64,000 nt of DNA from Rubrivirga marina (GTDB lineage Bacteria > Bacteroidota > Rhodothermia > Rhodothermales > Rubricoccaceae). Location of the stretch: assembly GCF_002283365.1 (NCBI RefSeq), contig NZ_MQWD01000001.1, positions 869,694 to 933,693 of the forward strand. The letters are read 5' to 3'. How positions within the stretch are numbered: the first letter of the stretch is position 1; every line of letters begins with the position of its first letter. Below the pieces are notes generated by a model, which saw nothing but the letters and a program-made list of their open reading frames with translations, did not search any database and was not told the DNA's origin. This document shows, piece by piece, positions 1 to 64,000 of the stretch. Both the position numbers and the translations under genes were made by a program.

Positions 1-915
1 GAGGTGCTGACCAAGTTCTACGGATGCGGCTCGCCCATTCCGCCCGCACTCGACGGGTGCACCGTTCTCGATCTCGGGTGCGGCACGGGCCGCGACGCGT
101 TCGTGGCCGCGGCGCTGGCGGGGCCCGACGGCCACGTGATCGGGGTCGACATGACGCCCGAGCAGATCGAGGTCGCCCAGCGTCACCGCGAGGCCGTCGC
201 CGACGCACTTGGACACGAAACCCCGACGACCGACTTCCGCCTCGGCGTGATCGAGGACCTCGGCGCGATCGGCATCGAGGACGCGTCGGTCGACGTGGTG
301 ATCTCGAACTGCGTCCTTAACCTCGCGCCCGACAAGGAGGCCGCGTTTCGTGAGATCACGCGCGTGCTGCGGACCGGCGGCGAGCTCTATTTCTCCGACG
401 TGTTCGTCGACCGGCGGCTGCCCCAGGCCGTGCGCCAGGACCCGGTTCTCGTGGGCGAGTGCCTCGGCGGAGCGCTCTACACCGAGGACTTCCGCCGCCT
501 CATGGCCCGCCTCGGCTGGGCCGACGTCCGGACCGTCGCCGAGAGCCCCATTGAAGTGGAAGACCCCGCGCTCGCGGACAAACTCGGCAACGCCCGCTTC
601 GTCTCCCGCACGATCCGCGCGTTCAAGCTGCCCGACCTCATCGAGGATCGCTGTGAGGACTACGGACAGGTCGCGATCTACCGCGGCGGCGTCGAGGGCC
701 CACGCCACGCGTTCCGCCTCGACGACCACCACCTGTTCGAGAAGGACCGCCCGATGCTCGTCTGTGGCAACTCGGCGGCGATGGTCCAGGAGACGCGCTA
801 CGGCCGCTTTTTCGAGGTCCTCGGCGACCGCTCGACGCACTTCGGCCTGTTCGACTGCGCCCCGGCTCCGGCGACCGGCGACGCTGAGGCGTCTGGTGGG
901 GCCAGCTGCTGCTGA
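1..915 (+). CDS. arsM: Arsenite S-adenosylmethionine methyltransferase, 5' end missing
   Basis: Transfers methyl groups from S-adenosylmethionine to trivalent arsenic in the cytoplasm. The reading frame is open at the first base of the window, and the first visible residues (FYGCGSP) lie well inside the usual ArsM protein, so the N-terminus is missing. A class I methyltransferase SAM loop is clear (VLDLGCGTGRD), followed by the acidic VIGVDM strand. The three cysteines that bind arsenic in characterised ArsM enzymes all have counterparts: YGCGSP, GECLGG and DRCEDYG. The protein ends in a Cys-Cys pair (GGASCC), also frequent in ArsM. The next gene is on the opposite strand and converges on it. 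No ars regulator or pump is visible, but the upstream neighbourhood is outside the window. Family assignment is strong; activity is inferred. Confidence 0.9.
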   Translation, partial: EVLTKFYGCGSPIPPALDGCTVLDLGCGTGRDAFVAAALAGPDGHVIGVDMTPEQIEVAQRHREAVADALGHETPTTDFRLGVIEDLGAIGIEDASVDVVISNCVLNLAPDKEAAFREITRVLRTGGELYFSDVFVDRRLPQAVRQDPVLVGECLGGALYTEDFRRLMARLGWADVRTVAESPIEVEDPALADKLGNARFVSRTIRAFKLPDLIEDRCEDYGQVAIYRGGVEGPRHAFRLDDHHLFEKDRPMLVCGNSAAMVQETRYGRFFEVLGDRSTHFGLFDCAPAPATGDAEASGGASCC

Positions 916-1000
916 GGCTCGCTGCGCGGCAAGGGCGCCGTCGTCGTACCGAGCGTCGATGATCTGGCGAGCCCCCGCAGCCGCGTCGAGGCGGACGGGG

Positions 1001-2452
1001 TCAGCTGCCGCGCACGACGCTCTGCGGCAGCCTCAGGCCCTCGGCGAGCGCGAGGAACCGGTCGTGGAGGTCGGCGCGGCGGATGCGGAGGTCGTCGAGC
1101 TGGTGGTGGTAGCGCCAGCGCGCGACCCGGACCTTCACCGCCCGCCACGCGCCGATGGCGATCTCGGAGTAGAACAGCGCGGCGACGCCGCCGATCGCGC
1201 TCAGCAGCACGGTCACGAGGCCGACGACCACGGGCACCTCGGGCAACCCGGGGAGCGAGTCGCCGAGGCGGACGACGCCGCGCGCGGCCAGGACGCCGGC
1301 GGTGATCCACGCGAGCGGGAAGAGGACGAGCCCGCCGAAGATCTTGACCGTGGCCGCGTCCTTCTCGGCCTTCGCCGCCAGTCTCGCCAGCGGCTTCAGC
1401 AACCAGTATGGCGGTGCGTTGACGACGAACCCGACGACGAGGAGTGGGGGGAGCAGCAGCAGCACGGCGAGGGCCTGGAGGAGTGCCCCCACGACGAGGA
1501 CGCCTGAGCCGAGGCGCGGCGGGTGATCGAGCGCCGCGTCGTCCAGGCCGAGCCGGCGGAGTGACTCGTGGTACGCCGTCGTGGCCTCGCGGAGCGCCGC
1601 GATCTTTCCGGGGTGCGTCTCGGAGCGGACGCGGTAGCCCTCCCAGATCTGGGCAAAGCCGGTCGTCCGCGAGAGGACGGTCTCGGGCGCGGCGCGCTCG
1701 CCGCGGCGGGCGGCGGCCTCGGCCGCGATGAGCGTCCGCGCCCGGTGCATGAGCGCGTGGAGCTCCCACGACGCCGTCGGGTGGACGGCCCGCTCGAGCG
1801 CGTCCTCAATCGCCTCGGTAAGTCGCTCGGCCGTCTCGCGCGTGTTCGCGTCTGGGTCGATCCCGAGCGCGTCGAGGTCGAGCGGCGGGTGGTACGCCAC
1901 AAGGACGTCCGTTCGGAAGACGTCTTTGTCTTCGTAGTGGAGCCCGACCGGGAGGATGACGGGCGGTGGCTGGCCGGGCGGCGTCTGGGCACGGGCCTGG
2001 AGATAGAGGCGGGCCGCTCCGCTCCGGATCTCGGCGAGGTGGGGCTGGTCGTGGCTGACGCCTTCCGGGAACAGCGCCGAGAACGAGCCGCCGGCGATCT
2101 CGTCCGCCAGGGCCCCGAGGCTCTTTTCGTTCGCCGCGCGCCGTTGCTCAGGGCTCATCCCCTCCTGATCGACCGCGCGGTAGATCGGCACCGTGCCCAG
2201 CCCACGCATCATCGGGCCGACGATCGGCCAGCGGAGGAGGCCGTCGCGCGCGCCGAACACGATCCGGCCGGGGACCGTCGCGAGGATCAGCGCCGGGTCG
2301 ATGAGCCCGTTCGGGTGCCACGCCACGAGGAGCCCTCCGCGGTCGGTCGGCACGTTCGAGCGGCCGGCGACGGCGACCTCACTGAAGAACAGTCGCACGA
2401 TCGCGCGGACGACGCCGCGGAGCAGGCGGTACCGGAACGGAAGCGGCGGCAT
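1001..2452 (-). CDS. PlsC-like 1-acyl-glycerol-3-phosphate acyltransferase with C-terminal membrane domain
   Basis: A 483-residue lysophospholipid acyltransferase-like protein, probably acting in membrane phospholipid synthesis. The N-terminal half has the acyltransferase blocks: a His/Asp motif near residue 45 (WHPNGLIDP), a GTVPIYR block and the FPEG phosphate-binding motif. The His-Asp spacing is HX5D instead of the textbook HX4D, a form I associate with Bacteroidota members that carry 'HPN' motifs. The C-terminal third has several hydrophobic stretches (for example residues about 305-335 and 355-425) and ends in a basic, amphipathic tail, so it is longer than a minimal PlsC (about 240 residues). 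The substrate cannot be fixed from sequence. It is downstream of the J-domain gene on the same strand, separated by a palindromic repeat. Confidence 0.82.
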   Translation of the reverse strand: MPPLPFRYRLLRGVVRAIVRLFFSEVAVAGRSNVPTDRGGLLVAWHPNGLIDPALILATVPGRIVFGARDGLLRWPIVGPMMRGLGTVPIYRAVDQEGMSPEQRRAANEKSLGALADEIAGGSFSALFPEGVSHDQPHLAEIRSGAARLYLQARAQTPPGQPPPVILPVGLHYEDKDVFRTDVLVAYHPPLDLDALGIDPDANTRETAERLTEAIEDALERAVHPTASWELHALMHRARTLIAAEAAARRGERAAPETVLSRTTGFAQIWEGYRVRSETHPGKIAALREATTAYHESLRRLGLDDAALDHPPRLGSGVLVVGALLQALAVLLLLPPLLVVGFVVNAPPYWLLKPLARLAAKAEKDAATVKIFGGLVLFPLAWITAGVLAARGVVRLGDSLPGLPEVPVVVGLVTVLLSAIGGVAALFYSEIAIGAWRAVKVRVARWRYHHQLDDLRIRRADLHDRFLALAEGLRLPQSVVRGS

Positions 2453-2491
2453 GGCGGCGGGGGGATCCGCCGGAGACTACCGCCAACCGGG

Positions 2492-2513
2492 TCCGCCTCG
2501 GCGCCGAGGCGGA
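2492..2513. repeat. GC-rich intergenic palindrome, tight form
   Basis: Perfect palindrome with core CCTCGGCGCCGAGG, 9 bp after the J-domain gene's stop codon (minus strand). Member of the family described in the findings; no U-tract follows. Confidence 0.9.
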
Positions 2514-2522
2514 GAGAGTCGG

Positions 2523-3383
2523 CTACAGCAGGCCGACGCGGCGGGCGGCCTCCTCGAGCGCCTCGCGCTGCTCGTCGGTCAGCGAGCGCGGGACGGTCAC
2601 CTGGACCTCGACGAACAGGTCACCGCGGCGCGAGTCGGTCTCGACGCCCTGGCCGCGGAGCCGGAGCCGCTCGCCCGGCTGCGTGCCCGGCGGGATGTGG
2701 ACCTTGATCGTCTGGCCGTAGGCGTTCGTGATCGAGCGAGTCGCGCCGAGCATGGCCTCGACGGCGGAGACGATCTCGACCACGTGGAGGTTGTCTCCTT
2801 CACGCCGGAACCGGGCCACCGGGTCGACCCGGAACGTGACGTAGAGGTCGCCGCGCTCCCCAGTCCCACCGGCCCGCCCACGACCGCGCACGCGAACCTT
2901 GAGGCCGGAGCGGACGCCCTTCGGGACGGTCAGCCGGACCGTCTCGCCGTCGACCAGCCGGACCTCGGTGCGACCACCGCGCAGGGCCTGATCGAAGGTG
3001 AGCTTGACCTGCGCCTCGACATCGGCGCCGCGACCAGCGGGCGTGGGCTCGTCGCCGAAGAAGAGCGAGACGAGCGGGTCGTAGCCGTCGGGCCCAAACG
3101 GCGACGTGCGGCTGGACGACGGACGGGAGCGGCCGTCGAGCCCGCCGCCCAGGCCGCCAAAGAGCGACTGGCGGGCCTCGTCGTAGGACTCACGCCGGCG
3201 CGGGTCCGAGAGCACGTGATAGGCTCGCTGGACGGCCTTGAACCGCTCCTCGGCGTTCGGGTCGCCTGGGTTCCGGTCGGGGTGAGAGTCCCGCGCGAGT
3301 GACCGGTACGCGCGCTTGATCGTCTCCGGAGACGCGGTCTCCGGGACGCCAAGGAGCGTGTAGTAGTCGGTAACTTCAGCCAT
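2523..3383 (-). CDS. DnaJ-like co-chaperone without zinc finger (CbpA type)
   Basis: Hsp40-type co-chaperone that would stimulate DnaK ATPase. The 286-residue product starts with a J domain (YYTLLGVPETAS, then the HPD motif in SHPDRNPGD near residue 36). A Gly/Phe-type linker (LFGGLGGGLDG) follows, then two substrate-binding beta domains ending in VTVPRSL. The four CxxCxGxG repeats of classical DnaJ are absent, which places it with CbpA/DnaJB-type proteins. The start is the ATG in front of AEVTDYYTLLG; the frame stays open further upstream, but that part looks non-coding and overlaps the opposite-strand biotin carboxylase gene. It is transcribed away from accC, so the 114 bp between them should hold both promoters. 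Confidence 0.93.
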   Translation of the reverse strand: MAEVTDYYTLLGVPETASPETIKRAYRSLARDSHPDRNPGDPNAEERFKAVQRAYHVLSDPRRRESYDEARQSLFGGLGGGLDGRSRPSSSRTSPFGPDGYDPLVSLFFGDEPTPAGRGADVEAQVKLTFDQALRGGRTEVRLVDGETVRLTVPKGVRSGLKVRVRGRGRAGGTGERGDLYVTFRVDPVARFRREGDNLHVVEIVSAVEAMLGATRSITNAYGQTIKVHIPPGTQPGERLRLRGQGVETDSRRGDLFVEVQVTVPRSLTDEQREALEEAARRVGLL

Positions 3384-3497
3384 CAGGGGATTCTCAAGGC
3401 GGGCCGCTCGGGGCACGCGTTCTGCCAATGGACGCATGACACCCGGTCGGGGATTCCCCGGTACAGACACCGTGCCAACGCCCCAGACCGCGACGTG

Positions 3498-5003
3498 ATG
3501 ACACCCCGCCCGATCCGTACTCTCCTCGTCGCCAACCGCGGGGAGATCGCCGTCCGCGTCCTCCGGACGTGCCGCGAGCGGGGCATCCGCACGGTCGCCG
3601 TCTACTCTGAGGCCGACCGGAACGCCCTCCACGTCCGCCTCGCCGATGAGGCCGTCGCCATCGGGCCGGCCGCTTCGTCCGAGTCGTACCTCGCGGTGGA
3701 CAAGGTCATCGAGGCCGCTCGCCGGTCGGGCGCCGATGCGATCCACCCGGGCTACGGGTTTCTCTCGGAGAACGCCGCTTTCGCGCAGGCCGTCGAGGAG
3801 GTGGGGATCGTCTGGGTCGGCCCGCCGCCGGCCGCGATCTCGGCGATGGGCGACAAGACGGAGGCGCGCAAGCTGATGGCCGAGGCCGGCGTCCCCATGG
3901 CCCCCGGCACGCCCGACGCCATCGACGACCCCGCCGAGGCGGAGCGGGTCGCGGGCGAGATCGGGTACCCCGTGCTGGTCAAGGCCGCGGCTGGCGGCGG
4001 CGGCAAGGGGATGCGCGTCGTCGAGCGGGCGGAGGACTTCGCCCAGTCGTTCGAGCGGGCGCGGAGCGAGGCGCAGAACGCGTTTGGCGACGGCCGCGTC
4101 TACGTCGAGAAGTACCTCGTGGGGCCGCGACACATCGAGATCCAGGTCCTGGCGGACGGTCACGGGAACGTGGTCCACCTGTTCGAGCGGGAGTGCTCGA
4201 TCCAGAGGCGGCACCAGAAGGTGATCGAGGAGGCTCCGTCGGCCGTGCTCACGCCGGAGTTGAGGGCCGCGATGGGAGAGGCCGCGGTGCAGGCGGCGAA
4301 GGCGTGCGACTACGTCGGAGCGGGCACCGTCGAGTTCCTGCTCGATGCGAACCGCGACTTCTACTTCCTCGAGATGAACACGCGGCTCCAGGTCGAGCAC
4401 CCGGTCACGGAGCTGATCACGGGCCTCGACCTCGTGGCCGAGCAGATCCGCATCGCAGAGGGCGAGCCGCTTGGCTACGGGCAGGACGACCTGGAGATCT
4501 GGGGCCACGCCGTCGAATGCCGGGTCTACGCCGAGGACGTGCCGGCCGGCTTCCTCCCCGCCCCGGGCCCGCTCCTCCGGCATCGCCCGCCCTCTGGCCC
4601 CGGCGTCCGGGTCGACGCCGGCGTCGAAGAAGGCGACGAGGTGCCCGTCTACTACGACCCGATGGTGGCCAAGCTCTGCACCTGGGCGCGGACTCGTGAG
4701 GAGGCCATCCGCCGGATGGGTCGCGCGCTCGCGGAGTATGACGTGGCCGGGATTCGGACGACGATCCCGTTCTGCCGGACCGTCATGCGGAACCCCGCCT
4801 TCGTGTCGGGCGACTTCGACACGGGCTACGTTGCGAACCACTTCGACCCGGCTACGCTCGCGCCCTCCGAGGCGGCGCTCGAGACGGCACGGCTGGCGGC
4901 CGGCCTGGTCAGCCTCGACGCGGCGCCGGCCGCGGTCGGGAACGGAGCGGCGTCCGCGCCGGTGCCAGTCCCGAGCCGCTGGATCCGCCGCCGCGTGGTC
5001 TGA
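3498..5003 (+). CDS. accC: Biotin carboxylase (acetyl/acyl-CoA carboxylase subunit)
   Basis: ATP-dependent carboxylation of the biotin on a carrier protein, the first half-reaction of acetyl- or propionyl-CoA carboxylase. The 501-residue protein has the N-terminal domain (TLLVANRGEIAVRV), the ATP-grasp glycine loop (KAAAGGGGKGM, near residue 160), the FLEMNTRLQVEHPVTE signature and a biotin-carboxylase C-terminal domain. About 45 extra Ala-rich residues follow the usual AccC end. A GTG lies directly before the chosen ATG and could also start translation. No biotin carrier protein or carboxyltransferase gene is next to it; a Fur-family gene follows after 25 bp on the same strand. Whether it serves acetyl-CoA or another acyl-CoA carboxylase cannot be told from here. 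Confidence 0.94.
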   Translation: MTPRPIRTLLVANRGEIAVRVLRTCRERGIRTVAVYSEADRNALHVRLADEAVAIGPAASSESYLAVDKVIEAARRSGADAIHPGYGFLSENAAFAQAVEEVGIVWVGPPPAAISAMGDKTEARKLMAEAGVPMAPGTPDAIDDPAEAERVAGEIGYPVLVKAAAGGGGKGMRVVERAEDFAQSFERARSEAQNAFGDGRVYVEKYLVGPRHIEIQVLADGHGNVVHLFERECSIQRRHQKVIEEAPSAVLTPELRAAMGEAAVQAAKACDYVGAGTVEFLLDANRDFYFLEMNTRLQVEHPVTELITGLDLVAEQIRIAEGEPLGYGQDDLEIWGHAVECRVYAEDVPAGFLPAPGPLLRHRPPSGPGVRVDAGVEEGDEVPVYYDPMVAKLCTWARTREEAIRRMGRALAEYDVAGIRTTIPFCRTVMRNPAFVSGDFDTGYVANHFDPATLAPSEAALETARLAAGLVSLDAAPAAVGNGAASAPVPVPSRWIRRRVV

Positions 5004-5028
5004 GGTCCTTCCCTTTCCCATCGAAACG

Positions 5029-5508
5029 ATGTCGCTCACCAAGTCCCAGCTCGAAGAGGTCCGCGAGCGGTTCCTCTCCTTCCTCAAGGATCGGGGCCAG
5101 CGGCGGACGCCCGAGCGGATCGCGGTCCTCGACGCGCTCTACGCGACGTCCGACCACATCGACGCCGACACCTTATACACGCGCCTGCGGAACGAAGGCG
5201 TGAGCGTGTCTCGGGCGACGGTCTACAACACGCTCGACCTGCTGATCGAGTGCGACCTCGCCGTCCGTCACCAGTTCGGGCAGCAGCAGGCCAAGTTCGA
5301 GCGGGCCTACGCCTACTGGCAGCACGATCACCTCATCTGCGTCGATTGTGGCGAGATCCTCGAGTTCTGTGACCCGCGGCTCCAAGAGATCCAGGAGACC
5401 GTAGCCGACATCTATGGCTTCGACGTGGCCCGCCACGCATTGACGGTCTACGGGACCTGCCGTCGCGAGGCGTGTCCGAACAAGACGGAAGAGGTCGCCG
5501 AAGTATGA
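5029..5508 (+). CDS. Fur-family metal/redox-responsive transcriptional repressor
   Basis: A 159-residue DNA-binding regulator. The N-terminal winged helix contains RRTPERIAVLDAL and the recognition helix SRATVYNTLDLL. The C-terminal dimerisation half has the HDHLICVDCG block (metal-binding histidines plus CxxC) and a second cysteine pair (CRREAC), typical of Fur proteins with a structural zinc. Fur, PerR and Zur cannot be separated by eye. The stop codon overlaps the start of the phzF-like gene (ATGA), suggesting translational coupling. It lies 25 bp after accC and may be co-transcribed with it. Confidence 0.92.
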   Translation: MSLTKSQLEEVRERFLSFLKDRGQRRTPERIAVLDALYATSDHIDADTLYTRLRNEGVSVSRATVYNTLDLLIECDLAVRHQFGQQQAKFERAYAYWQHDHLICVDCGEILEFCDPRLQEIQETVADIYGFDVARHALTVYGTCRREACPNKTEEVAEV

Positions 5509-6308
5509 TCGTCACCGTCGTCGACGCCTTTGCCGAGCGCCCGTTCGAGGGCAATCCGGCGGCCGTGTGCCTCCTTGATGCGCCGGCGGCCGAGGACTGG
5601 ATGCGTGGCCTCGCGGCCGAGATGAACCTCTCCGAGACAGCCTTCCTCACGCCTGGCGACGACGGGGCCTTCAATCTCCGCTGGCTCACGCCCGAGGTCG
5701 AGGTCGACCTCTGCGGCCACGCGACGCTCGCTAGCGCGCACCTCTTATATGAGGTGGGGCACGTGGGTCCCGAGGAGACGGTACGGTTCGACACCCGAAG
5801 CGGTCGCCTCACCGTTCGCCAATCGGGCGAGCGGACCTACACGATGGACTTCCCCGCCACGCCGCCCGAGGCGGCCGACCTCGACGGCGTCGCCGAGGCC
5901 TTCGGCGTCGAGCCGGTGTGGACGGGGCGGAGCCGGTTCGACGGGTTCGTGGTGCTCGAGAGCGAGGCCGCAGTCCGCGGCGCAACGCCCGACCTCGGGG
6001 CCGTCGCGGGGCTTGACGCGCGGGGCGTGATCCTGACGGCCCGCGCTGACGAGTCCTCTCCTTACGACGTCGTCTCTCGGTTCTTCGCGCCGGGTGCGGG
6101 CGTCCCAGAGGACCCGGTGACGGGCTCTGCCCACTGCGCCATCGGCCCCCACTGGGCGACGGAACTGGGGCGTGACGAGGTCTCCTGCTTTCAGGCGTCC
6201 CGCCGCGGCGGCCACGTCGGCGTCCGCGTCGTTGGCGACCGGGTCGAGCTGACCGGCCACGCGGTCACCGTCCACCGCGCCGAACTGGCGCCCGGTGCAT
6301 CCCCATGA
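5505..6308 (+). CDS. PhzF-family isomerase/epimerase
   Basis: A 267-residue member of the PhzF / diaminopimelate-epimerase-fold family; family members isomerise small metabolites, the founding one in phenazine synthesis. The start shows VDAFAERPFEGNPAAV, then the NLSETAF block whose Glu is the catalytic acid/base in PhzF, CGHATLA in the middle and PEDPVTGSAH near the C-terminus. Phenazine genes are not nearby, so this is more likely one of the many PhzF-like proteins of unknown substrate. Its start overlaps the fur stop and its stop overlaps the pyrR start (both ATGA), so the three genes look translationally coupled. The ATG at the overlap fits the family's N-terminus, while an in-frame upstream extension runs through fur. 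Confidence 0.9.
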   Translation: MIVTVVDAFAERPFEGNPAAVCLLDAPAAEDWMRGLAAEMNLSETAFLTPGDDGAFNLRWLTPEVEVDLCGHATLASAHLLYEVGHVGPEETVRFDTRSGRLTVRQSGERTYTMDFPATPPEAADLDGVAEAFGVEPVWTGRSRFDGFVVLESEAAVRGATPDLGAVAGLDARGVILTARADESSPYDVVSRFFAPGAGVPEDPVTGSAHCAIGPHWATELGRDEVSCFQASRRGGHVGVRVVGDRVELTGHAVTVHRAELAPGASP

Positions 6309-6811
6309 GCCGGACCCCGCTGATGACGCCTGAGCGCGTCCGCCGCACCGTCACGCGCCTCGCCTACGAGGTCATCGAGCGGAACCGTGGGGTCGACGGG
6401 CTGCTCGTGTTCGGCCTCAAGAGCCGCGGCGCCGCGCTCGCCGATCGACTGGCGGACGCCCTGGAACAGGCTTCGGGCAAAGCGATCGAACGGCACGCGC
6501 TGAGTATCGCCGGTTTCCGCGATGACCGAGACGGAGACCAAGCCGCTCTTCCCGACGACGCGCCGAGCGCTGAAGGCCGGGATGTCCTCCTCGTGGACGA
6601 TGTGCTGTTTACTGGGAGGACGGCTCGCGCTGCGCTCGACGCCGTCCTCCAGTACGGCCGGCCCAAGACGATCCGCCTCGCCGTGCTCGTCGATCGCGGC
6701 CACCGCGAGGTCCCGGTCCACCCCGACTTCGTGGGGAAGGTCATCCCAACCAAACACGATGAGCGCGTCGTCGTGGACCCGAGCGAGCCGGCCGTCTACC
6801 TAGAGGACTGA
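6305..6811 (+). CDS. pyrR: PyrR bifunctional pyrimidine regulator / uracil phosphoribosyltransferase
   Basis: A 168-residue type I phosphoribosyltransferase that converts uracil and PRPP to UMP and, in Bacillus-type systems, binds pyr leader RNA. The PRPP loop is clear (VLLVDDVLFTGRTARAAL, near residues 95-112), as are the PyrR-specific GLKSRGAALA and DFVGKVIPT blocks. The segment between (GFRDDRDGD) matches the flexible loop region. There are no other pyrimidine genes here and I saw no PyrR-binding leader in the flanks, so only the enzyme role is supported locally. It overlaps the phzF-like gene by 4 nt. A degenerate palindrome and the convergent PASTA gene follow. Confidence 0.92.
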   Translation: MSRTPLMTPERVRRTVTRLAYEVIERNRGVDGLLVFGLKSRGAALADRLADALEQASGKAIERHALSIAGFRDDRDGDQAALPDDAPSAEGRDVLLVDDVLFTGRTARAALDAVLQYGRPKTIRLAVLVDRGHREVPVHPDFVGKVIPTKHDERVVVDPSEPAVYLED

Positions 6812-6817
6812 CCGGCT

Positions 6818-6843
6818 CCGCCCACCTCGCCGCCGAGGCGGCC
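6818..6843. repeat. GC-rich intergenic palindrome, degenerate copy
   Basis: Imperfect copy (CCGCCCACCTCG / CGAGGCGG) between the convergent pyrR and PASTA-protein genes, 6 bp after the pyrR stop. Confidence 0.6.
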
Positions 6844-6851
6844 GGGATCAG

Positions 6852-7601
6852 CTACTGGCCCGCCGTGTAGATCCGGACCTCCTGCCCCGGATTGAGACGC
6901 TCGCCCCGATCCGGTTCCTGGCGGACGACCTGGCCCTCGACCGCCCGCGGCGAATCGACCCACAGCTCGGCGTCGCTGATCGCCGCGCGCGCCTCGCTGA
7001 CCGACATCCCAACGACGTTGGGTACCGTCACCTGGCGGCCGTTCTCGACGCCCGGGCTGATCCAGAGCGTCACGCGTGTCCCCACCGGCACGCGGCTCTC
7101 CGCCGCCGGCTCCTGGCGGGTGATGGTGTTCTCATAGGGCGTCCGCACCGTGTCGAGTTCGACGCGGTCCACCACCAGCCCGCGGTCTCCGATGTCCTCG
7201 CGCGCCTTCGCCTCCGACAGCGAGATCACCCGGGGCACCACTACGAGCTGCTTCGGACTGACGTTGACGTAGTAGTAGATGCGCCGGCCGGGCTTCACCA
7301 TCGTCCCCGCTGCTGGGCTCTGGTCGACGATCACATCGGCTGGGACGTTGGGGTTGTAGGGCTGCTCGCGCGCTTCCCACTCCAGCCCGGCGAGCAAGAG
7401 CGTGTTCTGTGCGTCGTCTGGCGTCAGCTCTTTCACGTCGGGGACGGTCACCGCCGCGTCATGCCGCGTCCAGATTGGCATCACGGCGAAGTTGAACAAC
7501 AGGGCGAACAGGACGAGTCCCAGAGCGATCGCGACGAGGCCGAGCCAAAAGGCGCGGTCGGAGAGAACGGACAGGAAGCCTCCGTGATCGGAGCGTGCCA
7601 T
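6852..7601 (-). CDS. Single-pass membrane protein with three PASTA domains
   Basis: A 249-residue protein with a short cytoplasmic N-terminus, one membrane helix (about residues 18-42, FWLGLVAIALGLVLFALLF) and a periplasmic part of three PASTA repeats. They begin at VTVPDVKELTPDDA, VVVPRVISLSEAKA and VTVPNVVGMSVSEA, and each ends in a VxPG-type strand. PASTA domains bind muropeptide or beta-lactam-like ligands in Ser/Thr kinases and penicillin-binding proteins. This one has no kinase or transpeptidase domain, as is common for Bacteroidota 'PASTA domain-containing' proteins. A role in cell wall sensing or synthesis is inferred only. It is transcribed away from the rRNA operon. Confidence 0.88.
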   Translation of the reverse strand: MARSDHGGFLSVLSDRAFWLGLVAIALGLVLFALLFNFAVMPIWTRHDAAVTVPDVKELTPDDAQNTLLLAGLEWEAREQPYNPNVPADVIVDQSPAAGTMVKPGRRIYYYVNVSPKQLVVVPRVISLSEAKAREDIGDRGLVVDRVELDTVRTPYENTITRQEPAAESRVPVGTRVTLWISPGVENGRQVTVPNVVGMSVSEARAAISDAELWVDSPRAVEGQVVRQEPDRGERLNPGQEVRIYTAGQ

Positions 7602-7985
7602 GATGAGGGGGACGAGGGGGCGCCCCGGGCATCGGTGGCGCGTCCTTAAAGATACCCGATCTGCCGGGCGCCTCCGCCCTCACAATCGCCTCACCTCCTC
7701 TCCATCGCCTGTCCATGGACACCCCCGGAATAGGTCCGTACCATGGTTCTCCGCAGCAAGGGAATGGTCGTCCGCGACCAACGCCGAGCCGCCCTGTTCT
7801 CTATCGGATGACGGATCAGACCGCCCCGCGAGGCGGCCCGGCAAAGGGTTCGTGAACCCCGCCGCGGCGCTTGCGGTCGGCAGCATCCGACCCGTACCAT
7901 GGGTTCCCCTCTCGCGAGGGGCAGGGGCCTCGCCATCCGGCATCTGCCGGGTCTCGGAATCGAAAGACAAGAGACGGTGAAGCGC

Positions 7986-8014
7986 TTGACACCTGGCTAC
8001 GGAATCCGTAGATT
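7986..8014 (+). promoter_or_regulatory. Candidate rRNA operon promoter
   Basis: TTGACA, 17 bp, TAGATT. The -35 is a perfect sigma-70 consensus and the -10 matches TATAAT at four of six positions. The same -10 stretch extended (TAGATTGG) also resembles the Bacteroidota -7 element TAnnTTTG. It lies about 260 bp before mature 16S and upstream of the processing stem, as expected for an rrn promoter. Confidence 0.6.
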
Positions 8015-8084
8015 GGCAGGACGCCCTGGAAGCAAAGCTGGTCTCGACCAGCCGTTCTCCTCGGCACCGTTCATTGAGAGATTG

Positions 8085-8109
8085 GAAGCATAGCGAGCCC
8101 TCGTCGGCC
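8085..8109 (+). other. 16S rRNA processing stem, left arm
   Basis: GAAGCATAGCGAGCCC plus GTCGGCC is complementary to a segment about 40 nt beyond the 16S 3' end: 16 bp, a 2-nt mismatch, then 7 bp. Such stems are cut by RNase III to release pre-16S; an rnc gene is present elsewhere in this window. Confidence 0.85.
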
Positions 8110-8161
8110 GCTCTCCCACTGGTTCGCCAGCGGGTAGCGGACAGACGAGAATAAGTCAACC

Positions 8162-8181
8162 TGGACTGCTTCGGCAGTCCA
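8162..8181 (+). other. UUCG-capped hairpin in the rRNA leader
   Basis: An 8-bp stem (TGGACTGC / GCAGTCCA) closed by a TTCG tetraloop and followed by an A-rich run. It lies between the processing stem and 16S. Likely a leader RNA structure or antitermination element. Confidence 0.6.
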
Positions 8182-8275
8182 ACCAAAAAAGCTCAACAGC
8201 AGGCGATGTCGGAGACGGCATCGCAACTCGATCCCTGACCCGAGTCTTCGGACTCATCAGGAGATCAACCTCTCT

Positions 8276-9809
<1,534 letters not shown>

Positions 9810-9850
9810 CAGAGCTCGACGCTCCTCTGCCCGCAGCGCTCTGCGCTGGT

Positions 9851-9875
9851 GGCCGACATGGGCTCGCTATGCTTC
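9851..9875 (+). other. 16S rRNA processing stem, right arm
   Basis: GGCCGAC..GGGCTCGCTATGCTTC, the reverse complement of the segment upstream of 16S apart from two bases. Confidence 0.85.
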
Positions 9876-10062
9876 TCTCTCTCAACCTCGGTGTCACCGG
9901 GTGTTCGAAGGCGCTTCATGGGTAGGCTCTCAAAGCCTCCCTATGTTCTGTGCCCGCCGGATGGCGACCCATCCACGAGGCCTCGGCCTCTGTTCTTTTA
10001 GACCGTTGTTGGTCCGCTCCCACCGGAGCGACCGTCCAGCCAAACGCCCGGTGGCGTGACGC

Positions 10063-10136
<74 letters not shown>

Positions 10137-10176
10137 CCGCTGGCGCGCTGCATCGCAGTAGCCAGGCACGCTTATC

Positions 10177-10249
10177 GGGGCCATAGCTCAGTTGGTAGAG
10201 CGCCTGCTTTGCAAGCAGGATGTCGGGGGTTCGAATCCCTCTGGCTCCA
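10177..10249 (+). tRNA. tRNA-Ala (TGC)
   Basis: A 73-nt cloverleaf with acceptor GGGGCCA / TGGCTCC, including the G3:U70 wobble pair that is the alanine identity element. The anticodon is TGC, the T-arm GGTTCGAATCC, and CCA is not encoded. Second tRNA of the spacer. Confidence 0.97.
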
Positions 10250-10336
10250 CTCCCTGGCACCCGAGATCGCTTCAATCGATCGCAGACGAGAGTCCGGGTG
10301 GCAGACCGGAGATCTTCCTCGGAGGTGACCCGGACG

Positions 10337-10349
10337 GTTCTTTGACGTG
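10337..10349 (+). promoter_or_regulatory. boxA-like antitermination element before 23S
   Basis: GTTCTTTGACGTG resembles the boxA / TTCTTTGACAT motif that precedes rRNA genes in Bacteroidota and binds NusB-S10. It sits directly before the 23S processing stem. Confidence 0.5.
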
Positions 10350-10351
10350 TT

Positions 10352-10374
10352 GATAGCCGTAGCAAAACTGCATC
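10352..10374 (+). other. 23S rRNA processing stem, left arm
   Basis: A 23-nt segment (GATAGCCGTAGC...) that is a perfect reverse complement of a segment about 95 nt after the 23S 3' end. Expected RNase III substrate. Confidence 0.9.
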
Positions 10375-10495
10375 AGGGTCGAACCTGACGCTGACTAGTC
10401 CTTCGGGGCGTCGGCAGATGGTTCGTCTTGCTGAGTAAAAGCATCGAGCGACTCTGGATCGATCCAGAAATCGTTACGTAGACTCATACGAGGTC

Positions 10496-13413
<2,918 letters not shown>

Positions 13414-13508
13414 CACTCCGCCTCGTACGTGTGTACGTACCGATGGAATGATTCGAGACGCTCGAAACGCTTTTCGCTGCAAGAGGCTTGGGTTCGCCCA
13501 GGCCACCC

Positions 13509-13531
13509 GATGCAGTTTTGCTACGGCTATC
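13509..13531 (+). other. 23S rRNA processing stem, right arm
   Basis: Perfect 23-nt reverse complement of the segment upstream of 23S; lies in the 23S-5S spacer. Confidence 0.9.
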
Positions 13532-13545
13532 CGCACGTCACCGAC

Positions 13546-13659
13546 TTCTTGGTGACTATAGCGCGGGGGTTCCACCTCTTCCCATTCCGAACAGAGCCGT
13601 TAAGCCCCGCAGCGCCGATGGTACTGCCACATGGTGGGAGAGTAGGTCGTCGCCAAGTC
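13546..13659 (+). rRNA. rrf: 5S ribosomal RNA
   Basis: About 114 nt with terminal helix CTTGGTGAC / GTCGCCAAG and the conserved internal segments CCATTCCGAACAGAG and AGCGCCGATGGTACTG. Last gene of the rRNA operon. Ends are approximate. Confidence 0.95.
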
Positions 13660-13664
13660 CCTGT

Positions 13665-13704
13665 GAGCCCCGTCACTCTTGGAGTGGCGGGGCTCTCTTT
13701 GTTT
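13665..13704 (+). terminator. rRNA operon intrinsic terminator
   Basis: A 13-bp stem (GAGCCCCGTCACT / AGTGGCGGGGCTC, one G-U pair), a 5-nt loop, then TCTTTGTTT. Its T-rich tail reaches the stop codon of the convergent tmk gene, so the hairpin may serve both directions. Confidence 0.9.
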
Positions 13705-14320
13705 ATGAGCGCCGGTTGAGGACAGAGAGGGCGTCGCGCAGGATCTGCGTGTGGAGGACCTCGAGGGTCTCGGCTCCGTCGAGCGTCGTGAAGCGGCCCG
13801 CGTCCTCCTGTGCGAGGCGCAGGTACCCGGCGCGCACTCGCGTATAGAAGTCGATGTCGGCGCGTTCCATTCGGTCCGCAGCTCGATCTTGTCGCCGGTC
13901 GGCGGCGATCTGTGGAGGCAGATCGACGAGATACGTTCGCACGGGAGAGATCCCGTCGGTCGCGAAGGCGTGGAGGTCTCTCATCCAGTCCTTGCCCGCC
14001 ATTCCCCGTCCAAAACCTTGGTAGGCGGTCGAGGAGTCGAAGAACCGGTCTGCGATGACGACCGAGCCTTTGTTGAGTGCGGGGGCCACGACAGCATCCA
14101 CGAGTTGGGCCCGAGCAGCAGAAAACAGAAGCAGTTCAGACCGAGGCCGGATCTCCGCTTCGGTATCCAGCAAGAGGGTACGGACCCGTTCTCCCAAGTC
14201 AGTCCCGCCAGGCTCGCGGACCTCGACGACCTCAAATCCGCGCTGGCGAAGCGCCCCTGCGAGGAGCCGCGCCTGGGTCGATTTGCCGGATCCATCGATC
14301 CCCTCGAAGCTGAAGAACAT
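13703..14320 (-). CDS. tmk: Thymidylate kinase
   Basis: Phosphorylates dTMP to dTDP with ATP, an essential step of dTTP synthesis. The 205-residue length is typical. The P-loop is at the N-terminus (FEGIDGSGKST), the DR(F/Y) motif in VIADRFFDSSTAYQG near residue 95, and a lid-like region (RRQDRAADRMERAD) near residue 150. It converges on the rRNA operon and shares its terminator region. The TPR gene is transcribed divergently from it. Confidence 0.95.
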   Translation of the reverse strand: MFFSFEGIDGSGKSTQARLLAGALRQRGFEVVEVREPGGTDLGERVRTLLLDTEAEIRPRSELLLFSAARAQLVDAVVAPALNKGSVVIADRFFDSSTAYQGFGRGMAGKDWMRDLHAFATDGISPVRTYLVDLPPQIAADRRQDRAADRMERADIDFYTRVRAGYLRLAQEDAGRFTTLDGAETLEVLHTQILRDALSVLNRRS

Positions 14321-14409
14321 GCGTTAGACGGTCAGAAGTGGCGTTGTGGAACATCCCCGCGGGATGTCGTAAGAGGGCGACCAAGACGGCGCGAGGTTCT
14401 CGCCATCCA

Positions 14410-14438
14410 TTGCATCCCGACAGGGCGCCGGCTATACT
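14410..14438 (+). promoter_or_regulatory. Candidate promoter for the TPR gene
   Basis: TTGCAT, 17 bp, TATACT, ending 74 bp before the TPR start codon in the divergent tmk/TPR intergenic region. The -10 matches the sigma-70 consensus at five of six positions. Confidence 0.5.
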
Positions 14439-14512
14439 AGCCCCGACGGGGTGGAGCCTCGGGCGACCCCCGTTCGTCCCCCACCTGATGCAGAGCCTCG
14501 GCTCGACCGCGA

Positions 14513-15943
14513 ATGTTCGACTTCGAGTTCGACGACCCCACCGAAGGTGACCGCTCGGACGACCTGATCGAGGCTTACGAAGCCCACCTCCGCGACGGTG
14601 GGCCGGCCTTCTTCGACGTCGACGACTTGGAGTACATCGCTACGACGTACTTCGAAGCGGGGCGACTGACGGACGCGCTGGAAGTCGTGGACGTGCAGAT
14701 CGAGCGGTCGCCCGGGTCTTCGGATCCTTGGATGCGGCGGGGGATCCTGCTGAACCACTTGGATCGGCACGAGGAGGCGTTGGAGGCGTACAACAAGGCG
14801 CTGGGACTGAACCCGGTGGACTCGGAGACCCTCGTTAACCGCGGGATCACGCTCGACACGATCGGTCGGTCTGAAGACGCACTGGAGGACTTCGAGCGCG
14901 CGCTCTCATTCGACCCGTTCGCATCCGACGCCCTCTTCAATCGCGCGATCGCGCTGGAGAAGATGGACCAGTTCGAGGACGCGGCTTCGGCCCTCGAAGC
15001 GTGTGCCGAGGCCGACCCGGAGCACCCAGAGGTCTGGTACGAGCTCGGCTTCTGCTACGATCAACTCGACCGGCTCGACGACAGCGTCACAGCCTACGAC
15101 CGCCAGATCGACGTCGACCCGTATGCGCAGAACGCGTGGTACAACCGCGGCATCGTTCTGAACCGGCTCAGCCGGTACGACGAGGCTGTGAGCTCATACG
15201 ACTTCGCGGTCGCCATCGACGACGGGTTCACGTCGGCGTGGTACAACCGGGGCAACGCGCTCGCCAACCTCGGCGATGCGCAGGGGGCAGCTGACAGCTA
15301 CCTCAAGGTGCTGGAGTACGAGGATGGCGACGCGGCCACGTTCTACAACCTCGGCCTCGCTTACGACGACCTCGGCGATTACGCCGCCGCCGTCGAGTAC
15401 TTCCGCCGCGCCGTCGCTGACGACGCGGACTACGCGGACGCGTGGTACGGCATGGGCTGCGCGCTCGACGGGCAAGGTCATTACAACGAGGCACTCGCGT
15501 CCTTCGCCCGCGCCATCGCGCTCGCGCCCGAGGAGAGCGAGTACTGGCACGCTCGCGCCGACACCGAGTACAACGCCGGACGGCTCGCCGAGGCGCTGAG
15601 GGCCTACACGCATGTCGTCCGCCTCGACCCGGAGAACAAGGACGCGTGGCTTGACCTCGCCGAGACGCGGCTCGAGGCCGGCCTGCGGCTCGAAGCCTTG
15701 GACGCCTTCTCGCAGGTCGTGCGTCTCGATCCGACCTCGTCGGAGGCGCACCTCCGCCAGGCCTGGGCGCTCGCGTCCATCGGGCAGCGCGAGAACGCGG
15801 TCCGTTCGTTCCGCCGCGCAGCGGAGCTGGACCCGTCGCGGGCCGAGGAGATTCGCCGCGCCTACCCAGATCTGATGGGCGGGGACGCGCGACCCGGCGC
15901 CGGCGGCCTCGGTCGGGGCGCCGCAGGAGACGAGCGGGCGTAG
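14513..15943 (+). CDS. Tetratricopeptide-repeat protein
   Basis: A 476-residue protein built almost entirely of about twelve 34-residue TPR units, recognisable by recurring WYNRG..L..L..Y.EA..SYD.A....P patterns (for example AWYNRGIVLNRLSRYDEAV). No signal peptide or membrane helix is seen, so it is probably a cytoplasmic scaffold. The N-terminus is acidic (FDFEFDDPTEGD) and the last 20 residues are Gly/Ala-rich and disordered-looking. A specific partner cannot be inferred. It begins a same-strand run with aroE, the YfiH-like gene and recJ. The spacing to aroE is about 40 bp. Confidence 0.9.
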   Translation: MFDFEFDDPTEGDRSDDLIEAYEAHLRDGGPAFFDVDDLEYIATTYFEAGRLTDALEVVDVQIERSPGSSDPWMRRGILLNHLDRHEEALEAYNKALGLNPVDSETLVNRGITLDTIGRSEDALEDFERALSFDPFASDALFNRAIALEKMDQFEDAASALEACAEADPEHPEVWYELGFCYDQLDRLDDSVTAYDRQIDVDPYAQNAWYNRGIVLNRLSRYDEAVSSYDFAVAIDDGFTSAWYNRGNALANLGDAQGAADSYLKVLEYEDGDAATFYNLGLAYDDLGDYAAAVEYFRRAVADDADYADAWYGMGCALDGQGHYNEALASFARAIALAPEESEYWHARADTEYNAGRLAEALRAYTHVVRLDPENKDAWLDLAETRLEAGLRLEALDAFSQVVRLDPTSSEAHLRQAWALASIGQRENAVRSFRRAAELDPSRAEEIRRAYPDLMGGDARPGAGGLGRGAAGDERA

Positions 15944-15985
15944 CGGGGAGAAGAAATGGGCAGAGCTCCCACGGAGGAGGGGGCC

Positions 15986-16864
15986 ATGTCCAGCGACGGC
16001 CGCCAGCGGATCGGAGCCTCGACGGGGCTCGTCGTGCTGCTCGGCGATCCGGTCGGGCATTCGCTGTCGCCGACGCTCCACAACGCGGCGTTTGCGGAAC
16101 AGGGACTCGATCTCGTCTACCTCGCTTGCGCCGTCGAGGCGGACCGACTGGCGACGGCGATGGATGGGCTCTGGGGGCTCGGCGCGCGCGGCGCGAACGT
16201 CACGATCCCTCACAAACGTGACGCGCTCGCGTTCGCCGCCGAGGCGACCCCGACGGCTCGCGCGCTCGGGGCCGCGAACACGCTGATCCGGACCGACAGT
16301 GGGTGGAAGGCGGACAACACCGATGTCGCGGGCTTCCTCGCGCCGCTTGTCGAGCATCGCCGGGAGCTGGCCGATGCGAGCGTCGTGGTGTTCGGCGCGG
16401 GAGGGGCGGCGCGGGCGGTGGTCTACGGCGCTGCGGTTGGCCTGGGCGCGAGAACCGTGACGATCGTGGCACGGCGGCCGGAGCAGGCCGAGGGCCTGGC
16501 GGATGATCTCAGCGATGCGGTGGGCGAGACGGAGCTGCGAGTGTCGACACCCGCCGACGCCACACAGAGCGTCCGTGACGCCGCGCTCGTCGTCAACGCG
16601 ACGCCGCTGGGGATGGGCGATGGACGGGCACCGTGGCCCAACGACACCGACTTTCGCGGCGGGCAGGTCGTCTACGATCTCGTCTATCGACCGGCACGGA
16701 CTCCGCTGCTAGCGGCGGCTGAAGCGAACGGCGCGATCTCCATCGGCGGCCTCCCGATGCTCCTCGGCCAGGCTGCCGACGCCTATCGCCAGTGGACCGG
16801 CCGCGACGTTCCGCTTGCCGTCGCCCGAGCGGCGGCCCTTACAGCCCTCGGACAAGACGCATGA
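15986..16864 (+). CDS. aroE: Shikimate dehydrogenase
   Basis: NADPH-dependent reduction of 3-dehydroshikimate to shikimate in chorismate synthesis. The substrate-binding motif GDPVGHSLSPTLHNAAF sits at the N-terminus. The catalytic Lys is in NVTIPHKRDAL, the Asp partner in NTDVAGF, and the Rossmann loop is VVFGAGGAARAVV. The chosen ATG gives 292 residues and is preceded by GGAGGAGG, one of the few Shine-Dalgarno-like leaders in this window; an ATG ten codons earlier is possible. The stop overlaps the next start (ATGA). Confidence 0.93.
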   Translation: MSSDGRQRIGASTGLVVLLGDPVGHSLSPTLHNAAFAEQGLDLVYLACAVEADRLATAMDGLWGLGARGANVTIPHKRDALAFAAEATPTARALGAANTLIRTDSGWKADNTDVAGFLAPLVEHRRELADASVVVFGAGGAARAVVYGAAVGLGARTVTIVARRPEQAEGLADDLSDAVGETELRVSTPADATQSVRDAALVVNATPLGMGDGRAPWPNDTDFRGGQVVYDLVYRPARTPLLAAAEANGAISIGGLPMLLGQAADAYRQWTGRDVPLAVARAAALTALGQDA

Positions 16865-17541
16865 CCGACGCCATCCTCCACCCGGACATGGCCGACGGTC
16901 GCCTCGTCGCCGGGTTCACGACGCGCGCCTTCTCACCCGAGACCGACTCGCTCGACGACGCCCGCGCCCGCCTCGGGGAGACGCTGGGGATGCCCGTCGC
17001 ATCCGTCGGCCAGGTCCATGGGGCCGACGTGGCAGTCGTTCGCGAGGCCCGGCATGTGAACGCTCACGACGGACTCGTCACCGACCGGGCCGGTCTCGTG
17101 CTGAGCGTCGTCGCGGCGGACTGCGCGCTCGTGCTGCTGGCCGATGCCGAGGCCGGCGTCGTCGGCGCGTGTCACAGCGGGTGGCGCGGGACCGTCGCCG
17201 GAATCGTCGACCAAACAGTGCGAGCGATGACGGGCCTCGGCGCCGAGCCGGAGCGGACTCGGGCCTACCTCGCCCCGTGCATCTCGGCCGAGGCGTTCGA
17301 GGTCGGCGAGGAGGTGGCGGCCCAGTTCGACGACGCGGTCGTCGTCCGACGGGCGGAGTGGCCGCGCCCCCACGTCGACCTCCGCGCCGACCTCGTTCGC
17401 CAGCTCGCCGAGGCGGGCGTCTCGGACGTCGAGGTGGACGGGAGCTGTACCGTCGGCGACGACCGGTTTTACTCGTACCGGGCCGAGGGCGGGACGCCGG
17501 GTCGGATGCTCGGCTTCGTCGGGATCAGGGAGATCCCCTAG
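16861..17541 (+). CDS. YfiH/LACC1-family protein (laccase domain, purine nucleoside phosphorylase type)
   Basis: A 226-residue laccase-domain protein. Family members studied in bacteria and mammals act on purine nucleosides or in peptidoglycan precursor quality control; which applies here is unknown. The metal-binding positions are present: His in GQVHGADV, Cys in VVAADCALVLL, His in ACHSGWRGT. The family's C-terminal DDRFYSYRAEGG also matches. Translation probably couples to aroE through the 4-nt overlap. recJ follows 42 bp later. Confidence 0.9.
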   Translation: MTDAILHPDMADGRLVAGFTTRAFSPETDSLDDARARLGETLGMPVASVGQVHGADVAVVREARHVNAHDGLVTDRAGLVLSVVAADCALVLLADAEAGVVGACHSGWRGTVAGIVDQTVRAMTGLGAEPERTRAYLAPCISAEAFEVGEEVAAQFDDAVVVRRAEWPRPHVDLRADLVRQLAEAGVSDVEVDGSCTVGDDRFYSYRAEGGTPGRMLGFVGIREIP

Positions 17542-17583
17542 CGCCGAGTATCTTCGCGGTCACAGAACGATGATCGCACCGAT

Positions 17584-19377
17584 ATGCCCGACGCTACCCC
17601 GGCCGGGGTCTCCGACGTGGAGACCGCCGCCCCCGACACACGCTGGACCCTCCGCCCGGTTGAGGACGAGCTCCTCGTCGACGCCCTCGCGGCCGACCTG
17701 AACAAGCTCCCGCACGCCCTCGCTCGCTCGCTCGCTCTCCGTGGCGTCCGCAGCTTCGACGACGCGCACACGTTTTTCCGGCCGTCGCTCTCGCGCCTCC
17801 ACGACCCCCACCGGATGCGCGACATGGACCGGGCCGTCGCCCGCGTCGCCGCCGCCATCTGGGGGCAGGAGCGCGTCCTGGTTTACGGCGACTACGACGT
17901 CGACGGGACGACGTCGACGGCGATGATGACGACGTTCCTCCAAAGCCAGGGCCTGGAGGTCAGCTTCTTCATCCCCAACCGGTTCGAGCACGGGTACGGC
18001 ATCAGCGAGGCCGGCATCGACATCGCCGCCGAGCGCGGAGCCACGCTCATCGTCGCCCTCGACTGCGGCATCACGGCCGTCGACGAGGTGGCCTACGCGT
18101 CGTCGAAGGGGATCGAGATGGTCATCTGCGACCACCACACGCCGGGCGACGTGCTGCCGGCCGCCGCGGCGGTCCTCGACCCGAAGCGCCTCGACTGCGA
18201 GTACCCGTTCGACGGGCTCAGCGGCTGCGGCGTCGGGTTCAAGCTGATCCAAGCCGTCATCGCGGAGCTGGGCCTGCCGGAGGAGGAGGCGTGGCCGTAC
18301 CTCGACCTCGTCGCCGTGAGCACCGCCTGCGACATCGTCCCGATGGTGGGCGAGAACCGCGTGCTGATGCGGGCCGGACTGAAGCAGCTGTGCGACGCCC
18401 CCCGCGTCGGGATCGTGGCCCTGGCGGAGCGCGCGAACGTGGACCTCAACGCGTGCACGTCGTCGAAGATGGTGTTCCAGATCGGCCCGCGGATCAACGC
18501 CGCCGGCCGGATCGACGACGCGAGCGTGGCCGCCGAGCTCCTCGCCTCGACCGACCCCGACCAGGCCCGCCGCCTCGTCGACGCCATCGAGGCCCTCAAC
18601 CTCCGCCGCCGCGAGCTCGACCGCCAGACGCGCGACGAGGCGTTCGAGATCGCCGAGCGGCAGATGCAGGACGACCCGCTCGCGCTCGTCGTCTACAAGC
18701 CCGGCTGGCACCCCGGCGTCATCGGCATCACCGCGAGCCGCGTGGCCGAGCAGTTCCACCGGCCGACGGTCCTCCTCACGTCGAACGGCGTCGCGAGCAC
18801 GGCGAAGGGCTCGGCGCGATCGGTCAAGGGAATCTCGATCTACGAGGCGCTCTCGCACTGCTCCGACCTCCTCGACCGGTTCGGCGGGCACGCCTTCGCG
18901 GCGGGCCTCGCGCTCCCCATCGAGCGCGTCGACACGCTCCGCGACCGGCTCCAAGAGGCCGTCGGCCTCGCCGTCGCCGACACCGACGACCTCATCCCCG
19001 AGGTCGAGATCGACGCGCCCCTCCACCTCGCCGAGGTCACGCCCCGCTTCTGGAGCGTGCTCAAGCAGTTCGGCCCGCACGGCCCCGACAACCTCCGACC
19101 GACGTTCTGGGGCCGCGGCCTGAAGGTCGTTGGCCAGCCGTCGTGTGTCGGCGCGCAGAAGCAGCACCTTCGGATGCGCGTGGCCCAGATCGACGGCGGG
19201 CCGACGTTCTCCGTCATCGGCTTCGGGCTGGCGGACCGGTACGACGCCGCGCTCACGAGCGTCCGCCGGGGCCGACCCCTCGAGCTCGCCTTCCAGGTCG
19301 ACGAGAACACGTGGAACGGGCGGACGACGCTCCAGCTCCGCGCCCAGGACCTCCGCCTCGACGCCGAGGCGGGGTGA
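17584..19377 (+). CDS. recJ: Single-stranded-DNA-specific exonuclease RecJ
   Basis: 5'-to-3' ssDNA exonuclease of recombinational and mismatch repair. The DHH phosphoesterase motifs are intact: YGDYDVDGTTS near residue 100, LDCGITAVDE, and the name-giving DHH in ICDHHTPGD near residue 180. The DHHA1 domain follows (GSARSVKGISIYEAL, GGHAFAAGLAL) and then the C-terminal OB-type domain. The 597-residue length is normal. The last codons (RLDAEAG) and the region just before the stop are formed by a copy of the GC-rich palindrome, so the repeat contributes the C-terminus. Confidence 0.95.
   Translation: MPDATPAGVSDVETAAPDTRWTLRPVEDELLVDALAADLNKLPHALARSLALRGVRSFDDAHTFFRPSLSRLHDPHRMRDMDRAVARVAAAIWGQERVLVYGDYDVDGTTSTAMMTTFLQSQGLEVSFFIPNRFEHGYGISEAGIDIAAERGATLIVALDCGITAVDEVAYASSKGIEMVICDHHTPGDVLPAAAAVLDPKRLDCEYPFDGLSGCGVGFKLIQAVIAELGLPEEEAWPYLDLVAVSTACDIVPMVGENRVLMRAGLKQLCDAPRVGIVALAERANVDLNACTSSKMVFQIGPRINAAGRIDDASVAAELLASTDPDQARRLVDAIEALNLRRRELDRQTRDEAFEIAERQMQDDPLALVVYKPGWHPGVIGITASRVAEQFHRPTVLLTSNGVASTAKGSARSVKGISIYEALSHCSDLLDRFGGHAFAAGLALPIERVDTLRDRLQEAVGLAVADTDDLIPEVEIDAPLHLAEVTPRFWSVLKQFGPHGPDNLRPTFWGRGLKVVGQPSCVGAQKQHLRMRVAQIDGGPTFSVIGFGLADRYDAALTSVRRGRPLELAFQVDENTWNGRTTLQLRAQDLRLDAEAG
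19353..19372. repeat. GC-rich palindrome inside the 3' end of recJ
   Basis: Stem CCGCCTCG / CGAGGCGG with an ACGC loop, ending 2 bp before the recJ stop codon, so it is translated. Confidence 0.9.
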
Positions 19378-19667
19378 GCCGCCCGCTCTGAGGGCTGGAG
19401 GCCGGGCCGGTTCGGGAACCGATCCGGCGGTCCGAAGGGGGCTCCGGGACGTGGAATGAACGACCCCGAGTTGGAGACCGGGGCGGAGACTCCATCCGCT
19501 CTCGTCCGTGTTGTGAAGCGTCCGCGAACGGCATAGGGAATGGGATGACTGTCCTGTAGGACCAGTGCGCAGATGGGGTCCGGGGCGGACATATGCCGCG
19601 GAGGTGACGGTTGGACGAACACCACGCAGCCCCGCTGCATCGCTCCTCCCTGTCCCCCTCCCCCTCC

Positions 19668-20369
19668 ATGTCCTCCACTCTCCTCAAGGACGCCTCGGCC
19701 GCCACCAGCCGGCGCGACTTCTTCAAGCGGGCCGGCTTCGGGCTGGGCGCCGCGGCGGCGGCCGTCTCGCTCCAGGCCTGCGACTCCGACGACCCCATCG
19801 ACGGCGACGTCGTCACGCTCAACTTCGCCAACGACTTCGGCGTGCTGAACTACGCCTACGCCCTTGAGCAGCTCGAGGCCGGCTTCTACGCCACCGTCAT
19901 CGGTGACGCCGCGTTCAACGCGACGTTCAACGCCGACGAGCGGGCCATCTTCCAGGACCTCGCCGCCCACGAGGCGATCCACCGCGACTTTTTCGAGGCC
20001 GCGATCATGGGCGCCGGCGGCAACCCGATCCCGGACCTCACGCCGGACTTCTCGTCGATCGACTTCTCCGACCGGAGCAACGTGCTCGCCGTCGCGCAGA
20101 CGTTCGAGGACCTCGGGGTGAGTGCGTACAACGGCGCCGGCAAGTACATCCAGAGCGCTGCCTACCTCACGCTCGCGGGCAAGATCGTGTCCGTCGAGGC
20201 CCGCCACGCCTCGGTCATCGCCGGCCTCATCACGCCGAACTCGATCGCCGCCAGCGGCCAGATCGACGCGAACGGGCTCGACAAGGCGCTGGAGCCGAGC
20301 GCCGTGCTCGCCGCCGCCGGTGCCTACATCCAGGACGACATCGCCCTGACCAACGTCCCCACGGTCTAG
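19668..20369 (+). CDS. Secreted ferritin-like (desiccation-related type) protein with Tat lipoprotein signal
   Basis: A 233-residue ferritin-like four-helix protein. The N-terminus has a twin-arginine motif (SRRDFFKRAG) and a hydrophobic stretch ending in a lipobox-like SLQAC, so it should be exported folded and lipid-anchored. Putative di-iron ligands are arranged as in ferritin-like domains: Glu in ALEQLEAGFY, ExxH in AHEAIHRDFF, Glu in QTFEDLGVSAY and ExRH in SVEARHASV. The start chosen lies after a CCCCTCCCCCTCC leader and puts the Tat motif near residue 15. It is followed 59 bp later by a paralogue. Iron or oxidative-stress protection in the envelope is inferred, not shown. Confidence 0.85.
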   Translation: MSSTLLKDASAATSRRDFFKRAGFGLGAAAAAVSLQACDSDDPIDGDVVTLNFANDFGVLNYAYALEQLEAGFYATVIGDAAFNATFNADERAIFQDLAAHEAIHRDFFEAAIMGAGGNPIPDLTPDFSSIDFSDRSNVLAVAQTFEDLGVSAYNGAGKYIQSAAYLTLAGKIVSVEARHASVIAGLITPNSIAASGQIDANGLDKALEPSAVLAAAGAYIQDDIALTNVPTV

Positions 20370-20428
20370 CGCGCCCGCTCGCCGTCCATCGCCCGCGCTC
20401 TGTGGGCTCCCTTCCGATTCCCCCTCCG

Positions 20429-21238
20429 ATGAACTCCCTCCTCACCTTCTTCGACACAGAGACGGCCGTGCAGTCGCGCCGCAATGCCCTCGGCACCGTC
20501 GGCAAGCTCGGCCTCGGCGCCGCGCTCGCGTCCGTCCCGTTTCTCAAGCCGGGCGTGGCCCGCGCGCAGTCCGGCAGCGGCGACGTCGCCATCTTGAACT
20601 ACGCGCTCACCCTCGAATACCTCGAGCGCTCGTTCTATCGGCAGGCCCTCGACTCGGGCACGATCCCGGGTGACGTCCGCCCGCTGTTCCAGACGATCTA
20701 CGACGACGAGGCCGCGCACGTCGACTTCCTCCGCGGCGCGCTTGAGGGCGCCGGCGCCAACCCCGTCGACTACACCGACAGCGACTTCGCGTTCGGCGAC
20801 TTCGTGACCTCGTTTGCCGGCATCGCCGCGCTCGCGCAGGGCCTCGAGGACACGGGCGTCCGCGCCTACAAGGGGCAGGCCGCCGCGATCTCGACGCCGG
20901 CCTACCTCCAGGCCGCGCTCCAGATCCACTCGGTCGAGGCCCGCCACGCCGCGGCGATCCGCCGGCTCAGCCAGAGCCCGGCCGCCCAGGGGTGGATCCC
21001 GAACAGTCAGCCCGACGCGCCGGCCCCCATCGCGCCCGTCTACGGCGCTGGCTCCCCCGCGTCGCAGTTCCCCGCCGAGGGCAACACGACCCAGGGTGGC
21101 GTCCAGCTGACGACCGCGCTCTCGGGCTACTCCGCCACGGAGATCTCGGCGGCCTTCGACGAGCCCCTCGACATGGACACGGTGCTCGGCATCGCCGGCC
21201 AGTTCATCACGGGTAGCGAGGGCGACGGGAACGACTAA
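20429..21238 (+). CDS. Second secreted ferritin-like protein, paralogue of the preceding gene
   Basis: A 269-residue protein with a Tat-like signal (SRRNALGTVGKLGLGAAL) but no lipobox, so it is probably released into the periplasm. The four helix motifs match the neighbour: LTLEYLERSFY, DDEAAHVDFL, QGLEDTGVRAY, HSVEARHAAAI. A C-terminal extension of about 60 residues is rich in Pro, Gly and Ser/Thr. The tandem arrangement suggests duplication and possibly a two-component envelope complex, one subunit lipid-anchored and one soluble. Confidence 0.85.
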   Translation: MNSLLTFFDTETAVQSRRNALGTVGKLGLGAALASVPFLKPGVARAQSGSGDVAILNYALTLEYLERSFYRQALDSGTIPGDVRPLFQTIYDDEAAHVDFLRGALEGAGANPVDYTDSDFAFGDFVTSFAGIAALAQGLEDTGVRAYKGQAAAISTPAYLQAALQIHSVEARHAAAIRRLSQSPAAQGWIPNSQPDAPAPIAPVYGAGSPASQFPAEGNTTQGGVQLTTALSGYSATEISAAFDEPLDMDTVLGIAGQFITGSEGDGND

Positions 21239-21261
21239 GCCCCTGGTCCAGCCGATACACC

Positions 21262-21293
21262 GAGCGCCCGGCTTCTTCGGAGGCCGGGCGCTC
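21262..21293. terminator. Hairpin after the ferritin-like pair
   Basis: An 11-bp perfect stem (GAGCGCCCGGC / GCCGGGCGCTC) with a 10-nt loop, 23 bp after the stop. The tail (GTCTGTCGTG) is only weakly T-rich, so termination is plausible but not certain. Confidence 0.6.
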
Positions 21294-21316
21294 GTCTGTC
21301 GTGCCTTCCGACTCCT

Positions 21317-21338
21317 TCCGCCTCGGCGCCGAGGCGGA
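21317..21338. repeat. GC-rich intergenic palindrome, tight form
   Basis: Perfect 22-nt palindrome with CGGCGCCG centre, 5 bp from the stop codon of the DUF4126 gene (minus strand). Confidence 0.9.
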
Positions 21339-21343
21339 GGTGG

Positions 21344-21841
21344 CTAGCCGACGGCGTCGCGTGCCGCGATCACGCTGATCCCGATGGCGAGTGCGTCCTC
21401 GACGATGGCGACCGCCGGGTCCGGCAGGTCGAACTGTTCGCCGGCCCGCTTCCGCAACTCCATCATCGCGAACGAGGAGCCGGCCGCGCTGGCGGCACCG
21501 ACGAGCGCGGGGAGAATCGGGTTCTGGCGGCGGACGGCGGCGACGGCGGCCCCGGCGAGCGCGCCCGACCCGATCCGGCCGAGGAGCGGCGCGACGTCCG
21601 TTCGGGCCGGCGTGATCGGGAGCTTGTCGCCGATGAGCTCGCCGGCTGCGGCCAGCGGGAGAAGCGACGCCGCGCGGTCGGAGCCTAGCGCGGCGGCCGG
21701 CTGGCGGCGGCGGCGGGCGAGCTGCGGGATGCGGGGCGTCGACCCGGCGAGCGTCCGGGAGAGGACGGCGAGCGGCATCATGCTGCGCATGCCCGAGGCC
21801 CAACCGAGCGCGGCGGCGAGGACGGAGGTCGGCGCGCTCAT
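21344..21841 (-). CDS. DUF4126 family membrane protein
   Basis: A 165-residue protein with small-residue-rich hydrophobic segments. It carries the DUF4126 hallmarks GWASGMRSMMPLAVLSR at the N-terminus and GELIGDKLPITPARTD in the middle. Family function is unknown; it is predicted to lie in the inner membrane. The start overlaps the stop of the DUF2945 gene (ATGA), so the two are likely co-translated. A GC-rich palindrome follows its stop. Confidence 0.85.
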   Translation of the reverse strand: MSAPTSVLAAALGWASGMRSMMPLAVLSRTLAGSTPRIPQLARRRRQPAAALGSDRAASLLPLAAAGELIGDKLPITPARTDVAPLLGRIGSGALAGAAVAAVRRQNPILPALVGAASAAGSSFAMMELRKRAGEQFDLPDPAVAIVEDALAIGISVIAARDAVG

Positions 21842-22053
21842 GCCTTCGAGAGCTCGCTCTCGGACTTCAGGACGTGGTCGCCGTCGTCCTGTTCGACGAG
21901 GTAGGCAGGGTTGTCATCGTCGGCGTCGCGGGTGACCTCGGTGCCCTGGAGAGTCCGGGTGACCCGATCGGTGAACGACTCCTGGACGGTGCCCGTCCCG
22001 GTGCCGTCGCCCCAATTCCATTGGACCTTGTCGCCTGTGCTGTATGCCGGCAT
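21838..22053 (-). CDS. DUF2945 / HVA1 TUDOR-like small protein
   Basis: A 71-residue protein matching the hypervirulence-associated (HVA1) TUDOR-like family: GDKVQWNWGDGTGTGTV, FTDRVTRTLQGTEVTRDA, NPAYLVEQDDGD and HVLKSESEL occur in family order. The molecular role is unknown; the small beta-barrel fold suggests binding of a charged partner. The chosen ATG gives the normal family start and has a pyrimidine-rich leader (CTCTCACACCCACC). Coupled to the DUF4126 gene. Confidence 0.88.
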   Translation of the reverse strand: MPAYSTGDKVQWNWGDGTGTGTVQESFTDRVTRTLQGTEVTRDADDDNPAYLVEQDDGDHVLKSESELSKA

Positions 22054-22120
22054 GGTGGGTGTGAGAGTTCGCCCCTCGGACCCGGCGCGCACGGTCGGAG
22101 GTCCGCGGCCCGAAACGAAT

Positions 22121-22151
22121 CAGGGCCGGCCCCACGACGGAGCCGGCCCTG
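22121..22151 (-). terminator. Intrinsic terminator of the subtilase gene
   Basis: Hairpin with arms CAGGGCCGG / CCGGCCCTG. On the minus strand it follows the subtilase stop after 23 bp and runs into ATTCGTTTCG. Confidence 0.65.
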
Positions 22152-22174
22152 ACGAGCGGTTCGCCGAGGCGGAG

Positions 22175-23710
22175 TTACTCGCTGCGGCGGGCCGGCATGG
22201 AGGCGCCCGACCGCTGGGCCGCCAACTGGACCGCCGCCGCTGCGTTGACGACGCCGCCGGTCACGGAGAGCGTCGTAAAGGGCACGGCCTCGTCGGCGCC
22301 CGGCCGCGTGGCCTCCACCTCGTACGGCGTGACCGAGTCGAGGAGGATCTGGCGGACGTCTTCGGCCGAGAGTTCGGGGAAGTAGGCCATCACGAGCGCC
22401 GCGACGCCCGCCACGATCGGCGAGGCGAAGCTCGTCCCGTTGGCCGTCTGGATCCCGCCCCCCGGCTTGAGCGACGTCACGCCCTCACCCGGCGCGAACA
22501 GGTCGACACCCGTCTGGCCGTAGTTCGAGAAGCTGGCCGCGAGGGCCGCGTCGCTGGGCGTGCTCGCGCCGACCTCGAGCCAGCCGCCCGAGACCGTCCC
22601 GTCGAGGAGCGTCCGCGTCGGGTAGTTGTCCTCGACATCGATGTCCTCGCCCGAGTTGCCAGCGGCGTGGACGAGCAGGACGCCGTTCTCGACGGCGTAG
22701 GCCACGGCCGCGTCGACGGCCGCCTTCTGGGGCGAGTAGGCCTTGCCGAAGCTCATGTTGACGACGTCGGCGCCGTTGTCGACGGCGTAGCGGATGGCGT
22801 TGGCGACGTCCTTGTCGCGCTCGTCACCGCCGGGCACGGCGCGGAGCACCATGATCCGGGCCGGTGCGATGCCGTCGATGCCGAGGTCGTTGCCGCGCGC
22901 GGCGGCCACGAGGCCGGCCACGCCTGTGCCGTGGTTCGGGTCCGGCCCGGCCACGTCGGCGTTGCCGTAGAGCCGCTCCGCGACGTCGGCGTAGTCGTCG
23001 CCCACGACGCCACGCGGGTCGTAGTCGGGGTTGAGCCCATACTCGAGCCGGCTCTCGATGCTCTCGGCAAAGTCCTCGAGGTCGGAGAGGCTGGCGCCCT
23101 GCTGGGCGAGGAAGGACAGCGCGCGGACGTCGTCGTCTTCGTCGGCGTCGCTGAGGGTGTAGTCGTCGCCGTGCTTCTCGCGCATCCGGGCGTCCTCGGC
23201 GCGGGCGGTCGTGAGGAGCGGGCCGAGCTGGACGGCCTGCTGGGCGAGCGGCCGGCGTTCCTCTTCGAGCGCGGCCTCGAGCGTGTCGCAGTCGGAGTAG
23301 GTCGCGTCCGGCGTGCCGGCGCGGCAGAGCGCCACGAGGCGGGCGAGCTCGTACGTGTCGTGCTCGACGTTCTCGCCGTCGGCGCCCCCGAGGAAGCTCC
23401 ACCCGTGGACGTCGTCGACGTAGCCGTTGCCGTCGTCGTCGACGCCGTTGCCGGCGACCTCGTCATCGTTCGTCCAGAGGACCGGCACGAGGTCCGGGTG
23501 CGTGACGTCGACGCCGGAGTCGATGATGGCGACGACGACCTCGGAGGGCGCGCGGTCGCCGAGGGCCGCGTAGGCCGCGTCGAGGCTGATGCCGGCGACG
23601 CCGTCGGCGTCGCGGTCGAGGAGGTGCCAGTTCTCGGGCGGGGCGTCCTGGGCGAGGGCGGCCGGCGCGGCCAGCGCGAGGGCGCCGAGGACGAGGGATC
23701 GGAAGCTCAT
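22175..23710 (-). CDS. Secreted S8 (subtilisin-like) serine protease
   Basis: A 511-residue exported protease with a Sec signal (LVLGALALAAPAALAQ). The catalytic triad is complete: Asp in VVVAIIDSGVD near residue 66, His in PNHGTGVAGLV near residue 255, Ser in NGTSFASPIVAGV near residue 425, with oxyanion Asn in VHAAGNSGED. Between Asp and His sits an insertion of about 110 residues, acidic and helical (LSDADEDDDVRAL), larger than in subtilisin itself. The DDDGNGYVDDVHGW segment looks like a calcium site. No type IX sorting domain is seen at its C-terminus (ends SMPARRSE), unlike the larger subtilase further on. The leader is pyrimidine-rich. Confidence 0.92.
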   Translation of the reverse strand: MSFRSLVLGALALAAPAALAQDAPPENWHLLDRDADGVAGISLDAAYAALGDRAPSEVVVAIIDSGVDVTHPDLVPVLWTNDDEVAGNGVDDDGNGYVDDVHGWSFLGGADGENVEHDTYELARLVALCRAGTPDATYSDCDTLEAALEEERRPLAQQAVQLGPLLTTARAEDARMREKHGDDYTLSDADEDDDVRALSFLAQQGASLSDLEDFAESIESRLEYGLNPDYDPRGVVGDDYADVAERLYGNADVAGPDPNHGTGVAGLVAAARGNDLGIDGIAPARIMVLRAVPGGDERDKDVANAIRYAVDNGADVVNMSFGKAYSPQKAAVDAAVAYAVENGVLLVHAAGNSGEDIDVEDNYPTRTLLDGTVSGGWLEVGASTPSDAALAASFSNYGQTGVDLFAPGEGVTSLKPGGGIQTANGTSFASPIVAGVAALVMAYFPELSAEDVRQILLDSVTPYEVEATRPGADEAVPFTTLSVTGGVVNAAAAVQLAAQRSGASMPARRSE

Positions 23711-23778
23711 GGGGTAAGGAGCGAGAGTCGGGAGGCGCCGGCCGCGTCACGGGCGGCGGCGCGCGGAGCACACACAAC

Positions 23779-23815
23779 GGGGCCCCGGCGCATCTGTTAC
23801 GTGCGCCGGGGCCCC
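23779..23815. other. Strong GC hairpin upstream of the subtilase gene
   Basis: A perfect 14-bp stem (GGGGCCCCGGCGCA / TGCGCCGGGGCCCC) with a 9-nt loop, in the divergent intergenic region about 70 bp upstream of the subtilase start. No gene ends here on either strand, so it is not an ordinary terminator. It may be a leader structure of the subtilase mRNA. Confidence 0.7.
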
Positions 23816-23838
23816 GGAAGATCGCGCCAGACGTCGCC

Positions 23839-23880
23839 TCCGACTCCGCCCGCCTCGACGTCGAGGCGGGCGGAGTCGGA
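23839..23880. repeat. 42-bp perfect palindrome containing the GC-rich repeat core
   Basis: Perfectly self-complementary over 42 bp (21-bp arms, centre GACGTC). It contains CCGCCTCG / CGAGGCGG extended outward by GACTCCGCC / GGCGGAGTC. The longest member of the family here and the only non-coding one far from any stop codon. Confidence 0.95.
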
Positions 23881-23939
23881 CAGTGGCTTCACCAAATCTG
23901 CTCGGTCGTGACGGCTGGTGCCCGGCGTAGCCTTGCCTC

Positions 23940-24044
23940 ATGACCCGCCCCGCTGCTCTCATCGCCTCCACGACCGACCGCCTCGCGGCCGGCATGGCGA
24001 TGATGTGTCGTGGGATGATGGCCCCCCCGGGGCTGCGCGGGTAA
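23940..24044 (+). CDS. Possible 34-residue leader peptide, Met-rich
   Basis: A short ORF in the gap before the OsmC gene, with mostly G/C third codon positions. It begins MTRPAALIAS, contains six methionines and one cysteine clustered in GMAMMCRGMM, and ends PPGLRG. An intrinsic-terminator-like hairpin with T5 starts at its stop codon, the layout of an attenuation leader that could sense methionine or cysteine charging. The nearest downstream gene is OsmC, 140 bp away. No homologue is known to me and the ORF could be chance; it is listed because of its position and composition. Confidence 0.4.
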   Translation: MTRPAALIASTTDRLAAGMAMMCRGMMAPPGLRG

Positions 24045-24068
24045 GGGCCGACCGGCCCCGTCATTTTT
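24045..24068 (+). terminator. Terminator-like hairpin after the Met-rich ORF
   Basis: A 5-bp GC stem (GGGCC / GGCCC) with a GACC loop, then GTCATTTTT. It follows the short ORF's TAA immediately and lies 117 bp before the OsmC start. Confidence 0.5.
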
Positions 24069-24184
24069 GGCGCCTGCGCTCCCGGCCGAGCGTGGGCGCT
24101 GTCGTTTGATACGGGAGCGGTCATCGAGTCGGTCAGGATCGGAGGCGTCGCCTTCACCCCACACCGCCCGCGAGGGCCCGACCG

Positions 24185-24643
24185 ATGTCCGACCTCCTCA
24201 CCTTCGCCGTCCGCGGGACGGCCGACACCGCCGCGCGCACGACCGTCCGCGCCCGCGACTTCTCCCTCGTCGTCGACGAGCCGCCGTCGCTCGGCGGCGA
24301 CGACCTCGGCGCCAACCCCGTCGAGTACCTCCTGGCCGGGTTCGCCGGCTGCCTCAACGTCGTCGGGCACCTCGTGGCCCAGGAGCAGGGGCTCACGATC
24401 CGATCGCTCGACGTCGAGGTGTCGGGCCCGCTCGACCCGGCCCGCCTGTTCGGCCAGGACACCGAGGCCCGCGCCGGCTTCCAGCACATCGAGGTCGCGC
24501 TCCACGTCGACGCCGACGCCGACGAGGCCGCGCTCGAGCGGTGGGTGCGGACGGTCGAGGAACGGTGCCCCATCTCCGACAACCTCCGCCAGCCGACGCC
24601 GGTCCACCTCGGTGTCGTCCGCACGGCCGGCGCGCCGGCCTGA
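24185..24643 (+). CDS. OsmC-family thiol peroxidase
   Basis: A 152-residue OsmC/Ohr-fold protein. The two redox cysteines are in place: the first in LLAGFAGCLNVVGH, the second in EERCPISDNL. The family reduces organic or fatty-acid hydroperoxides with thiol donors; this one belongs with general OsmC proteins, not clearly Ohr. A palindrome follows the stop by 10 bp, and the porX gene follows on the same strand after 140 bp. Confidence 0.9.
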   Translation: MSDLLTFAVRGTADTAARTTVRARDFSLVVDEPPSLGGDDLGANPVEYLLAGFAGCLNVVGHLVAQEQGLTIRSLDVEVSGPLDPARLFGQDTEARAGFQHIEVALHVDADADEAALERWVRTVEERCPISDNLRQPTPVHLGVVRTAGAPA

Positions 24644-24653
24644 CCTGCCGACC

Positions 24654-24681
24654 CCGCCCGCCTCGACAGCGAGGCGGGCGG
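24654..24681. repeat. GC-rich intergenic palindrome, 4-nt loop
   Basis: Perfect 12-bp stem (CCGCCCGCCTCG / CGAGGCGGGCGG) with loop ACAG, 10 bp after the OsmC gene's stop. Confidence 0.92.
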
Positions 24682-24783
24682 ACTCGTGGGGGCCGGGCAC
24701 TCTCCCGGCGGTTGCGGCGTTGAGCCCCCACACTGCCCCCGCGCCTCTCGCTCGTCGCTACGCCCTTCACCTCTGCCAGCCGC

Positions 24784-26370
24784 ATGCCCCGCATCCTCTG
24801 GGCCGACGACGAGATCGACCTCCTCAAGCCCCACGTCCTCTTCCTCGAAGCCAAGGGCTACGCCGTCGATACGGTGTCGAACGGCGCCGACGCCGTCGAC
24901 CGTGTGAAGGCGGGCGGCGGGTACGACGTCGTCTTTCTCGACGAGCAGATGCCCGGCCTCGGCGGGCTCGACGCGCTCCAGGAGATCAAGGGGGCCCGCC
25001 CCGAAACGCCCGTCGTGATGATCACGAAGAGCGAGGAGGAGCACATCATGGAGGACGCGATCGGCCGCCAGATCGCCGACTACCTCATCAAGCCGGTCAA
25101 CCCGAAGCAGATCCTGCTCTCGGTCAAGAAGATCCTCCAGGGCGCCCAGATCCGCGGCGAGGCCGTCCAGCGCGACTACCTCCAGGGCTTCGGCCAGCTC
25201 TCCGCCCGGATCGGCGGCGACCTCGACGCGACCGAGTGGACCGAGGTCTACGAGCAGCTCGTCCGCCACGACCTCGACCTCGAAGGCGCCGACGAGGGCG
25301 TCCGCCAGATCCTCGATGACCAGTACCGCGAGGCCAACGACCGCTTCGCCGGGTTCGTCGAGGACCGCTACCCGCGCTGGATCGAGGAGGCCCGCGCCGG
25401 CGAGAAGCCGCGCCGCGACCGACCGACGCTGAGCCACGAGCTGCTCCCGAGCAAGGTTCTCCCCCACCTCGGCGACGTCGGCAAGAAGCCCGAGCGGCCC
25501 GTCGTGTTCTTGCTGGTCGACTGCATGCGGTACGACCAGTGGCTCCTCTTCGAGCGCCACCTCCACGGGCTCTACGACGTCGAGCGCGACTGGCACTTCG
25601 GGCTGCTCCCGACGGCCACGCCGTTCTCGCGCAACGCCATCTTCGGCGGGATGCTCCCCATCGACCTCGCCAAGCGGTTCCAGAGCTACACCGTCGACGA
25701 GCGCCAGGACGAGTCGTCGCTCAACGCGCACGAGGACGAGTACCTCCAAGACCTCCTCGACCGGAAGCACCGCGGCGACGTCCGCCTCCGCTACGACAAG
25801 CTCATCAGCCAGGCCGACGGCGTGTCTTTCGCCGACCGCGTGGCGGACTACCTCCAGCACGACCTCTCGGCCGTCGTCGTCAACTTCGTCGACATCCTGG
25901 CCCACTCGCGGAGCGACACGAAGATCCTCAAGGAGATCGCGCCGGACGTGCCGGCCTACCGCGCGCTCACGGGCGCGTGGTTCGAGCACAGCTGGCTGCT
26001 GGCGGCGCTCCAGGAGTTCGCCCGCCACGACTGCACGATCGTCGTGAGCACCGACCACGGCGCCGTCCGCGCGCTCCACCCCACGAAGGTGATCGGCGAC
26101 CGCGAGACGTCCACGAGCCTCCGCTACAAGCACGGCCGGAACCTCAAGGTCGACGGCGACGACGCCATCTTCGTCAAGGAGCCGGAGACCTACGGCCTGC
26201 CGCGGCTGGGCATCAACGAGAACTACATCTTCGCCAAGGGCGACTCGTACTTCGTCTACCCGACGAACTACAACCGGTACGTGAACCAGTACCGCGACAC
26301 GTTCCAGCACGGCGGCGTGACGATGGAGGAGTGCCTCCTCCCAGTGGTCACGCTCCGGCCGAAGGGCTGA
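24784..26370 (+). CDS. porX: PorX-like response regulator with PglZ phosphodiesterase domain
   Basis: Response regulator of the type IX secretion system. Residues 1-120 form a receiver domain with the acidic pocket (WADDEIDL), phosphorylation site Asp53 (VVFLDEQMPG) and Lys in YLIKPVN. A helical linker leads to a PglZ / alkaline-phosphatase-fold domain from about residue 230, with VDCMRYDQW, TATPFSRNAIFGG (a Thr near the active site) and VSTDHGAVR as likely zinc ligands. The 528-residue length agrees with PorX (about 520). In Porphyromonas, PorX works with the PorY kinase and an ECF sigma factor and its PglZ part cleaves cyclic oligonucleotides; that function is transferred by family only. 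No porY or secretion gene is adjacent, but a type IX cargo gene lies 8 kb away. Confidence 0.92.
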   Translation: MPRILWADDEIDLLKPHVLFLEAKGYAVDTVSNGADAVDRVKAGGGYDVVFLDEQMPGLGGLDALQEIKGARPETPVVMITKSEEEHIMEDAIGRQIADYLIKPVNPKQILLSVKKILQGAQIRGEAVQRDYLQGFGQLSARIGGDLDATEWTEVYEQLVRHDLDLEGADEGVRQILDDQYREANDRFAGFVEDRYPRWIEEARAGEKPRRDRPTLSHELLPSKVLPHLGDVGKKPERPVVFLLVDCMRYDQWLLFERHLHGLYDVERDWHFGLLPTATPFSRNAIFGGMLPIDLAKRFQSYTVDERQDESSLNAHEDEYLQDLLDRKHRGDVRLRYDKLISQADGVSFADRVADYLQHDLSAVVVNFVDILAHSRSDTKILKEIAPDVPAYRALTGAWFEHSWLLAALQEFARHDCTIVVSTDHGAVRALHPTKVIGDRETSTSLRYKHGRNLKVDGDDAIFVKEPETYGLPRLGINENYIFAKGDSYFVYPTNYNRYVNQYRDTFQHGGVTMEECLLPVVTLRPKG

Positions 26371-26376
26371 CCGACC

Positions 26377-26410
26377 CCGCCCGCCTCGGCAACTCTCCCG
26401 AGGCGGGCGG
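26377..26410. repeat. GC-rich intergenic palindrome, 8-nt loop
   Basis: Stem of 13 bp (CCGCCCGCCTCGG / CCGAGGCGGGCGG) around CAACTCTC, 6 bp after the porX stop. Confidence 0.92.
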
Positions 26411-26443
26411 ATCGAGACGACGCGCCGTGCCCTACGTTGCGGC

Positions 26444-27301
26444 ATGGACGCCCCGCCTCCCGGCTACCTCGCGGCGACCGTCGAGCGACGCCTCGACGTC
26501 ACGGACGACCTCGCTGTCTTCTGGCTCCGTCCGCCGGAGCCGCTCGCGTTCCGGCCCGGCCAGTACGTCACGCTCGCCGCGCCGGGCGACGCCGGCCGGC
26601 CCGTCAAGCGGGCCTACTCCGTCGTCTCCGCACCGCACGAAGCCCTGGTCGAGCTCGTCGTCGAGCTCGTCCACGACGGGGCGCTGACGCCCGACCTGTG
26701 GCGGCTCCGCGCGGGCGACGTCGTGTGGGTCCGGAAGAAGGTCGTCGGGCAGTTCCTCCTCGACGCCGAGCGGACGCGCCATGTCATGGCGTGCACCGTG
26801 ACCGGCATCGCCCCGTTCCTGTCGATGATCCGGGCCCACGCCGCCGCGCGCGATGCCGGTGCCGAGGTGCCCGACCACCGGTTCCTGGTCGTCCACGGCG
26901 CGAGCCGGTCGGTCGAGCACGGCCCGTACCGCGACGAGCTGATGCTGTGCGCCGAGGGCGGCTGGGTCACGTGTGTCCCGACCGTGAGCCGGCCGTGGGA
27001 GGACCCCGAGTGGGCGGGCGAGGTCGGCCGGGTCGAGGACGTCCTCCGCAAGCACCTCGACGGCCTCGGGTGGCCGGCGGGCGAGGTCGCCGGCTACGCC
27101 TGCGGCAACCCCAACATGATCGAGACCGCGCTCGGCGTCCTCCGCCGGGCGGGCGTCGATCCAGCGCACCTCCACGAGGAGAAATACTTCACCGTCGCCG
27201 AGCCCGCGCCCGAGGCGGTGCCCGCTCCGCCGCCGGCGCCCTCGCCGTCCGGGCGCGGACCGGGCTCGATCACGCTCAAGGCCGTGCCCCGCACGCCGTG
27301 A
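26444..27301 (+). CDS. Ferredoxin-NADP+ reductase-like FAD oxidoreductase
   Basis: A 285-residue flavoprotein of the Fpr type, shuttling electrons between NADPH and ferredoxin or flavodoxin. FAD-binding RAYSVVSAP is near residue 50, the nucleotide-binding TGIAPFLSMIR near residue 117, and YACGNPNMIE near residue 217. The usual GTG of the NADP loop is replaced by TVTG. After the family's usual EKYF ending comes a Pro/Ala-rich tail of about 45 residues (APPPAPSPSG), which looks disordered. It follows porX by 73 bp. Confidence 0.88.
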   Translation: MDAPPPGYLAATVERRLDVTDDLAVFWLRPPEPLAFRPGQYVTLAAPGDAGRPVKRAYSVVSAPHEALVELVVELVHDGALTPDLWRLRAGDVVWVRKKVVGQFLLDAERTRHVMACTVTGIAPFLSMIRAHAAARDAGAEVPDHRFLVVHGASRSVEHGPYRDELMLCAEGGWVTCVPTVSRPWEDPEWAGEVGRVEDVLRKHLDGLGWPAGEVAGYACGNPNMIETALGVLRRAGVDPAHLHEEKYFTVAEPAPEAVPAPPPAPSPSGRGPGSITLKAVPRTP

Positions 27302-27390
27302 GCCCCGTGCCGGCGCGCCGCCGTGGCGAGCAGCCCTTGGAGGCCGCCCTCTCCGAGAGGCATCTTCTCCCCCCTGACTCCCGCCAGCCC

Positions 27391-27912
27391 ATGCGCCTTC
27401 TCGCCCTCGCCCTCCTGCTCCCGGCCGTCTCGGCCCAACCGCAGGTCGGCGCACGCCAGCCCGCCGCCGACCCCGCCGACGTGTCGACGCTCGACGGCAT
27501 CGTCGCGGCCTACTACGAGGTCGTCTCCGGCCCGGCGGGCCAGCCGCGCGACTGGGCCCGCGACAGCACGCTCCACCACCCGGACGCCCTCATCCTGATC
27601 CCCGGCACCGACGCCGACGGCGCGACGACGCTGGAGGCGACCGACCTCGCCGGCTACCACGCCCGGAGCGGCGGGATCGCGGAGGCGGGCTTTTTCGAGC
27701 ACGAGATCGCGCGGCGGGTCGAGCGGCACGGCGCCGTCGCCCACGTCTGGAGCACGTACGAGTGGCGGCAGGCGGCGGACGGCCCCGTCGGCGGGCAGGG
27801 CGTGAACAGCATCCAACTGGTCCACGACGGGGCGCGCTGGTGGATCGTGTCGTGGATGTTCGACGGGCGGCGAGACGCCCCGCCGGTGCCGGAGCCGTAC
27901 CTGCCGCAGTAG
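27391..27912 (+). CDS. Secreted NTF2/SnoaL-like protein
   Basis: A 173-residue protein with a short Sec signal (LLALALLLPAVSAQ) and an NTF2-like cone fold suggested by the N-terminal helix (TLDGIVAAYYEVV), the AHVWSTYEW strand and the C-terminal NSIQLVHDGARWWIVSWMF pair of strands. Such proteins have varied or no enzymatic function. The start is the ATG before RLLALAL, giving a clean signal peptide. It converges on the endonuclease gene, whose stop lies 2 bp away. Confidence 0.8.
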   Translation: MRLLALALLLPAVSAQPQVGARQPAADPADVSTLDGIVAAYYEVVSGPAGQPRDWARDSTLHHPDALILIPGTDADGATTLEATDLAGYHARSGGIAEAGFFEHEIARRVERHGAVAHVWSTYEWRQAADGPVGGQGVNSIQLVHDGARWWIVSWMFDGRRDAPPVPEPYLPQ

Positions 27913-27914
27913 CC

Positions 27915-29288
27915 TCAGCGGCCGGGCGTCGCCGGGGCGAGCCGCCAGCCGCCGGCGGTCCGCTGGAGCGACTGCCCGCGCGGCGTGTCCGGCCCTTCGG
28001 CCGCGCCGAGGTCCATCGAGCGGAGGCCGAAGGCCGGGCCGTCCGTGCCCTCGAACGCGCCCTCGTAGCTGAGGAGCTCGGCGACGGCGCCGTCCGGCCC
28101 GACGAGCGCGACGCCGTCGGGCGAGCCGTTCTGGAGGCCGGGCGTGTCGGCCCACACCGCGCCCGAGGCGGGCAGGGCGCCGGCCAGCGCGACCTCGTCG
28201 TAGACCCGTCCGCCGTTCCCGTTGTAGAGGACGAGCCGCCAGCCGTCGAGCGACGTGCCGGGCGGGCCGGCCACCTCAACCCCTTCGCCGGCGTCCTCGC
28301 CTGCGTTGTCGTAGTGGATCTCGGTGATCCGGAGCGGACCCCTCGACTCGCCCGGCCTCGGCGCCGAGGCGGGGGGAGCCGAGGCACCGAGTTGGGATCC
28401 GCCGGTCGGGGTCTGCCCTCCCCCGCCCCAGAGCCGGTCCGCCAGCGACGGGTCGAGGACGAACGGGTTCTCCGTTCCCTGGAGCGAGGCGACCCAGGCG
28501 CTCCGGGCGCGCTCCCCGGCGTCGGGCGGGTCGAGGCGGTTCCAGGTCAAGAGGTCGGCCTCCATGGCGCGGAAGAAGCTGGGCTCCGCGAGCTCGGGGT
28601 AGACGGCCGCGACGTAGAACACGGCCCTCGCCACGTCTCCTTTCTTCGGTTCGGGCGGCTCGAAGCGGCCGGCGCCGCGCTCGGCCCAGGCGTCGCGCTC
28701 GGCGTCGGGCGGGCGCGACTGGCTCTGGTCGCGGAGGTACCACGCGTCGGAGTCCTCGTCGTCGATCTCGCCGAACGGGAGGTTGCCACGCGACGAGTTG
28801 ACGGTCTGGCGGGCCGGAAACAGGTGGTGGAGGTCGCTCTTGAGCGGCTCGGTGCGCGCGCCCATCGACTGCGGCCAGACGTGCTCGGCGTTGATCTCGA
28901 GCCGCATCGCCTCGGCCGACGGGTCGCCCGGGGGCAGCGTCACGCAGTAGGCCGAGTAGACGCCACAGAGCGTGCCGGTCGTCTCCTGCTCGTGCGCGTA
29001 GAGGACGTCGCGGGCACGCGTGTAGCCGAGCGTCCCGGTGGGGGAGTAGTCGCGGTCGATCGCCGCCGCCAGCGCCTCGGCGCCGAGGCCGGGGAAGAGG
29101 CCGCCGTCGACCGCCGCGGGGGCGTCCGCCTCGGTGCCGAGGCGGGCCGAGTCGTCGAACGAGCCGGCCGTCGAGACGCCGTCGTCGCGGAAGGGGCCGG
29201 CCGTCTGGGCGCCGTCACCGCCGCAGGCGGCCAGCGCCACGGTCCACAAGCCGAGGGTCGCGGCCCGGCCCCAGGCCCTCCCGCTCAT
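27915..29288 (-). CDS. Lipoprotein endonuclease I with C-terminal lamin-tail-like domain
   Basis: A 457-residue exported nuclease. A lipoprotein signal ends in the lipobox LAACGGD. The nuclease domain (about residues 70-300) has the beta-beta-alpha-metal motif INAEHVWPQSMG, LHHLFPARQTVNSSRGNLPFG and GDVARAVFY, as in endonuclease I / BsuBI-type secreted DNases. After a linker (about 300-330) a beta-rich domain begins ITEIHYDNAGEDAGEGVEV, typical of lamin-tail domains on extracellular nucleases. Three copies of the GC-rich palindrome lie inside the gene, two near the N-terminal linker (encoding ARLGTEAD and GLGAEALA) and one in the interdomain linker. Probable role: extracellular DNA degradation for phosphate or nucleosides. 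Confidence 0.9.
   Translation of the reverse strand: MSGRAWGRAATLGLWTVALAACGGDGAQTAGPFRDDGVSTAGSFDDSARLGTEADAPAAVDGGLFPGLGAEALAAAIDRDYSPTGTLGYTRARDVLYAHEQETTGTLCGVYSAYCVTLPPGDPSAEAMRLEINAEHVWPQSMGARTEPLKSDLHHLFPARQTVNSSRGNLPFGEIDDEDSDAWYLRDQSQSRPPDAERDAWAERGAGRFEPPEPKKGDVARAVFYVAAVYPELAEPSFFRAMEADLLTWNRLDPPDAGERARSAWVASLQGTENPFVLDPSLADRLWGGGGQTPTGGSQLGASAPPASAPRPGESRGPLRITEIHYDNAGEDAGEGVEVAGPPGTSLDGWRLVLYNGNGGRVYDEVALAGALPASGAVWADTPGLQNGSPDGVALVGPDGAVAELLSYEGAFEGTDGPAFGLRSMDLGAAEGPDTPRGQSLQRTAGGWRLAPATPGR
28355..28370. repeat. GC-rich palindrome within the endonuclease gene, interdomain linker
   Basis: GCCTCGGCGCCGAGGC, perfect, lying where the protein changes from the nuclease to the lamin-tail domain. 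Confidence 0.9.
29074..29089. repeat. GC-rich palindrome within the endonuclease gene, N-terminal part
   Basis: GCCTCGGCGCCGAGGC, perfect, encoding LGAEA before the nuclease domain. It may be partly constrained by coding. Confidence 0.85.
29127..29146. repeat. GC-rich palindrome within the endonuclease gene, post-signal linker
   Basis: Stem CCGCCTCGG / CCGAGGCGG with a TG loop, encoding ARLGTEAD just after the lipoprotein signal. Confidence 0.88.
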
Positions 29289-29302
29289 GCCGAGTGCCCC
29301 GC

Positions 29303-30565
29303 TCACGTCTCCTCGTCCACGTAGGCCACGTGGCGGAAGTACGTCTGGTCCTCGAAGCTGCCGCCGAGCGCGCCGACGCCGAGGCCGAGCGCGGCGACGA
29401 AGCCGGCGAACGCGAGCACGTCGTCGTGCCCGACCGGGTGCCCCAGCGAGGCGGCCCAGCCGTCGAGGATCGGAGCGTCGAAGAAGAGGGTCCGCAGGAC
29501 GAGCGTCGTGCCGAAGAGGAGGCCCCACGTCGTGCTCATGCCGAGGCCGAGCGCGAGGAGGATCGAGACGGCCTGGACCACCTGCTGCTCGGTCCGCGCC
29601 TGGCCATGACGGCGGGCGAGGAGTCCCTGTTTGCGGACGAGGTACGCGCTCGTCCCGACGATCGCGACGGCGGAGAGGGCGCCGACGAGCGCGAGCGGCT
29701 GGCGCGTCCCGAGGTCCCACGCCTCGGCCGTCATCACGAGCACGACGAGCGTCGAGAACGCGGCCGTCGTGAGCTTCGAGAGCTGGAACGGGAACCGCCA
29801 GGGCCGGATCTGGACGACCGTGTCGGCGATGTCGGCCCAGTTGAGGAGGACGGCCTTCACGACGAAGGCGGCGTCACTGAGCCGCTCGAACGCCGTCTCC
29901 TCTTCCATCCGGGGGTCGGCCACGTCGTGGAGCTCGGCCTCGATCTCGGACCGGTTGGGCTCGGTGAACGAGAGCGACGAGAGGTCGAGGTCCGACGGCG
30001 AGCGCGGCGCGTGCATGACGGCGTCCTCGCGGAGTTCGTGGTCGAGCCCGTTGAGGTGGCCGAAAGCGTGGAGCGCGAGGGCGGCCAGCCGGTGGCCCAT
30101 CCGCTCGGTGCGCTCGGCGTCGGTCATGCCGGAATCGCGGACGCCCGGGTCGATGCGGGCCATCGAAAGGGCGGCCGTGTCGAGCGCCTGCGCCGGCGTC
30201 GCGAGGGCGAACGGGCGGAACCGGGCGCGGAGGTCGGTGGCGGTCACGACGAGCGCGAAGTCCCATCCGGCCACGCGACGCTCCGTGACGCCCGCGTCGA
30301 GGAGGTCGACCGGCTCAGCCTCGGCGCCGCCCGTCCCGAGGTCGCGGCGGCGGAGGAACGGGAACGACCACGCGAACCCGGGGAGCTCGCGCTGGAGCGC
30401 CTCGCGGACGAGCGCGCGGGCCCGGTTGAACGCGTCGCGCTGCGTGTCGTCGAGTGGCCCGGCCTGGACCCACCCCACGACGACGTCGGGCACGTGCAGT
30501 GCGGCCGGTGCCGCCGCGTCGACCGCCGCTGCGTCCGCGGGCGTTTCGGGGGGGCTCTTGCTCAT
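29303..30565 (-). CDS. Metzincin-like membrane protein lacking the catalytic glutamate
   Basis: A 420-residue protein I cannot place in a named family. The N-terminal half (about residues 1-200) is soluble and contains LHAFGHLNGLDHE, which reproduces the metzincin zinc motif HExxHxxGxxH except that the catalytic Glu is Ala (codon GCT). All three zinc His remain. An archaemetzincin-like zinc protease fold is therefore likely, but hydrolysis in the usual way is not. The C-terminal half has four to five hydrophobic segments (for example STLVVLVMTAEAW, LVGALSAVAIVGTSAYLV, SILLALGLGMSTTWGLLF and DVLAFAGFVAALGLGVG). No signal peptide is seen, so the domain is probably cytoplasmic. It is a single gene between the endonuclease and a repeat-rich gap. 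Confidence 0.7.
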   Translation of the reverse strand: MSKSPPETPADAAAVDAAAPAALHVPDVVVGWVQAGPLDDTQRDAFNRARALVREALQRELPGFAWSFPFLRRRDLGTGGAEAEPVDLLDAGVTERRVAGWDFALVVTATDLRARFRPFALATPAQALDTAALSMARIDPGVRDSGMTDAERTERMGHRLAALALHAFGHLNGLDHELREDAVMHAPRSPSDLDLSSLSFTEPNRSEIEAELHDVADPRMEEETAFERLSDAAFVVKAVLLNWADIADTVVQIRPWRFPFQLSKLTTAAFSTLVVLVMTAEAWDLGTRQPLALVGALSAVAIVGTSAYLVRKQGLLARRHGQARTEQQVVQAVSILLALGLGMSTTWGLLFGTTLVLRTLFFDAPILDGWAASLGHPVGHDDVLAFAGFVAALGLGVGALGGSFEDQTYFRHVAYVDEET

Positions 30566-30704
30566 GCCCGCAAGATCGCACCGTCGCCCGCCCTCGCCTG
30601 CCGGACGCAACCTCACGCCGCCGCAGCCGAATCGCCCGGGTCCATCCGTTCCCACTAGCGAACGCCCGCCACCGGCGGGACCTTCCGACCGTTGGCGGTC
30701 TCGA

Positions 30705-30718
30705 CCTCGACGCCGAGG
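30705..30718. repeat. GC-rich palindrome, short copy
   Basis: Stem CCTCG / CGAGG with loop ACGC and the usual right flank CGGGCCG. Lies in the gap, 140 bp upstream of the metzincin-like gene's start codon. Confidence 0.7.
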
Positions 30719-30760
30719 CGGGCCGACCCGGCCTCCTCCCCCCCCCCCGTCTAACCCCTC

Positions 30761-30905
30761 TCATCCTGAGCAGAGCCGCGAAGTGGCGGAGTCAACCGCA
30801 AAACGACGGCGCAGCCACGGGTCCCCGTCGCACACCGCGCTTGGCGACCTCCCTAGGGTCGTGCCCGGCGGAGATCCTTCGACTCGCTCCGCTCGCTCAG
30901 GATGA
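30761..30905. repeat. Inverted-repeat element with TCATCCTGAGC ends
   Basis: Terminal arms TCATCCTGAGC and GCTCAGGATGA are perfect complements. The right side reads AGATCCTTCGACTCGC before the arm. A related element lies upstream of the gltD gene. It resembles small non-coding repeats (MITE-like) of this type in other bacteria. Confidence 0.75.
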
Positions 30906-30959
30906 CACGCGGAAGGGCCCGTCGCCTTCCTCTTCGGTCGCCAACTCTCTCCTCCATCG

Positions 30960-32330
30960 ATGCGCCGATTGCTCCTTGCCCTTCTCTTCGCCCCGCTAGC
31001 GGCTCTCGCCCAGCCGGCGATCTCCGTCGACTACGAGCGGTTCCGGCTCGACAACGGGCTCGACGTGATCCTCCACCGCGACGCCTCCGTCCCGACGGTC
31101 ACCGTCAACACGTGGTACCACGTCGGGAGCGGGCGCGAGCAGCCGGGGCGGACGGGCTTCGCCCACCTTTTCGAGCACCTCATGTTCGAGGGCTCCGGCC
31201 ACGTCCCGGAAGGCGCGATCGACACGTGGCTCGAAGAGGCCGGCGGCGGCGCCAACGGATCGACCACGCGCGACCGGACGAACTACACGACCGACGCCGC
31301 CGCGAACGGCCTCGAACTGGCGCTCTACCTCGACGCCGACCGGATGGCCTCGCTCCTCGACGCCATGTCGCCCGAGAGCGTCGACGGCCAGCGCGACGTG
31401 GTCAAGAACGAGCGGCGCCAGAGCTACGAGAACCGCCCCTACGGGATGGCCTTCTCCGTCCTCGGCCAGACGCTCTACCCGCCCGGCCACCCCTACCACT
31501 GGCCCACAATCGGCGCGATGGAGGACCTGACGGCGGCGAGCTACCAGGACGTCGTCGACTTTTTCCGGACCTACTACACGCCGAACAACGCGAGCCTCGT
31601 CGTCGCCGGCGACATCGATCTCGAGCAAACGCGCCAGTGGGTCGAGGCGTGGTACGGGGCGATCCCGCGCGGCCCGGAGCCGCCGCTCCAGCCCATCGCC
31701 ACGCCGACGCTGGAGCGAGAGCGCCGGCTCGTGCTGGAGGACGCCGTCCAACTCCCACGCCTCTACCTCGCGTGGCACAGCCCGGCCCGCTTCGCGCCCG
31801 CCGACGCGGCGATGGAGGCGCTCGCGGGCGTGCTCGCGGGCGGCAAGAACAGGCGGCTCTACAAACGGCTCGTCTACGACCTTGAGATCGCGCAGGACGT
31901 CTCGGCGTTCCAGAGCGGTGACCTCCACTCGGGCGAGTTCTACGTCATCGCCACGGCCCGTCCGGGCGTCGACCTCGACGAGATCGAGGCCGTCATCGCC
32001 GAGGAGATCGCCCGGCTCCAGGCTGAGGCGCCGGACGGCCGCGAGCTTCAGCGGGTCGTGAACGGCGTCGAGGCCGGCTTCCTCGACGCCCTCGAAACCA
32101 TCGACGGCTTCGCCGGGAAGGCCGACCAGCTCAACAGCTACCTCTTCTTCACCGGCACGCCGGACTACTTCGAGGAGGACCTCGCCCGGTTCCGCGCGCT
32201 CGCCCCACGCGACCTCTCGGATGCTGCGTTGACGTTCCTGACGGACGCCCGCGTCGCGCTCTCCATCGTGCCGGAGGGGGCGGCGGCTCTCGCCCTCGAC
32301 TGCTCCGAGACCGCCGTCCCGCTCTTCTAG
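30960..32330 (+). CDS. M16-family zinc metallopeptidase, active subunit
   Basis: A 456-residue exported pitrilysin-type peptidase. A Sec signal (LLLALLFAPLAALAQ) is followed by the M16 domain. The inverted zinc motif HxxEH is present (FAHLFEHLMFEG, near residue 73), with the downstream Glu in VVKNERRQSYENRP, and the C-terminal M16 domain follows. It pairs with the next gene, which lacks the motif; together they resemble the two-subunit M16B peptidases of the periplasm, which degrade peptides. Confidence 0.93.
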   Translation: MRRLLLALLFAPLAALAQPAISVDYERFRLDNGLDVILHRDASVPTVTVNTWYHVGSGREQPGRTGFAHLFEHLMFEGSGHVPEGAIDTWLEEAGGGANGSTTRDRTNYTTDAAANGLELALYLDADRMASLLDAMSPESVDGQRDVVKNERRQSYENRPYGMAFSVLGQTLYPPGHPYHWPTIGAMEDLTAASYQDVVDFFRTYYTPNNASLVVAGDIDLEQTRQWVEAWYGAIPRGPEPPLQPIATPTLERERRLVLEDAVQLPRLYLAWHSPARFAPADAAMEALAGVLAGGKNRRLYKRLVYDLEIAQDVSAFQSGDLHSGEFYVIATARPGVDLDEIEAVIAEEIARLQAEAPDGRELQRVVNGVEAGFLDALETIDGFAGKADQLNSYLFFTGTPDYFEEDLARFRALAPRDLSDAALTFLTDARVALSIVPEGAAALALDCSETAVPLF

Positions 32331-32335
32331 CCTCC

Positions 32336-32357
32336 CCCGCCTCGGCCCCGAGGCGGG
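32336..32357. repeat. GC-rich intergenic palindrome, 2-nt loop
   Basis: CCCGCCTCGG / CCGAGGCGGG around CC, 5 bp after the stop of the first M16 gene and inside the presumed operon. Confidence 0.92.
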
Positions 32358-32396
32358 CCGGGTCGCCTCTCGATTCCACTGTTCCGAATCCGTCTG

Positions 32397-33836
32397 ATGC
32401 GCGCTCTCCTCCTCGCTCTCCTCCTGGCCGGCCCCGCCGTCGCGCAGCCGGCGGCACCCAACTGGGACACGCGCCCGGCGCTTGCCGAGGCGCCCGCCTT
32501 CGCCCCGCCCCTGCCCGCCGGGCACTCGCTCTCGAACGGCCTGCCGGTCCTGTTCGTCCAGAAGCCCGGCGTCCCGCTCGCCCAGATCAACCTCCTCGTC
32601 AAGACCGGCTCCGTCGACGACGGCGACCTCGACGGGCTGGCCGACTTCGCCGCCGACATGATGGACGAGGGAGCCGGCGAGTACTCGGCCCTCGACCTGG
32701 CCGACGCCGTCGACTTCCTCGGCATCAGCCTGGGCACGGGCGCCGGGCTCCACAGCCTGAGCGTCCAGCTCCACGCGCCGCTCTCGAAGCTGGACGAGGG
32801 CCTCGCGCTGATGGCCGACGTGGCCCTCCGCCCGACGTTCCCCGAGGCCGACCTGGAGCGCGTCCGCACGAGCCGAATCACGGCGCTCGAGCAGCGGCGC
32901 GACGAGCCGCGCGCCGTGGCGGGCGTCGCTCTCGCGCAGGCGCTCTACGGCGACGACCACCCGTACGGCCGCCTCGGACTAGGCGAGCCCGCGACCGTCA
33001 CCGCGATCTCGCGAGCCGATCTCGTCGCGTTCCACGAACGCGTGCTCCGGCCAGGCAACGCTGCGCTCGTGGTCGTCGGCGCGGTCGACTGGGCGGGGCT
33101 CCAGCCGAAGCTGGAGGCCGCGTTCGGCGCCGCGGCGTGGCCAGCGGCCGAGGCCGTGCCGGGCGTGACGGTGCCAGACGCGCCCCAGGTCGGCCCGCGG
33201 TCCGTGACGCTCATCGACAAGCCCGGCGCGGCACAGTCCGTCGTCCGAATTGGGCGGATCGGCGCGGCGCGGTCGACGCCCGACTACTACGCGCTGGAGG
33301 TCCTCAACACGATCCTCGGGGGGAGCTTCACGAGCCGGCTCAACCAGAACCTTCGCGAGCGGAACGGCTACGCCTACGGTGCCCGTTCGACGTTCGAGTA
33401 CCGCCCGGCCGCCGGCCCCTTCATCGCCTATGCCGACGTCCAAACCGACGTGACCGCGCCGGCGCTGGCGGAGTTCTTCAACGAGTTCGAGGCCATCGCT
33501 GAGGACGTGCCCTCTAGCGAGCTGGCGAAGGCGCGCGACTACCTCGCGCTGTCGTTCCCGGAGCCGTTCGCGACGGTCTCGGGGACGGCGGCCATGGTCG
33601 GGAGCCTCTGGCTCTACGGCCTCCCGCCTGACACGTACGCCGAGTACACCACGGGCGTCCAAGCCGTGACCGCGAGCGACCTCGCCCGCGTCGCCCACGA
33701 GTACGTCGACCCCGAGCGCGTCGACGTCATCGTCGTCGGCGACCGCGCGGCCATCGAGGCCGACGTTCGGGCCCTCGACCTCGGCCCGGTCACAACGCTG
33801 ACGATCGCGGACGTGCTCGGCCCGGCCGCCGAGTAG
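32397..33836 (+). CDS. M16-family peptidase-like protein, non-catalytic subunit
   Basis: A 479-residue exported partner of the preceding peptidase. It has a Sec signal (ALLLALLLAGPAVAQ) and two M16 domains (GHSLSNGLPVLFVQK at the start; RLNQNLRERNGYAYGARS in the second half, the Arg/Tyr motif that contacts substrate). Where an active subunit has HxxEH, this one reads DFAADMMDEG, so no zinc can bind. This matches the known active/inactive heterodimer layout of M16B. The spacing is 66 bp with a palindrome in between. Confidence 0.92.
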   Translation: MRALLLALLLAGPAVAQPAAPNWDTRPALAEAPAFAPPLPAGHSLSNGLPVLFVQKPGVPLAQINLLVKTGSVDDGDLDGLADFAADMMDEGAGEYSALDLADAVDFLGISLGTGAGLHSLSVQLHAPLSKLDEGLALMADVALRPTFPEADLERVRTSRITALEQRRDEPRAVAGVALAQALYGDDHPYGRLGLGEPATVTAISRADLVAFHERVLRPGNAALVVVGAVDWAGLQPKLEAAFGAAAWPAAEAVPGVTVPDAPQVGPRSVTLIDKPGAAQSVVRIGRIGAARSTPDYYALEVLNTILGGSFTSRLNQNLRERNGYAYGARSTFEYRPAAGPFIAYADVQTDVTAPALAEFFNEFEAIAEDVPSSELAKARDYLALSFPEPFATVSGTAAMVGSLWLYGLPPDTYAEYTTGVQAVTASDLARVAHEYVDPERVDVIVVGDRAAIEADVRALDLGPVTTLTIADVLGPAAE

Positions 33837-33838
33837 CT

Positions 33839-33858
33839 CCGCCTCGACATCGAGGCGG
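33839..33858. repeat. GC-rich intergenic palindrome, 4-nt loop
   Basis: CCGCCTCG / CGAGGCGG around ACAT, 2 bp after the stop of the second M16 gene. Confidence 0.92.
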
Positions 33859-33888
33859 GCGGGGCGGCCAGGCGGGCGCACAAAGAAA

Positions 33889-33920
33889 CGCGGGGCGCGA
33901 CCCGACGGCCGCGCCCCGCG
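33889..33920 (-). terminator. Intrinsic terminator of the large subtilase gene
   Basis: Perfect 11-bp stem (CGCGGGGCGCG / CGCGCCCCGCG). On the minus strand it is followed by TTTCTTTGTG, so it terminates the subtilase gene whose stop is 20 bp away. It may also stop read-through from the M16 genes. Confidence 0.85.
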
Positions 33921-33940
33921 CCTGGCGTCTCGGGGGGAGA

Positions 33941-36724
33941 CTAGCGGGCGACCGTCAGGCGCCCGGTCCGGCTCTCGGCGCCGGCCGTGAGGCGGTAGAC
34001 GTAGGCGCCCGCGGCGAGGCCCGCGGCGTCGAACGACGCCGTCTGGCGGCCGGCCGGGACCTCGCCGTCGACGAGGACGGCGACCTCGCGGCCGAGCACG
34101 TCGTAGACCGCGAGCCGCGCCGCGCCGCCCCGCGTCGAGAACGCGATGCGCGCGCGTCCGGCGACCGGGTTCGGCGCGGCGCCTTCGAGTTCGAGGGTCT
34201 CGTCGGCCGCCGTCGCCAGCGCGGGCGTGCCGAGCAGGCTCTCGCCGGCCGGCTCGTACGCGGCGGGGTCCGCGGCGTCGTAGATGCCGAACAGGCGGAC
34301 GGCCGCGGCGGCGTACTCGGCGCGCGTCACCGCCTTACGGGGCGAGAACGTGGCCGTGATCGTCGGCTCGAGGTCGAACGGGCCCTGCTCGACGGCGAAC
34401 TGGGCGTTCATCAGGCCGGCGTCGAGCGCGAGCTGGACGTAGCCGCGAAGGCCCGGCGCGATGGCGTTGACGTCGCCGAGCGCGATCCGCTCGCCGTTGA
34501 ACGTGGCGAACACGGCGCCCTCGTAGTCGGCCGCGACGCCGTGGAGGCCGAGCGCGGCGACGAGGCTGTAGGCCAGTTCCTCACGGCGGACGCGGGTCTC
34601 GGGGGCGAACGCGCCGCCGTCGAGGCGGACGAGCCCGGCCGCCTGGCCGGCCTGGTCCTTGAGCGCGGCGCCCTGCGCGGCGACGGCCGCGGCGAACGGC
34701 CGGAGGTCGGCCGCGACGTCGCCGAAGGCCGGCACGTCGCCGGGGACGGGCTGGCGGACGCCGGCGCCCATCACGAGGTACTCCGCTAGCTCGCCGCGGA
34801 CGAGCGCGCGGTTTGGGAAGAAGCGGGTCGGCGAGTCGCCGTCGGCGAGCCGGTCGAGCACGGCGGCCTCGACGAACGCCCGGGCCGGGTGGCCCACGAG
34901 GTCGTTGATCCCCGAGAACCCGCCGGTCAGGACGAGTGAGATGGTCGCGTCGACCGTGCCCGGCACAGCGTAGCCGTTCGTCACGCCGAGCGGGTCGACG
35001 TCCTGGCCGGAGACGCCGCCGATGCCGCTCACGGAGTACGTCCAGGTGCCGGCCTCGCCCGGCGCCACGACGGCCGCGATCTCACCGAGGACCGGGAGCG
35101 TGATGCCCGAGCCGTAGCGCGTGCCGGAGGGCGACGTGAGCACGATGGCGACCGTGTTCTCGGGGACGGTCGCGCGGGCCTTCACGAGCGCCACGTTCTC
35201 GCCCACCTCGAACGTCACCGTCTCCGGCTCACCGACGGGCGAGAAGAACACCGAGGCTTCGAACGACGGGCCGTCGACGAGGAGCGCGTTCGCGTCGAAC
35301 GTCCGGAAGCCGTTGACCGTGGCGCGCGCGCCGGCCGGCTGGCCGAGCACGTGGGCCACGGCGGCGTACGCGTTGACGTAGCCGGCGCCGGTCTCCCAGA
35401 TCTCGCGGCCCGGCATGTTCGTCGCCGTCGTCTCGAGGATCCGGCGGACGTCGTAGACGTCGAGCGTCGGGTCGGCCTCGAGCATCAGCGCGACGATGCC
35501 GGAGACGTGGGGGCACGACATCGACGTCCCGCTGAGCGACGTGTAGAACGGGGCCTGACCCGGCGGGAGGCTCGTCTCGGGCGTCCCGTCGCCGAGCGAG
35601 GCCCGCGTCGAGATGATGTCGACGCCCGGCGCCGTGACCGTCGGCCGGTCGGCCCACTCGTAGGTCTCGCCGTCGACGGTGACCGTCCCGCCGTTGCCCG
35701 CGAGGCCGCGGCTGGAGAAGTCGGCGAGCGCGCCGAGGTCGTCGCCAGCGCCGACCATCACGACCCACGGGGCCTTCTTGAAGTTGCCCGTGATCGTGCT
35801 CTCGCCCGGGCCCGAGTTGCCGGCCGAGAACACGACGACCACGCCGCGGTCGGCGAGCGCCTTCGTCGCGACGTTCGTCGGGTCGTCGGGGTTGAAGTCG
35901 GTCCCGACGTCGCCGGTGTTGCCGAACGAGTTCGACACGACGCGGATGTTGTACTCGAACTGGTGGGTCAGGGCGTAGTCGAACCCGCCGATCGTGTCGA
36001 GGATGAAGAGCGCGGCGCCCGAGCCGTAGCCGATGAGGTCGGCGCCGGGGGCGACGCCCTCGAACCGGCCGGCGCTCTGCGCGCCCGTCCCGCCGATGAT
36101 GCCGGCGACGTGCGTCCCGTGCCCGCCGCCGACGTCGGTGTTCGGGTTGTTCTCGACGTGGGTCACCGGGAGGAGCGACGAGAGCGAGTTGAGGTTGATC
36201 TGGGCCGAGACGTTCTGGACGACGTGGTTCGGGAACTGGATGTCCGGGTGCGTCCCGTCGACGCCCGAGTCGTTGATGAGCACGCCAATGCCCTTGCCCG
36301 AGAACGGGAGGCCAAGCGCGGTCCGGAGGTCGGGGTCGGTCCGGAGCCGGTCGACGCCGGTAAGCGCGGTGGCCCCGTCGTTCTCGTAGTCGAGCCGGTC
36401 GTTGTGCCACACCGATCGGACGCCCGGGAGGCCTGCGATGAGCCCGACCTGCGCCGGCGTCGCCAGGACGCCGGCGATGGGCAAGCTCTCCATCGTTACG
36501 CCGACCACGCCGACGCTGGCGAGGCGCGTGCGCTGGAGCGCTGTGAGGGGGCCGTCGCCGTCGAACGTGACGATGACTTGGAGCCGCTCGGTCACGAGCG
36601 CGTCGGAGAGGGCGTCCTGAAGCGATGGGCCGAGCACGGCCTGCGCGCGGGCGCCCCCGGCGAGGAGGAGGACGAGGAGGGGGAGGAACAGGGCGCGGAG
36701 TGCGCCGGCGTATCGGGAGTCCAT
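33941..36724 (-). CDS. Secreted S8 protease with SLH-like repeats and type IX C-terminal sorting domain
   Basis: A 927-residue exported subtilase. After a Sec signal (LLVLLLAGGARAQ) comes an inhibitor-type propeptide, then the catalytic domain with Asp in GVLINDSGVDGTHPD, His in GGGHGTHVAGIIGG and Ser in LSGTSMSCPHVSGI. Residues about 625-840 hold S-layer-homology-like repeats (FFPNRALVRGELAEYL, FAPETRVRREELAYSL, FSPRKAVTRAEYAAAA). The last 70-80 residues are a type A sorting domain: PNPVAGRARIAFSTRG, VYDVLGREVAVLVDG, GAYVYRLTAG, ending LTVAR. This marks it as a cargo of the type IX system that PorX regulates. SLH repeats together with a type IX tail are an unusual combination. Confidence 0.92.
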   Translation of the reverse strand: MDSRYAGALRALFLPLLVLLLAGGARAQAVLGPSLQDALSDALVTERLQVIVTFDGDGPLTALQRTRLASVGVVGVTMESLPIAGVLATPAQVGLIAGLPGVRSVWHNDRLDYENDGATALTGVDRLRTDPDLRTALGLPFSGKGIGVLINDSGVDGTHPDIQFPNHVVQNVSAQINLNSLSSLLPVTHVENNPNTDVGGGHGTHVAGIIGGTGAQSAGRFEGVAPGADLIGYGSGAALFILDTIGGFDYALTHQFEYNIRVVSNSFGNTGDVGTDFNPDDPTNVATKALADRGVVVVFSAGNSGPGESTITGNFKKAPWVVMVGAGDDLGALADFSSRGLAGNGGTVTVDGETYEWADRPTVTAPGVDIISTRASLGDGTPETSLPPGQAPFYTSLSGTSMSCPHVSGIVALMLEADPTLDVYDVRRILETTATNMPGREIWETGAGYVNAYAAVAHVLGQPAGARATVNGFRTFDANALLVDGPSFEASVFFSPVGEPETVTFEVGENVALVKARATVPENTVAIVLTSPSGTRYGSGITLPVLGEIAAVVAPGEAGTWTYSVSGIGGVSGQDVDPLGVTNGYAVPGTVDATISLVLTGGFSGINDLVGHPARAFVEAAVLDRLADGDSPTRFFPNRALVRGELAEYLVMGAGVRQPVPGDVPAFGDVAADLRPFAAAVAAQGAALKDQAGQAAGLVRLDGGAFAPETRVRREELAYSLVAALGLHGVAADYEGAVFATFNGERIALGDVNAIAPGLRGYVQLALDAGLMNAQFAVEQGPFDLEPTITATFSPRKAVTRAEYAAAAVRLFGIYDAADPAAYEPAGESLLGTPALATAADETLELEGAAPNPVAGRARIAFSTRGGAARLAVYDVLGREVAVLVDGEVPAGRQTASFDAAGLAAGAYVYRLTAGAESRTGRLTVAR

Positions 36725-36861
36725 CCAGGCAGAGGGAGGTGGTGAGAGGGAGTCCTCCCAAGGACTTGTTCTGCCCTCTCGCCTGCCAGCGGCCGCCGCC
36801 GGAGGCCGCCGTCGGAAGAACGGCGTGGGTCCGTGTAAGACTTTTCCTACCCTGGCCGGTC

Positions 36862-36881
36862 CCGTCTCGGCCCCGAGGCGG
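36862..36881. repeat. GC-rich intergenic palindrome, imperfect
   Basis: CCGTCTCGG / CCGAGGCGG around CC, 2 bp from the amidohydrolase stop (minus strand). Confidence 0.8.
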
Positions 36882-36883
36882 AG

Positions 36884-38140
36884 CTAGTCGCGGCGCACGA
36901 CCGCGCCGCCCTTCATCACAAACCGGACGTCGCGGAGCGCCGCGACATCAGCCAGCGGGTCGCCCGCGACGGCGACGAGGTCGGCGAGGAGACCGGGGCG
37001 GACGGAGCCGATCCGGTCGGCCATCCGCAGCATCTCGGCGTTGCCGGCCGTCGCGGCGCGGAGCACGTCGAGGACGGGCATTCCGTAGGCGGCCATCAAC
37101 TCAGCCTCGACGGCTTGGTCGCCGTGGTCGAACACGCCGACGTCGGAGCCGACGCACATCGGCACGCCGGCCGCGAGCGCTGCGGTGACCTGGCGTCGCT
37201 TGACGACGATCCGCGACGGGGCGGGCTCGGAGCCGTCCCACCCCTGGTAGCGCGAGATGGCGTCGACGGCGCCGAGGGTGGGGCAGAGCCAGACGCCGCG
37301 CGCGGCCATCTCGGCCCAGACCTCCGGCGTCCCGCCGTCGCCGTGCTCGACCGTCCGGACGCCGGCCCTCACGGCGCGCAGCATCCCCTCGGCCGTGGCC
37401 GCGTGGGCCACCACGTCGCGGCCCGACGAGGCCGCGGTCTCGACGATGGTCCGGATCTCGTCCTCCGAGAAGGTCGGCCGGGCCTCGCCGTTGGGCCCCC
37501 AGCGGTAGTCGGCGTAGACCTTGACCCAGTCGGCCCCGCCGCCGATCTGCTCGCGGGTCACGCGGACGAGGTCGGCGCCGTCGGCCTCCTGGGCGCCGAG
37601 CGGGACCTCCATGTCGGGGCGGAAGCCCTTCGGCCCGTACGAGCCCGTCGCGACGATGGCCGGCCCGGCCACGAGCAGCCGCGGGCCCAGCACGACGCCC
37701 TTCTCGATGGCGTCGCGGAGGCCGACGTCGGCGTAGCCGGCGCCCTCGCTGCCGAGGTCGCGCGAGGTCGTCCAGCCCGCCATGAGCCCGGCCTCGGCGT
37801 GGACGACGCCCCGCGCCACGCGCTCGGCGACGGACTCGTTGAGGACCTGCTCGGTCCACCCCGTCTCGTCGTACGGGTGGAGCAAGAGGTGGCTGTGGCC
37901 CTCGATGAGGCCCGGCATCAGCGTCGTGCCGGCGAGGTCGACCACGTCCGCCTCGGGCGCGCGGGGGAGGGAGCCGGCCGGCCCGACGGCCGCGATCGTG
38001 TCGGCGCGGACGAGGACGGCCCACCCCTCGTGCATCGCCTCGCCGTCGAACACCCGGTCGGGGCGGAGGAGAACGGACTGCGCGCTGGCCGACGCGGCGA
38101 GCGTGACGAGGAGGAGACCGAGGCGGAGGGGGCGGGCCAT
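36884..38140 (-). CDS. Secreted amidohydrolase-family metal hydrolase
   Basis: A 418-residue member of the imidazolonepropionase-like amidohydrolases, many of which act as peptidases or Xaa-Pro dipeptidases. A Sec signal (LGLLLVTLAASASAQ) precedes the N-terminal beta domain. The metal site has PGLIEGHSHLLLHP (HxH), a Lys/Tyr segment (GADWVKVYADY), His in VVAHAATAEG and VEHGDGG, and Asp in CVGSDVGVFDHG. The C-terminal ADLVAVAGDPLADVAAL is typical. The substrate is unknown. The ATG directly before ARPLRLG is used because it yields a normal signal peptide; the frame is open further upstream without homology. Confidence 0.9.
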   Translation of the reverse strand: MARPLRLGLLLVTLAASASAQSVLLRPDRVFDGEAMHEGWAVLVRADTIAAVGPAGSLPRAPEADVVDLAGTTLMPGLIEGHSHLLLHPYDETGWTEQVLNESVAERVARGVVHAEAGLMAGWTTSRDLGSEGAGYADVGLRDAIEKGVVLGPRLLVAGPAIVATGSYGPKGFRPDMEVPLGAQEADGADLVRVTREQIGGGADWVKVYADYRWGPNGEARPTFSEDEIRTIVETAASSGRDVVAHAATAEGMLRAVRAGVRTVEHGDGGTPEVWAEMAARGVWLCPTLGAVDAISRYQGWDGSEPAPSRIVVKRRQVTAALAAGVPMCVGSDVGVFDHGDQAVEAELMAAYGMPVLDVLRAATAGNAEMLRMADRIGSVRPGLLADLVAVAGDPLADVAALRDVRFVMKGGAVVRRD

Positions 38141-38237
38141 GGGCGGGTGGGGGCAGGCCGGAGAAACGTAGCGCCGCCCGGCGGAGCCGATCGGTCTGGG
38201 CCCGGTATGTTGCCGCGCACCTCTCCCGCCCGTCCCC

Positions 38238-39626
38238 ATGACCCTCACCTTCTGGGGCGCTGCCCAGACCGTCACCGGCTCCCTCCACTACCTCGAGCTG
38301 GATGACGGCACGCGGCTTTTCCTCGACTGCGGGCTGTTCCAGGGCCGCCGCTCGGAGGCCAAGACGCTCAACGCCGAGTGGCCCTGCGAGCCGTCCTCGG
38401 TCGACGCCGTGCTCCTCTCGCACGCCCACATCGACCACGCCGGGCTTCTCCCGAAGCTCTGGCGCGACGGCTTCCGGGGCACCGTCTACGCGACGCACGC
38501 CACGCGCGACCTCTGCGCGATCATGCTCCGCGACTCCGCCCACATCCAGGAGTCCGACGCCGACTTCTTCAACCGGAAGATCCGCAAGAAGGGCCAGCCG
38601 CCGGTCGAGCCGCTCTACGACCAGGAGGACGCCGAGGGCATCATGTCGTGCTTCCACGGCGTCCCCTACGGGACGCCGTTCAAGGTGCCCGGCGGGGTCT
38701 CGGTGACGTACCGCGACGCCGGCCACATCTTGGGATCGGCGACGATGACGCTCGACCTGCCGGGCGACAAACGGCTCGGCTTCACCGGCGACCTCGGCAA
38801 TCCCGGCCGGATCATCCTCCGCGACCCGCAGCCGCTCCCGCCGGTCGACTGGCTGATCTCGGAGAGCACCTACGGCGGGAAGGAGCACGAGCCGGTGGAC
38901 CGGGCCAAAGAGCGGCTGGCCCAGATCATCACGGAGACGGCCGCGCGCGGCGGGCGCGTCGTGATCCCGGCCTTCGCCGTCGGGCGGACGCAGGAGCTCG
39001 TCCACAACCTCGACCAGCTCTGGAACGAGGGCCGGATTCCCCGCATCCCGGTGTTCGTGGACAGCCCGCTGGCGGTCAACGCGACGGCCGTGTTCCAGAC
39101 GCACCCCGAGTGCTACGACGCGGACCTCCTGGAGTACATGCTGGAGGACCCGAACCCGTTCGGGTTCGAGCGGCTCGAGTACGTCCGCGAGGCGAGCCGG
39201 TCGAAGGAGCTCAACGGGCTCCGCGTGCCGTTCGTGGTCATCTCGGCGTCGGGGATGTGCGAGGCCGGGCGGATCCTCTACCACCTCCGCAACACGGTCG
39301 AGAGCGACAAGAACACGGTCCTCATCGTGGGCTACCAGGCCGAGCACACGCTCGGCCGGCGGATCGTGGAGCGGCGCGACGAGGTCAAGATCTTCGGCCA
39401 GCCGCACCCGCTCCGGGCCCGTGTCGAGGTCATGAACACGTTCTCGGCCCACGCCGACGAGCCCGGGCTCGTGGACTTTATCGGCGCGCTCGACGGGGAC
39501 CGGCTGAAGACCGTCTTCCTCGTCCACGGCGACCCCGAGCGGCAGGCGGCCCTCACCGACGCGCTCGCCGAGGCGGGCGTCCACGACGTGCAGTCGCCGG
39601 CGCGGGGGCACGCGGTCGCGCTCTGA
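38238..39626 (+). CDS. Beta-CASP metallo-beta-lactamase-fold ribonuclease
   Basis: A 462-residue cytoplasmic MBL-fold RNA-processing protein (CPSF73/Ysh1-like bacterial type, not RNase J). The zinc motif HxHxDH is in LLSHAHIDHAGLL, further ligands in YRDAGHILGSA and FTGDLG. The beta-CASP part has VVIPAFAVGRTQELVH, VFVDSPLAVNAT, VISASGMCEAGR and HTLGRRI, and the last motif is FSAHADEPGLVDF. Likely an endo/exoribonuclease; the target RNA is unknown. It is divergent from the amidohydrolase gene, with a C-rich leader (CTCCCGCCCGTCCCC). Confidence 0.92.
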   Translation: MTLTFWGAAQTVTGSLHYLELDDGTRLFLDCGLFQGRRSEAKTLNAEWPCEPSSVDAVLLSHAHIDHAGLLPKLWRDGFRGTVYATHATRDLCAIMLRDSAHIQESDADFFNRKIRKKGQPPVEPLYDQEDAEGIMSCFHGVPYGTPFKVPGGVSVTYRDAGHILGSATMTLDLPGDKRLGFTGDLGNPGRIILRDPQPLPPVDWLISESTYGGKEHEPVDRAKERLAQIITETAARGGRVVIPAFAVGRTQELVHNLDQLWNEGRIPRIPVFVDSPLAVNATAVFQTHPECYDADLLEYMLEDPNPFGFERLEYVREASRSKELNGLRVPFVVISASGMCEAGRILYHLRNTVESDKNTVLIVGYQAEHTLGRRIVERRDEVKIFGQPHPLRARVEVMNTFSAHADEPGLVDFIGALDGDRLKTVFLVHGDPERQAALTDALAEAGVHDVQSPARGHAVAL

Positions 39627-39729
39627 GCGCGACTGCGCGGCCCGGTTCAGTCGGGGGGAGAGGGGGCGATGCCGGAGGCAGCGTTCGCCGCTCGTCCTGC
39701 TCGCACCCGGCGGCCTGCCCGCTCTGCCC

Positions 39730-40059
39730 ATGTCCGGAGTCGACCCTCTCCTCCTCGCCCTCGCCAACGTCGCCTCCCTCGCGTTCTGGGGCATCCTGCT
39801 GTGGATGCTGGTCCGCCACCTCACGCGGGCCGACCGGGAGGCGAGGGGCCGGGAGGCCGACGCGCTCCGGGCGTCGTTGGCCGCGCTCGAGGCGGACCGC
39901 GACCGGCTGACGGCCCGGACGGAGGCCATCGAGGCCATCGTGACGAGCGAGGGGTTCGACCTCGATCGGTCCGCGCGCGAGGCCGGCCTCCTCGACGCCC
40001 TCGGCGCGACGCTCGCGGAGGGGCGTCGGCCGGCGGGCCGTGCGCGGGACCGCGTGTGA
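39730..40059 (+). CDS. PspB-like small membrane protein
   Basis: A 109-residue protein with one N-terminal membrane helix (LANVASLAFWGILLWMLV), an acidic/basic coiled coil (ADREARGREADALRASLAALEADRDRL) and the block AIEAIVTSEGFDLDR. It resembles phage-shock PspB-type proteins, which are membrane-anchored coiled coils with a 'LEAIL' tail, but similarity is only general. The next gene has the same layout and the same EAIVTSEGFDL block, so the two are paralogues. Function unknown; envelope stress is a guess. Confidence 0.75.
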   Translation: MSGVDPLLLALANVASLAFWGILLWMLVRHLTRADREARGREADALRASLAALEADRDRLTARTEAIEAIVTSEGFDLDRSAREAGLLDALGATLAEGRRPAGRARDRV

Positions 40060-40156
40060 CCGGCGTGCGGCGGCGGCGGCTCCCGCTGCACATCGTCGGA
40101 TGCGCGCCCTGCCGACCCCGGCGCCGTACGTTTCCGGGTGCGCCACCGATCGACCG

Positions 40157-40498
40157 ATGGAATACGTCGCCTTCATGCCGTTCCTCATCCCCATTGTCGC
40201 CATCCTGGCGGGGACGTACTACAACATCGCGAAGATGAAGAGCGAGGCGGCCCGTGAGCTCGGCAAGGCCACGGACCACCTCGAAGACGAGCTCGCGGAG
40301 GCCAAGGCCGAGCGTGACCGGCTCCGCCAGCGGCTCGAGGCCGTCGAGGCCATCGTCACGAGCGAGGGGTTCGACCTCGAGCGCGAGGCGCGGCGGGCCG
40401 GCATCGCAGAGGCGGCTGACCGGATCGACCAGGCGCTCCTCAACCTGCCCGAGCCCGATGACGTGCGGGCGGCGTCAGACCGTCGCCGCGTCCGGTAG
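40157..40498 (+). CDS. PspB-like small membrane protein, paralogue of the preceding gene
   Basis: A 113-residue protein with a membrane helix (FMPFLIPIVAILAGTYYNIA), then a coiled coil (HLEDELAEAKAERDRLRQRL) and AVEAIVTSEGFDLEREARRAG. The shared 11-residue block with its neighbour, in proteins whose helices differ, suggests a conserved binding or oligomerisation site. The start is set by the ATG just before the hydrophobic segment. A split palindromic repeat begins directly after its stop. Confidence 0.78.
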   Translation: MEYVAFMPFLIPIVAILAGTYYNIAKMKSEAARELGKATDHLEDELAEAKAERDRLRQRLEAVEAIVTSEGFDLEREARRAGIAEAADRIDQALLNLPEPDDVRAASDRRRVR

Positions 40499-40583
40499 CC
40501 CCGCCTCGGCGGCTCCCCGGGCGAAGCCGCCGGCCCCGAGCCTGCCACTTGCCCGAGCCTGTCGAAGGGAGGGGCCGAGGCGG
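40499..40583. repeat. GC-rich palindrome with a 63-bp internal insertion
   Basis: Arms CCGCCTCGGC and GCCGAGGCGG are perfect complements but lie 63 bp apart. The insert holds its own hairpin (GGCGGCT / AGCCGCC; the first GGC is shared with the left arm) and the motif GAGCCTGTCGAAGGG, a common bacterial repeat sequence. Begins directly after a stop codon. Confidence 0.8.
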
Positions 40584-40692
40584 AGGGACCCGGCCACAGA
40601 AGTGGGACGGAGGCCGGGCCGAATCGCGACAGATCCGACACAATAGCCGGGTCCCTGCTCCCCACTTTGGCGTCGCACACCCCCGACCCGCC

Positions 40693-41550
40693 ATGACCCG
40701 TCTGCTTCCCCTCGCCGCGCTGGCCCTCCTCCTCGCCGCCTGCGACGCCACCGACACGTCCAGCCCGGCCCTCTCCGACGCCGACCTCGACGACGCCGCC
40801 ACCGTGCTCGCCAGCGCCATCGCCCTGGACGCGGGCGGCCTCCTCGAAGACGTCGCCGCCAGCGCCTCCCTCGCCGCGCCCGCCAGCGGCGACGCCCGGC
40901 ACCCCGGCCCCGACCGCCCCGGCTGCCGCGCCGACCGGACCTACGACGAGGCCGACGGCCTCTGGACCGCCGTCTTCGACTGCGAGCGCGGCGACCCGCA
41001 GGGCCGGTTCTACGCCTCCTTCGAGCGGACCGCGACCTACCGCTTCCTCGACGCCGCCGGCCAGCCGCAACCGGAGCGGGCCGGCGCCGCCTCCGCTGAG
41101 TACGCCGTCCTCTCGGCCGAGAACCTGTTCCGCTCGCCCCGTGGCGTCCACGCCCTCCAGTCGCTCACGTCGGACTTTACCGTGACCGACCTCGACACCG
41201 AACTCGTGACGGTCAACGGGACTGTCCAGCGGGCGGCGACCGACACGCTCCGCGGCCGGCGCGGCGAGCGGACCCTCGCCTACGAGCTCGACGCCACGCT
41301 CGACGACGTCCGCGGCCCGCGCGTGGCGCCGCGCCGCTGGCGCCAGGCCGTCGAGGGCACGATCTCGGGCACGCTCCGCGCCACGCTCACCCGCACGCCC
41401 ACGGGCGGCCCGAGCTCCTCCGTCGAGATCGACGAGGCGTTCACGATCTCCTTCCCGGTGAGGGCCGGCGGCGACCGCGTCGCGCAGATCGTCCTCGGCG
41501 GGCGCCCCTACCGCGCCGATGTCGAGACGGGCGAGGTCGAGGGCCTCTAG
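40693..41550 (+). CDS. Lipoprotein of unknown function
   Basis: A 285-residue protein with a clear lipoprotein signal (LLPLAALALLLAACDAT, lipobox LAAC). The mature part begins with an Asp/Ala-rich segment followed by alternating beta-strand-like stretches (RFYASFERTATYRFL, TSDFTVTDLDTELVTVNG, VEGTISGTLRATLTR). Two cysteines, in GCRADRTYDE and FDCERGD, might form a disulphide. I recognise no family. The strand pattern suggests a beta-rich envelope protein. The ATG follows CACCCCCGACCCGCC, a pyrimidine-rich leader. Confidence 0.75.
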   Translation: MTRLLPLAALALLLAACDATDTSSPALSDADLDDAATVLASAIALDAGGLLEDVAASASLAAPASGDARHPGPDRPGCRADRTYDEADGLWTAVFDCERGDPQGRFYASFERTATYRFLDAAGQPQPERAGAASAEYAVLSAENLFRSPRGVHALQSLTSDFTVTDLDTELVTVNGTVQRAATDTLRGRRGERTLAYELDATLDDVRGPRVAPRRWRQAVEGTISGTLRATLTRTPTGGPSSSVEIDEAFTISFPVRAGGDRVAQIVLGGRPYRADVETGEVEGL

Positions 41551-41561
41551 CTCCGGCTCCC

Positions 41562-41583
41562 TCCGTCTCGGCGCCGAGGCGGA
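41562..41583. repeat. GC-rich intergenic palindrome, tight form
   Basis: TCCGTCTCGG / CCGAGGCGGA around CG (one G-T mispair), 11 bp after the lipoprotein stop. Confidence 0.88.
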
Positions 41584-41690
41584 CCGGTTCAGCGGCCGCC
41601 TTCCGGTTCGGGGGGCGGCCGCCGCAGTCAGGAGAACCCCGCCCGGGGGGCGTCGGGTTGGAGGCGCCCCTTCATCCGACCCCTCTGCTC

Positions 41691-42440
41691 ATGCCCGCGC
41701 TCTCCGACCACGTCGCCATCGTCACGGGTGCCTCGTCCGGCATCGGCGAGGCCACCGCCAAGCACCTCGCGACGGAAGGCGCGACCGTCGTCCTCGCCGC
41801 CCGGCGTGAGGGGCGGCTCAACGACCTCAAGAACGCCATCGAGGCCGACGGCGGCACGGCGCTCGTCGTGCCCACCGACGTTACCGACCGCGACGCCGTG
41901 AAGGCGCTTGCGCAGCGGACCGTGGACGAATACGGCCGGATCGACGTGCTCGTCAACAACGCTGGCGTCATGCCGCTGACGTACCTCCACAACATGCAGA
42001 CGGACGACTGGTATTCGACCGTCGACATCAACCTCTACGGCGTGCTCCACGCGATCGAGGCCGTCCTGCCGACGATGATCGAGCAGGAGCGGGGCCACGT
42101 CGTCAACGTGTCGTCGACGGCCGGGCGGAAGGTGTACCCGGGCGGGGCGGTGTACTCGGCCACGAAGTACGGCGTCCGCGCCCTGTCCGAGGGGATGCGC
42201 CAGGAGCTCGGCCCGCGCTTCGGGATCCGCGTGACGTGCATCGAGCCCGGGGCCGTCGCGACCGAGCTGACCGACACGATCAGCGACGAGGAGCTCAAGA
42301 AGGACTCGGCCAAGATGTTCTCGAAGCTGACGCCGCTCGAGGCGGAGCGGATCGCCGAGTCGATCGTCTACGCCGTGACCGCGCCCGCCTCGGCGACCGT
42401 GGCCGAGATCCTCGTGATGCCGACCGACCAGATGCGCTGA
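41691..42440 (+). CDS. Short-chain dehydrogenase/reductase
   Basis: A 249-residue classical SDR. The NAD(P) loop is VTGASSGIGEAT, followed by LVNNAGVMPL, catalytic Ser in VNVSSTAG and YxxxK in VYSATKYGV, plus PGAVATELTD. An Arg after the second strand (AARREGR) favours NADPH. Members with the NLYGVLHAIEAVLPTM pattern are often annotated as clavaldehyde- or serine-dehydrogenase-like oxidoreductases; the substrate here is unknown. It is followed on the same strand by a DUF488 gene 34 bp later. Confidence 0.93.
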   Translation: MPALSDHVAIVTGASSGIGEATAKHLATEGATVVLAARREGRLNDLKNAIEADGGTALVVPTDVTDRDAVKALAQRTVDEYGRIDVLVNNAGVMPLTYLHNMQTDDWYSTVDINLYGVLHAIEAVLPTMIEQERGHVVNVSSTAGRKVYPGGAVYSATKYGVRALSEGMRQELGPRFGIRVTCIEPGAVATELTDTISDEELKKDSAKMFSKLTPLEAERIAESIVYAVTAPASATVAEILVMPTDQMR

Positions 42441-42474
42441 CCCGCCGGCAGCGCGCGACCAGCCGCCCCGACCC

Positions 42475-42927
42475 ATGCACACCGTCGCCACCATCGGGTA
42501 CGAGGGCGCGGCCGTCGAGCCGTTCCTAAAGGCCCTCACCGACGCGAATGTCGACCTGCTCGTCGACGTCCGGGCCGTCGCGCGGTCGCGGCGGTTCGGG
42601 TTCGCCAAGACGCGGCTGGCCGAGAACGTCGGCGGAGCCGGCATCGAATACGTCCACCTCCGCGGGCTCGGGACGCCGGCCGAGGGCCGCGCCGCCGCCA
42701 AGGCCGGCGACCTCGACGGCCTCCGGCGGATCTTCGGCGAGCACCTCGCCACGCCCGAGGCCCAGGCCGACCTCGCGGCCCTCGCCGACCTCGTGGCGTC
42801 GGGCCGCCGCGTCGCGCTCCTCTGCTACGAGGCCGACCCGGCGACGTGCCACCGGAGCCAGGTCGTCGACGCGCTCGGCCAGATGGTGCCGCTCACGGTC
42901 GAGCACCTGTCGGTGGCGCCGGCCTAG
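42475..42927 (+). CDS. DUF488 family protein
   Basis: A 150-residue small protein of the DUF488 family, with TIGYEGAAVEPFLKAL at the N-terminus, LLVDVRAVARSRRFGF and the hallmark CYEADPATCHRSQV near the C-terminus. The cysteine/histidine motif suggests metal or nucleic-acid binding; no activity has been established as far as I know. Possibly co-transcribed with the SDR gene. Confidence 0.9.
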   Translation: MHTVATIGYEGAAVEPFLKALTDANVDLLVDVRAVARSRRFGFAKTRLAENVGGAGIEYVHLRGLGTPAEGRAAAKAGDLDGLRRIFGEHLATPEAQADLAALADLVASGRRVALLCYEADPATCHRSQVVDALGQMVPLTVEHLSVAPA

Positions 42928-42951
42928 ACGCCGCGCGGACGCTCGGCCCCT

Positions 42952-42987
42952 CCCGCCTCGGTCCGTCGGCGGGCGCACCGAGGCGGG
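42952..42987. repeat. GC-rich intergenic palindrome, 14-nt-loop class
   Basis: CCCGCCTCGGT / ACCGAGGCGGG around a 14-nt loop (CCGTCGGCGGGCGC), between the convergent DUF488 and PIG-L genes. Confidence 0.92.
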
Positions 42988-42992
42988 CCGGG

Positions 42993-43709
42993 TCAGCCCT
43001 CGTCGTGGAGGTCGTCGGTGAGGCTGTCGAGCGGCGCGTCGTAGCGCTCCTGGAAGAGGACGAACGCCACGCCGTCGGCGACCTGCCGGAGCGGCTGGTG
43101 GGCCTCGACGACCTCCCGGTACGTCTCGTAGCAGGCGAGCGCCGCCTCGCCGGCCTCGCGGTCGGCGTCGGAGAACGGGACGACGGCGCCGATCGCGTCG
43201 CGCGGCGAGCCCCGCAGCCCGGCCGGGTTGTCCTCGATCTCGCCCTCGATGAGCGTGAAGAAGGCCAGCCGCCGCGGGCTCCGCCCGGCCATCTCGTCGC
43301 ACGCCGCGCAGTACGCCCGTTTCACGACGGCGTGCGCCACGAGATGGTCCGGGTGGACGCTGTTGCCGTGCGGCGCGTACGTCACGACGACGTCGGGGGC
43401 GACGGCCTCGATCTTCCGCTCGACCACGTGCTCGAGGTCGCGCGGGTCGAGGTCGGCCAGGCCGCCGTCGGGGAAGTCGAGGATCGTCAGCGTCCCGCCG
43501 AGGGCCTCGACGGCGCAGGCCGTCTCCTTCGCGCGGACCTCGCCCATCTCGTCGACGCTCAGCCCGAGGTCGTGGCGCACCTTCGTCGCCCCGCCCTTGG
43601 TGAGGGTCAGGACATGAACGTCGTGGCCCTCGCGGGTCTGGCGGGCGATGGCAGGGCCAGGCCCGAACGACTCGTCGTCGGGGTGGGGGAAGACGTAGAG
43701 GAGAGTCAC
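42993..43709 (-). CDS. PIG-L/LmbE-family zinc deacetylase
   Basis: A 238-residue N-acetylglucosaminyl-type deacetylase. Zinc ligands are in VFPHPDDESFG at the N-terminus and NSVHPDHLVAHAV near residue 125. Close relatives include BshB of bacillithiol synthesis and mycothiol/lincomycin enzymes; the exact substrate is not evident. It starts with GTG after a strongly pyrimidine-rich leader (CCCTTCCCCTCTCCC). It lies downstream of the B12 operon on the same strand, 84 bp away. Confidence 0.87.
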   Translation of the reverse strand: MTLLYVFPHPDDESFGPGPAIARQTREGHDVHVLTLTKGGATKVRHDLGLSVDEMGEVRAKETACAVEALGGTLTILDFPDGGLADLDPRDLEHVVERKIEAVAPDVVVTYAPHGNSVHPDHLVAHAVVKRAYCAACDEMAGRSPRRLAFFTLIEGEIEDNPAGLRGSPRDAIGAVVPFSDADREAGEAALACYETYREVVEAHQPLRQVADGVAFVLFQERYDAPLDSLTDDLHDEG

Positions 43710-43793
43710 GAGGTGCGGGAGAGGGGAAGGGCGGAAGAGAAGGGGCGGGCGGGCGTTCAGGTTCCGTCGGTCACCTCCGCCCCCGCGTCTCCT

Positions 43794-44060
43794 CTACCTC
43801 CACACCCCGTCTCCCCCCGACCTCCGTTCCTCCGGTTGACTGGCGCCGGCCTCCGGCTCGTCCGCCTCGGTCACGACCTCGTGGAAGACCGTCTGCCCGG
43901 TCCGCAGCATCCGGCGGACGTACGGGTGGCAGAGGGCGCACTTCCGTCCGAAGAGGGCGTGCTCCTGGAGCTCGGCGACGGTCTCGGCGCCCGTCGCGTC
44001 GGCGACCTCCGCCAGTTCGGCGAAGGGCTTCCCGAAACAGAGGCAGCGGTCGATGGTCAC
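43794..44060 (-). CDS. BFD-like (2Fe-2S)-binding small protein
   Basis: An 88-residue protein with the four-cysteine pattern of bacterioferritin-associated-ferredoxin-like domains: RCLCFGKPF near the start and KCALCHPYVRRML near residue 42. The helical middle (AELAEVADATGAETVAELQ) fits. A charged tail of about 25 residues follows. It starts with GTG 1 bp after the stop of the propeller lipoprotein gene, so it belongs to the B12 uptake operon. A redox role for imported corrinoid, or iron-sulphur sensing, is conceivable but unproven. Confidence 0.8.
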   Translation of the reverse strand: MTIDRCLCFGKPFAELAEVADATGAETVAELQEHALFGRKCALCHPYVRRMLRTGQTVFHEVVTEADEPEAGASQPEERRSGGDGVWR

Positions 44061-44061
44061 G

Positions 44062-45162
44062 CTAAAGGCCGGCGACGAGGTCAGCCGGACCGAACGCCAC
44101 GTCGGTCGGGATGACGCCGGCGTCGAACTGGTCGATCAGGGACCCCGTCCGGTCGTGGACTGTGACCGTGCCGGGCGAGCCGTAGCCGTCGGCCGCGTCG
44201 AGCCGGCCGAGGTAGAACCGCTCGGCGTCGTCGTCGAAGGCGACGGCCGAGATTGGCGGGCCGCCCGGCGTGATCGTCCGGGCCTCGGCGTTGTCGTCCG
44301 TGTCGAACGCGACGATCCGGTCGCCGAGCGACACGTAGACCTCGTCGAGCGTGCGGCTCTGCGCAGCGTCCGTCCCGAGCGCGCCGCCGCCGACCTGGGC
44401 GTCGAGCGCGAACCGCGCGACCTCCTCGCCCGAGGCCCCGTCGAGGACCACCACGAGCCCGTCGGTCTGGCCGACCACGTTGAAGTCGGCGTCGTAGAGC
44501 GTCCGGCCGGTGCAGACGACCCAGACCTCGCCGTCGTCGTCGGCGAGGGCGAAGCGGGGGCCGTCGCAGCCCTCGACCGTGATCGTCTCGACGACCGACC
44601 GGCCCGAGGCGCTCACGACCGAGATCGTGTTGCCGGCCCCGAACGTCCCATCATCCGCGCTGAAGTTGGTCACGTACACCCGGTCGCCGACGGCGGCCGC
44701 GCCCTCGGGGTTCTGGCCGACCGCGATCGGCGTGCCGGCCGTGTTTGAGGCGAGGTCGACGGGCGTGACGGTCGCGTCGTAGAGGTTCGTCACGAACGCC
44801 GTCCGCCCGACGACGGCCCAGGCGCGGGGCGTGCCGACCTCGACCTCGTCGGTGACGGCGCCCGTGCTCGGGTCGAGCACGGCAATCCGCCCGCTTCCCG
44901 TCGAGAACGAGTCGCTGAAGTTGAGGAACACGTAGAGCCGGCCGTCCACGACCTCGACGTTCTGGACGAGCCCGCCGAGCGTGGTCACGGCGTCGGGCTC
45001 GGCCGCGCCGGTCATCGGGTCGTAGCGCGAGAGCGAGCCGCTCTCGTCGGAGAAGATGCCCTGGTTGCCGACGAGGACGGTGCCGGTCTCGGGCACGTCC
45101 TCGGCCGAGTCGCAGCCGGTCGCGACGAGGAGCAGGAGGAGGGAGACGGAGAGGATGCGCAT
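44062..45162 (-). CDS. Surface lipoprotein with YncE-like beta-propeller, BtuG-like candidate
   Basis: A 366-residue lipoprotein (signal LLLLLVATGCDS) whose mature part is a repeated beta-propeller: blades are visible as ETGTVLVGNQG, LYVFLNFS, RTAFVTNLYDATVTPVDLAS, DRVYVTNFSADD, EVWVVCTGRTLYD and DEVYVSLGDRIVAFDT. In Bacteroides, the lipoprotein BtuG is a seven-bladed propeller that captures vitamin B12 and hands it to BtuB. This gene sits 15 bp after a riboswitch-controlled BtuB-like receptor, the same partnership, so a B12-capture role is the best guess. The pyrimidine-rich leader (CCTCCCCCTTCCCC) is notable. Confidence 0.8.
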   Translation of the reverse strand: MRILSVSLLLLLVATGCDSAEDVPETGTVLVGNQGIFSDESGSLSRYDPMTGAAEPDAVTTLGGLVQNVEVVDGRLYVFLNFSDSFSTGSGRIAVLDPSTGAVTDEVEVGTPRAWAVVGRTAFVTNLYDATVTPVDLASNTAGTPIAVGQNPEGAAAVGDRVYVTNFSADDGTFGAGNTISVVSASGRSVVETITVEGCDGPRFALADDDGEVWVVCTGRTLYDADFNVVGQTDGLVVVLDGASGEEVARFALDAQVGGGALGTDAAQSRTLDEVYVSLGDRIVAFDTDDNAEARTITPGGPPISAVAFDDDAERFYLGRLDAADGYGSPGTVTVHDRTGSLIDQFDAGVIPTDVAFGPADLVAGL

Positions 45163-45177
45163 GGGGAAGGGGGAGGG

Positions 45178-47052
45178 TTAACGAGCCCGGACCGTGAGTC
45201 GGAGCCGGGCGTGCCGCGGAGGCATGACGTGGGAGCGGACGATCTCATAGCGGGCGTCCAGGAGGTTGTCGAGGTCGAGGCCGAGCGTGACCTCGGCCGG
45301 ACCGAGCGCGCGTGCGACGGCCGCGTGCGCCCCGACGACGAGGTGGGCCGGGAGCGGCTGCGTCCCGCCCCGCGTCGTCGGGCGCGCGCCGAGGGCCTGG
45401 GCGTCGAGGCCGAGCCGGAGGCCGCTGACGCGGAGCCCGCCCCACGCCTTGGCCGCCCACCGAGGCACGTAGCGGACGGGCGCGTCGGCGTCGAGGTCGC
45501 GGGCGTCCGTGACCGTGGCGACCGCCCCGCCGTCGACCAGCGCCGTCGCGCCGCCGAGGCGGACGAGGTGGGCTGCACGGGCCGACACCTCGGCTCCGAG
45601 CGTCCGCGTGCGGGCGACGTTCTCGGGGGCCCAGTAGCCGAGCCCGGTCGGCGCCCAGACGATCTGGTCGCGGGCCGTCGTGGCGAACGCCGTCGCCTCG
45701 ATCCGAGCGCGGCCTCCCCCGACGACGGCGCCGAGGTCGGCGCTCCAGGCGGTTTCCGGGAGGAGGTCGGGGTTGCCGCCGGGGGCCCAGAATCGGTCGT
45801 TGAGCGTCGGCATCCGGAAGGCGCGGGCGACGCTCGCCTTGAGGGAGACGAGAGGGGAGAGGCGAGCGTTGGCGCCGAGTTGGGGCGCCAGCCCGAGTCG
45901 GGCCTCGCCGCCCGCCGGCGTGTGGAGGTCGGCGCGGAGCGCGGGGAACAGGACGACGGCACCGAGCACGTGCCGTCCCGCCAGGCCGAGGCCGAGCATC
46001 CGGTCCTCGGCCGTCTCGGCGAGGCTCGGGTGGGAGGCGCGGCCGAGGGCGCCGGTGGCCTCCGCCGTCCAGGTGCCTGCGCCGCGCGTGTTCGTGGCTC
46101 GGAGGGCGAATGCGGCGGTCGTCGTCCGCCCCGTCTCGTCGATGGCGTCGGCCCGGTCGCCGGCCGGGAACGGCGACGCGTAGCGGAGCTCGGCCCGCTG
46201 GGCGTGGGCCGTCGCCTCGAGGCGGACGGCAGGGGCGTCGTGGGCGGCGTGGCCGGAGAGCCGAAGCTGGCGGTCCCACTGGCGGGCCCCGACGAGCGCG
46301 CCGTCGGAGGGCGATCCGCCCAGGCCGCGCTCGGCGTCGGCGGCCCAGAGGGCGAGGCCGCCGCGTGTCGGGCCGCGCTCGGCCCGGAGGGCGCCGTAGG
46401 CCGTCGCCCGCCGGCTGTCCCACCCCTGGCGCGGGACGACCGGCTGCCCGACGCGGCCGAGATCAGCCACGCCGTAGTCGCCATCGGACTGCCCGGCCTC
46501 GACGGCGGCGACGGCGGCGAGCGCCCCGCGCTGTCCGCCCGCGAGGCCCGACACGCGCCGCTCGCCCCACGCCCCCACCTCGGTCGTCGCGCGGAGCCCG
46601 TCGGTCACCGGGCGGAGATGGACCACGCCGCCCAGCGCGCTCGACCCGTACAACCCCGAGGCCGGCCCGCTCAGCACCTCGACCGCCTCGAGGAGCGCCG
46701 TCGGCAGCAGCGTCAGGTCGATCTGGCCGAGCGCCGGGTCGGTGAGGGGCTGGCCGTCGAGGAGGACGAGTGCCTGTGGCGCGCTCGCCCCGCGGATCGA
46801 GAGGCTCGACAGTCCGCTCGGCCCGTAGCGCCGGACGTGGACGGGCGCGCGGGCCTGGAGGAGCTCCGCCAGATCGGGCGCGGCCTGGAGCGCCTCGCCG
46901 TCGAGGACCGTCACGCGCGCGGGCGCCTCGCGTGTCGCGACGGCCTCACGGGCGGCCGTCACGGTGACCTCGCCGAGCGTCGAGTCGGACGCGGCGGGCT
47001 GACTGGCAGCGGCCAGCGGGGCGAGCAGGAGGAGGAGGGCGCGGAGGCGCAT
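45178..47052 (-). CDS. btuB: BtuB-like TonB-dependent receptor for cobalamin
   Basis: A 624-residue outer-membrane receptor. A Sec signal (LLLLLAPLAAASQ) is followed by a TonB-box-like strand (LGEVTVTAAREA) and the plug domain (VTVLDGEALQAAPDLAELL, LSIRGASAPQALVLLDGQPL, VEVLSGPASGLYGSSALGG). The rest is a beta barrel. It ends LTVRAR, without the terminal Phe frequent in outer-membrane barrels. The cobalamin riboswitch and terminator directly upstream assign the substrate as cobalamin or a related corrinoid. Two genes follow in the operon (propeller lipoprotein, BFD-like protein). The ATG immediately follows the T-tract of the terminator. Confidence 0.92.
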   Translation of the reverse strand: MRLRALLLLLAPLAAASQPAASDSTLGEVTVTAAREAVATREAPARVTVLDGEALQAAPDLAELLQARAPVHVRRYGPSGLSSLSIRGASAPQALVLLDGQPLTDPALGQIDLTLLPTALLEAVEVLSGPASGLYGSSALGGVVHLRPVTDGLRATTEVGAWGERRVSGLAGGQRGALAAVAAVEAGQSDGDYGVADLGRVGQPVVPRQGWDSRRATAYGALRAERGPTRGGLALWAADAERGLGGSPSDGALVGARQWDRQLRLSGHAAHDAPAVRLEATAHAQRAELRYASPFPAGDRADAIDETGRTTTAAFALRATNTRGAGTWTAEATGALGRASHPSLAETAEDRMLGLGLAGRHVLGAVVLFPALRADLHTPAGGEARLGLAPQLGANARLSPLVSLKASVARAFRMPTLNDRFWAPGGNPDLLPETAWSADLGAVVGGGRARIEATAFATTARDQIVWAPTGLGYWAPENVARTRTLGAEVSARAAHLVRLGGATALVDGGAVATVTDARDLDADAPVRYVPRWAAKAWGGLRVSGLRLGLDAQALGARPTTRGGTQPLPAHLVVGAHAAVARALGPAEVTLGLDLDNLLDARYEIVRSHVMPPRHARLRLTVRAR

Positions 47053-47084
47053 CAAAAAACCCCGCGCCTCAAGCAGGCACGGGG
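47053..47084 (-). terminator. Riboswitch-controlled intrinsic terminator abutting the btuB start
   Basis: Minus strand: stem CCCCGTGCCT / AGGCGCGGGG with a GCTTG loop, then T6 and G, directly before the ATG. It is the likely off-switch of the B12 riboswitch; being next to the start codon it could block translation as well. Confidence 0.88.
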
Positions 47085-47154
47085 TCACGCGCGGGCCCAC
47101 GCAGTCGGGCCGACGTCGAGCTCACCGCGCCTCTGGTCCCGGAGGCGGTGGGGG

Positions 47155-47385
47155 GCGTCGCGCTCGGGCAGGTCTCCTGGCTCACGGCCCGGCCGACCGG
47201 CGGTGCCGGTCAGCGTGCGTCAGCTCCGCCCCGGCCTTCCCCTCACGAGAGAGTGGCAGCGGGCGTCACGGCCGACGGCGGGCCGCCTACAGTTGCGGGT
47301 ACAGCTCCGGACTTGCCGCGAACGGCGCACCGGATTCCCTTTTCATCCGCGCGGGGACGCGCGGAACCTGAGGCGGGGCGAAAGA
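47155..47385 (-). promoter_or_regulatory. Cobalamin riboswitch
   Basis: On the minus strand the conserved blocks occur in order: ATGAAAAGGGAATCCGGTG, AAGTCCGGAGCTGTACCCGC, AACTGTAGGCGG, and the B12 box GAGCCAGGAGACCTGCC at the 3' side. This is a full-length AdoCbl-type aptamer. The switch would repress btuB when cobalamin is bound. Aptamer and terminator are separated by about 70 nt. Boundaries are approximate. Confidence 0.95.
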
Positions 47386-47456
47386 GCAGGCCTCCAAGGT
47401 AGAGGCACGACGGGCTGGGCGTGACCCGGCCGCTCATCTTCACGCGCCGGCCCCCT

Positions 47457-47490
47457 CCGCCTCGGTGTCTCCGGGGAGCGACCGAGGCGG
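47457..47490. repeat. GC-rich intergenic palindrome, 14-nt-loop class
   Basis: CCGCCTCGGT / ACCGAGGCGG around a 14-nt loop (GTCTCCGGGGAGCG, with an inner CTCC/GGAG pair), 6 bp from the gltD stop. Confidence 0.93.
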
Positions 47491-47496
47491 GCGGCG

Positions 47497-48945
47497 TCAG
47501 GCGCGCGGGAGATCGCCGGCGCCCTTCGTCGGGAGCGGGGACGCGCCGCGGAGGTAGACGTCGACGGCGCGGGCGGCCTCGCGGCCCTCCGAGATGGCCC
47601 AGACCACGAGCGAGGCGCCGCGCTGGGCGTCGCCGGCCACGAACACGCCGTCCTCGGCCGTCGCGAACTCGGTCGCCTGGACGCGCCCGCGGCCGTCGAG
47701 GCCGACGCCCGTCTGCGCCGTGAGGGCCTCGGTCTCCGGCCCGGCGTAGCCGATGGCGATCACCACGAGGTCGGCGTTCCAGAAACGGTCGGTGCCGTCG
47801 ATCTCCTCGACGTGGAAGCCAGCGGAAAGATCGACCGTCGCGTCGAGCGTGCGGACGCGCTCGACGCGGCCGTCGCCGATGAACTCCTGGGCCGAGACGG
47901 ACCAGATCCGGTCGCCGCCCTCTTCGTGCGACGATGAGGTCGAGAGCGCCGGGCTTTGGAACGGCCACACCGACCCTCGCGGGACGCGCTCCGGCGGCCG
48001 CTCTGTGATCTGGAAGCTGACGATCGACACGGCCCCCTGACGATGCGCCACGCCGATGCAGTCCGACGCCGTGTCGCCGCCGCCGATGACGAGCACGCGC
48101 TTACCGGCCGCGCTGATCTCCGGCGCCTCGCAGTCGCCCGCGACGCACCGCGCGTGACTCGTGAGGTAGTCCCACGCCGTGTGGACCCCATCGAGGTCGC
48201 GGCCGGGCACGGGCAGGTCGTGGGCCCGTGTCGCGCCGGTCGCGATCACGACGGCGTCGTACGTCTCGCGGAGCTCGCCGTACGTCACGTCTCGGCCGAC
48301 CTCGACGCCGCACTCGAACGCGATGCCGGAGGCGCGCATCACGTCGATTCGACGCTCGACGACCTCCTTGCTCAGCTTGAAGTCCGGGACGCCGTACCGG
48401 AGGAGCCCGCCGGGACGGTCGTCGCGCTCGAACACCGTGACGGCGTGGCCGACCGTTGCGAGCTGGGCCGCCGCGGCGAGCCCGGCCGGACCGCTCCCGA
48501 TCACGGCCACGCGCTTTCCGGTCGGCGGGACGCCCGTGATCGGCTGGATCCAGCCCTCGTCGAACGCCTGCTCGCCGATCGTCCGCTCGATCTGCTCGAT
48601 CGTCACCGGCTCCTCGATGAGTCCCAGCACGCACGCCTGCTCGCACGGGGCCGGGCAGATCCGCCCCGTGAACTCCGGGAAGTTGTTCGTCCGGCTGAGG
48701 ACGTCGTACGCCTCTCGCCAGCGCCCGTCGCGGACGGCCTCGTTGAAGTCGGGGATCGGGTTGCCGAGCGGGCAGCCCGACTGGCAGAACGGGACGCCGC
48801 AGTCCATGCACCGCCGCGCCTGGACCGTGACCTCGGGCGCGAGGAGCGGGAGCTCGACGGGAAGGTTATCGGCCAGCCGCTCGTCGACGGCGCGGCGAGG
48901 CGCCGTGCGGCGCGGGAGCGAGAGGAAGTCGAACGTGCTGGACAT
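47497..48945 (-). CDS. gltD: Glutamate synthase (NADPH) small subunit
   Basis: A 482-residue flavoprotein that passes electrons from NADPH to the large subunit for glutamate synthesis from glutamine and 2-oxoglutarate. The N-terminal cysteines for two 4Fe-4S clusters are present (CMDCGVPFCQSGCPLGN and CPAPCEQACVLG). The FAD loop is VAVIGSGPAGLAAAA, the NADPH loop VLVIGGGDTASDC, and the C-terminal FAD motif GVFVAGDAQRGASLVV. The ATG chosen gives SSTFDFLSLPR, a usual GltD start. It lies downstream of gltB on the same strand, with about 315 bp of repeats between them. Confidence 0.95.
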   Translation of the reverse strand: MSSTFDFLSLPRRTAPRRAVDERLADNLPVELPLLAPEVTVQARRCMDCGVPFCQSGCPLGNPIPDFNEAVRDGRWREAYDVLSRTNNFPEFTGRICPAPCEQACVLGLIEEPVTIEQIERTIGEQAFDEGWIQPITGVPPTGKRVAVIGSGPAGLAAAAQLATVGHAVTVFERDDRPGGLLRYGVPDFKLSKEVVERRIDVMRASGIAFECGVEVGRDVTYGELRETYDAVVIATGATRAHDLPVPGRDLDGVHTAWDYLTSHARCVAGDCEAPEISAAGKRVLVIGGGDTASDCIGVAHRQGAVSIVSFQITERPPERVPRGSVWPFQSPALSTSSSHEEGGDRIWSVSAQEFIGDGRVERVRTLDATVDLSAGFHVEEIDGTDRFWNADLVVIAIGYAGPETEALTAQTGVGLDGRGRVQATEFATAEDGVFVAGDAQRGASLVVWAISEGREAARAVDVYLRGASPLPTKGAGDLPRA

Positions 48946-48963
48946 GGCGGTGCGGGTCGGTCG

Positions 48964-48979
48964 GCCTCGGCGCCGAGGC
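48964..48979. repeat. GC-rich palindrome, tight form
   Basis: GCCTCGGCGCCGAGGC, perfect, 18 bp upstream of the gltD start codon, an exception to the usual place after a stop. Confidence 0.88.
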
Positions 48980-49028
48980 GGGATGGGCTGGAGGCGTGTG
49001 GCGCGGATGGCGTCACCCTCTCCCCGTG

Positions 49029-49194
49029 TCATCCTGAGCGGAGCGGAGGGCGGAGCCCGGAGCGCAGTCGAAGGATCTCTGACGAGCGGGGCATCGATGC
49101 GAGCTTCGGTGACGGCCTGCGGCCTCATCGCACCAGAGACCCTTCGACTCGCGGAGCCTGTGCTGAGCCCAGCCGAAGTGCTCGCTCAGGAGGA
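49029..49194. repeat. Inverted-repeat element with TCATCCTGAGC ends, second copy
   Basis: Outer arms TCATCCTGAGC and GCTCAGGAGGA (one mismatch). Nested arms AGTCGAAGGATCTCT and AGAGACCCTTCGACT match at 14 of 15 positions. Same family as the element upstream of the M16 genes. Confidence 0.78.
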
Positions 49195-49221
49195 CGACGA
49201 GGGGGAGCGGTGCGAGAAGGG

Positions 49222-49255
49222 CCGCCTCGGTGGCCCCGGGGACCGACCGAGGCGG
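49222..49255. repeat. GC-rich intergenic palindrome, 14-nt-loop class
   Basis: CCGCCTCGGT / ACCGAGGCGG around a 14-nt loop (GGCCCCGGGGACCG), 6 bp from the gltB stop. Confidence 0.93.
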
Positions 49256-49261
49256 GCGGGG

Positions 49262-52200
49262 TCAGGCGTGTTGGGAGACGTCGGCGGGGGCGGCCGCCTC
49301 GGCGGTCGCGGCGGGGCGGTCGGGGGCGTGCTCGATGGGGGCACCGCCCTCGGCCATGAGCGCGCGGCGGTACTCCGTTGGGAAGACGAGGACGAACCGG
49401 CGGAGCGCGGCCGGCCAGTCGTCCAGAAGAATCCGGGCCGTCTCGCTGCCCGTCTCGGCCGCGTGCGCCTCGATGAGCTGGCGGAGCTCCTCGGCGTCTT
49501 CGGAGCCCCGCGCGACCGGCAGCAGGTCGACCGTCTCCGGGTTCACGCGCCGCGCGACGAACTGGCTGTCGAGGTCGAGCACGTACGCCTTCCCGCCGCT
49601 CATGCCGGCTCCGAAGTTGCGGCCCGTTGTGCCGAGGACGACCACGCGCCCGCCCGTCATGTACTCGCAGCCGTGGTCGCCCACGCCCTCCACGACAGCC
49701 GTCGCGCCGCTGTTGCGGACGGCGAACCGCTCGCCGGCTCGGCCCCGCGCGAAGAGCGCGCCCGAGGTCGCGCCGTAGAGCGCCACGTTCCCGATCAACA
49801 CCTGCTCACTCGGCACGAACCCGGCCTCGGCCGGCGGCACGACCACGAGCCGCGCGCCCGAGAGGCCCTTGCCCACGTAGTCGTTGGCGTCGCCTTCGAG
49901 GCGGATCGTGAGGCCCTGCGCGCCGAACGCGCCGAGGCTCTGCCCGGCCGAGCCGCGCGCCCGGACCACCACCGAGTTGTCGGCGAGGGGGGCGGCGCCG
50001 GCGACGGAGCGCCGCGCGAGCGCGCCGCTGAGCCGCGTGCCGAAGGCCCGGTCCGAGTTGCGGACGTCGAGCGCGGCCTCGGCCCGCTCGCCGCGGTCGA
50101 GGGCTTCGAGGATCGAGCGCCGTGCCTCCTGGCGGACGGCCGGCGAGACGGGGCCGCCCTGCGGGTTGTCCTCGAACGGCCGGAGGATCTCAGGTGTCTC
50201 GACCTCGGCGAGGACCGCGCCGAGGTCGAGCCCCGTGGCCGCGGCCGCGGGCGACGTCGTCAGGAGGTCGACGCGCCCGCGGGCCTCGGCCAGCGTCCGC
50301 AGCCCCAGAGCCGCCAGGATCTGGCGGGCCTCCTCGGCCACGAAATGGAAGTAGTTGACGACGCTCTCGGGCGTCCCCCGGAAGTGCGAGCGGAGCGTCT
50401 CGTCCTGCGTCGCGATGCCGACCGGGCACGCGTTGAGGTGGCACTTCCGCATCATGATGCAGCCCATCGCCACCAGCGGCGCCGTTGCGAAGCCGAACTC
50501 GTCGGCCCCGAGGAGCGCGCCGATCACCACGTCGCGGCCCGTCTTGAGATGGCCGTCGACTTCGAGCCGGACGCGCTGGCGGAGGCCGGTCGCGCGGAGG
50601 GCCTGCTGGACTTCCGCCAGCCCCAATTCCCACGGGAGGCCGGCGTGCGCGATCGACGTCTGCGCCGCCGCGCCCGTCCCGCCGTCCGAGCCCGAGACGA
50701 GGATCGTGTCGGCCCCGGCCTTGGCGACGCCCGCCGCGATCGTCCCAATGCCGGCCTCGGACACCAGCTTGACCGTCACGCGCGCCTCCGGGTTGACCGT
50801 CTTGAGGTCGAAGATGAGCTGGGCGAGGTCCTCGATGGAGTAGATGTCGTGGTGCGGCGGCGGCGACACGAGCCCGACGCCGGGCGTCGCGTGGCGCGCC
50901 TTCGCGATCGGCCCGACCACCTTGAAGCCCGGCAGCTGGCCGCCTTCGCCGGGCTTGGCGCCCTGGGCCATCTTGATCTGGATCTCGTCGGCCGTGCCCA
51001 AATACTCGGCCGTCACGCCGAAGCGGCCCGAGGCGATCTGCTTGATCCGGCTGCGGGCCGGGTTCGAGGCCGGGTAGCGCTCCGGCGACTCGCCGCCTTC
51101 GCCCGTGTTGCTCTTGCCGCCGAGCCGGTTCATGGCGACGGCCAGCGTCTCGTGGGCCTCCTTCGAGATCGACCCGTACGACATCGCGCCCGTCTTGAAC
51201 CGCGTCACGATGTCGCCCCACGGCTCCACCTCGTCCGTGTCAACGGGTGTTTCGGCATGGACGAAGTCCAGCAGACTGCGGAGCGTCGAACGCCGCCGCG
51301 AGAGGTCGTCGACAGAGGTGGAGAAGGCGGTGAACGAGACGTAGCGCCCGGCGTCCTCGTCGTCGGCGCGGACGGCCTGCTGGAGGCGGACGATGGCCTC
51401 GGGGCCCCACGCGTGGCGCTCGCCGCCCCGGCGCCACTGGTAGCGCCCTCCGACGTCGAGCCCGTTCTCAAAAGGGACCTGTGCGTGGCGCTGGCGGAGC
51501 TCGGCCTCCAGATCCGCGAACGTCGCGCCGCCGATGCGCGACGGCGTCCCGGCGAACGCCGCCTCGACGACCTCGTCGGCCAGGCCAAGGGCCTCGAAGA
51601 TCTGGGCGCCCTGGTAGCTGCGGAGCGTCGAGATGCCCATCTTCGAGAGCACCTTCAGGAGCCCCTTGCCGATGGCCTTGACGGTGCGCGCGACGGCCTC
51701 GTCCGGTGTGCCCTCGACGTGCCCCGCCTCGGCCAGCCAGCGGACCGTGTCGACGAGGAGCGTCGGGCAGACGGCCGAGGCGCCGTAGCCGACGAGCGCG
51801 GCGACGTGGTGGACCTCCCGGGCCTCGCCGGTCTCGACCACGAGCTCGGCGAACGTCCGCAGCCCGCGCCGGATCAGCCCGTGGTGGACCGCGCCGACGG
51901 CCAGCAGCGCCGGGATCGGCGCGCGCTCGGCGTTCGCGGCGGAGTCCGACAGGATGAGAATCGAGGACCGCTGCTCGATGGCCGAGGCGGCCTCGGTCAC
52001 GAGGCGGGCGACGCCGTCGGCGAGCGTCTCGTCGGGGCCGAGCGTCGCGTCGAGCGTGGCCGTCCGGAACGCCGGGTCGCGGTCGCCGAAGGCGCGGACG
52101 CGGGCGAGGTCGTCGGGTGTCAACACCGGCTGCTCGAGGCGGAGGCGCCGGCACAACTCGGGCCCGGGCTCGAGCACGTTCTGCGCCTCGCCGAGGTGCG

Positions 52201-53797
52201 TGATCAGCGACGTCACCAACTCCTCGCGGATCGCGTCGAGCGGCGGGTTCGTGACCTGCGCGAACCGCTGGCGGAACCGGTCGAAGAGGAGCCGCGGGCG
52301 GTCGGAGAGGGCTGCGATCGGCGTGTCGTCGCCCATCGACCCGAGGGCCTCCTTGCCGTCGCCGGCCATCGGCGGGATGAGGAGGCCGAGGTCCTCCTGC
52401 GTGTAGCCGTAGAGCCGGAGCCGCTCCTCGAAGCTCAGGCCGTCGTTGGCCACAGCGGCCTCGGCCTCGTCGTGGAGGTCGCCGAGGCGGACGAGGCTGC
52501 GGGCGAGCCACGCGTCGTACGGCGCGTCGGTGGCGAGGCCGGCCTTGATCTCCTTGTCGCTCACGATCCGCCCCTCGTCCAGGTTGAGGAGGAGCATCTT
52601 CCCCGGCTCCAGCCGCCCCTTCTCGACGATCGTCGCCGGGTCGAGGTCGAGCACGCCGGTCTCGGACGAGAGGACCACGAGCCCGTCGGAGGTCACGGTG
52701 TAGCGCGACGGGCGGAGGCCGTTGCGGTCGAGGACAGCACCGAGGGTCGAGCCGTCGGTGAACTGGATGGTGGCCGGGCCGTCCCACGGCTCGAGGGCGC
52801 AGGCGAACGCCTCGTAGAAGGCCCGCCGCGCGGGGTCCATGTCGGGCGCGTGCTCCCAGGCCTCGGGCACGAGCGCCATGATGGCCTGCGGCAGCGGCCA
52901 GCCGGCGTGGACGAGCAGCTCGAGCGCGCCGTCGAGCGACTTCGAGTCCGAGTCGCGGTCGTCGAGCGTGGGCAGGACGTCCTTCAGCCGTCGCCCGAAG
53001 GCCGACGAGAAGAACGCGGCCTCGCGCGCGCGCCACGCGTTCCGGTTGCCGAGAACCGTGTTGATCTCGCCGTTGTGGCACAGCGTCCGGAACGGCTGCG
53101 CGAGCGGCCACTGCGGCATCGTGTTCGTCGAGAACCGCGAGTGGACCATCGCGAGGGCGCTCTTGAAGCGCGGGTCGCGGAGGTCGGGGTAGAACGCCGC
53201 CAGCTGGGCGGGCGTCAGCATCCCCTTGTACGTCGTCGTCCGCGACGAGAACGACACGACGGCGAACGGGTCGGCGAACGTCGCCTCGCGCTCGATCCGG
53301 CGGCGGGCGATGTAGAGGGCCCGCTCGACGTCGGCCCCCCGCTCGACGCCGTCGGGCCGGGCGACGACAGCCTGCACCACGACCGGCTGCGACTGGCGCG
53401 CGATGGGCCCGGGCACGTCGGCCTCGGTGGGCACCTCGCGCCACCACAGCAGCGGGATCCGCTCCTCTAGGAGGATCCGCTCGACGAGGGCACGGCCTTC
53501 GGCGACGGCGTCCTCCGGAAGGAAGAGCATGGCGAGGGCGTAGTCGCCCTGGGCCGGGAGCTCGACGCCCGCCTCCTCGGCGATCGAGCAGAGGAAGGCG
53601 TCGGGGAGCTGGACCGTGATGCCGCAGCCGTCGCCAGTCTGTCCGTCGGCCCCGATCGCCCCGCGATGGTCAAGGCGCACCAGGATCTCCAGCCCCTGCG
53701 TCACGATCGCGTGCGACGGCAGATTGGTCAGCGTGGCGACGAACCCGACGCCACACGCGTCGTGGTGGTCGGCGGGCGAATAGAGCGTGCGCGACAT
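49262..53797 (-). CDS. gltB: Glutamate synthase (NADPH) large subunit
   Basis: A 1511-residue enzyme making two glutamates from glutamine and 2-oxoglutarate with GltD. The Ntn-type amidotransferase nucleophile is Cys15 (HHDACGVGF), exposed after cleavage of a short propeptide. Further blocks are HSRFSTNTMPQWPLAQP, the FMN domain (PGEGGQLPGFKV, SPPPHHDIYSIEDLAQLI, GSDGGTGAAAQTSI), the 3Fe-4S cysteines in CIMMRKCHLNACPVG, and the C-terminal beta-helix (YDxGxGL-type repeats, GGRVVVLGTTGRNF). The length is normal. The leader is pyrimidine-rich (CCACTCCCCTCCTGCC). The upstream region holds several dyads. Confidence 0.96.
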   Translation of the reverse strand: MSRTLYSPADHHDACGVGFVATLTNLPSHAIVTQGLEILVRLDHRGAIGADGQTGDGCGITVQLPDAFLCSIAEEAGVELPAQGDYALAMLFLPEDAVAEGRALVERILLEERIPLLWWREVPTEADVPGPIARQSQPVVVQAVVARPDGVERGADVERALYIARRRIEREATFADPFAVVSFSSRTTTYKGMLTPAQLAAFYPDLRDPRFKSALAMVHSRFSTNTMPQWPLAQPFRTLCHNGEINTVLGNRNAWRAREAAFFSSAFGRRLKDVLPTLDDRDSDSKSLDGALELLVHAGWPLPQAIMALVPEAWEHAPDMDPARRAFYEAFACALEPWDGPATIQFTDGSTLGAVLDRNGLRPSRYTVTSDGLVVLSSETGVLDLDPATIVEKGRLEPGKMLLLNLDEGRIVSDKEIKAGLATDAPYDAWLARSLVRLGDLHDEAEAAVANDGLSFEERLRLYGYTQEDLGLLIPPMAGDGKEALGSMGDDTPIAALSDRPRLLFDRFRQRFAQVTNPPLDAIREELVTSLITHLGEAQNVLEPGPELCRRLRLEQPVLTPDDLARVRAFGDRDPAFRTATLDATLGPDETLADGVARLVTEAASAIEQRSSILILSDSAANAERAPIPALLAVGAVHHGLIRRGLRTFAELVVETGEAREVHHVAALVGYGASAVCPTLLVDTVRWLAEAGHVEGTPDEAVARTVKAIGKGLLKVLSKMGISTLRSYQGAQIFEALGLADEVVEAAFAGTPSRIGGATFADLEAELRQRHAQVPFENGLDVGGRYQWRRGGERHAWGPEAIVRLQQAVRADDEDAGRYVSFTAFSTSVDDLSRRRSTLRSLLDFVHAETPVDTDEVEPWGDIVTRFKTGAMSYGSISKEAHETLAVAMNRLGGKSNTGEGGESPERYPASNPARSRIKQIASGRFGVTAEYLGTADEIQIKMAQGAKPGEGGQLPGFKVVGPIAKARHATPGVGLVSPPPHHDIYSIEDLAQLIFDLKTVNPEARVTVKLVSEAGIGTIAAGVAKAGADTILVSGSDGGTGAAAQTSIAHAGLPWELGLAEVQQALRATGLRQRVRLEVDGHLKTGRDVVIGALLGADEFGFATAPLVAMGCIMMRKCHLNACPVGIATQDETLRSHFRGTPESVVNYFHFVAEEARQILAALGLRTLAEARGRVDLLTTSPAAAATGLDLGAVLAEVETPEILRPFEDNPQGGPVSPAVRQEARRSILEALDRGERAEAALDVRNSDRAFGTRLSGALARRSVAGAAPLADNSVVVRARGSAGQSLGAFGAQGLTIRLEGDANDYVGKGLSGARLVVVPPAEAGFVPSEQVLIGNVALYGATSGALFARGRAGERFAVRNSGATAVVEGVGDHGCEYMTGGRVVVLGTTGRNFGAGMSGGKAYVLDLDSQFVARRVNPETVDLLPVARGSEDAEELRQLIEAHAAETGSETARILLDDWPAALRRFVLVFPTEYRRALMAEGGAPIEHAPDRPAATAEAAAPADVSQHA

Positions 53798-53953
53798 GGC
53801 AGGAGGGGAGTGGAAGGAGCGCGCACGCCGAGGGCCGTCACCCCTCGCTCCGTCTCCCGGGGGCCCTCCTCTGGCGGACCGTGAAGACGAGGCGAACGCG
53901 CTCCGCAAGTAGGGTCCGAATCGCGCCAAGCGCCATAGTTTCCGAAGGTTGGA

Positions 53954-53979
53954 AGTGCTTCCGGTCAGACGGAAGCGCT
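53954..53979. promoter_or_regulatory. Hairpin or operator in the gltB leader
   Basis: Arms AGTGCTTCCG / CGGAAGCGCT (one G-U) around GTCAGA; on the plus strand T-rich sequence follows. No plus-strand gene ends here, so it is more likely an operator or 5'-UTR structure of gltB. Confidence 0.5.
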
Positions 53980-54007
53980 TTTATTCTCTATCTTACATTA
54001 TTGATTT

Positions 54008-54030
54008 AGGCATTTGCAAATCGAATGCCT
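54008..54030. promoter_or_regulatory. Inverted repeat AGGCATT-N9-AATGCCT upstream of gltB
   Basis: Perfect 7-bp arms with a 9-bp AT-rich spacer, in the AT-rich island. The shape fits a dimeric repressor or activator site. Confidence 0.45.
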
Positions 54031-54272
54031 CATCTCGTGAGGCGTTCGCCGTCCTGTGGGGAAGACGAACCGCCGTGATAGAGTCCCGCGGTGCCGGCTG
54101 CACTCCGGGTTAGGGTGGGATTCCGCCCGCCCAGGCGTCGGTGCGGGGCCCTCGGCGGTGCTACCGAGGTGGGGTTGGGGCTTCCGCTGCGAAGGCCGCG
54201 CTGCAGGCCGCCGTCGTCCTGGGGAGCATCGCGGCGATGGCGTCGGCGTCATCCGCCGTCCTTCTCCGGACG

Positions 54273-55631
54273 TCAGTCGACCCAGATCGTCTTGGCGTTG
54301 ACGAAGGCGTGGATGCCCTGCCGCGCGAGCTCGCGGCCGTAGCCCGAGACGCCGATGCCGCCGAACGGAAGATTCGGGTGGCTCTTCGTCATCTCGTTCA
54401 CGAACACGGCGCCGGACCGGATCTCGCGTGCCAGCCGCTCTCCCTTGGCCGCGTCCCGCGTCCACACGCTCCCGCCGAGCCCGAACGGCGTCGCGTTCGC
54501 CAGGCGGACCGCGTCGTCGGCGTCCTCGGCCGTGACGAGCGACGCGACGGGGCCGAAGATCTCCTCGTCGAACGCCGGGCTGCCCTCCGTCACGTTCCCG
54601 AGGACGGTCGGCGGGTAGTAGAAGCCGGTGCCGTCGGGGATCGCGCCGCCCGTGAGGATGTCCGCGCCCGCCTCGGCGGCCCGCTCGACCTGCTCCTGAA
54701 TGCCCTCGCGGGCCTTGCCGTTCACGAGCGGCCCGAGGTCCACGTCGCACATCGGGTCGCCGACGGTGAGCGCCTCCATCCGCTCGACGAACCGGCGCGT
54801 GTACGCCTCCGCGATCGGCTTCTCGAGGATGAACCGCTTGGCCGCGATGCACGACTGGCCGTTGTTCTGCACGCGGGCCGTCACGCCCGTCTCGACGGCC
54901 GCGTCGAGGTCGGCGTCGGCCAGCACCACGAACGCGTCGGACCCGCCGAGCTCCAGCACGGACGGCTTGAGCGCCTCGCCCGCCGCCTTCCCGACCGCGC
55001 GGCCGGCCGTCTCGGAGCCCGTCAGCGTGACGGCCCGGATCCGGTCGTCGGCGATGGCATCCGCCGCCTGGTCGTGGTCGATGACGAGGTGCTGGAAGAC
55101 GCCCTCGGCGAAGCCCGCCTCGGCGAACAGCTCGGCCATCCGGTCGCCGCACCCGAGGACGGCCTCGGCGTGCTTCAGAATCCCCACGCCGCCGGCCATG
55201 ACGGTCGGCGCGGCGAAGCGGAAGGCCTGCCAGAACGGGAAGTTCCACGGCATGATGGCGAGGACCGGCCCCAGCGGCTCGTAGGCCACGAAGCTTCTCG
55301 ACGCCTCCGTCTCACGCACCTCGTCCGCCAGGAAGCGCTCGGCGTGCTCGGCGTAGTAGCGGCAGACCCAGGCGCACTTTTTCGCTTCGGCGACGGCCTG
55401 GTCGAGCGGCTTGCCCATCTCGGTCGTCATGAGGCGGCCGAGGGCGTCGGCACCGTCTTCCAGCAGGTCGGCCAGCCGGCGCATGGCCTCCGCGCGCTGG
55501 CCGAAGGCCGACCGGCGGTGTGCCTCGAAGGCGTCGGCGGCCCGGTCGAGCGCCGCGTCGAGGTCGGCGTCGGAGGCGGTCTCGTAGTGGGCGATCTCGG
55601 CCTCGGTGGCCGGGTTGACGGTGGTCGGCAT
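54273..55631 (-). CDS. Aldehyde dehydrogenase, succinate-semialdehyde dehydrogenase type
   Basis: A 452-residue NAD(P)-dependent aldehyde dehydrogenase. VLAIMPWNFPFWQAFR, TLTGSETAGRAVG, catalytic Glu in VLELGGSDAF and catalytic Cys in NNGQSCIAAKRFIL are all present, as is FDEEIFGPVASL. The sequence (KPLDQAVAEAKKCAW) and short length are typical of the GabD/Sad-like group that oxidises succinate semialdehyde to succinate. No GABA transaminase is adjacent. It is transcribed toward gltB; rnc is divergent. The leader is CGCCCCCTGCGCTCGCTCCC, C-rich. Confidence 0.92.
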   Translation of the reverse strand: MPTTVNPATEAEIAHYETASDADLDAALDRAADAFEAHRRSAFGQRAEAMRRLADLLEDGADALGRLMTTEMGKPLDQAVAEAKKCAWVCRYYAEHAERFLADEVRETEASRSFVAYEPLGPVLAIMPWNFPFWQAFRFAAPTVMAGGVGILKHAEAVLGCGDRMAELFAEAGFAEGVFQHLVIDHDQAADAIADDRIRAVTLTGSETAGRAVGKAAGEALKPSVLELGGSDAFVVLADADLDAAVETGVTARVQNNGQSCIAAKRFILEKPIAEAYTRRFVERMEALTVGDPMCDVDLGPLVNGKAREGIQEQVERAAEAGADILTGGAIPDGTGFYYPPTVLGNVTEGSPAFDEEIFGPVASLVTAEDADDAVRLANATPFGLGGSVWTRDAAKGERLAREIRSGAVFVNEMTKSHPNLPFGGIGVSGYGRELARQGIHAFVNAKTIWVD

Positions 55632-55800
55632 GGGAGCGAGCGCAGGGGGCGAGTGGACGAGTCACGGGCGGATAGGCTCCGCGGACGGACCGTCCCTGGG
55701 CCCCATCTTCTGGGGTGCGGCGCCGGCACATGAAAACCCGGCCCCCTCGGTTGCCGAAGTTGGCGGAGATAGGGAGATTCCGGGTCCGCCCGCGTTGCCC

Positions 55801-56625
55801 ATGTCGACCTCAGGAACGATTCGCCGTACCGGCCGCCTCGTGCGGTCGTGGCTCGGAGCGTTCCGCACGCCGCCCGAGGCCGGCCCGGCGCCGGTGGTCG
55901 ACGAGGTGACCGAGCGCGGGGTGGCCCGCCGCGACGTCGAGTCGCTCGTGGGGATGCCCGTCGGCGACCTCGACCTGTACGAGCACGCGCTCCGCCACCG
56001 GTCCCTCTTCCGGGGCCTCACGACCGACGGCACCGAGTCGAACGAGCGGCTCGAGTTCCTCGGCGACGCCGTCCTCGGGACGATCGTGGCCGACGTCCTG
56101 TACCGCCGGTTCCCCGACCGCGCCGAGGGCCTCCTCACGCGCACGCGGGCGACGCTCGTCAACGGGAAGGCGCTGGCGGGCTACGCCGAGGCCCTCGGGC
56201 TCGGACCGCTCATCCTGATGAGTGAGAACATGGACAGCTCGGAGGGCCGGTCGAACCAGACGATCCTCGCGGACGCCTTCGAGGCCATCGTCGGGGCCGT
56301 CTACCTCGACCTCGGGTTCTCCGCGGCCCGCCGGTTCGTGACCGACGTCCTCGACCGGTGCGTGGACCTGGAGGAGGCCGCGGCCGACCGGAGCAACCAC
56401 AAGAGCCGGCTCCTGGAGCACGTCCAGGGCCTCGGCCTCGACCAGCCGACCTACGAGGTGGTCTCGGAGGAGGGCCCGAGCCACGACCGCTGGTTCACGG
56501 TCGCCGCCGTCGTCGCGGGCGAGCGGCTCGGGGAAGGCGAGGACCGCTCGAAAAAGGGGGCCGAGCAGGCCGCGGCGCGCGAGGCGCTCGCCACGCTCCG
56601 CGATCGAGAGAAGGCCGAAGCGTAG
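55801..56625 (+). CDS. rnc: Ribonuclease III
   Basis: A 274-residue double-stranded-RNA endonuclease that processes rRNA precursors, such as the stems flanking 16S and 23S in this window. The signature [13 protein letters not shown] is near residue 81, the second acidic cluster is [16 protein letters not shown], and the C-terminal dsRNA-binding domain is [39 protein letters not shown]. About 40 N-terminal residues, basic then Pro-rich, precede the catalytic domain, longer than in E. coli. The ATG before [11 protein letters not shown] is used; the frame is open upstream without homology. Confidence 0.94.
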
Positions 56626-56636
56626 GCCGGCCCCCG

Positions 56637-56656
56637 CCGCCTCGGCGCCGAGGCGG
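56637..56656. repeat. GC-rich intergenic palindrome, tight form
   Basis: CCGCCTCGGC / GCCGAGGCGG without loop, 11 bp after the rnc stop, with right flank GGCCGGG. Confidence 0.93.
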
Positions 56657-56840
56657 GCCGGGCCGCCTCGTTCTAGAGGGGTCCGGGCAAGCCCATCCCG
56701 GTCCACCCGACGCGTCTCTCCGGTCGATGCCCCGAGGCGGGGCGGGCGGAGCGCCTGGGGAGGCCGGGCGAACTCCCGGTGAGGCGGACCGCTCGCCGCC
56801 GGGTTGGCGTTATTTCCGCCCAGCCCCCCACCCGGTCCCG

Positions 56841-59690
<2,850 letters not shown>

Positions 59691-59700
59691 GCCGGCCCCG

Positions 59701-59722
59701 CCCGCCTCGACGCCGAGGCGGG
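59701..59722. repeat. GC-rich intergenic palindrome, 4-nt loop
   Basis: CCCGCCTCG / CGAGGCGGG around ACGC, 10 bp after the gcvP stop and 15 bp from the stop of the convergent 53-residue ORF. The right flank GGCCGGCC pairs partly with the left GGCCCC. Confidence 0.92.
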
Positions 59723-59737
59723 CCGGCCCGGTCCGGT

Positions 59738-59899
59738 TCAGCCCTCCGTCTCGGCGTCCTCTCGCACGTCGGCCTCGAGCGCGTTGGCCGCCCGTCGGAT
59801 CGCCTCGGCGAGCGGCCGCTTCCCTTGGGCTTCCAGCGTGATCGCGTACCGCCGGAGCTGGCGGACGTCGGGGTCCTCTCGGTCTAGGTCGTCTTCCAT
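59738..59899 (-). CDS. Small charged hypothetical protein (53 residues)
   Basis: A short ORF with the G/C-rich third codon positions of the neighbouring genes. The sequence is helical and highly charged (MEDDLDREDPDVRQLRR, then YAITLEAQGKRPLAEAIRRAANAL, ending DAETEG). I recognise no family. It is flanked by a palindrome at its 3' end, where genes here usually carry one, and by a terminator hairpin upstream that closes the HEAT-repeat gene. Both support a real gene with its own promoter. Confidence 0.5.
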   Translation of the reverse strand: MEDDLDREDPDVRQLRRYAITLEAQGKRPLAEAIRRAANALEADVREDAETEG

Positions 59900-59932
59900 G
59901 GTCCCATGTCGTGAGCTTACAGCAACATAGAC

Positions 59933-59966
59933 ATGCGCCCCGCCGGCCGAAGCCGACGGGGCGCAT
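59933..59966 (-). terminator. Terminator hairpin after the HEAT-repeat gene
   Basis: Perfect 10-bp stem (ATGCGCCCCG / CGGGGCGCAT) with a 14-nt loop, 21 bp beyond the stop on the minus strand; the tail is GTCTATGTTG. Confidence 0.7.
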
Positions 59967-59987
59967 TGTTGAAGCAGGGCGGTCGGC

Positions 59988-60503
59988 CTACGGAGTCCTC
60001 TCGGTGAGGGCCCCCTCGATCAGACCCATCAGGGCCGGGTCGTGGCGGAGCGCGTACGTCCCGTAGTGGTCGACGAGGACCGCCGCGAGGAGGCGTCGGA
60101 CGTTCGGGTGGCCCCGCTGCTCGACCTCAGCCTCGACTTCGGCGCGGAGCGCGGCCATGGCGGCCTCGTCGCCCGACGCCTCGAGCGCACGGAGGGCCAT
60201 GACGCGGAGCCGCTCGTCGGCGTCGGTCCGGTAGACGGAGAGGAGGGCCGGGACCGCCGGTCGGATGTCGGCGCCCTCGACGAAGCCGAGCGTCGCGACC
60301 GCGTGGAGGGCGTCGGTACGGACGCGATCAGACGGGGACTCGAGCGCTTCCACGACGGCGGCGCTGACGCGGAGGGGGGCGTCGGGCGTCCCGGCGAACG
60401 GGGCGGCCCCCAGGAAGGTGGACCGGGGGAACGTGTCGGGTTGGGCGTGGGCGGCCCCGACGAGGGTGCAGACGGCGAGCGCTGCGGTAAGGGGGAGTCT
60501 CAT
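59988..60503 (-). CDS. Secreted HEAT-repeat protein
   Basis: A 171-residue exported protein: Sec signal (LTAALAVCTLVGAAHAQ), then helical HEAT-type repeats (VVEALESPSDRVRTDALHAVATLG, ERLRVMALRALEASGDEAAMAAL, NVRRLLAAVLVDHYG). Such periplasmic HEAT proteins usually mediate protein contacts. No specific partner is suggested by the neighbours. Confidence 0.82.
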   Translation of the reverse strand: MRLPLTAALAVCTLVGAAHAQPDTFPRSTFLGAAPFAGTPDAPLRVSAAVVEALESPSDRVRTDALHAVATLGFVEGADIRPAVPALLSVYRTDADERLRVMALRALEASGDEAAMAALRAEVEAEVEQRGHPNVRRLLAAVLVDHYGTYALRHDPALMGLIEGALTERTP

Positions 60504-60841
60504 GGGAACAGGGGGGAAAGGAGAGCGGCCCTACGCCCCCTGCTCCGGTGGGTTACGCTCTGCTGCACGTCGCCGAGCGCAAGCCCGGGACAGGACCCCT
60601 CGGCGCCGAGGCCGTGACGGTCCAGCGTGTCGTCGTCCGTACGTTCGCGTCGGCCGCGGCTGTGGGAGTGCGCTCCAGCGGTCGCGCCCATCGTATGGGT
60701 TGGTTCCTCGTGCCCCTTGAAGCGCGGGAGAGACGAGGCGTCCGTCAGCCTCCAGAGCGTCCGCGAGGCCGGCGTTGTCGGTTGCCATCGAGTTCAGGCC
60801 CCCTCACGAGACGCGGAGGCCCCTCCCCTCTACTCAACCCC
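60504..60841. other. Gap between the HEAT-repeat and AraC-type genes
   Basis: About 340 bp. The AraC frame stays open through it but the translation (Arg/Pro-rich) does not look like protein. It contains one short palindrome copy. No promoter stands out. Confidence 0.5.
60598..60611. repeat. GC-rich palindrome, short copy
   Basis: CCTCGGCGCCGAGG, the bare core, in the HEAT/AraC divergent gap. Confidence 0.8.
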
Positions 60842-61750
60842 ATGCCGTTGACCGAGCCGACCGATCCGTTCGCGGAGCCCCAGAGCTTTCGTCTGGATTC
60901 GGACGCCCTCCCGGCGGCGCTCCGGCCCTACCTCCGCGAGATCGCCGAGCAGGCGATGCCGGAGCCGATGGAGCCGGTCTCCTTCGCCCTGAGCGCGACG
61001 ACCCTACCGAACCTCAACGTCACGCTGGAGGGACGCGGCCACGTCGTGATGCCGCCTGCGTACGGCGGACGGACCGTTCCGCTCGACCCGTTCTCGCTGG
61101 CGGGCCCTCAGGTACACCCCGTCGTCGTGGAGGTGGCCTCGGCCCTGCGGGGGATGGACGTCCTGTTCTCGCCGGTGGGGCCGTTCGCGCTCCTCGGCGT
61201 GGTGGACTACCGGCTCTCGCCCGACGGGCCGCCGCCGCTCCACGAGGTCGTCCGCCCCGACTTGGCGGAGGAGGTTCAGGCGTGGCGTGACGACGTCCTC
61301 GCGGCGCCTTCCGCGGGGACCCCACCGGCCGAGGCGTTCGCCGCCCGGGCCGCGCGGATCGTCGCGTTTCTCGAGGCGCGGCTGGACGACGTGCCGCGCG
61401 AGGCCGACTTCCTGGGCCGGGCGGTTGACGCCGTCGAGGCCGCCGAGGGGGTGATCGGGATGGCGGCCCTGGCTAGGGAGATGGGCGTGAGCACGGCCAC
61501 GCTCCGTCGACGCTTCGCCGTCATCGGCCTGCCCCTCAAGCGGTTCTCGGCCGTCGTGAGATTCCGCCACGCCCACCTCTTCCTTGCCACGACGCCGGGC
61601 GCGACCTGCGCCGACGCCGTCCACCGCTTCGGCTACGCCGACCAGGCGCACCTCGTCCGCGAGCACCGGCGGTTCTCGGGGGCCCCGCCGACGCGCTGGT
61701 CCATCGCCGACCGCTCGTTCGACCGCCTCGGAGGGCCGCCCGACGCGTGA
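60842..61750 (+). CDS. AraC-family transcriptional regulator
   Basis: A 302-residue regulator with an N-terminal ligand/dimer domain resembling DUF6597 (LNVTLEGRGHVVMPPAYGGRTV, VDVLFSP-type strands) and a C-terminal AraC DNA-binding domain. That domain shows the first helix-turn-helix in GMAALAREMGVSTATLRRRF and the second in CADAVHRFGYADQAHLVREHRRFSGAPPTRW. The effector is unknown. It precedes the selenium-binding-like lipoprotein gene on the same strand by 71 bp and might control it. Confidence 0.88.
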   Translation: MPLTEPTDPFAEPQSFRLDSDALPAALRPYLREIAEQAMPEPMEPVSFALSATTLPNLNVTLEGRGHVVMPPAYGGRTVPLDPFSLAGPQVHPVVVEVASALRGMDVLFSPVGPFALLGVVDYRLSPDGPPPLHEVVRPDLAEEVQAWRDDVLAAPSAGTPPAEAFAARAARIVAFLEARLDDVPREADFLGRAVDAVEAAEGVIGMAALAREMGVSTATLRRRFAVIGLPLKRFSAVVRFRHAHLFLATTPGATCADAVHRFGYADQAHLVREHRRFSGAPPTRWSIADRSFDRLGGPPDA

Positions 61751-61821
61751 GCGAAATGTTCAAGACCTGAGGAGTCCGGCGCCCGATGTTGCGCGCTTCG
61801 TCGGCCACCTCTTGAGGCGCT

Positions 61822-63048
61822 GTGGGTCGCGTACGTCTCGGCTCTCTCCTCGTGGGTACCGTGGCCGCCATCGGCTGCGCCGTGCCGCCTGCCTCCACCG
61901 GGCCGTCTCGAGCGGCGGCCCACGTGTTCGTTTGGACCGGCGACGCCGAGCGGACCGACTCCGACTTCCTCGCCGTCCTCGACGCCGACCCGGCCTCCCC
62001 GACCTACGGCGCCGTCGTCACGACGCTGGCGGTCGACGCCGCGGGGACGGATCCGCACCACACCGACCACCAGATGCCGCCCGATGGCGTGCTCTGGGCC
62101 AACGGCTTCGGGAGCGGCGACGTGTTCCGGTTCGACCTCCGGGACCCGCGCGCGCCGCGCCTGCTCGGTCGGTTCGTGGTCGACGGCCCGTTCATGCACC
62201 CGCACAGTGTCGCACGGCTGGCGGACGGCCGCGTGCTGGCGACGCTCCAGATGCGCGGCCACGCCAACGCCGAGGCGGGCGCGCTCGTGGAGTTGGACGC
62301 CGAGGGCCATCTGCTCCGGGCCTCCGATGCCGCGGACCCCGACGCCGACCCGTTCATCCGCCCATACAGCCTCGCCGTGGTCCCGGCGCTCGACCGCGTG
62401 GTGACGACCAGCGCGGACATGCACGCGACCGAGCCGAGCCACGTCGTCCAGGTGTGGCGGCTGGGCGACCTGAGCCGCGTGGCGACGGTCCGCCTCCCGC
62501 CCGGCCCGCGCGGCGACGAGGGCGTGGACCCGGCCGAGCCCCGGGTGCTCGCCGACGGCCGGACGGTCCTCGTGTCCACGTTCTCATGCGACCTCTACCG
62601 CCTCGACGATCTCGACACCGACGCGCCCTCGGCCGACTTCGTCCACGGCTTCGCTGGGACGAACTGCGCGCTGCCGGTCGTGGCGGGGCGCTACTGGGTG
62701 CAGACGGTCCCGGACGAGCACGCGCTCGTCGCCCTCGACGTGTCCGACCCCGCCCGCCCGCGCGAGGCCGGGCGGCTGACGCTGGCAGAGACGGACGGGC
62801 CGCACTGGATCGCGCTCGACCCGGGCGGCACGCGGATCGTGATCAGCGGCGGCGGCGGCACGCTGGAGCGCCGCGTGCTCCTCGCCACGCTCGACCCGGC
62901 GACGGGCGCCCTCGCCCTCGACGACCGCTTCCGCGACGCGGGCGCCAGCGCCCCGGGCGTCTCCTTCGACCGGGCCGGCTGGTCACACGGGGCGACCGGC
63001 CCGGCCATCCCTCACGGCGCCGTGTTCAGCCGTCCAGCCTACGAATAG
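61822..63048 (+). CDS. Lipoprotein related to selenium-binding protein 56 / methanethiol oxidase
   Basis: A 408-residue propeller-like protein. It begins with GTG and a lipoprotein-type signal (LGSLLVGTVAAIGCAV, lipobox AIGC). The mature part shows SBP56-type blocks: TDPHHTDHQMPPDGVLWANGF, FMHPHSVARLADGRVLATLQM, the Cys in STFSCDLYRL, and HWIALDPGGTRIVIS. SBP56 relatives include copper-dependent methanethiol oxidase, which uses His ligands in such motifs; function here is by analogy only. The lipid-anchored form would place it in the periplasm or on the surface. The 4-bp gap to the next gene suggests an operon. Confidence 0.78.
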   Translation: MGRVRLGSLLVGTVAAIGCAVPPASTGPSRAAAHVFVWTGDAERTDSDFLAVLDADPASPTYGAVVTTLAVDAAGTDPHHTDHQMPPDGVLWANGFGSGDVFRFDLRDPRAPRLLGRFVVDGPFMHPHSVARLADGRVLATLQMRGHANAEAGALVELDAEGHLLRASDAADPDADPFIRPYSLAVVPALDRVVTTSADMHATEPSHVVQVWRLGDLSRVATVRLPPGPRGDEGVDPAEPRVLADGRTVLVSTFSCDLYRLDDLDTDAPSADFVHGFAGTNCALPVVAGRYWVQTVPDEHALVALDVSDPARPREAGRLTLAETDGPHWIALDPGGTRIVISGGGGTLERRVLLATLDPATGALALDDRFRDAGASAPGVSFDRAGWSHGATGPAIPHGAVFSRPAYE

Positions 63049-63052
63049 GCCG

Positions 63053-64000
63053 ATGCACAGCAGCCTCTCGCTCATCGCGCTGCTTCTGGGGTTCGTCGTC
63101 CGCGCGCAGCCGGCTCCATCAGCGGACGTCGTGGGCGCGCTCGACCGATACGTCCGTGCCGAGATGGAGGCCCGGCACATCCCCGGCCTCGCGCTCGCTG
63201 TCGTCCAGGGCGACTCGGTCGTCTATGCCCGTGGCTATGGGTTCGCCGACCTCGCGCACCGCGTCCTGGCGACCGACTCGACCGCCTTTGTGATCGCCTC
63301 CATCACAAAGACGTTCACTGCGGTCGCCGTGCTGAGTCTGGTGGAGGAGGGGCGCGTGGCCCTCGACGACCCCATCGGCCGGCACGTCGCCGACCTGCCC
63401 GAGGCGTGGCGTGGCGCCACCGTCCGCCAGCTTCTCCAGCAGACGTCGGGCATCAACAGCTTCAACGCTCACGACGCTCCGCCATGTCCATCCGGGGCGA
63501 CGCTGGGCCCGGGCTACACGACGCGCGACGCCCTCGCCGAGGTCGCTTGCCTCCCACTCGACTTCGCGCCCGGCACGGACTGGTCGTACAGCGACTCCGG
63601 CTACCTGCTGCTCGGCCTGCTCCTCGAGACGGTGTCGGGGCAGACGTACGAGGGCCTCCTAGAAAACCGGATCTTCGCGCCGCTCGGGATGACATCCACG
63701 CGGCTGCTAGATGCCGGGGCCATCGTTCCGCAACTCGCTCGCGGGTATACCTGGGAGGACGGAGCGTTCCGCAACGGCCCCGAACTCATCGGAGCCGTGG
63801 AGTTCTCGACCGGCGGTCTTGTCTCCACCGTCCACGATTTGGCCCGGTGGGCGGCGGCGCTCGGGTCGCCGCGGTTGCTCCAGGCGGCGACGTGGGCCGA
63901 GGCCTGGACGCCCGCGCCTGTCGGTGAGGCGGTGTACGGGATGGGCTTCGCGCTGCGACCGGTGGAGGGCCGTCGGCACGTCGGGCACACCGGCGGCGGG
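63053..64000 (+). CDS. Class C beta-lactamase-fold serine hydrolase, 3' end beyond the window
   Basis: The first 316 codons of an exported serine hydrolase. A short Sec signal (LSLIALLLGFVVRAQ) is followed by the penicillin-binding-type active site: SxxK in FVIASITKTFTAVAV near residue 84, the Tyr motif as YSDSGYLLLG near residue 182, and HTGG at the window end, corresponding to the third motif. Relatives include esterases and D-aminopeptidases as well as beta-lactamases; YSDS in place of YxN favours an esterase/peptidase-like member. It probably forms an operon with the preceding lipoprotein gene. Confidence 0.88.
   Translation, partial: MHSSLSLIALLLGFVVRAQPAPSADVVGALDRYVRAEMEARHIPGLALAVVQGDSVVYARGYGFADLAHRVLATDSTAFVIASITKTFTAVAVLSLVEEGRVALDDPIGRHVADLPEAWRGATVRQLLQQTSGINSFNAHDAPPCPSGATLGPGYTTRDALAEVACLPLDFAPGTDWSYSDSGYLLLGLLLETVSGQTYEGLLENRIFAPLGMTSTRLLDAGAIVPQLARGYTWEDGAFRNGPELIGAVEFSTGGLVSTVHDLARWAAALGSPRLLQAATWAEAWTPAPVGEAVYGMGFALRPVEGRRHVGHTGGG

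What the first reader, a model, noticed from the sequence alone, without database searches (positions are those of the whole stretch)
2492..60611. A GC-rich palindrome family sits at gene 3' ends throughout the window
At least 23 copies with arms CCGCCTCG / CGAGGCGG (core often CCTCGGCGCCGAGG) are listed individually in the features. Most begin 1-25 bp from a stop codon, on either strand, between convergent genes and inside presumed operons (for example between the two M16 genes). They occupy the place of an intrinsic terminator but have no U-tract. Arm sequence is strongly conserved while loops vary from none to 14 nt, as expected if the stem itself is selected or if the element is mobile. 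Possible roles are mRNA 3'-end stabilisation, factor-dependent termination, a protein-binding site or a REP-like element. No REP-associated transposase is visible here.
Basis: seen in the sequence. Interest (0 to 1): 0.75.

Follow-up and report, generated by a model that had tools for sequence, protein, structure and literature searches.

The report
Genome watermark word forming gene-end palindromes
The palindromes at gene ends are inverted pairs of a short lineage-specific DNA word that is scattered through the whole genome and differs between sister species, much like the self-recognition tags that two bacterial families use when taking up DNA.

Summary
The palindrome CCGCCTCG...CGAGGCGG occurs 14 times exactly in the window (0.01 expected) and 537 times in the genome (reversed control 4). 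In a 1.26-Mb sample, 101 of 157 exact copies lie -5 to +40 bp from a stop codon and 6 lie between divergent genes. None of 107 copies near stops has a U-tract.

The arm, CCGAGGCGG, is the most over-represented 9-mer inside genes after synonymous-codon shuffling, on both strands, evenly along genes. Relatives carry other words in the same two settings: GCTGGCGG in one same-genus species, GCCTCTGGCG in a sister genus (14,176 copies in 4.4 Mb, control 61). Each word also forms inverted pairs after stop codons.

This matches DNA uptake sequence dialects, stated in 2025 to be known only from Neisseriaceae and Pasteurellaceae (PMC12616744, passage). Chi, HIP1-like and REP/RAYT readings fit poorly. 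ComEC and DprA are present but not specific. Uptake is untested; core-gene bias and site conservation were not found. A 3'-end hairpin role and a protein-binding role remain open.

The parts
2493..2512 (.). exact palindrome, loop 4, 10 bp after stop of - gene 2523-3383
6822..6841 (.). palindrome, one arm mismatch, loop 4, 10 bp after stop of + gene ending 6811 (convergent)
19353..19372 (.). exact palindrome, loop 4, inside the last codons of the recJ gene (17584-19377)
21318..21337 (.). exact palindrome, loop 4, convergent, 6 bp after stop of - gene 21344-21841; a close copy at the orthologous end in G001
23839..23880 (.). exact palindrome with 21-nt fully complementary arms (core 23850-23869), between divergent genes
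24658..24677 (.). exact palindrome, loop 4, 14 bp after stop of + gene 24185-24643
26381..26406 (.). exact palindrome, loop 10, 10 bp after stop of response regulator/PglZ gene; a GCTGGCGG word at the orthologous end in G003
28353..28372 (.). palindrome, one arm mismatch, inside - gene 27915-29306
29126..29145 (.). exact palindrome, loop 4, inside - gene 27915-29306
32337..32356 (.). exact palindrome, loop 4, 6 bp after stop, between the two M16 peptidase genes; same pair at the orthologous end in G001
33839..33858 (.). exact palindrome, loop 4, 2 bp after stop of second M16 gene (convergent)
36862..36881 (.). palindrome, one arm mismatch, 2 bp after stop of - gene 36884-38140
40501..40529 (.). 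degenerate palindrome (two mismatches), loop 13, 2 bp after stop
41563..41582 (.). palindrome, one arm mismatch, 12 bp after stop
42953..42986 (.). exact palindrome, loop 18, convergent, 6 bp after stop of - gene 42993-43709
47457..47490 (.). exact palindrome, loop 18, 6 bp after stop of - gene 47497-48945, before the cobalamin riboswitch that precedes the next - gene
48962..48981 (.). palindrome, one arm mismatch, between tandem genes, 280 bp after stop
49222..49255 (.). exact palindrome, loop 18, 6 bp after stop of - gene 49262-53797
56637..56656 (.). exact palindrome, loop 4, 11 bp after stop
59702..59721 (.). exact palindrome, loop 4, 11 bp after stop of glycine dehydrogenase gene (convergent)
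60598..60611 (.). core CCTCGGCGCCGAGG only, outer arm bases not kept
27210..27218 (+). example of a single (unpaired) word CCGAGGCGG inside gene 26444-27301; 56 words lie in the window, none in 7602-13702 (rRNA operon)
58177..58185 (+). example of a single word inside the glycine dehydrogenase gene
54668..54676 (-). example of a single word on the - strand, inside gene 54273-55631

Best explanation
The palindromes are inverted pairs of a lineage-specific, non-palindromic 9-10 bp DNA word (CCGAGGCGG[G]) that marks the whole genome in the way a DNA uptake sequence (DUS/USS) does. Single copies are spread through genes in both orientations. Where two copies meet head to head after a stop codon, the pair is retained, can form a stable hairpin in the 3' UTR and probably sets or protects the mRNA 3' end. 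Sister species have switched to other words (dialects), so the recognising factor, inferred to be a surface DNA receptor of the competence/type IV pilus machinery, has changed specificity. Shown here: the word, its excess within genes, strand neutrality, the 3'-end pairs and three dialects. Inferred: that a competence receptor reads it, and what the hairpin does.
For: CCGAGGCGG is the top 9-mer in own coding sequence against synonymous shuffles (699 vs 303, z 22.8; sd over 9310 words 2.7) and in G001 (224 vs 80.5); the top 8-mer of G003 is CCGCCAGC/GCTGGCGG (642 vs 204) and the top 10-mer of G004 GCCTCTGGCG (821 vs 37). Each genome's top coding word is also the arm of its inverted pairs after stops. 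Sense and antisense copies are both in excess, and the excess is flat along genes. Orientation is even over the sampled stretches of all 4 genomes, also with pairs left out. Whole-genome counts: GCCTCTGGCG 14,176 in G004 vs control 61, at most 99 in the other 59 genomes searched, own included; CCGAGGCGGG 1778/1369/1030 in G000/G001/G002 vs controls 140/59/100; CGCTGGCGG 3889 in G003 and 3973 in G007 vs controls 575 and 614; GCTGGCGG inverted pairs 265 and 347 in G003 and G007, at most 20 in the other 58. The lowest-density stretch of G003 is a defence island (SIR2, type I restriction) and that of G000 carries a transposase and an integrase. ComEC and DprA in 9 of 9 family members, PilT-family match in 8 of 9.
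Against: No uptake data exist. Competence markers are not specific (the ComEC and DprA searches also ring in E. coli), and G007 has the word but no PilT match. Three of nine family members (G005, G006, G008) have ComEC and DprA but none of the three words above background; their own words, if any, were not found. Word density does not differ between genes with and without homologues in the other samples (4 of 4 genomes not significant). Words are not significantly better conserved at orthologous coding sites than control words (0.31 vs 0.23 +- 0.11). Spacing is more even than random in G000 only and more clustered in G004. The coding excess in G000 (2.3-3.1 fold) is modest next to G004 (about 21 fold), and among 8-mers the lead is slim: CCGAGGCG z 20.3, the unrelated CGAGCGCG 19.6, GCTGGCGG 19.0. 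Single-word counts also exceed the reversed control in some order-level relatives (CGCTGGCGG up to about 3.4 fold; CCGAGGCGGG up to about 5 fold at low counts), so they are less clean than the pair counts. Unlike Neisseria and Haemophilus pairs, these lack a T-tail. Word density tracks codon typicality significantly only in G003.
Confidence: 0.52

Rival explanations
1. The element is first of all an mRNA 3'-end hairpin (exonuclease barrier or factor-dependent termination site) whose arm sequence is fixed by a species-specific RNA-binding factor; the excess inside genes is a by-product.
For: Placement 2-14 bp after stops, rare between divergent genes (6 of 157 exact copies). More frequent at convergent ends (94 of 310) and spaced tandem ends (94 of 466) than where the next gene starts within 40 bp (10 of 268, where there is also little room). 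Few canonical hairpin+T terminators (45 of 1044 gene ends vs 17 of 1044 reversed control), and they co-occur with the element slightly less than expected (5 vs 10.4).
Against: Single words are in excess inside genes on both strands and evenly along genes. Outer flanks do not covary (5.49 pairs of 10 vs 5.64 +- 0.10 permuted) and loops fold not significantly better than shuffled (n 15, 6, 10 and 7 for loops of 10, 13, 18 and 22 nt). Presence at orthologous ends is only partly kept (6 of 15 G000 copies shared with G001, Fisher p 0.002; G000-G003 p 0.74).
Confidence: 0.2
2. The word is a site for a DNA-binding or DNA-modifying protein (nucleoid or repair protein, orphan methyltransferase), a non-palindromic analogue of HIP1.
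For: DNA-level symmetry without base-pair covariation; words gained and lost between close relatives, as described for HIPs in PMC4390886 (passages); quantised arm spacing.
Against: The single words are not palindromic, unlike HIP1; the passages of PMC4390886 seen do not mention terminators or gene-end pairs (0 occurrences of 'terminator'); 9-10 bp is long for a methyltransferase site (my general knowledge, not tested). No search for methyltransferases was made.
Confidence: 0.2
3. REP/BIME-like mobile palindromes spread by a RAYT (Y1) transposase.
For: Hundreds of near-identical palindromes, most of them extragenic; Y1 matches on contig C10 of G000 and in G002, G003, G004 and G007.
Against: G001 has 229 copies and no Y1 match. 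Unpaired words inside genes. Y1 genes also occur where the G000 palindrome is rare (3, 4 and 13 copies in G003, G004 and G007).
Confidence: 0.04
4. Chi- or KOPS-like recombination or segregation signal.
For: Over-represented short word in genes.
Against: Single words show no orientation heterogeneity over sampled stretches in the four genomes (chi2 60.7 df 57; 14.5 df 19; 12.2 df 19; 22.4 df 19 for G000, G001, G003, G004); inverted pairs at gene ends.
Confidence: 0.04

Closest known systems
Neisseriaceae DNA uptake sequence (DUS) dialects
   Same: 10-mer in about a thousand to several thousand copies, inside genes and between them; dialects differing between related species; inverted pairs linked to gene ends; overlapping dyads in S. 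muelleri resemble those of G004 (PMC3630211, passages).
   Different: Other phylum and sequence; no T-tail; dialects differ within one genus and recur across genera; no receptor or uptake shown; density in G004 about 3.2 per kb.
Pasteurellaceae uptake signal sequence (USS)
   Same: Short word, paired copies reused at terminators (PMC1852404, passages; PMC5217627, passages).
   Different: USS pairs prefer the orientation that gives A/T tails (PMC1852404); here 0 of 107 pairs has a T-tail.
HIP1 of cyanobacteria
   Same: Very frequent word; wholly different words can be gained in close relatives (PMC4390886, passages).
   Different: HIP1 is a perfect palindrome tied to methyltransferases; these single words are not palindromic and form 3'-end pairs.
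REP/BIME elements with RAYT
   Same: GC-rich extragenic palindromes after stop codons (recalled from general knowledge).
   Different: No transposase match in G001; single words in genes.
Intrinsic terminators
   Same: GC-rich hairpin after the stop codon.
   Different: 0 of 107 with a U-tract; separate hairpin+T sites exist at some window gene ends.

Membership tests
DNA uptake sequence (DUS/USS) | 9-12 bp word far above expectation genome-wide | tested here: met
   strongest in G004, modest in G000
DNA uptake sequence (DUS/USS) | both orientations, in genes and between genes, no replichore bias | tested here: met
   (sampled stretches; origin not located)
DNA uptake sequence (DUS/USS) | inverted pairs at gene ends | tested here: met
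DNA uptake sequence (DUS/USS) | inverted pairs carry a T-tail and look like intrinsic terminators | tested here: not met
   0 of 107 in G000
DNA uptake sequence (DUS/USS) | dialects among relatives | tested here: met
   three words in six of nine family members
DNA uptake sequence (DUS/USS) | scarce in foreign DNA | tested here: inconclusive
   lowest stretches L137 and L043 carry island genes; of L096 one gene only was scanned (a kinase), L049, L083 and L094 not at all; correlation with codon typicality significant in G003 only
DNA uptake sequence (DUS/USS) | enriched in core genes | tested here: not met
   no difference in 4 of 4 genomes, with a weak proxy
DNA uptake sequence (DUS/USS) | competence machinery present | tested here: inconclusive
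   ComEC 9 of 9, DprA 9 of 9, PilT-family 8 of 9 (5 over the cut-off); markers not specific
DNA uptake sequence (DUS/USS) | word increases DNA uptake through a specific receptor | not testable with these tools
   needs experiment
REP/RAYT | cognate Y1 transposase in genomes with the repeat | tested here: not met
   G001 (97% complete): 229 copies, no Y1 match
HIP1-like | the over-represented word is itself a palindrome | tested here: not met
   CCGAGGCGG, GCTGGCGG and GCCTCTGGCG are not palindromes
HIP1-like | cognate DNA methyltransferase | not tested
   no search made
Chi/KOPS | strand bias along the replichore | tested here: not met
   (sampled stretches, weak GC skew, origin not located)
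Intrinsic terminator | U-tract after the stem | tested here: not met

The most novel reading that the evidence does not exclude
Probability: 0.4. Interest if true: 0.9.

Novelty: new variant of a known kind. Interest (0 to 1): 0.76.

Why it matters
[quoted passage not shown] A third case in a distant phylum would show that this trait evolves repeatedly. Sister species with different words would also allow receptor specificity to be mapped by comparison. If instead the word is read by an intracellular protein, it is a new class of genome-wide, fast-switching site. Either way, terminator finders that demand a T-tail would miss these 3' ends.

Tried and rejected
REP/RAYT: searched Y1_Tnp in six genomes; absent in G001. 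Chi/KOPS: no orientation bias. RNA structure beyond the arms: no covariation of outer flanks, loops fold not significantly better than shuffled. Codon or amino-acid bias as the source of words in genes: synonymous shuffles keep both and do not give the counts. A first gene caller that confused strands was replaced before any count used here. Gene-end artefact as the source of the coding excess: ruled out, excess flat along genes. Rfam: six matches at gathering threshold, none at a palindrome. Core-gene bias, site conservation and even spacing as marks of uptake sequences: not found or mixed. The genome-contig scan for more relatives gave no close relative and was not used. Dialects of G005, G006 and G008 were not found from the 4 to 7 kb in hand. 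Literature searches for an earlier report: 'uptake signal sequence' + overrepresented + Bacteroidetes, 0 papers; 'DNA uptake sequence' + Bacteroidota, 0; Rubrivirga + natural transformation, 0; uptake sequence / Rhodothermus / Salinibacter, none of the 15 listed of 54 holds 'uptake sequence'; two wider searches (15 of 51 and 5 of 5 listed) named no Rhodothermia case in what was shown. Two papers were searched for Rhodothermus and Salinibacter: 0 occurrences. The library lacks most subscription journals, so this is not proof of absence. All papers cited were seen as passages only; none was read whole.


Full report
Observation. The palindrome family is real. The window holds 14 exact copies of CCGCCTCG-N0-20-CGAGGCGG against a shuffle mean of 0.01, and the genome (4.98 Mb, 11 contigs) holds 537 against 4 for the reversed control. 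With gene calls from a home-made hexamer caller on the window plus 60 stretches of 20 kb (1.264 Mb, 1107 calls), 157 exact copies were placed: 73 between tandem genes, 42 inside genes, 33 between convergent genes, 6 between divergent genes and 3 at stretch ends. 101 of the 157 lie within -5 to +40 bp of a stop codon, an interval covering 3.8% of the sequence. The commonest distance is 6 bp (32 of 101). 200 of 1056 genes have a copy with at most one mismatch within 60 bp after the stop. None of 107 exact copies near stops has a U-tract.

Anatomy. Loops cluster at 4, 10, 13, 18 and 22 nt. Intergenic pairs have symmetric outer preferences that read roughly GACYCCGC before the left arm and GCGGRGTC after the right arm (flank table); stop codons often overlap this flank (listing). 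Outer flanks pair no better with their own partner than with permuted partners (5.49 against 5.64 +- 0.10 pairs of 10), and loops of 10, 13, 18 and 22 nt (n 15, 6, 10, 7) fold not significantly better than shuffled loops. So the conservation looks like one of sequence, symmetric at the DNA level, and not of a longer base-paired stem. Quantised loop lengths are unexplained.

The arm is a genome-wide word. In 1053 complete own genes CCGAGGCGG occurs 699 times against 296 +- 12 in synonymous shuffles that keep protein and codon usage; sense 392 against 156, antisense 307 against 140. Ranked over the 9310 9-mers seen at least 30 times in coding sequence (6 shuffles) it is first, z 22.8 with a sd of 2.7 over all words; among 8-mers the lead is slim (CCGAGGCG z 20.3, the unrelated CGAGCGCG 19.6). 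G001 (same genus) gives the same 9-mer first, 224 against 80.5. The excess is flat over five fifths of gene length, ratios 2.2 to 2.7 in G000. Most copies are single and within genes: 676 of 1109 in the sample.

Dialects. In G003 (same genus) the palindrome of G000 is nearly absent (3 copies). Its gene ends and coding sequence are enriched instead for GCTGGCGG (642 against 204 in genes), paired mostly with gaps of 3, 6 or 7 nt, 17 of 36 such pairs within 60 bp after stops. In G004 (other genus, same family) the word is GCCTCTGGCG: 821 in genes against 37 expected, 1334 in a 400-kb sample (67 times a third-order Markov expectation), 14,176 in the genome against 61 for the control, with overlapping perfect dyads, many of them after stops; 161 of 324 sampled G004 genes have an own-word pair within 75 nt after the stop. 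G007, of the same genus as G004, has 347 GCTGGCGG pairs and 3973 CGCTGGCGG words (control 614), like G003. G002 shares the G000 word (272 palindromes). Outside these genomes the inverted pairs are rare: G000 palindrome at most 13 (G007) in the other 37 of 40 genomes, GCTGGCGG pairs at most 20 (G000) in the other 58 of 60. Single-word counts are less clean: some order-level relatives reach about 3.4 times the reversed control for CGCTGGCGG and about 5 times at low counts for CCGAGGCGGG, against 6.5-6.8 in G003/G007 and 10-23 in G000-G002. So three words serve six of the nine family members, the pattern does not follow genus boundaries, and G005, G006 and G008 show none of the three. In G000 the G003 word is itself the third most over-represented coding 8-mer (575 against 265), and 20 of its pairs exist (control 1), three of them on contig C10. 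This may be a remnant of an older dialect or a trace of exchange.

Orthologous gene ends. Among reciprocal best hits of the samples, 6 of 15 G000 genes with a pair also have one in G001, against 4 of 66 without (Fisher p 0.002); between G000 and G003 or G004 each species' own pairs show no association (p 0.74 and 0.37). Examples: the first M16 gene has the same pair in G000 and G001; the PglZ gene ends with a pair in G000 and a GCTGGCGG word in G003. Some ends carry a separate hairpin with a T-rich tail that is conserved in relatives, for instance after 22175-23710 (G001, G003) and 33941-36724 (G001) (read by eye), so the pair is not the only hairpin at gene ends. Canonical hairpin+T sites were found at 45 of 1044 ends (17 of 1044 in the reversed control); 5 co-occur with a pair against about 10.4 expected.

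What reads the word. Orientation of single words is even over sampled stretches in all four genomes (with pairs), against Chi or KOPS; the origin was not located and GC skew is weak. The words are not palindromes, against HIP1. Y1 transposases are absent from G001, against RAYT. The remaining known class that combines a 9-10 bp word, both strands, genes and gaps, inverted 3'-end pairs and dialects is the uptake sequence (PMC3630211 and PMC1852404, passages). A 2025 paper calls Neisseriaceae and Pasteurellaceae the only families known to do this (PMC12616744, passage), and a 2026 terminator survey reports such words from those two families (PMC13020248, passages). ComEC is present in 9 of 9 family members with long alignable open frames, DprA in 9 of 9, a PilT-family match in 8 of 9, five over the cut-off. 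These are permissive, not proof: the ComEC and DprA searches also ring in E. coli.

Results against the uptake reading. Density is equal in genes with and without homologues in the other samples (0.64 against 0.66 per kb in G000). Word sites are not significantly better conserved than control words between G000 and G001 (0.31 against 0.23 +- 0.11); between G000 and G003, 0 of 23 CCGAGGCGG sites are shared (controls 0.17), as expected if the word was dropped or replaced. Spacing is more even than random in G000 (CV 0.88 against 1.01 +- 0.04), not clearly different in G001 and G003, and more clustered in G004 (1.06 against 0.90 +- 0.03). Word-poor stretches carry island genes in the two cases examined in some depth (G003 L137: SIR2, type I restriction; G000 L043: IS110 transposase, integrase), but density tracks codon typicality significantly only in G003 (rho 0.69). 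The T-tail of classical uptake-sequence terminators is missing.

Verdict. I am confident (about 0.9) that the palindromes are inverted pairs of a genome-wide lineage-specific word that switches between close relatives, and hold an uptake-sequence function as most likely (0.52). An mRNA 3'-end function of the pairs is compatible with it and may be true at the same time. Limits: own gene caller, samples of about 9 to 25% of each genome, unnamed relatives, and no more letters from those genomes.

Noticed in passing
window 8276-13658: Complete rRNA operon (16S, two tRNAs, 23S, 5S); it holds no copy of the word.
   Followed up: partly
window 47150-47386 (-): Cobalamin riboswitch upstream of the - gene 45178-47100, with a loop-18 palindrome between it and the preceding gene.
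   Followed up: no
G000 sample (1.264 Mb): 12-mer TGTCATCCTGAG, 22 copies, about 640 times the Markov expectation, and 10-mer AAGCGCTTCC, 32 against 1.2; other repeat families unrelated to the word.
   Followed up: no
L137 (G003:C1:540001-560000): Low-GC island with SIR2/STALD, type I restriction HsdR and HsdM genes; word count 8 against a mean of 42 per 20 kb.
   Followed up: partly
G000 contig C10: Three GCTGGCGG inverted pairs (foreign dialect) and both Y1 transposase matches of G000 lie on this contig; possibly a replicon or island from another dialect group.
   Followed up: no
window 23839-23880: One copy has fully complementary 21-nt arms and sits between divergent genes, the only exact window copy there.
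   Followed up: no
G007 loops of 19 nt (listing) and G000 loops of 22 nt: Long loops in G007 often contain an inner CTCGSCGAG, and some G000 loops of 22 nt an inner GACTC..GAGTC (read by eye); loop lengths are quantised in both species, for unknown reasons.
   Followed up: partly

Follow-up and report, generated by a model that had tools for sequence, protein, structure and literature searches.

Organization of the locus

The window, i.e. the whole stretch of 64,000 nucleotides of the Rubrivirga marina genome that was analysed, harbors a gene group on the reverse strand in which a cobalamin riboswitch precedes the genes for a TonB-dependent receptor, a beta-propeller protein and a small four-cysteine protein (Table 1). 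btuB and btuG are separated by 15 bp and btuG and bfd by a single base pair (junction TAG-C-GTG, GTG being the bfd start codon), so that the gene order and both spacings of the original prediction were exact to the base. bfd very probably belongs to the btuB-btuG transcription unit, and its product is probably co-translated with BtuG. The gene for a PIG-L family deacetylase starts 84 bp downstream of bfd and is probably not part of the B12 uptake system; synteny shows PIG-L genes behind BFD in several families, and phoB-phoR often come next.

The riboswitch aptamer, of which a single copy was found in the genome, was aligned to RF00174 over its full length (1-189) with 74.2 bits (E 2e-16, cmscan; gathering cut-off 31.5) and contains the B12 box GAGCCAGGAGACCUGCC; the predicted cobalamin riboswitch ahead of the TonB receptor is thereby corroborated. 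A terminator-like hairpin follows, the U6 tract of which ends at the btuB start codon. Its fold z-score is -3.8, none of 200 shuffled sequences was equally stable, and it also spans GAGG, a sequence resembling a ribosome site. Judged from these sequence features, the hairpin is the probable expression platform of the riboswitch. Neither the hairpin nor the PIG-L gene had been mentioned in the original prediction.

Table 1. Features of the btuB-btuG-bfd locus (positions within the window)
Feature	Position	Strand	Evidence
Cobalamin riboswitch aptamer, RF00174	47150..47386	(-)	cmscan, conserved B12 box
Probable expression platform, 12-pair GC-rich hairpin and U6 tract	47058..47086	(-)	terminator scan, fold z-score
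btuB, TonB-dependent B12 receptor, 624 aa	45178..47052	(-)	ATG start; plug and barrel, TIGR01779
btuG, seven-bladed beta-propeller lipoprotein, 366 aa	44062..45162	(-)	profile, model, structural alignment
bfd-like, small cytosolic [2Fe-2S]-type protein, 88 aa	43794..44060	(-)	CxC...CxxC, Bfd-fold model
PIG-L family deacetylase, neighbour	42993..43709	(-)	PF02585 (E 9e-31), synteny

The receptor and the propeller

Plug and barrel domains were assigned to the receptor by domain search. Its best NCBIfam match is TIGR01779 ("TonB-B12", E 6.7e-33), an equivalog of the E. coli type, the curated cut-off of which (599.7) lies above the 114.1 bits scored by the receptor. The profile of the receptor family matched Bacteroides BtuB2, BtuB3 and BtuB1 with E-values of 5e-85 to 1e-73, compared to 2e-42 for E. 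coli BtuB. By sequence, the receptor is clearly closer to the BtuG-partnered Bacteroides proteins than to E. coli BtuB. The tryptophan in its GYWAPEN motif aligns with the aromatic residue of GFYSP/GFFSP in the presumed EL8 loop of Bacteroides BtuB.

The top PDB matches of the propeller profile are BtuG structures (E about 1e-47 to 2e-35), compared to 1e-10 for YncE. When the AlphaFold model of the propeller (pLDDT 90.3) was superposed on the BtuG entries with VIA-align, as had been proposed as a check, Z values of 34-37 and an rmsd of 2.3-2.6 over about 305 residues were obtained; the solved BtuG structures occupied the top 11 rows of the structural ranking, the next row following at 33.4. 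The loop N33-S43 matches the gripping loop N54-T64 (Asn54-Thr64) of BtuG2, and corrinoid-pocket positions are kept at P112-R113 and at Y327, which matches Y335 of BtuG2, while the propeller lacks the lid aromatics Trp194, Trp272 and Tyr316 of BtuG2 (pocket residues taken from PMC10404256). These differing aromatics, together with a weak single-sequence Pfam match to DUF5074 (E 3.7e-5, below the cut-off), would fit a generic YncE-type propeller with a ligand other than corrinoids. Such an assignment is highly improbable in view of the profile E-values, the leading position of BtuG in the structural ranking and the BtuB-like receptor, controlled by a cobalamin riboswitch, that constantly accompanies it. 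Based on sequence profile, predicted fold and position, the propeller is identified as a BtuG, and the locus almost certainly encodes a BtuB-BtuG uptake system. Profile, fold and receptor kinship agree in that the pair mirrors BtuB-BtuG of Bacteroides, as originally proposed. BtuK1 (PDB 9s6c), also a beta-propeller and deposited as a B12-binding protein, is a much weaker match to the propeller than BtuG (profile E 9e-8, Foldseek 2e-12).

The locus shares with the BtuB-BtuG system of Bacteroides thetaiotaomicron (PMC6143338, PMC10404256) the cobalamin riboswitch, the adjoining btuB and btuG genes, the BtuG fold, a putative surface lipoprotein signal, the gripping loop NxGxF and an aromatic residue where BtuB presumably has its EL8 loop. 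It differs from that system in the low identity (about 20%), the lid aromatics, the single locus found, the BFD-like gene in the operon and the occurrence of relatives with BtuG sorted by the type IX secretion system (T9SS); B12 binding is a prediction here. A TonB-dependent plug-barrel receptor and a B12 riboswitch are also features of E. coli BtuB, but E. coli has no BtuG (PMC6143338).

Conservation of the locus

Related loci were gathered with the BFD alignment as query. The nearest one, from a Rubrivirga MAG, is 88-91% identical, in agreement with the Rhodothermia-like host named in the original prediction. Among 31 independent named loci, 27 have btuG directly before BFD or just upstream within the locus, and the receptor-propeller-BFD gene order is conserved far beyond chance. 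A gene order restricted to this genome, which had been named as an outcome speaking against the operon, was therefore not found. Of 23 loci, 21 have a distance between btuG and BFD of -4 to +65 bp, and the two genes overlap in four. In the other orders of the class, a cobalamin riboswitch lies no more than 4 kb from each of the 30 propellers found.

The expected extension of the system beyond gut bacteria was borne out for Rhodothermia, although this is a sister lineage rather than a distant one (a class within Bacteroidota in GTDB; the phyla Rhodothermota and Balneolota in NCBI). BtuG has been described as exclusive to Bacteroidetes, with competition in the dense gut offered as one reason (PMC6143338). 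Its occurrence under cobalamin riboswitches in environmental Rhodothermia, Rhodothermus and Salinivenus among them, suggests that the strategy is a general one and of older origin. No paper joining Rhodothermus with BtuG was found in a search of open-access journal papers.

The BFD-like protein

The bfd-like gene product matched PF04324 (Fer2_BFD) with 22.0 bits (E 2e-4), short of the gathering cut-off of 26. When its model (pLDDT 84.5) was compared to the PDB, the four best matches were all to Bfd of P. aeruginosa, and each of 58 relatives keeps all four cysteines; the proposed assignment as a four-cysteine (2Fe-2S)-type protein therefore holds, the cluster itself being predicted from sequence and model. 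The protein resembles Bfd in the CxC...CxxC arrangement, the predicted fold and the lack of a signal peptide, and differs from it in a C-terminal tail, the location in a B12 operon, the family motif CxLCxPYxxxMLxTG and the lack of Bfr in genome and class. Since the haem-type bacterioferritin Bfr (TIGR00754) was found in none of 146 genomes, with E. coli and Caulobacter matched as positive controls, the protein is termed BFD-like rather than Bfd. A partnership with Bfr was rejected for the same reason, and a function as genuine Bfd in the release of iron from bacterioferritin is extremely improbable despite the closest fold being that of P. aeruginosa Bfd.

BFD-like genes are present once per genome across the class. 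Of the 54 BFD-bearing genomes of the window's order and family f15, 46 carry the gene in the btuB locus, compared to none of 64 genomes of other orders near btuB or a riboswitch among those listed; in 15 inspected genomes of other orders, BFD is found between dcd and rsmE. The gene is thus a conserved operon member here but not a B12-only gene: the original suggestion of a new operon member stands for this group, whereas the family as a whole is not operon-specific. BFD is located away from btuB in family f9 and part of f5; in Roseithermus (f9), it is found with PIG-L and phoBR, apart from btuBG. In family f7, BFD is encoded beside a BtuF-like protein and DUF6580.

This distribution is compatible with a general task unrelated to B12, e.g. 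Fe-S or iron housekeeping, the gene having been caught in the btuB operon in an ancestor of the order and the B12 uptake part remaining unchanged. The single copy per genome, the dcd-rsmE position, the Roseithermus copy and the use of B12 without BFD in families f8 and f12 all favor this explanation, for which the chances are about even. They are balanced against three observations: BFD has stayed with btuB across roughly a dozen families, the junctions being tight or overlapping; it follows btuB in three of the 46 genomes, from family f3, where btuG was not detected; and there is a separate metH-BFD link outside the class. The latter was found in genome G349, where BFD directly follows metH with a CobA/CobO-type transferase nearby. 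It would also fit a function solely in the reductive reactivation of methionine synthase MetH. Since eight f7 genomes encode BFD beside btuG and have no MetH activation domain, while about 20 f8 and f12 genomes have MetH and no BFD, this role was rejected by phylogenetic profile and is improbable. In the locus of a "Sericytochromatia" MAG, which is possibly mis-assigned, no B12 genes were recognised around BFD.

Proposed mechanism

An operon for BtuB-BtuG-type B12 uptake, controlled by a riboswitch and including a BFD ferredoxin, is, as a whole, the preferred explanation, with a probability of roughly 0.8. As suggested by the layout, the riboswitch would leave the transcript open when cobalamin is scarce; upon binding of AdoCbl, the hairpin before btuB would form and either stop transcription or hide the ribosome site. 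By analogy with the Bacteroides homologues, BtuG would be a surface lipoprotein which captures the corrinoid and serves as a lid on BtuB, and BtuB would pass the corrinoid through the outer membrane with energy from TonB. BFD, as a cytosolic ferredoxin of the Bfd fold, might serve as electron donor for cob(III)alamin or cob(II)alamin that has just entered the cell, and this reduction or decyanation might precede adenosylation by the PduO-type transferase encoded in the genome. Such a role in corrinoid redox chemistry is considered the likeliest B12-related job of BFD and is proposed tentatively, at less than even odds. Against it stand the BFD copies away from btuB in f9, in part of f5 and in all 64 genomes of the other orders, the latter also being users of B12. 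An obligatory function in adenosylation is not supported, because the adenosyltransferase ATR is present in 142 of 146 genomes (including that of the window) irrespective of BFD, and families f8 and f12 lack BFD but retain ATR and MetH. To our knowledge, the natural electron donor for corrinoid reduction is undefined in most bacteria, and the conserved ferredoxin is a testable candidate for this function in corrinoid assimilation. Nothing on topic was found by title or abstract in open-access journal literature on Bfd together with B12.

Anchoring of BtuG

Two mutually exclusive surface anchors are found among the BtuG proteins of the class, a lipoprotein signal as in the window and a T9SS sorting domain. 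The lipobox of the window BtuG reads ATG-C17 in amino acids and is followed by D18 and further acidic residues, a putative surface-export signal; C17 and D18 are invariant across 21 lipoprotein-type homologues. The T9SS sorting domain was detected by HMM in 27 of about 85 proteins, the corresponding lipobox count being subject to start-site and regex errors; Roseithermus is an example of the T9SS type. In the open-access journal literature covered, no report of a T9SS-sorted BtuG was found, and the sole paper found that mentions BtuG as well as type IX secretion has, going by title and abstract, the BAM complex as its subject. T9SS-anchored BtuG is provisionally regarded as a new finding. It is of interest for the pedal-bin model, which assigns the role of hinge to the N-terminal linker of BtuG with its lipid anchor (PMC10404256): the lid would be held via the C-terminus or by the receptor alone. 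It is doubtful that BFD is a dedicated [2Fe-2S] donor to the imported corrinoid and that, at the same time, the anchor of the BtuG lids in this lineage has changed repeatedly between lipid and type IX secretion. If the repeated switching is true, a lipid hinge would be dispensable for the lid on BtuB; on the tree, about four anchor switches are needed.

Operon layout and leader RNA

The window locus is a real BtuB-BtuG uptake operon, set apart from known BtuB-BtuG systems by a ferredoxin gene and by a class-wide choice of anchors. The riboswitch, receptor, propeller and BFD-like gene of the original prediction were all recovered at their predicted positions and spacings (see table). The riboswitch is the only cobalamin riboswitch found in the genome, and its B12 box and other conserved blocks are intact in the alignment. 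Between aptamer and btuB lies a 12-pair hairpin followed by six U, whose end abuts the ATG and whose stability exceeds that of 200 out of 200 shuffled sequences. This layout suggests a terminator-type expression platform. A GAGG sequence is also covered by the hairpin, which may therefore affect translation.

A PIG-L deacetylase gene lies downstream of the BFD-like gene, as in L067, L071, L088-L090, L097 and L126-L141; in several families it follows the BFD-like gene, often together with phoB and phoR. In Roseithermus it is still located beside the BFD-like gene, although btuBG is encoded elsewhere.

Features of the operon and of related loci (L, loci from related genomes; G, surveyed genomes, G000 being that of the window; C, contig)
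Feature	Sequence	Position	Strand	Remark
Cobalamin riboswitch	window	47386-47150	minus	74.2 bits, E 2e-16, full model covered
TonB-dependent receptor gene (btuB)	window	47052-45178	minus	
Propeller gene (btuG)	window	45162-44062	minus	15 bp after receptor gene
BFD-like gene	window	44060-43794	minus	1 bp after propeller gene
PIG-L deacetylase gene	window	42993-43709	minus	
FecCD-type permease gene	G000:C1	2768357-2769292	minus	candidate BtuC
Sorting-domain BtuG	L063	7698-9053	plus	also L068, L072, L075, L079, L082, L084, L085, L095, L096
Both BtuG forms flanking BFD	L091	10423-13130	minus	
Riboswitch-btuB-BFD, BtuG not detected	L099	9052-11562	minus	family f3
Riboswitch-btuB-BFD, BtuG not detected	L100	7178-9672	plus	family f3
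DUF6580 gene in or near riboswitch locus	L071	9764-11272	minus	
DUF6580 gene in or near riboswitch locus	L081	11818-12429	plus	also G021:C7, G064:C5, G019:C3
metH, BFD, kinase-like, deaminase-like and CobA/CobO-type adenosyltransferase genes in a row	L186	3624-9357	plus	outside the class
BFD-like gene with short insertion	L143	6971-7210	plus	MAG labelled Sericytochromatia

Receptor and propeller

A profile built from 18 receptors ranked Bacteroides BtuB2, BtuB3 and BtuB1 (E 5e-85 to 1e-73) above E. coli BtuB (2e-42), in line with the predicted BtuB-like receptor. In Bacteroides, an EL8 aromatic residue (Tyr538 in BtuB3, Phe in BtuB2, Trp in BtuB1) adjoins bound B12 and is thought to expel it from BtuG (PMC10404256). 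Our own alignment would place this residue at GFYSP/GFFSP of Bacteroides BtuB; the window receptor has GYWAPEN at the corresponding place, and of 16 relatives covered by a pattern search, 10 showed the motif with an aromatic residue there. The genome encodes one strong FecCD-type permease, at a site far from the operon.

As a single sequence, the window propeller gave weak matches (DUF5074, E 3.7e-5, below the cut-off; BtuG1 chain, 8e-8). With a profile built from 19 class members, E values were 2e-47 to 2e-35 for the BtuG structures, against 1e-10 for E. coli YncE. BtuG entries also lead the Foldseek ranking of the AlphaFold model (pLDDT 90.3) and occupy the top 11 rows in VIA-align 2 (Z 34-37, rmsd 2.3-2.6). 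Judged by profile and model, the propeller is a BtuG, as had been proposed. It agrees with BtuG in the fold and in part of the putative corrinoid site. The ligand-gripping loop of BtuG2 (Asn54-Thr64; PMC10404256), which the alignment gives as NEGNFQYSNAT, aligns with NQGIFSDESGS of the window propeller, and the NxGxF motif is common across class propellers; Pro112-Arg113 and Tyr327 (BtuG2 Tyr335) are conserved, in contrast to Trp194, Trp272 and Tyr316.

Cobalamin riboswitches were found in 133 of the 146 Rhodothermia genomes and the propeller (E < 1e-6) in 85. All 30 propellers of other orders have a riboswitch within 4 kb, family f15 being counted with the window's order, Rhodothermales. In the latter, wherever propeller and riboswitch are listed on one contig, they are about 2 kb apart, which corresponds to the length of btuB. 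Named hosts include Rhodothermus, Salinivenus and Rubrivirga, whose locus is 88-91% identical to that of the window and which is therefore its closest kin. BtuG was originally reported from Bacteroidetes only (PMC6143338); NCBI taxonomy places Rubrivirga in the phylum Rhodothermota and Balneolaceae in Balneolota.

Two anchors for BtuG

Among 85 usable class propellers, 27 carry a C-terminal type IX sorting domain (nine above the TIGR04183 cut-off, 18 more via an HMM built from those nine). Inspection by eye and regular expression showed an ordinary signal peptide without a lipobox in these 27; nearly all others have a lipobox cysteine, the exceptions being truncated or fragmentary. The lengths of the propeller proteins show a bimodal distribution. 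A tree built from the propeller domain alone requires four anchor changes (bootstrap range 4-4), at least two of them forced by well-supported branches. The window's own family also has sorting-domain BtuG, for example in G111, a genome of the window's genus, and in G135 the order is sorting-domain BtuG, BFD, lipoprotein BtuG. The type IX translocon protein SprA is encoded in 145 of 146 class genomes. A search of open-access papers found no description of a type IX-sorted BtuG.

The BFD-like gene

The predicted structure has the fold of Bfd, the ferredoxin partner of bacterioferritin (Bfr). P. aeruginosa Bfd accounts for the top four PDB matches; none of them reaches E 0.001, which is not surprising given the shortness of the chain. 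The gene occurs in 54 genomes of the window's order and f15, adjoining or sharing a locus with the propeller in 43. Gene order is conserved outside the window's genome: btuG precedes BFD in 27 of 31 independent named loci, with a gap of -4 to +65 bp in 21 of the 23 measured. In three f3 genomes BFD directly follows btuB and no propeller was detected; these possibly represent a receptor without lid, or an unrecognised lid. In f7, the BFD locus can also encode a BtuF-like binding protein and DUF6580, a membrane protein and candidate inner-membrane B12 importer that members of the window's family lack.

In other orders, BFD was near a propeller or btuB's riboswitch in none of 64 genomes; the 15 cases that were inspected have it flanked by dcd (dCTP deaminase) and rsmE. 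At these loci (L101, L108-L121; Balneolaceae-type and other families) it often overlaps one or both neighbours. Because BFD is single-copy in every genome where it was found, the btuB-linked and the dcd-rsmE-linked genes are probably orthologous. Roughly even odds go to a general redox task of the protein, with the operon as the site of its gene in the window's order; this is at least as likely as a helper function in the reduction of imported corrinoid. The latter, the B12-related mechanism we favour for testing, is given a probability of about 0.3. PduO-type adenosyltransferase is nearly universal in the class, so BFD would not be obligatory for adenosylation. Two other roles were rejected: partner of Bfr, since Bfr was not found in class genomes, and a role confined to MetH, as the distributions differ (eight f7 genomes with BFD beside btuG lack the MetH activation domain; MetH occurs without BFD in about 20 f8/f12 genomes).

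Outside the class, BFD was found in eight genomes. In one of them, G349, BFD is the gene immediately after metH, and a CobA/CobO-type adenosyltransferase is encoded about 1.2 kb further on. No cobalamin riboswitch was found in the L186 locus. The L143 gene possibly reflects transfer or a mislabelled bin.
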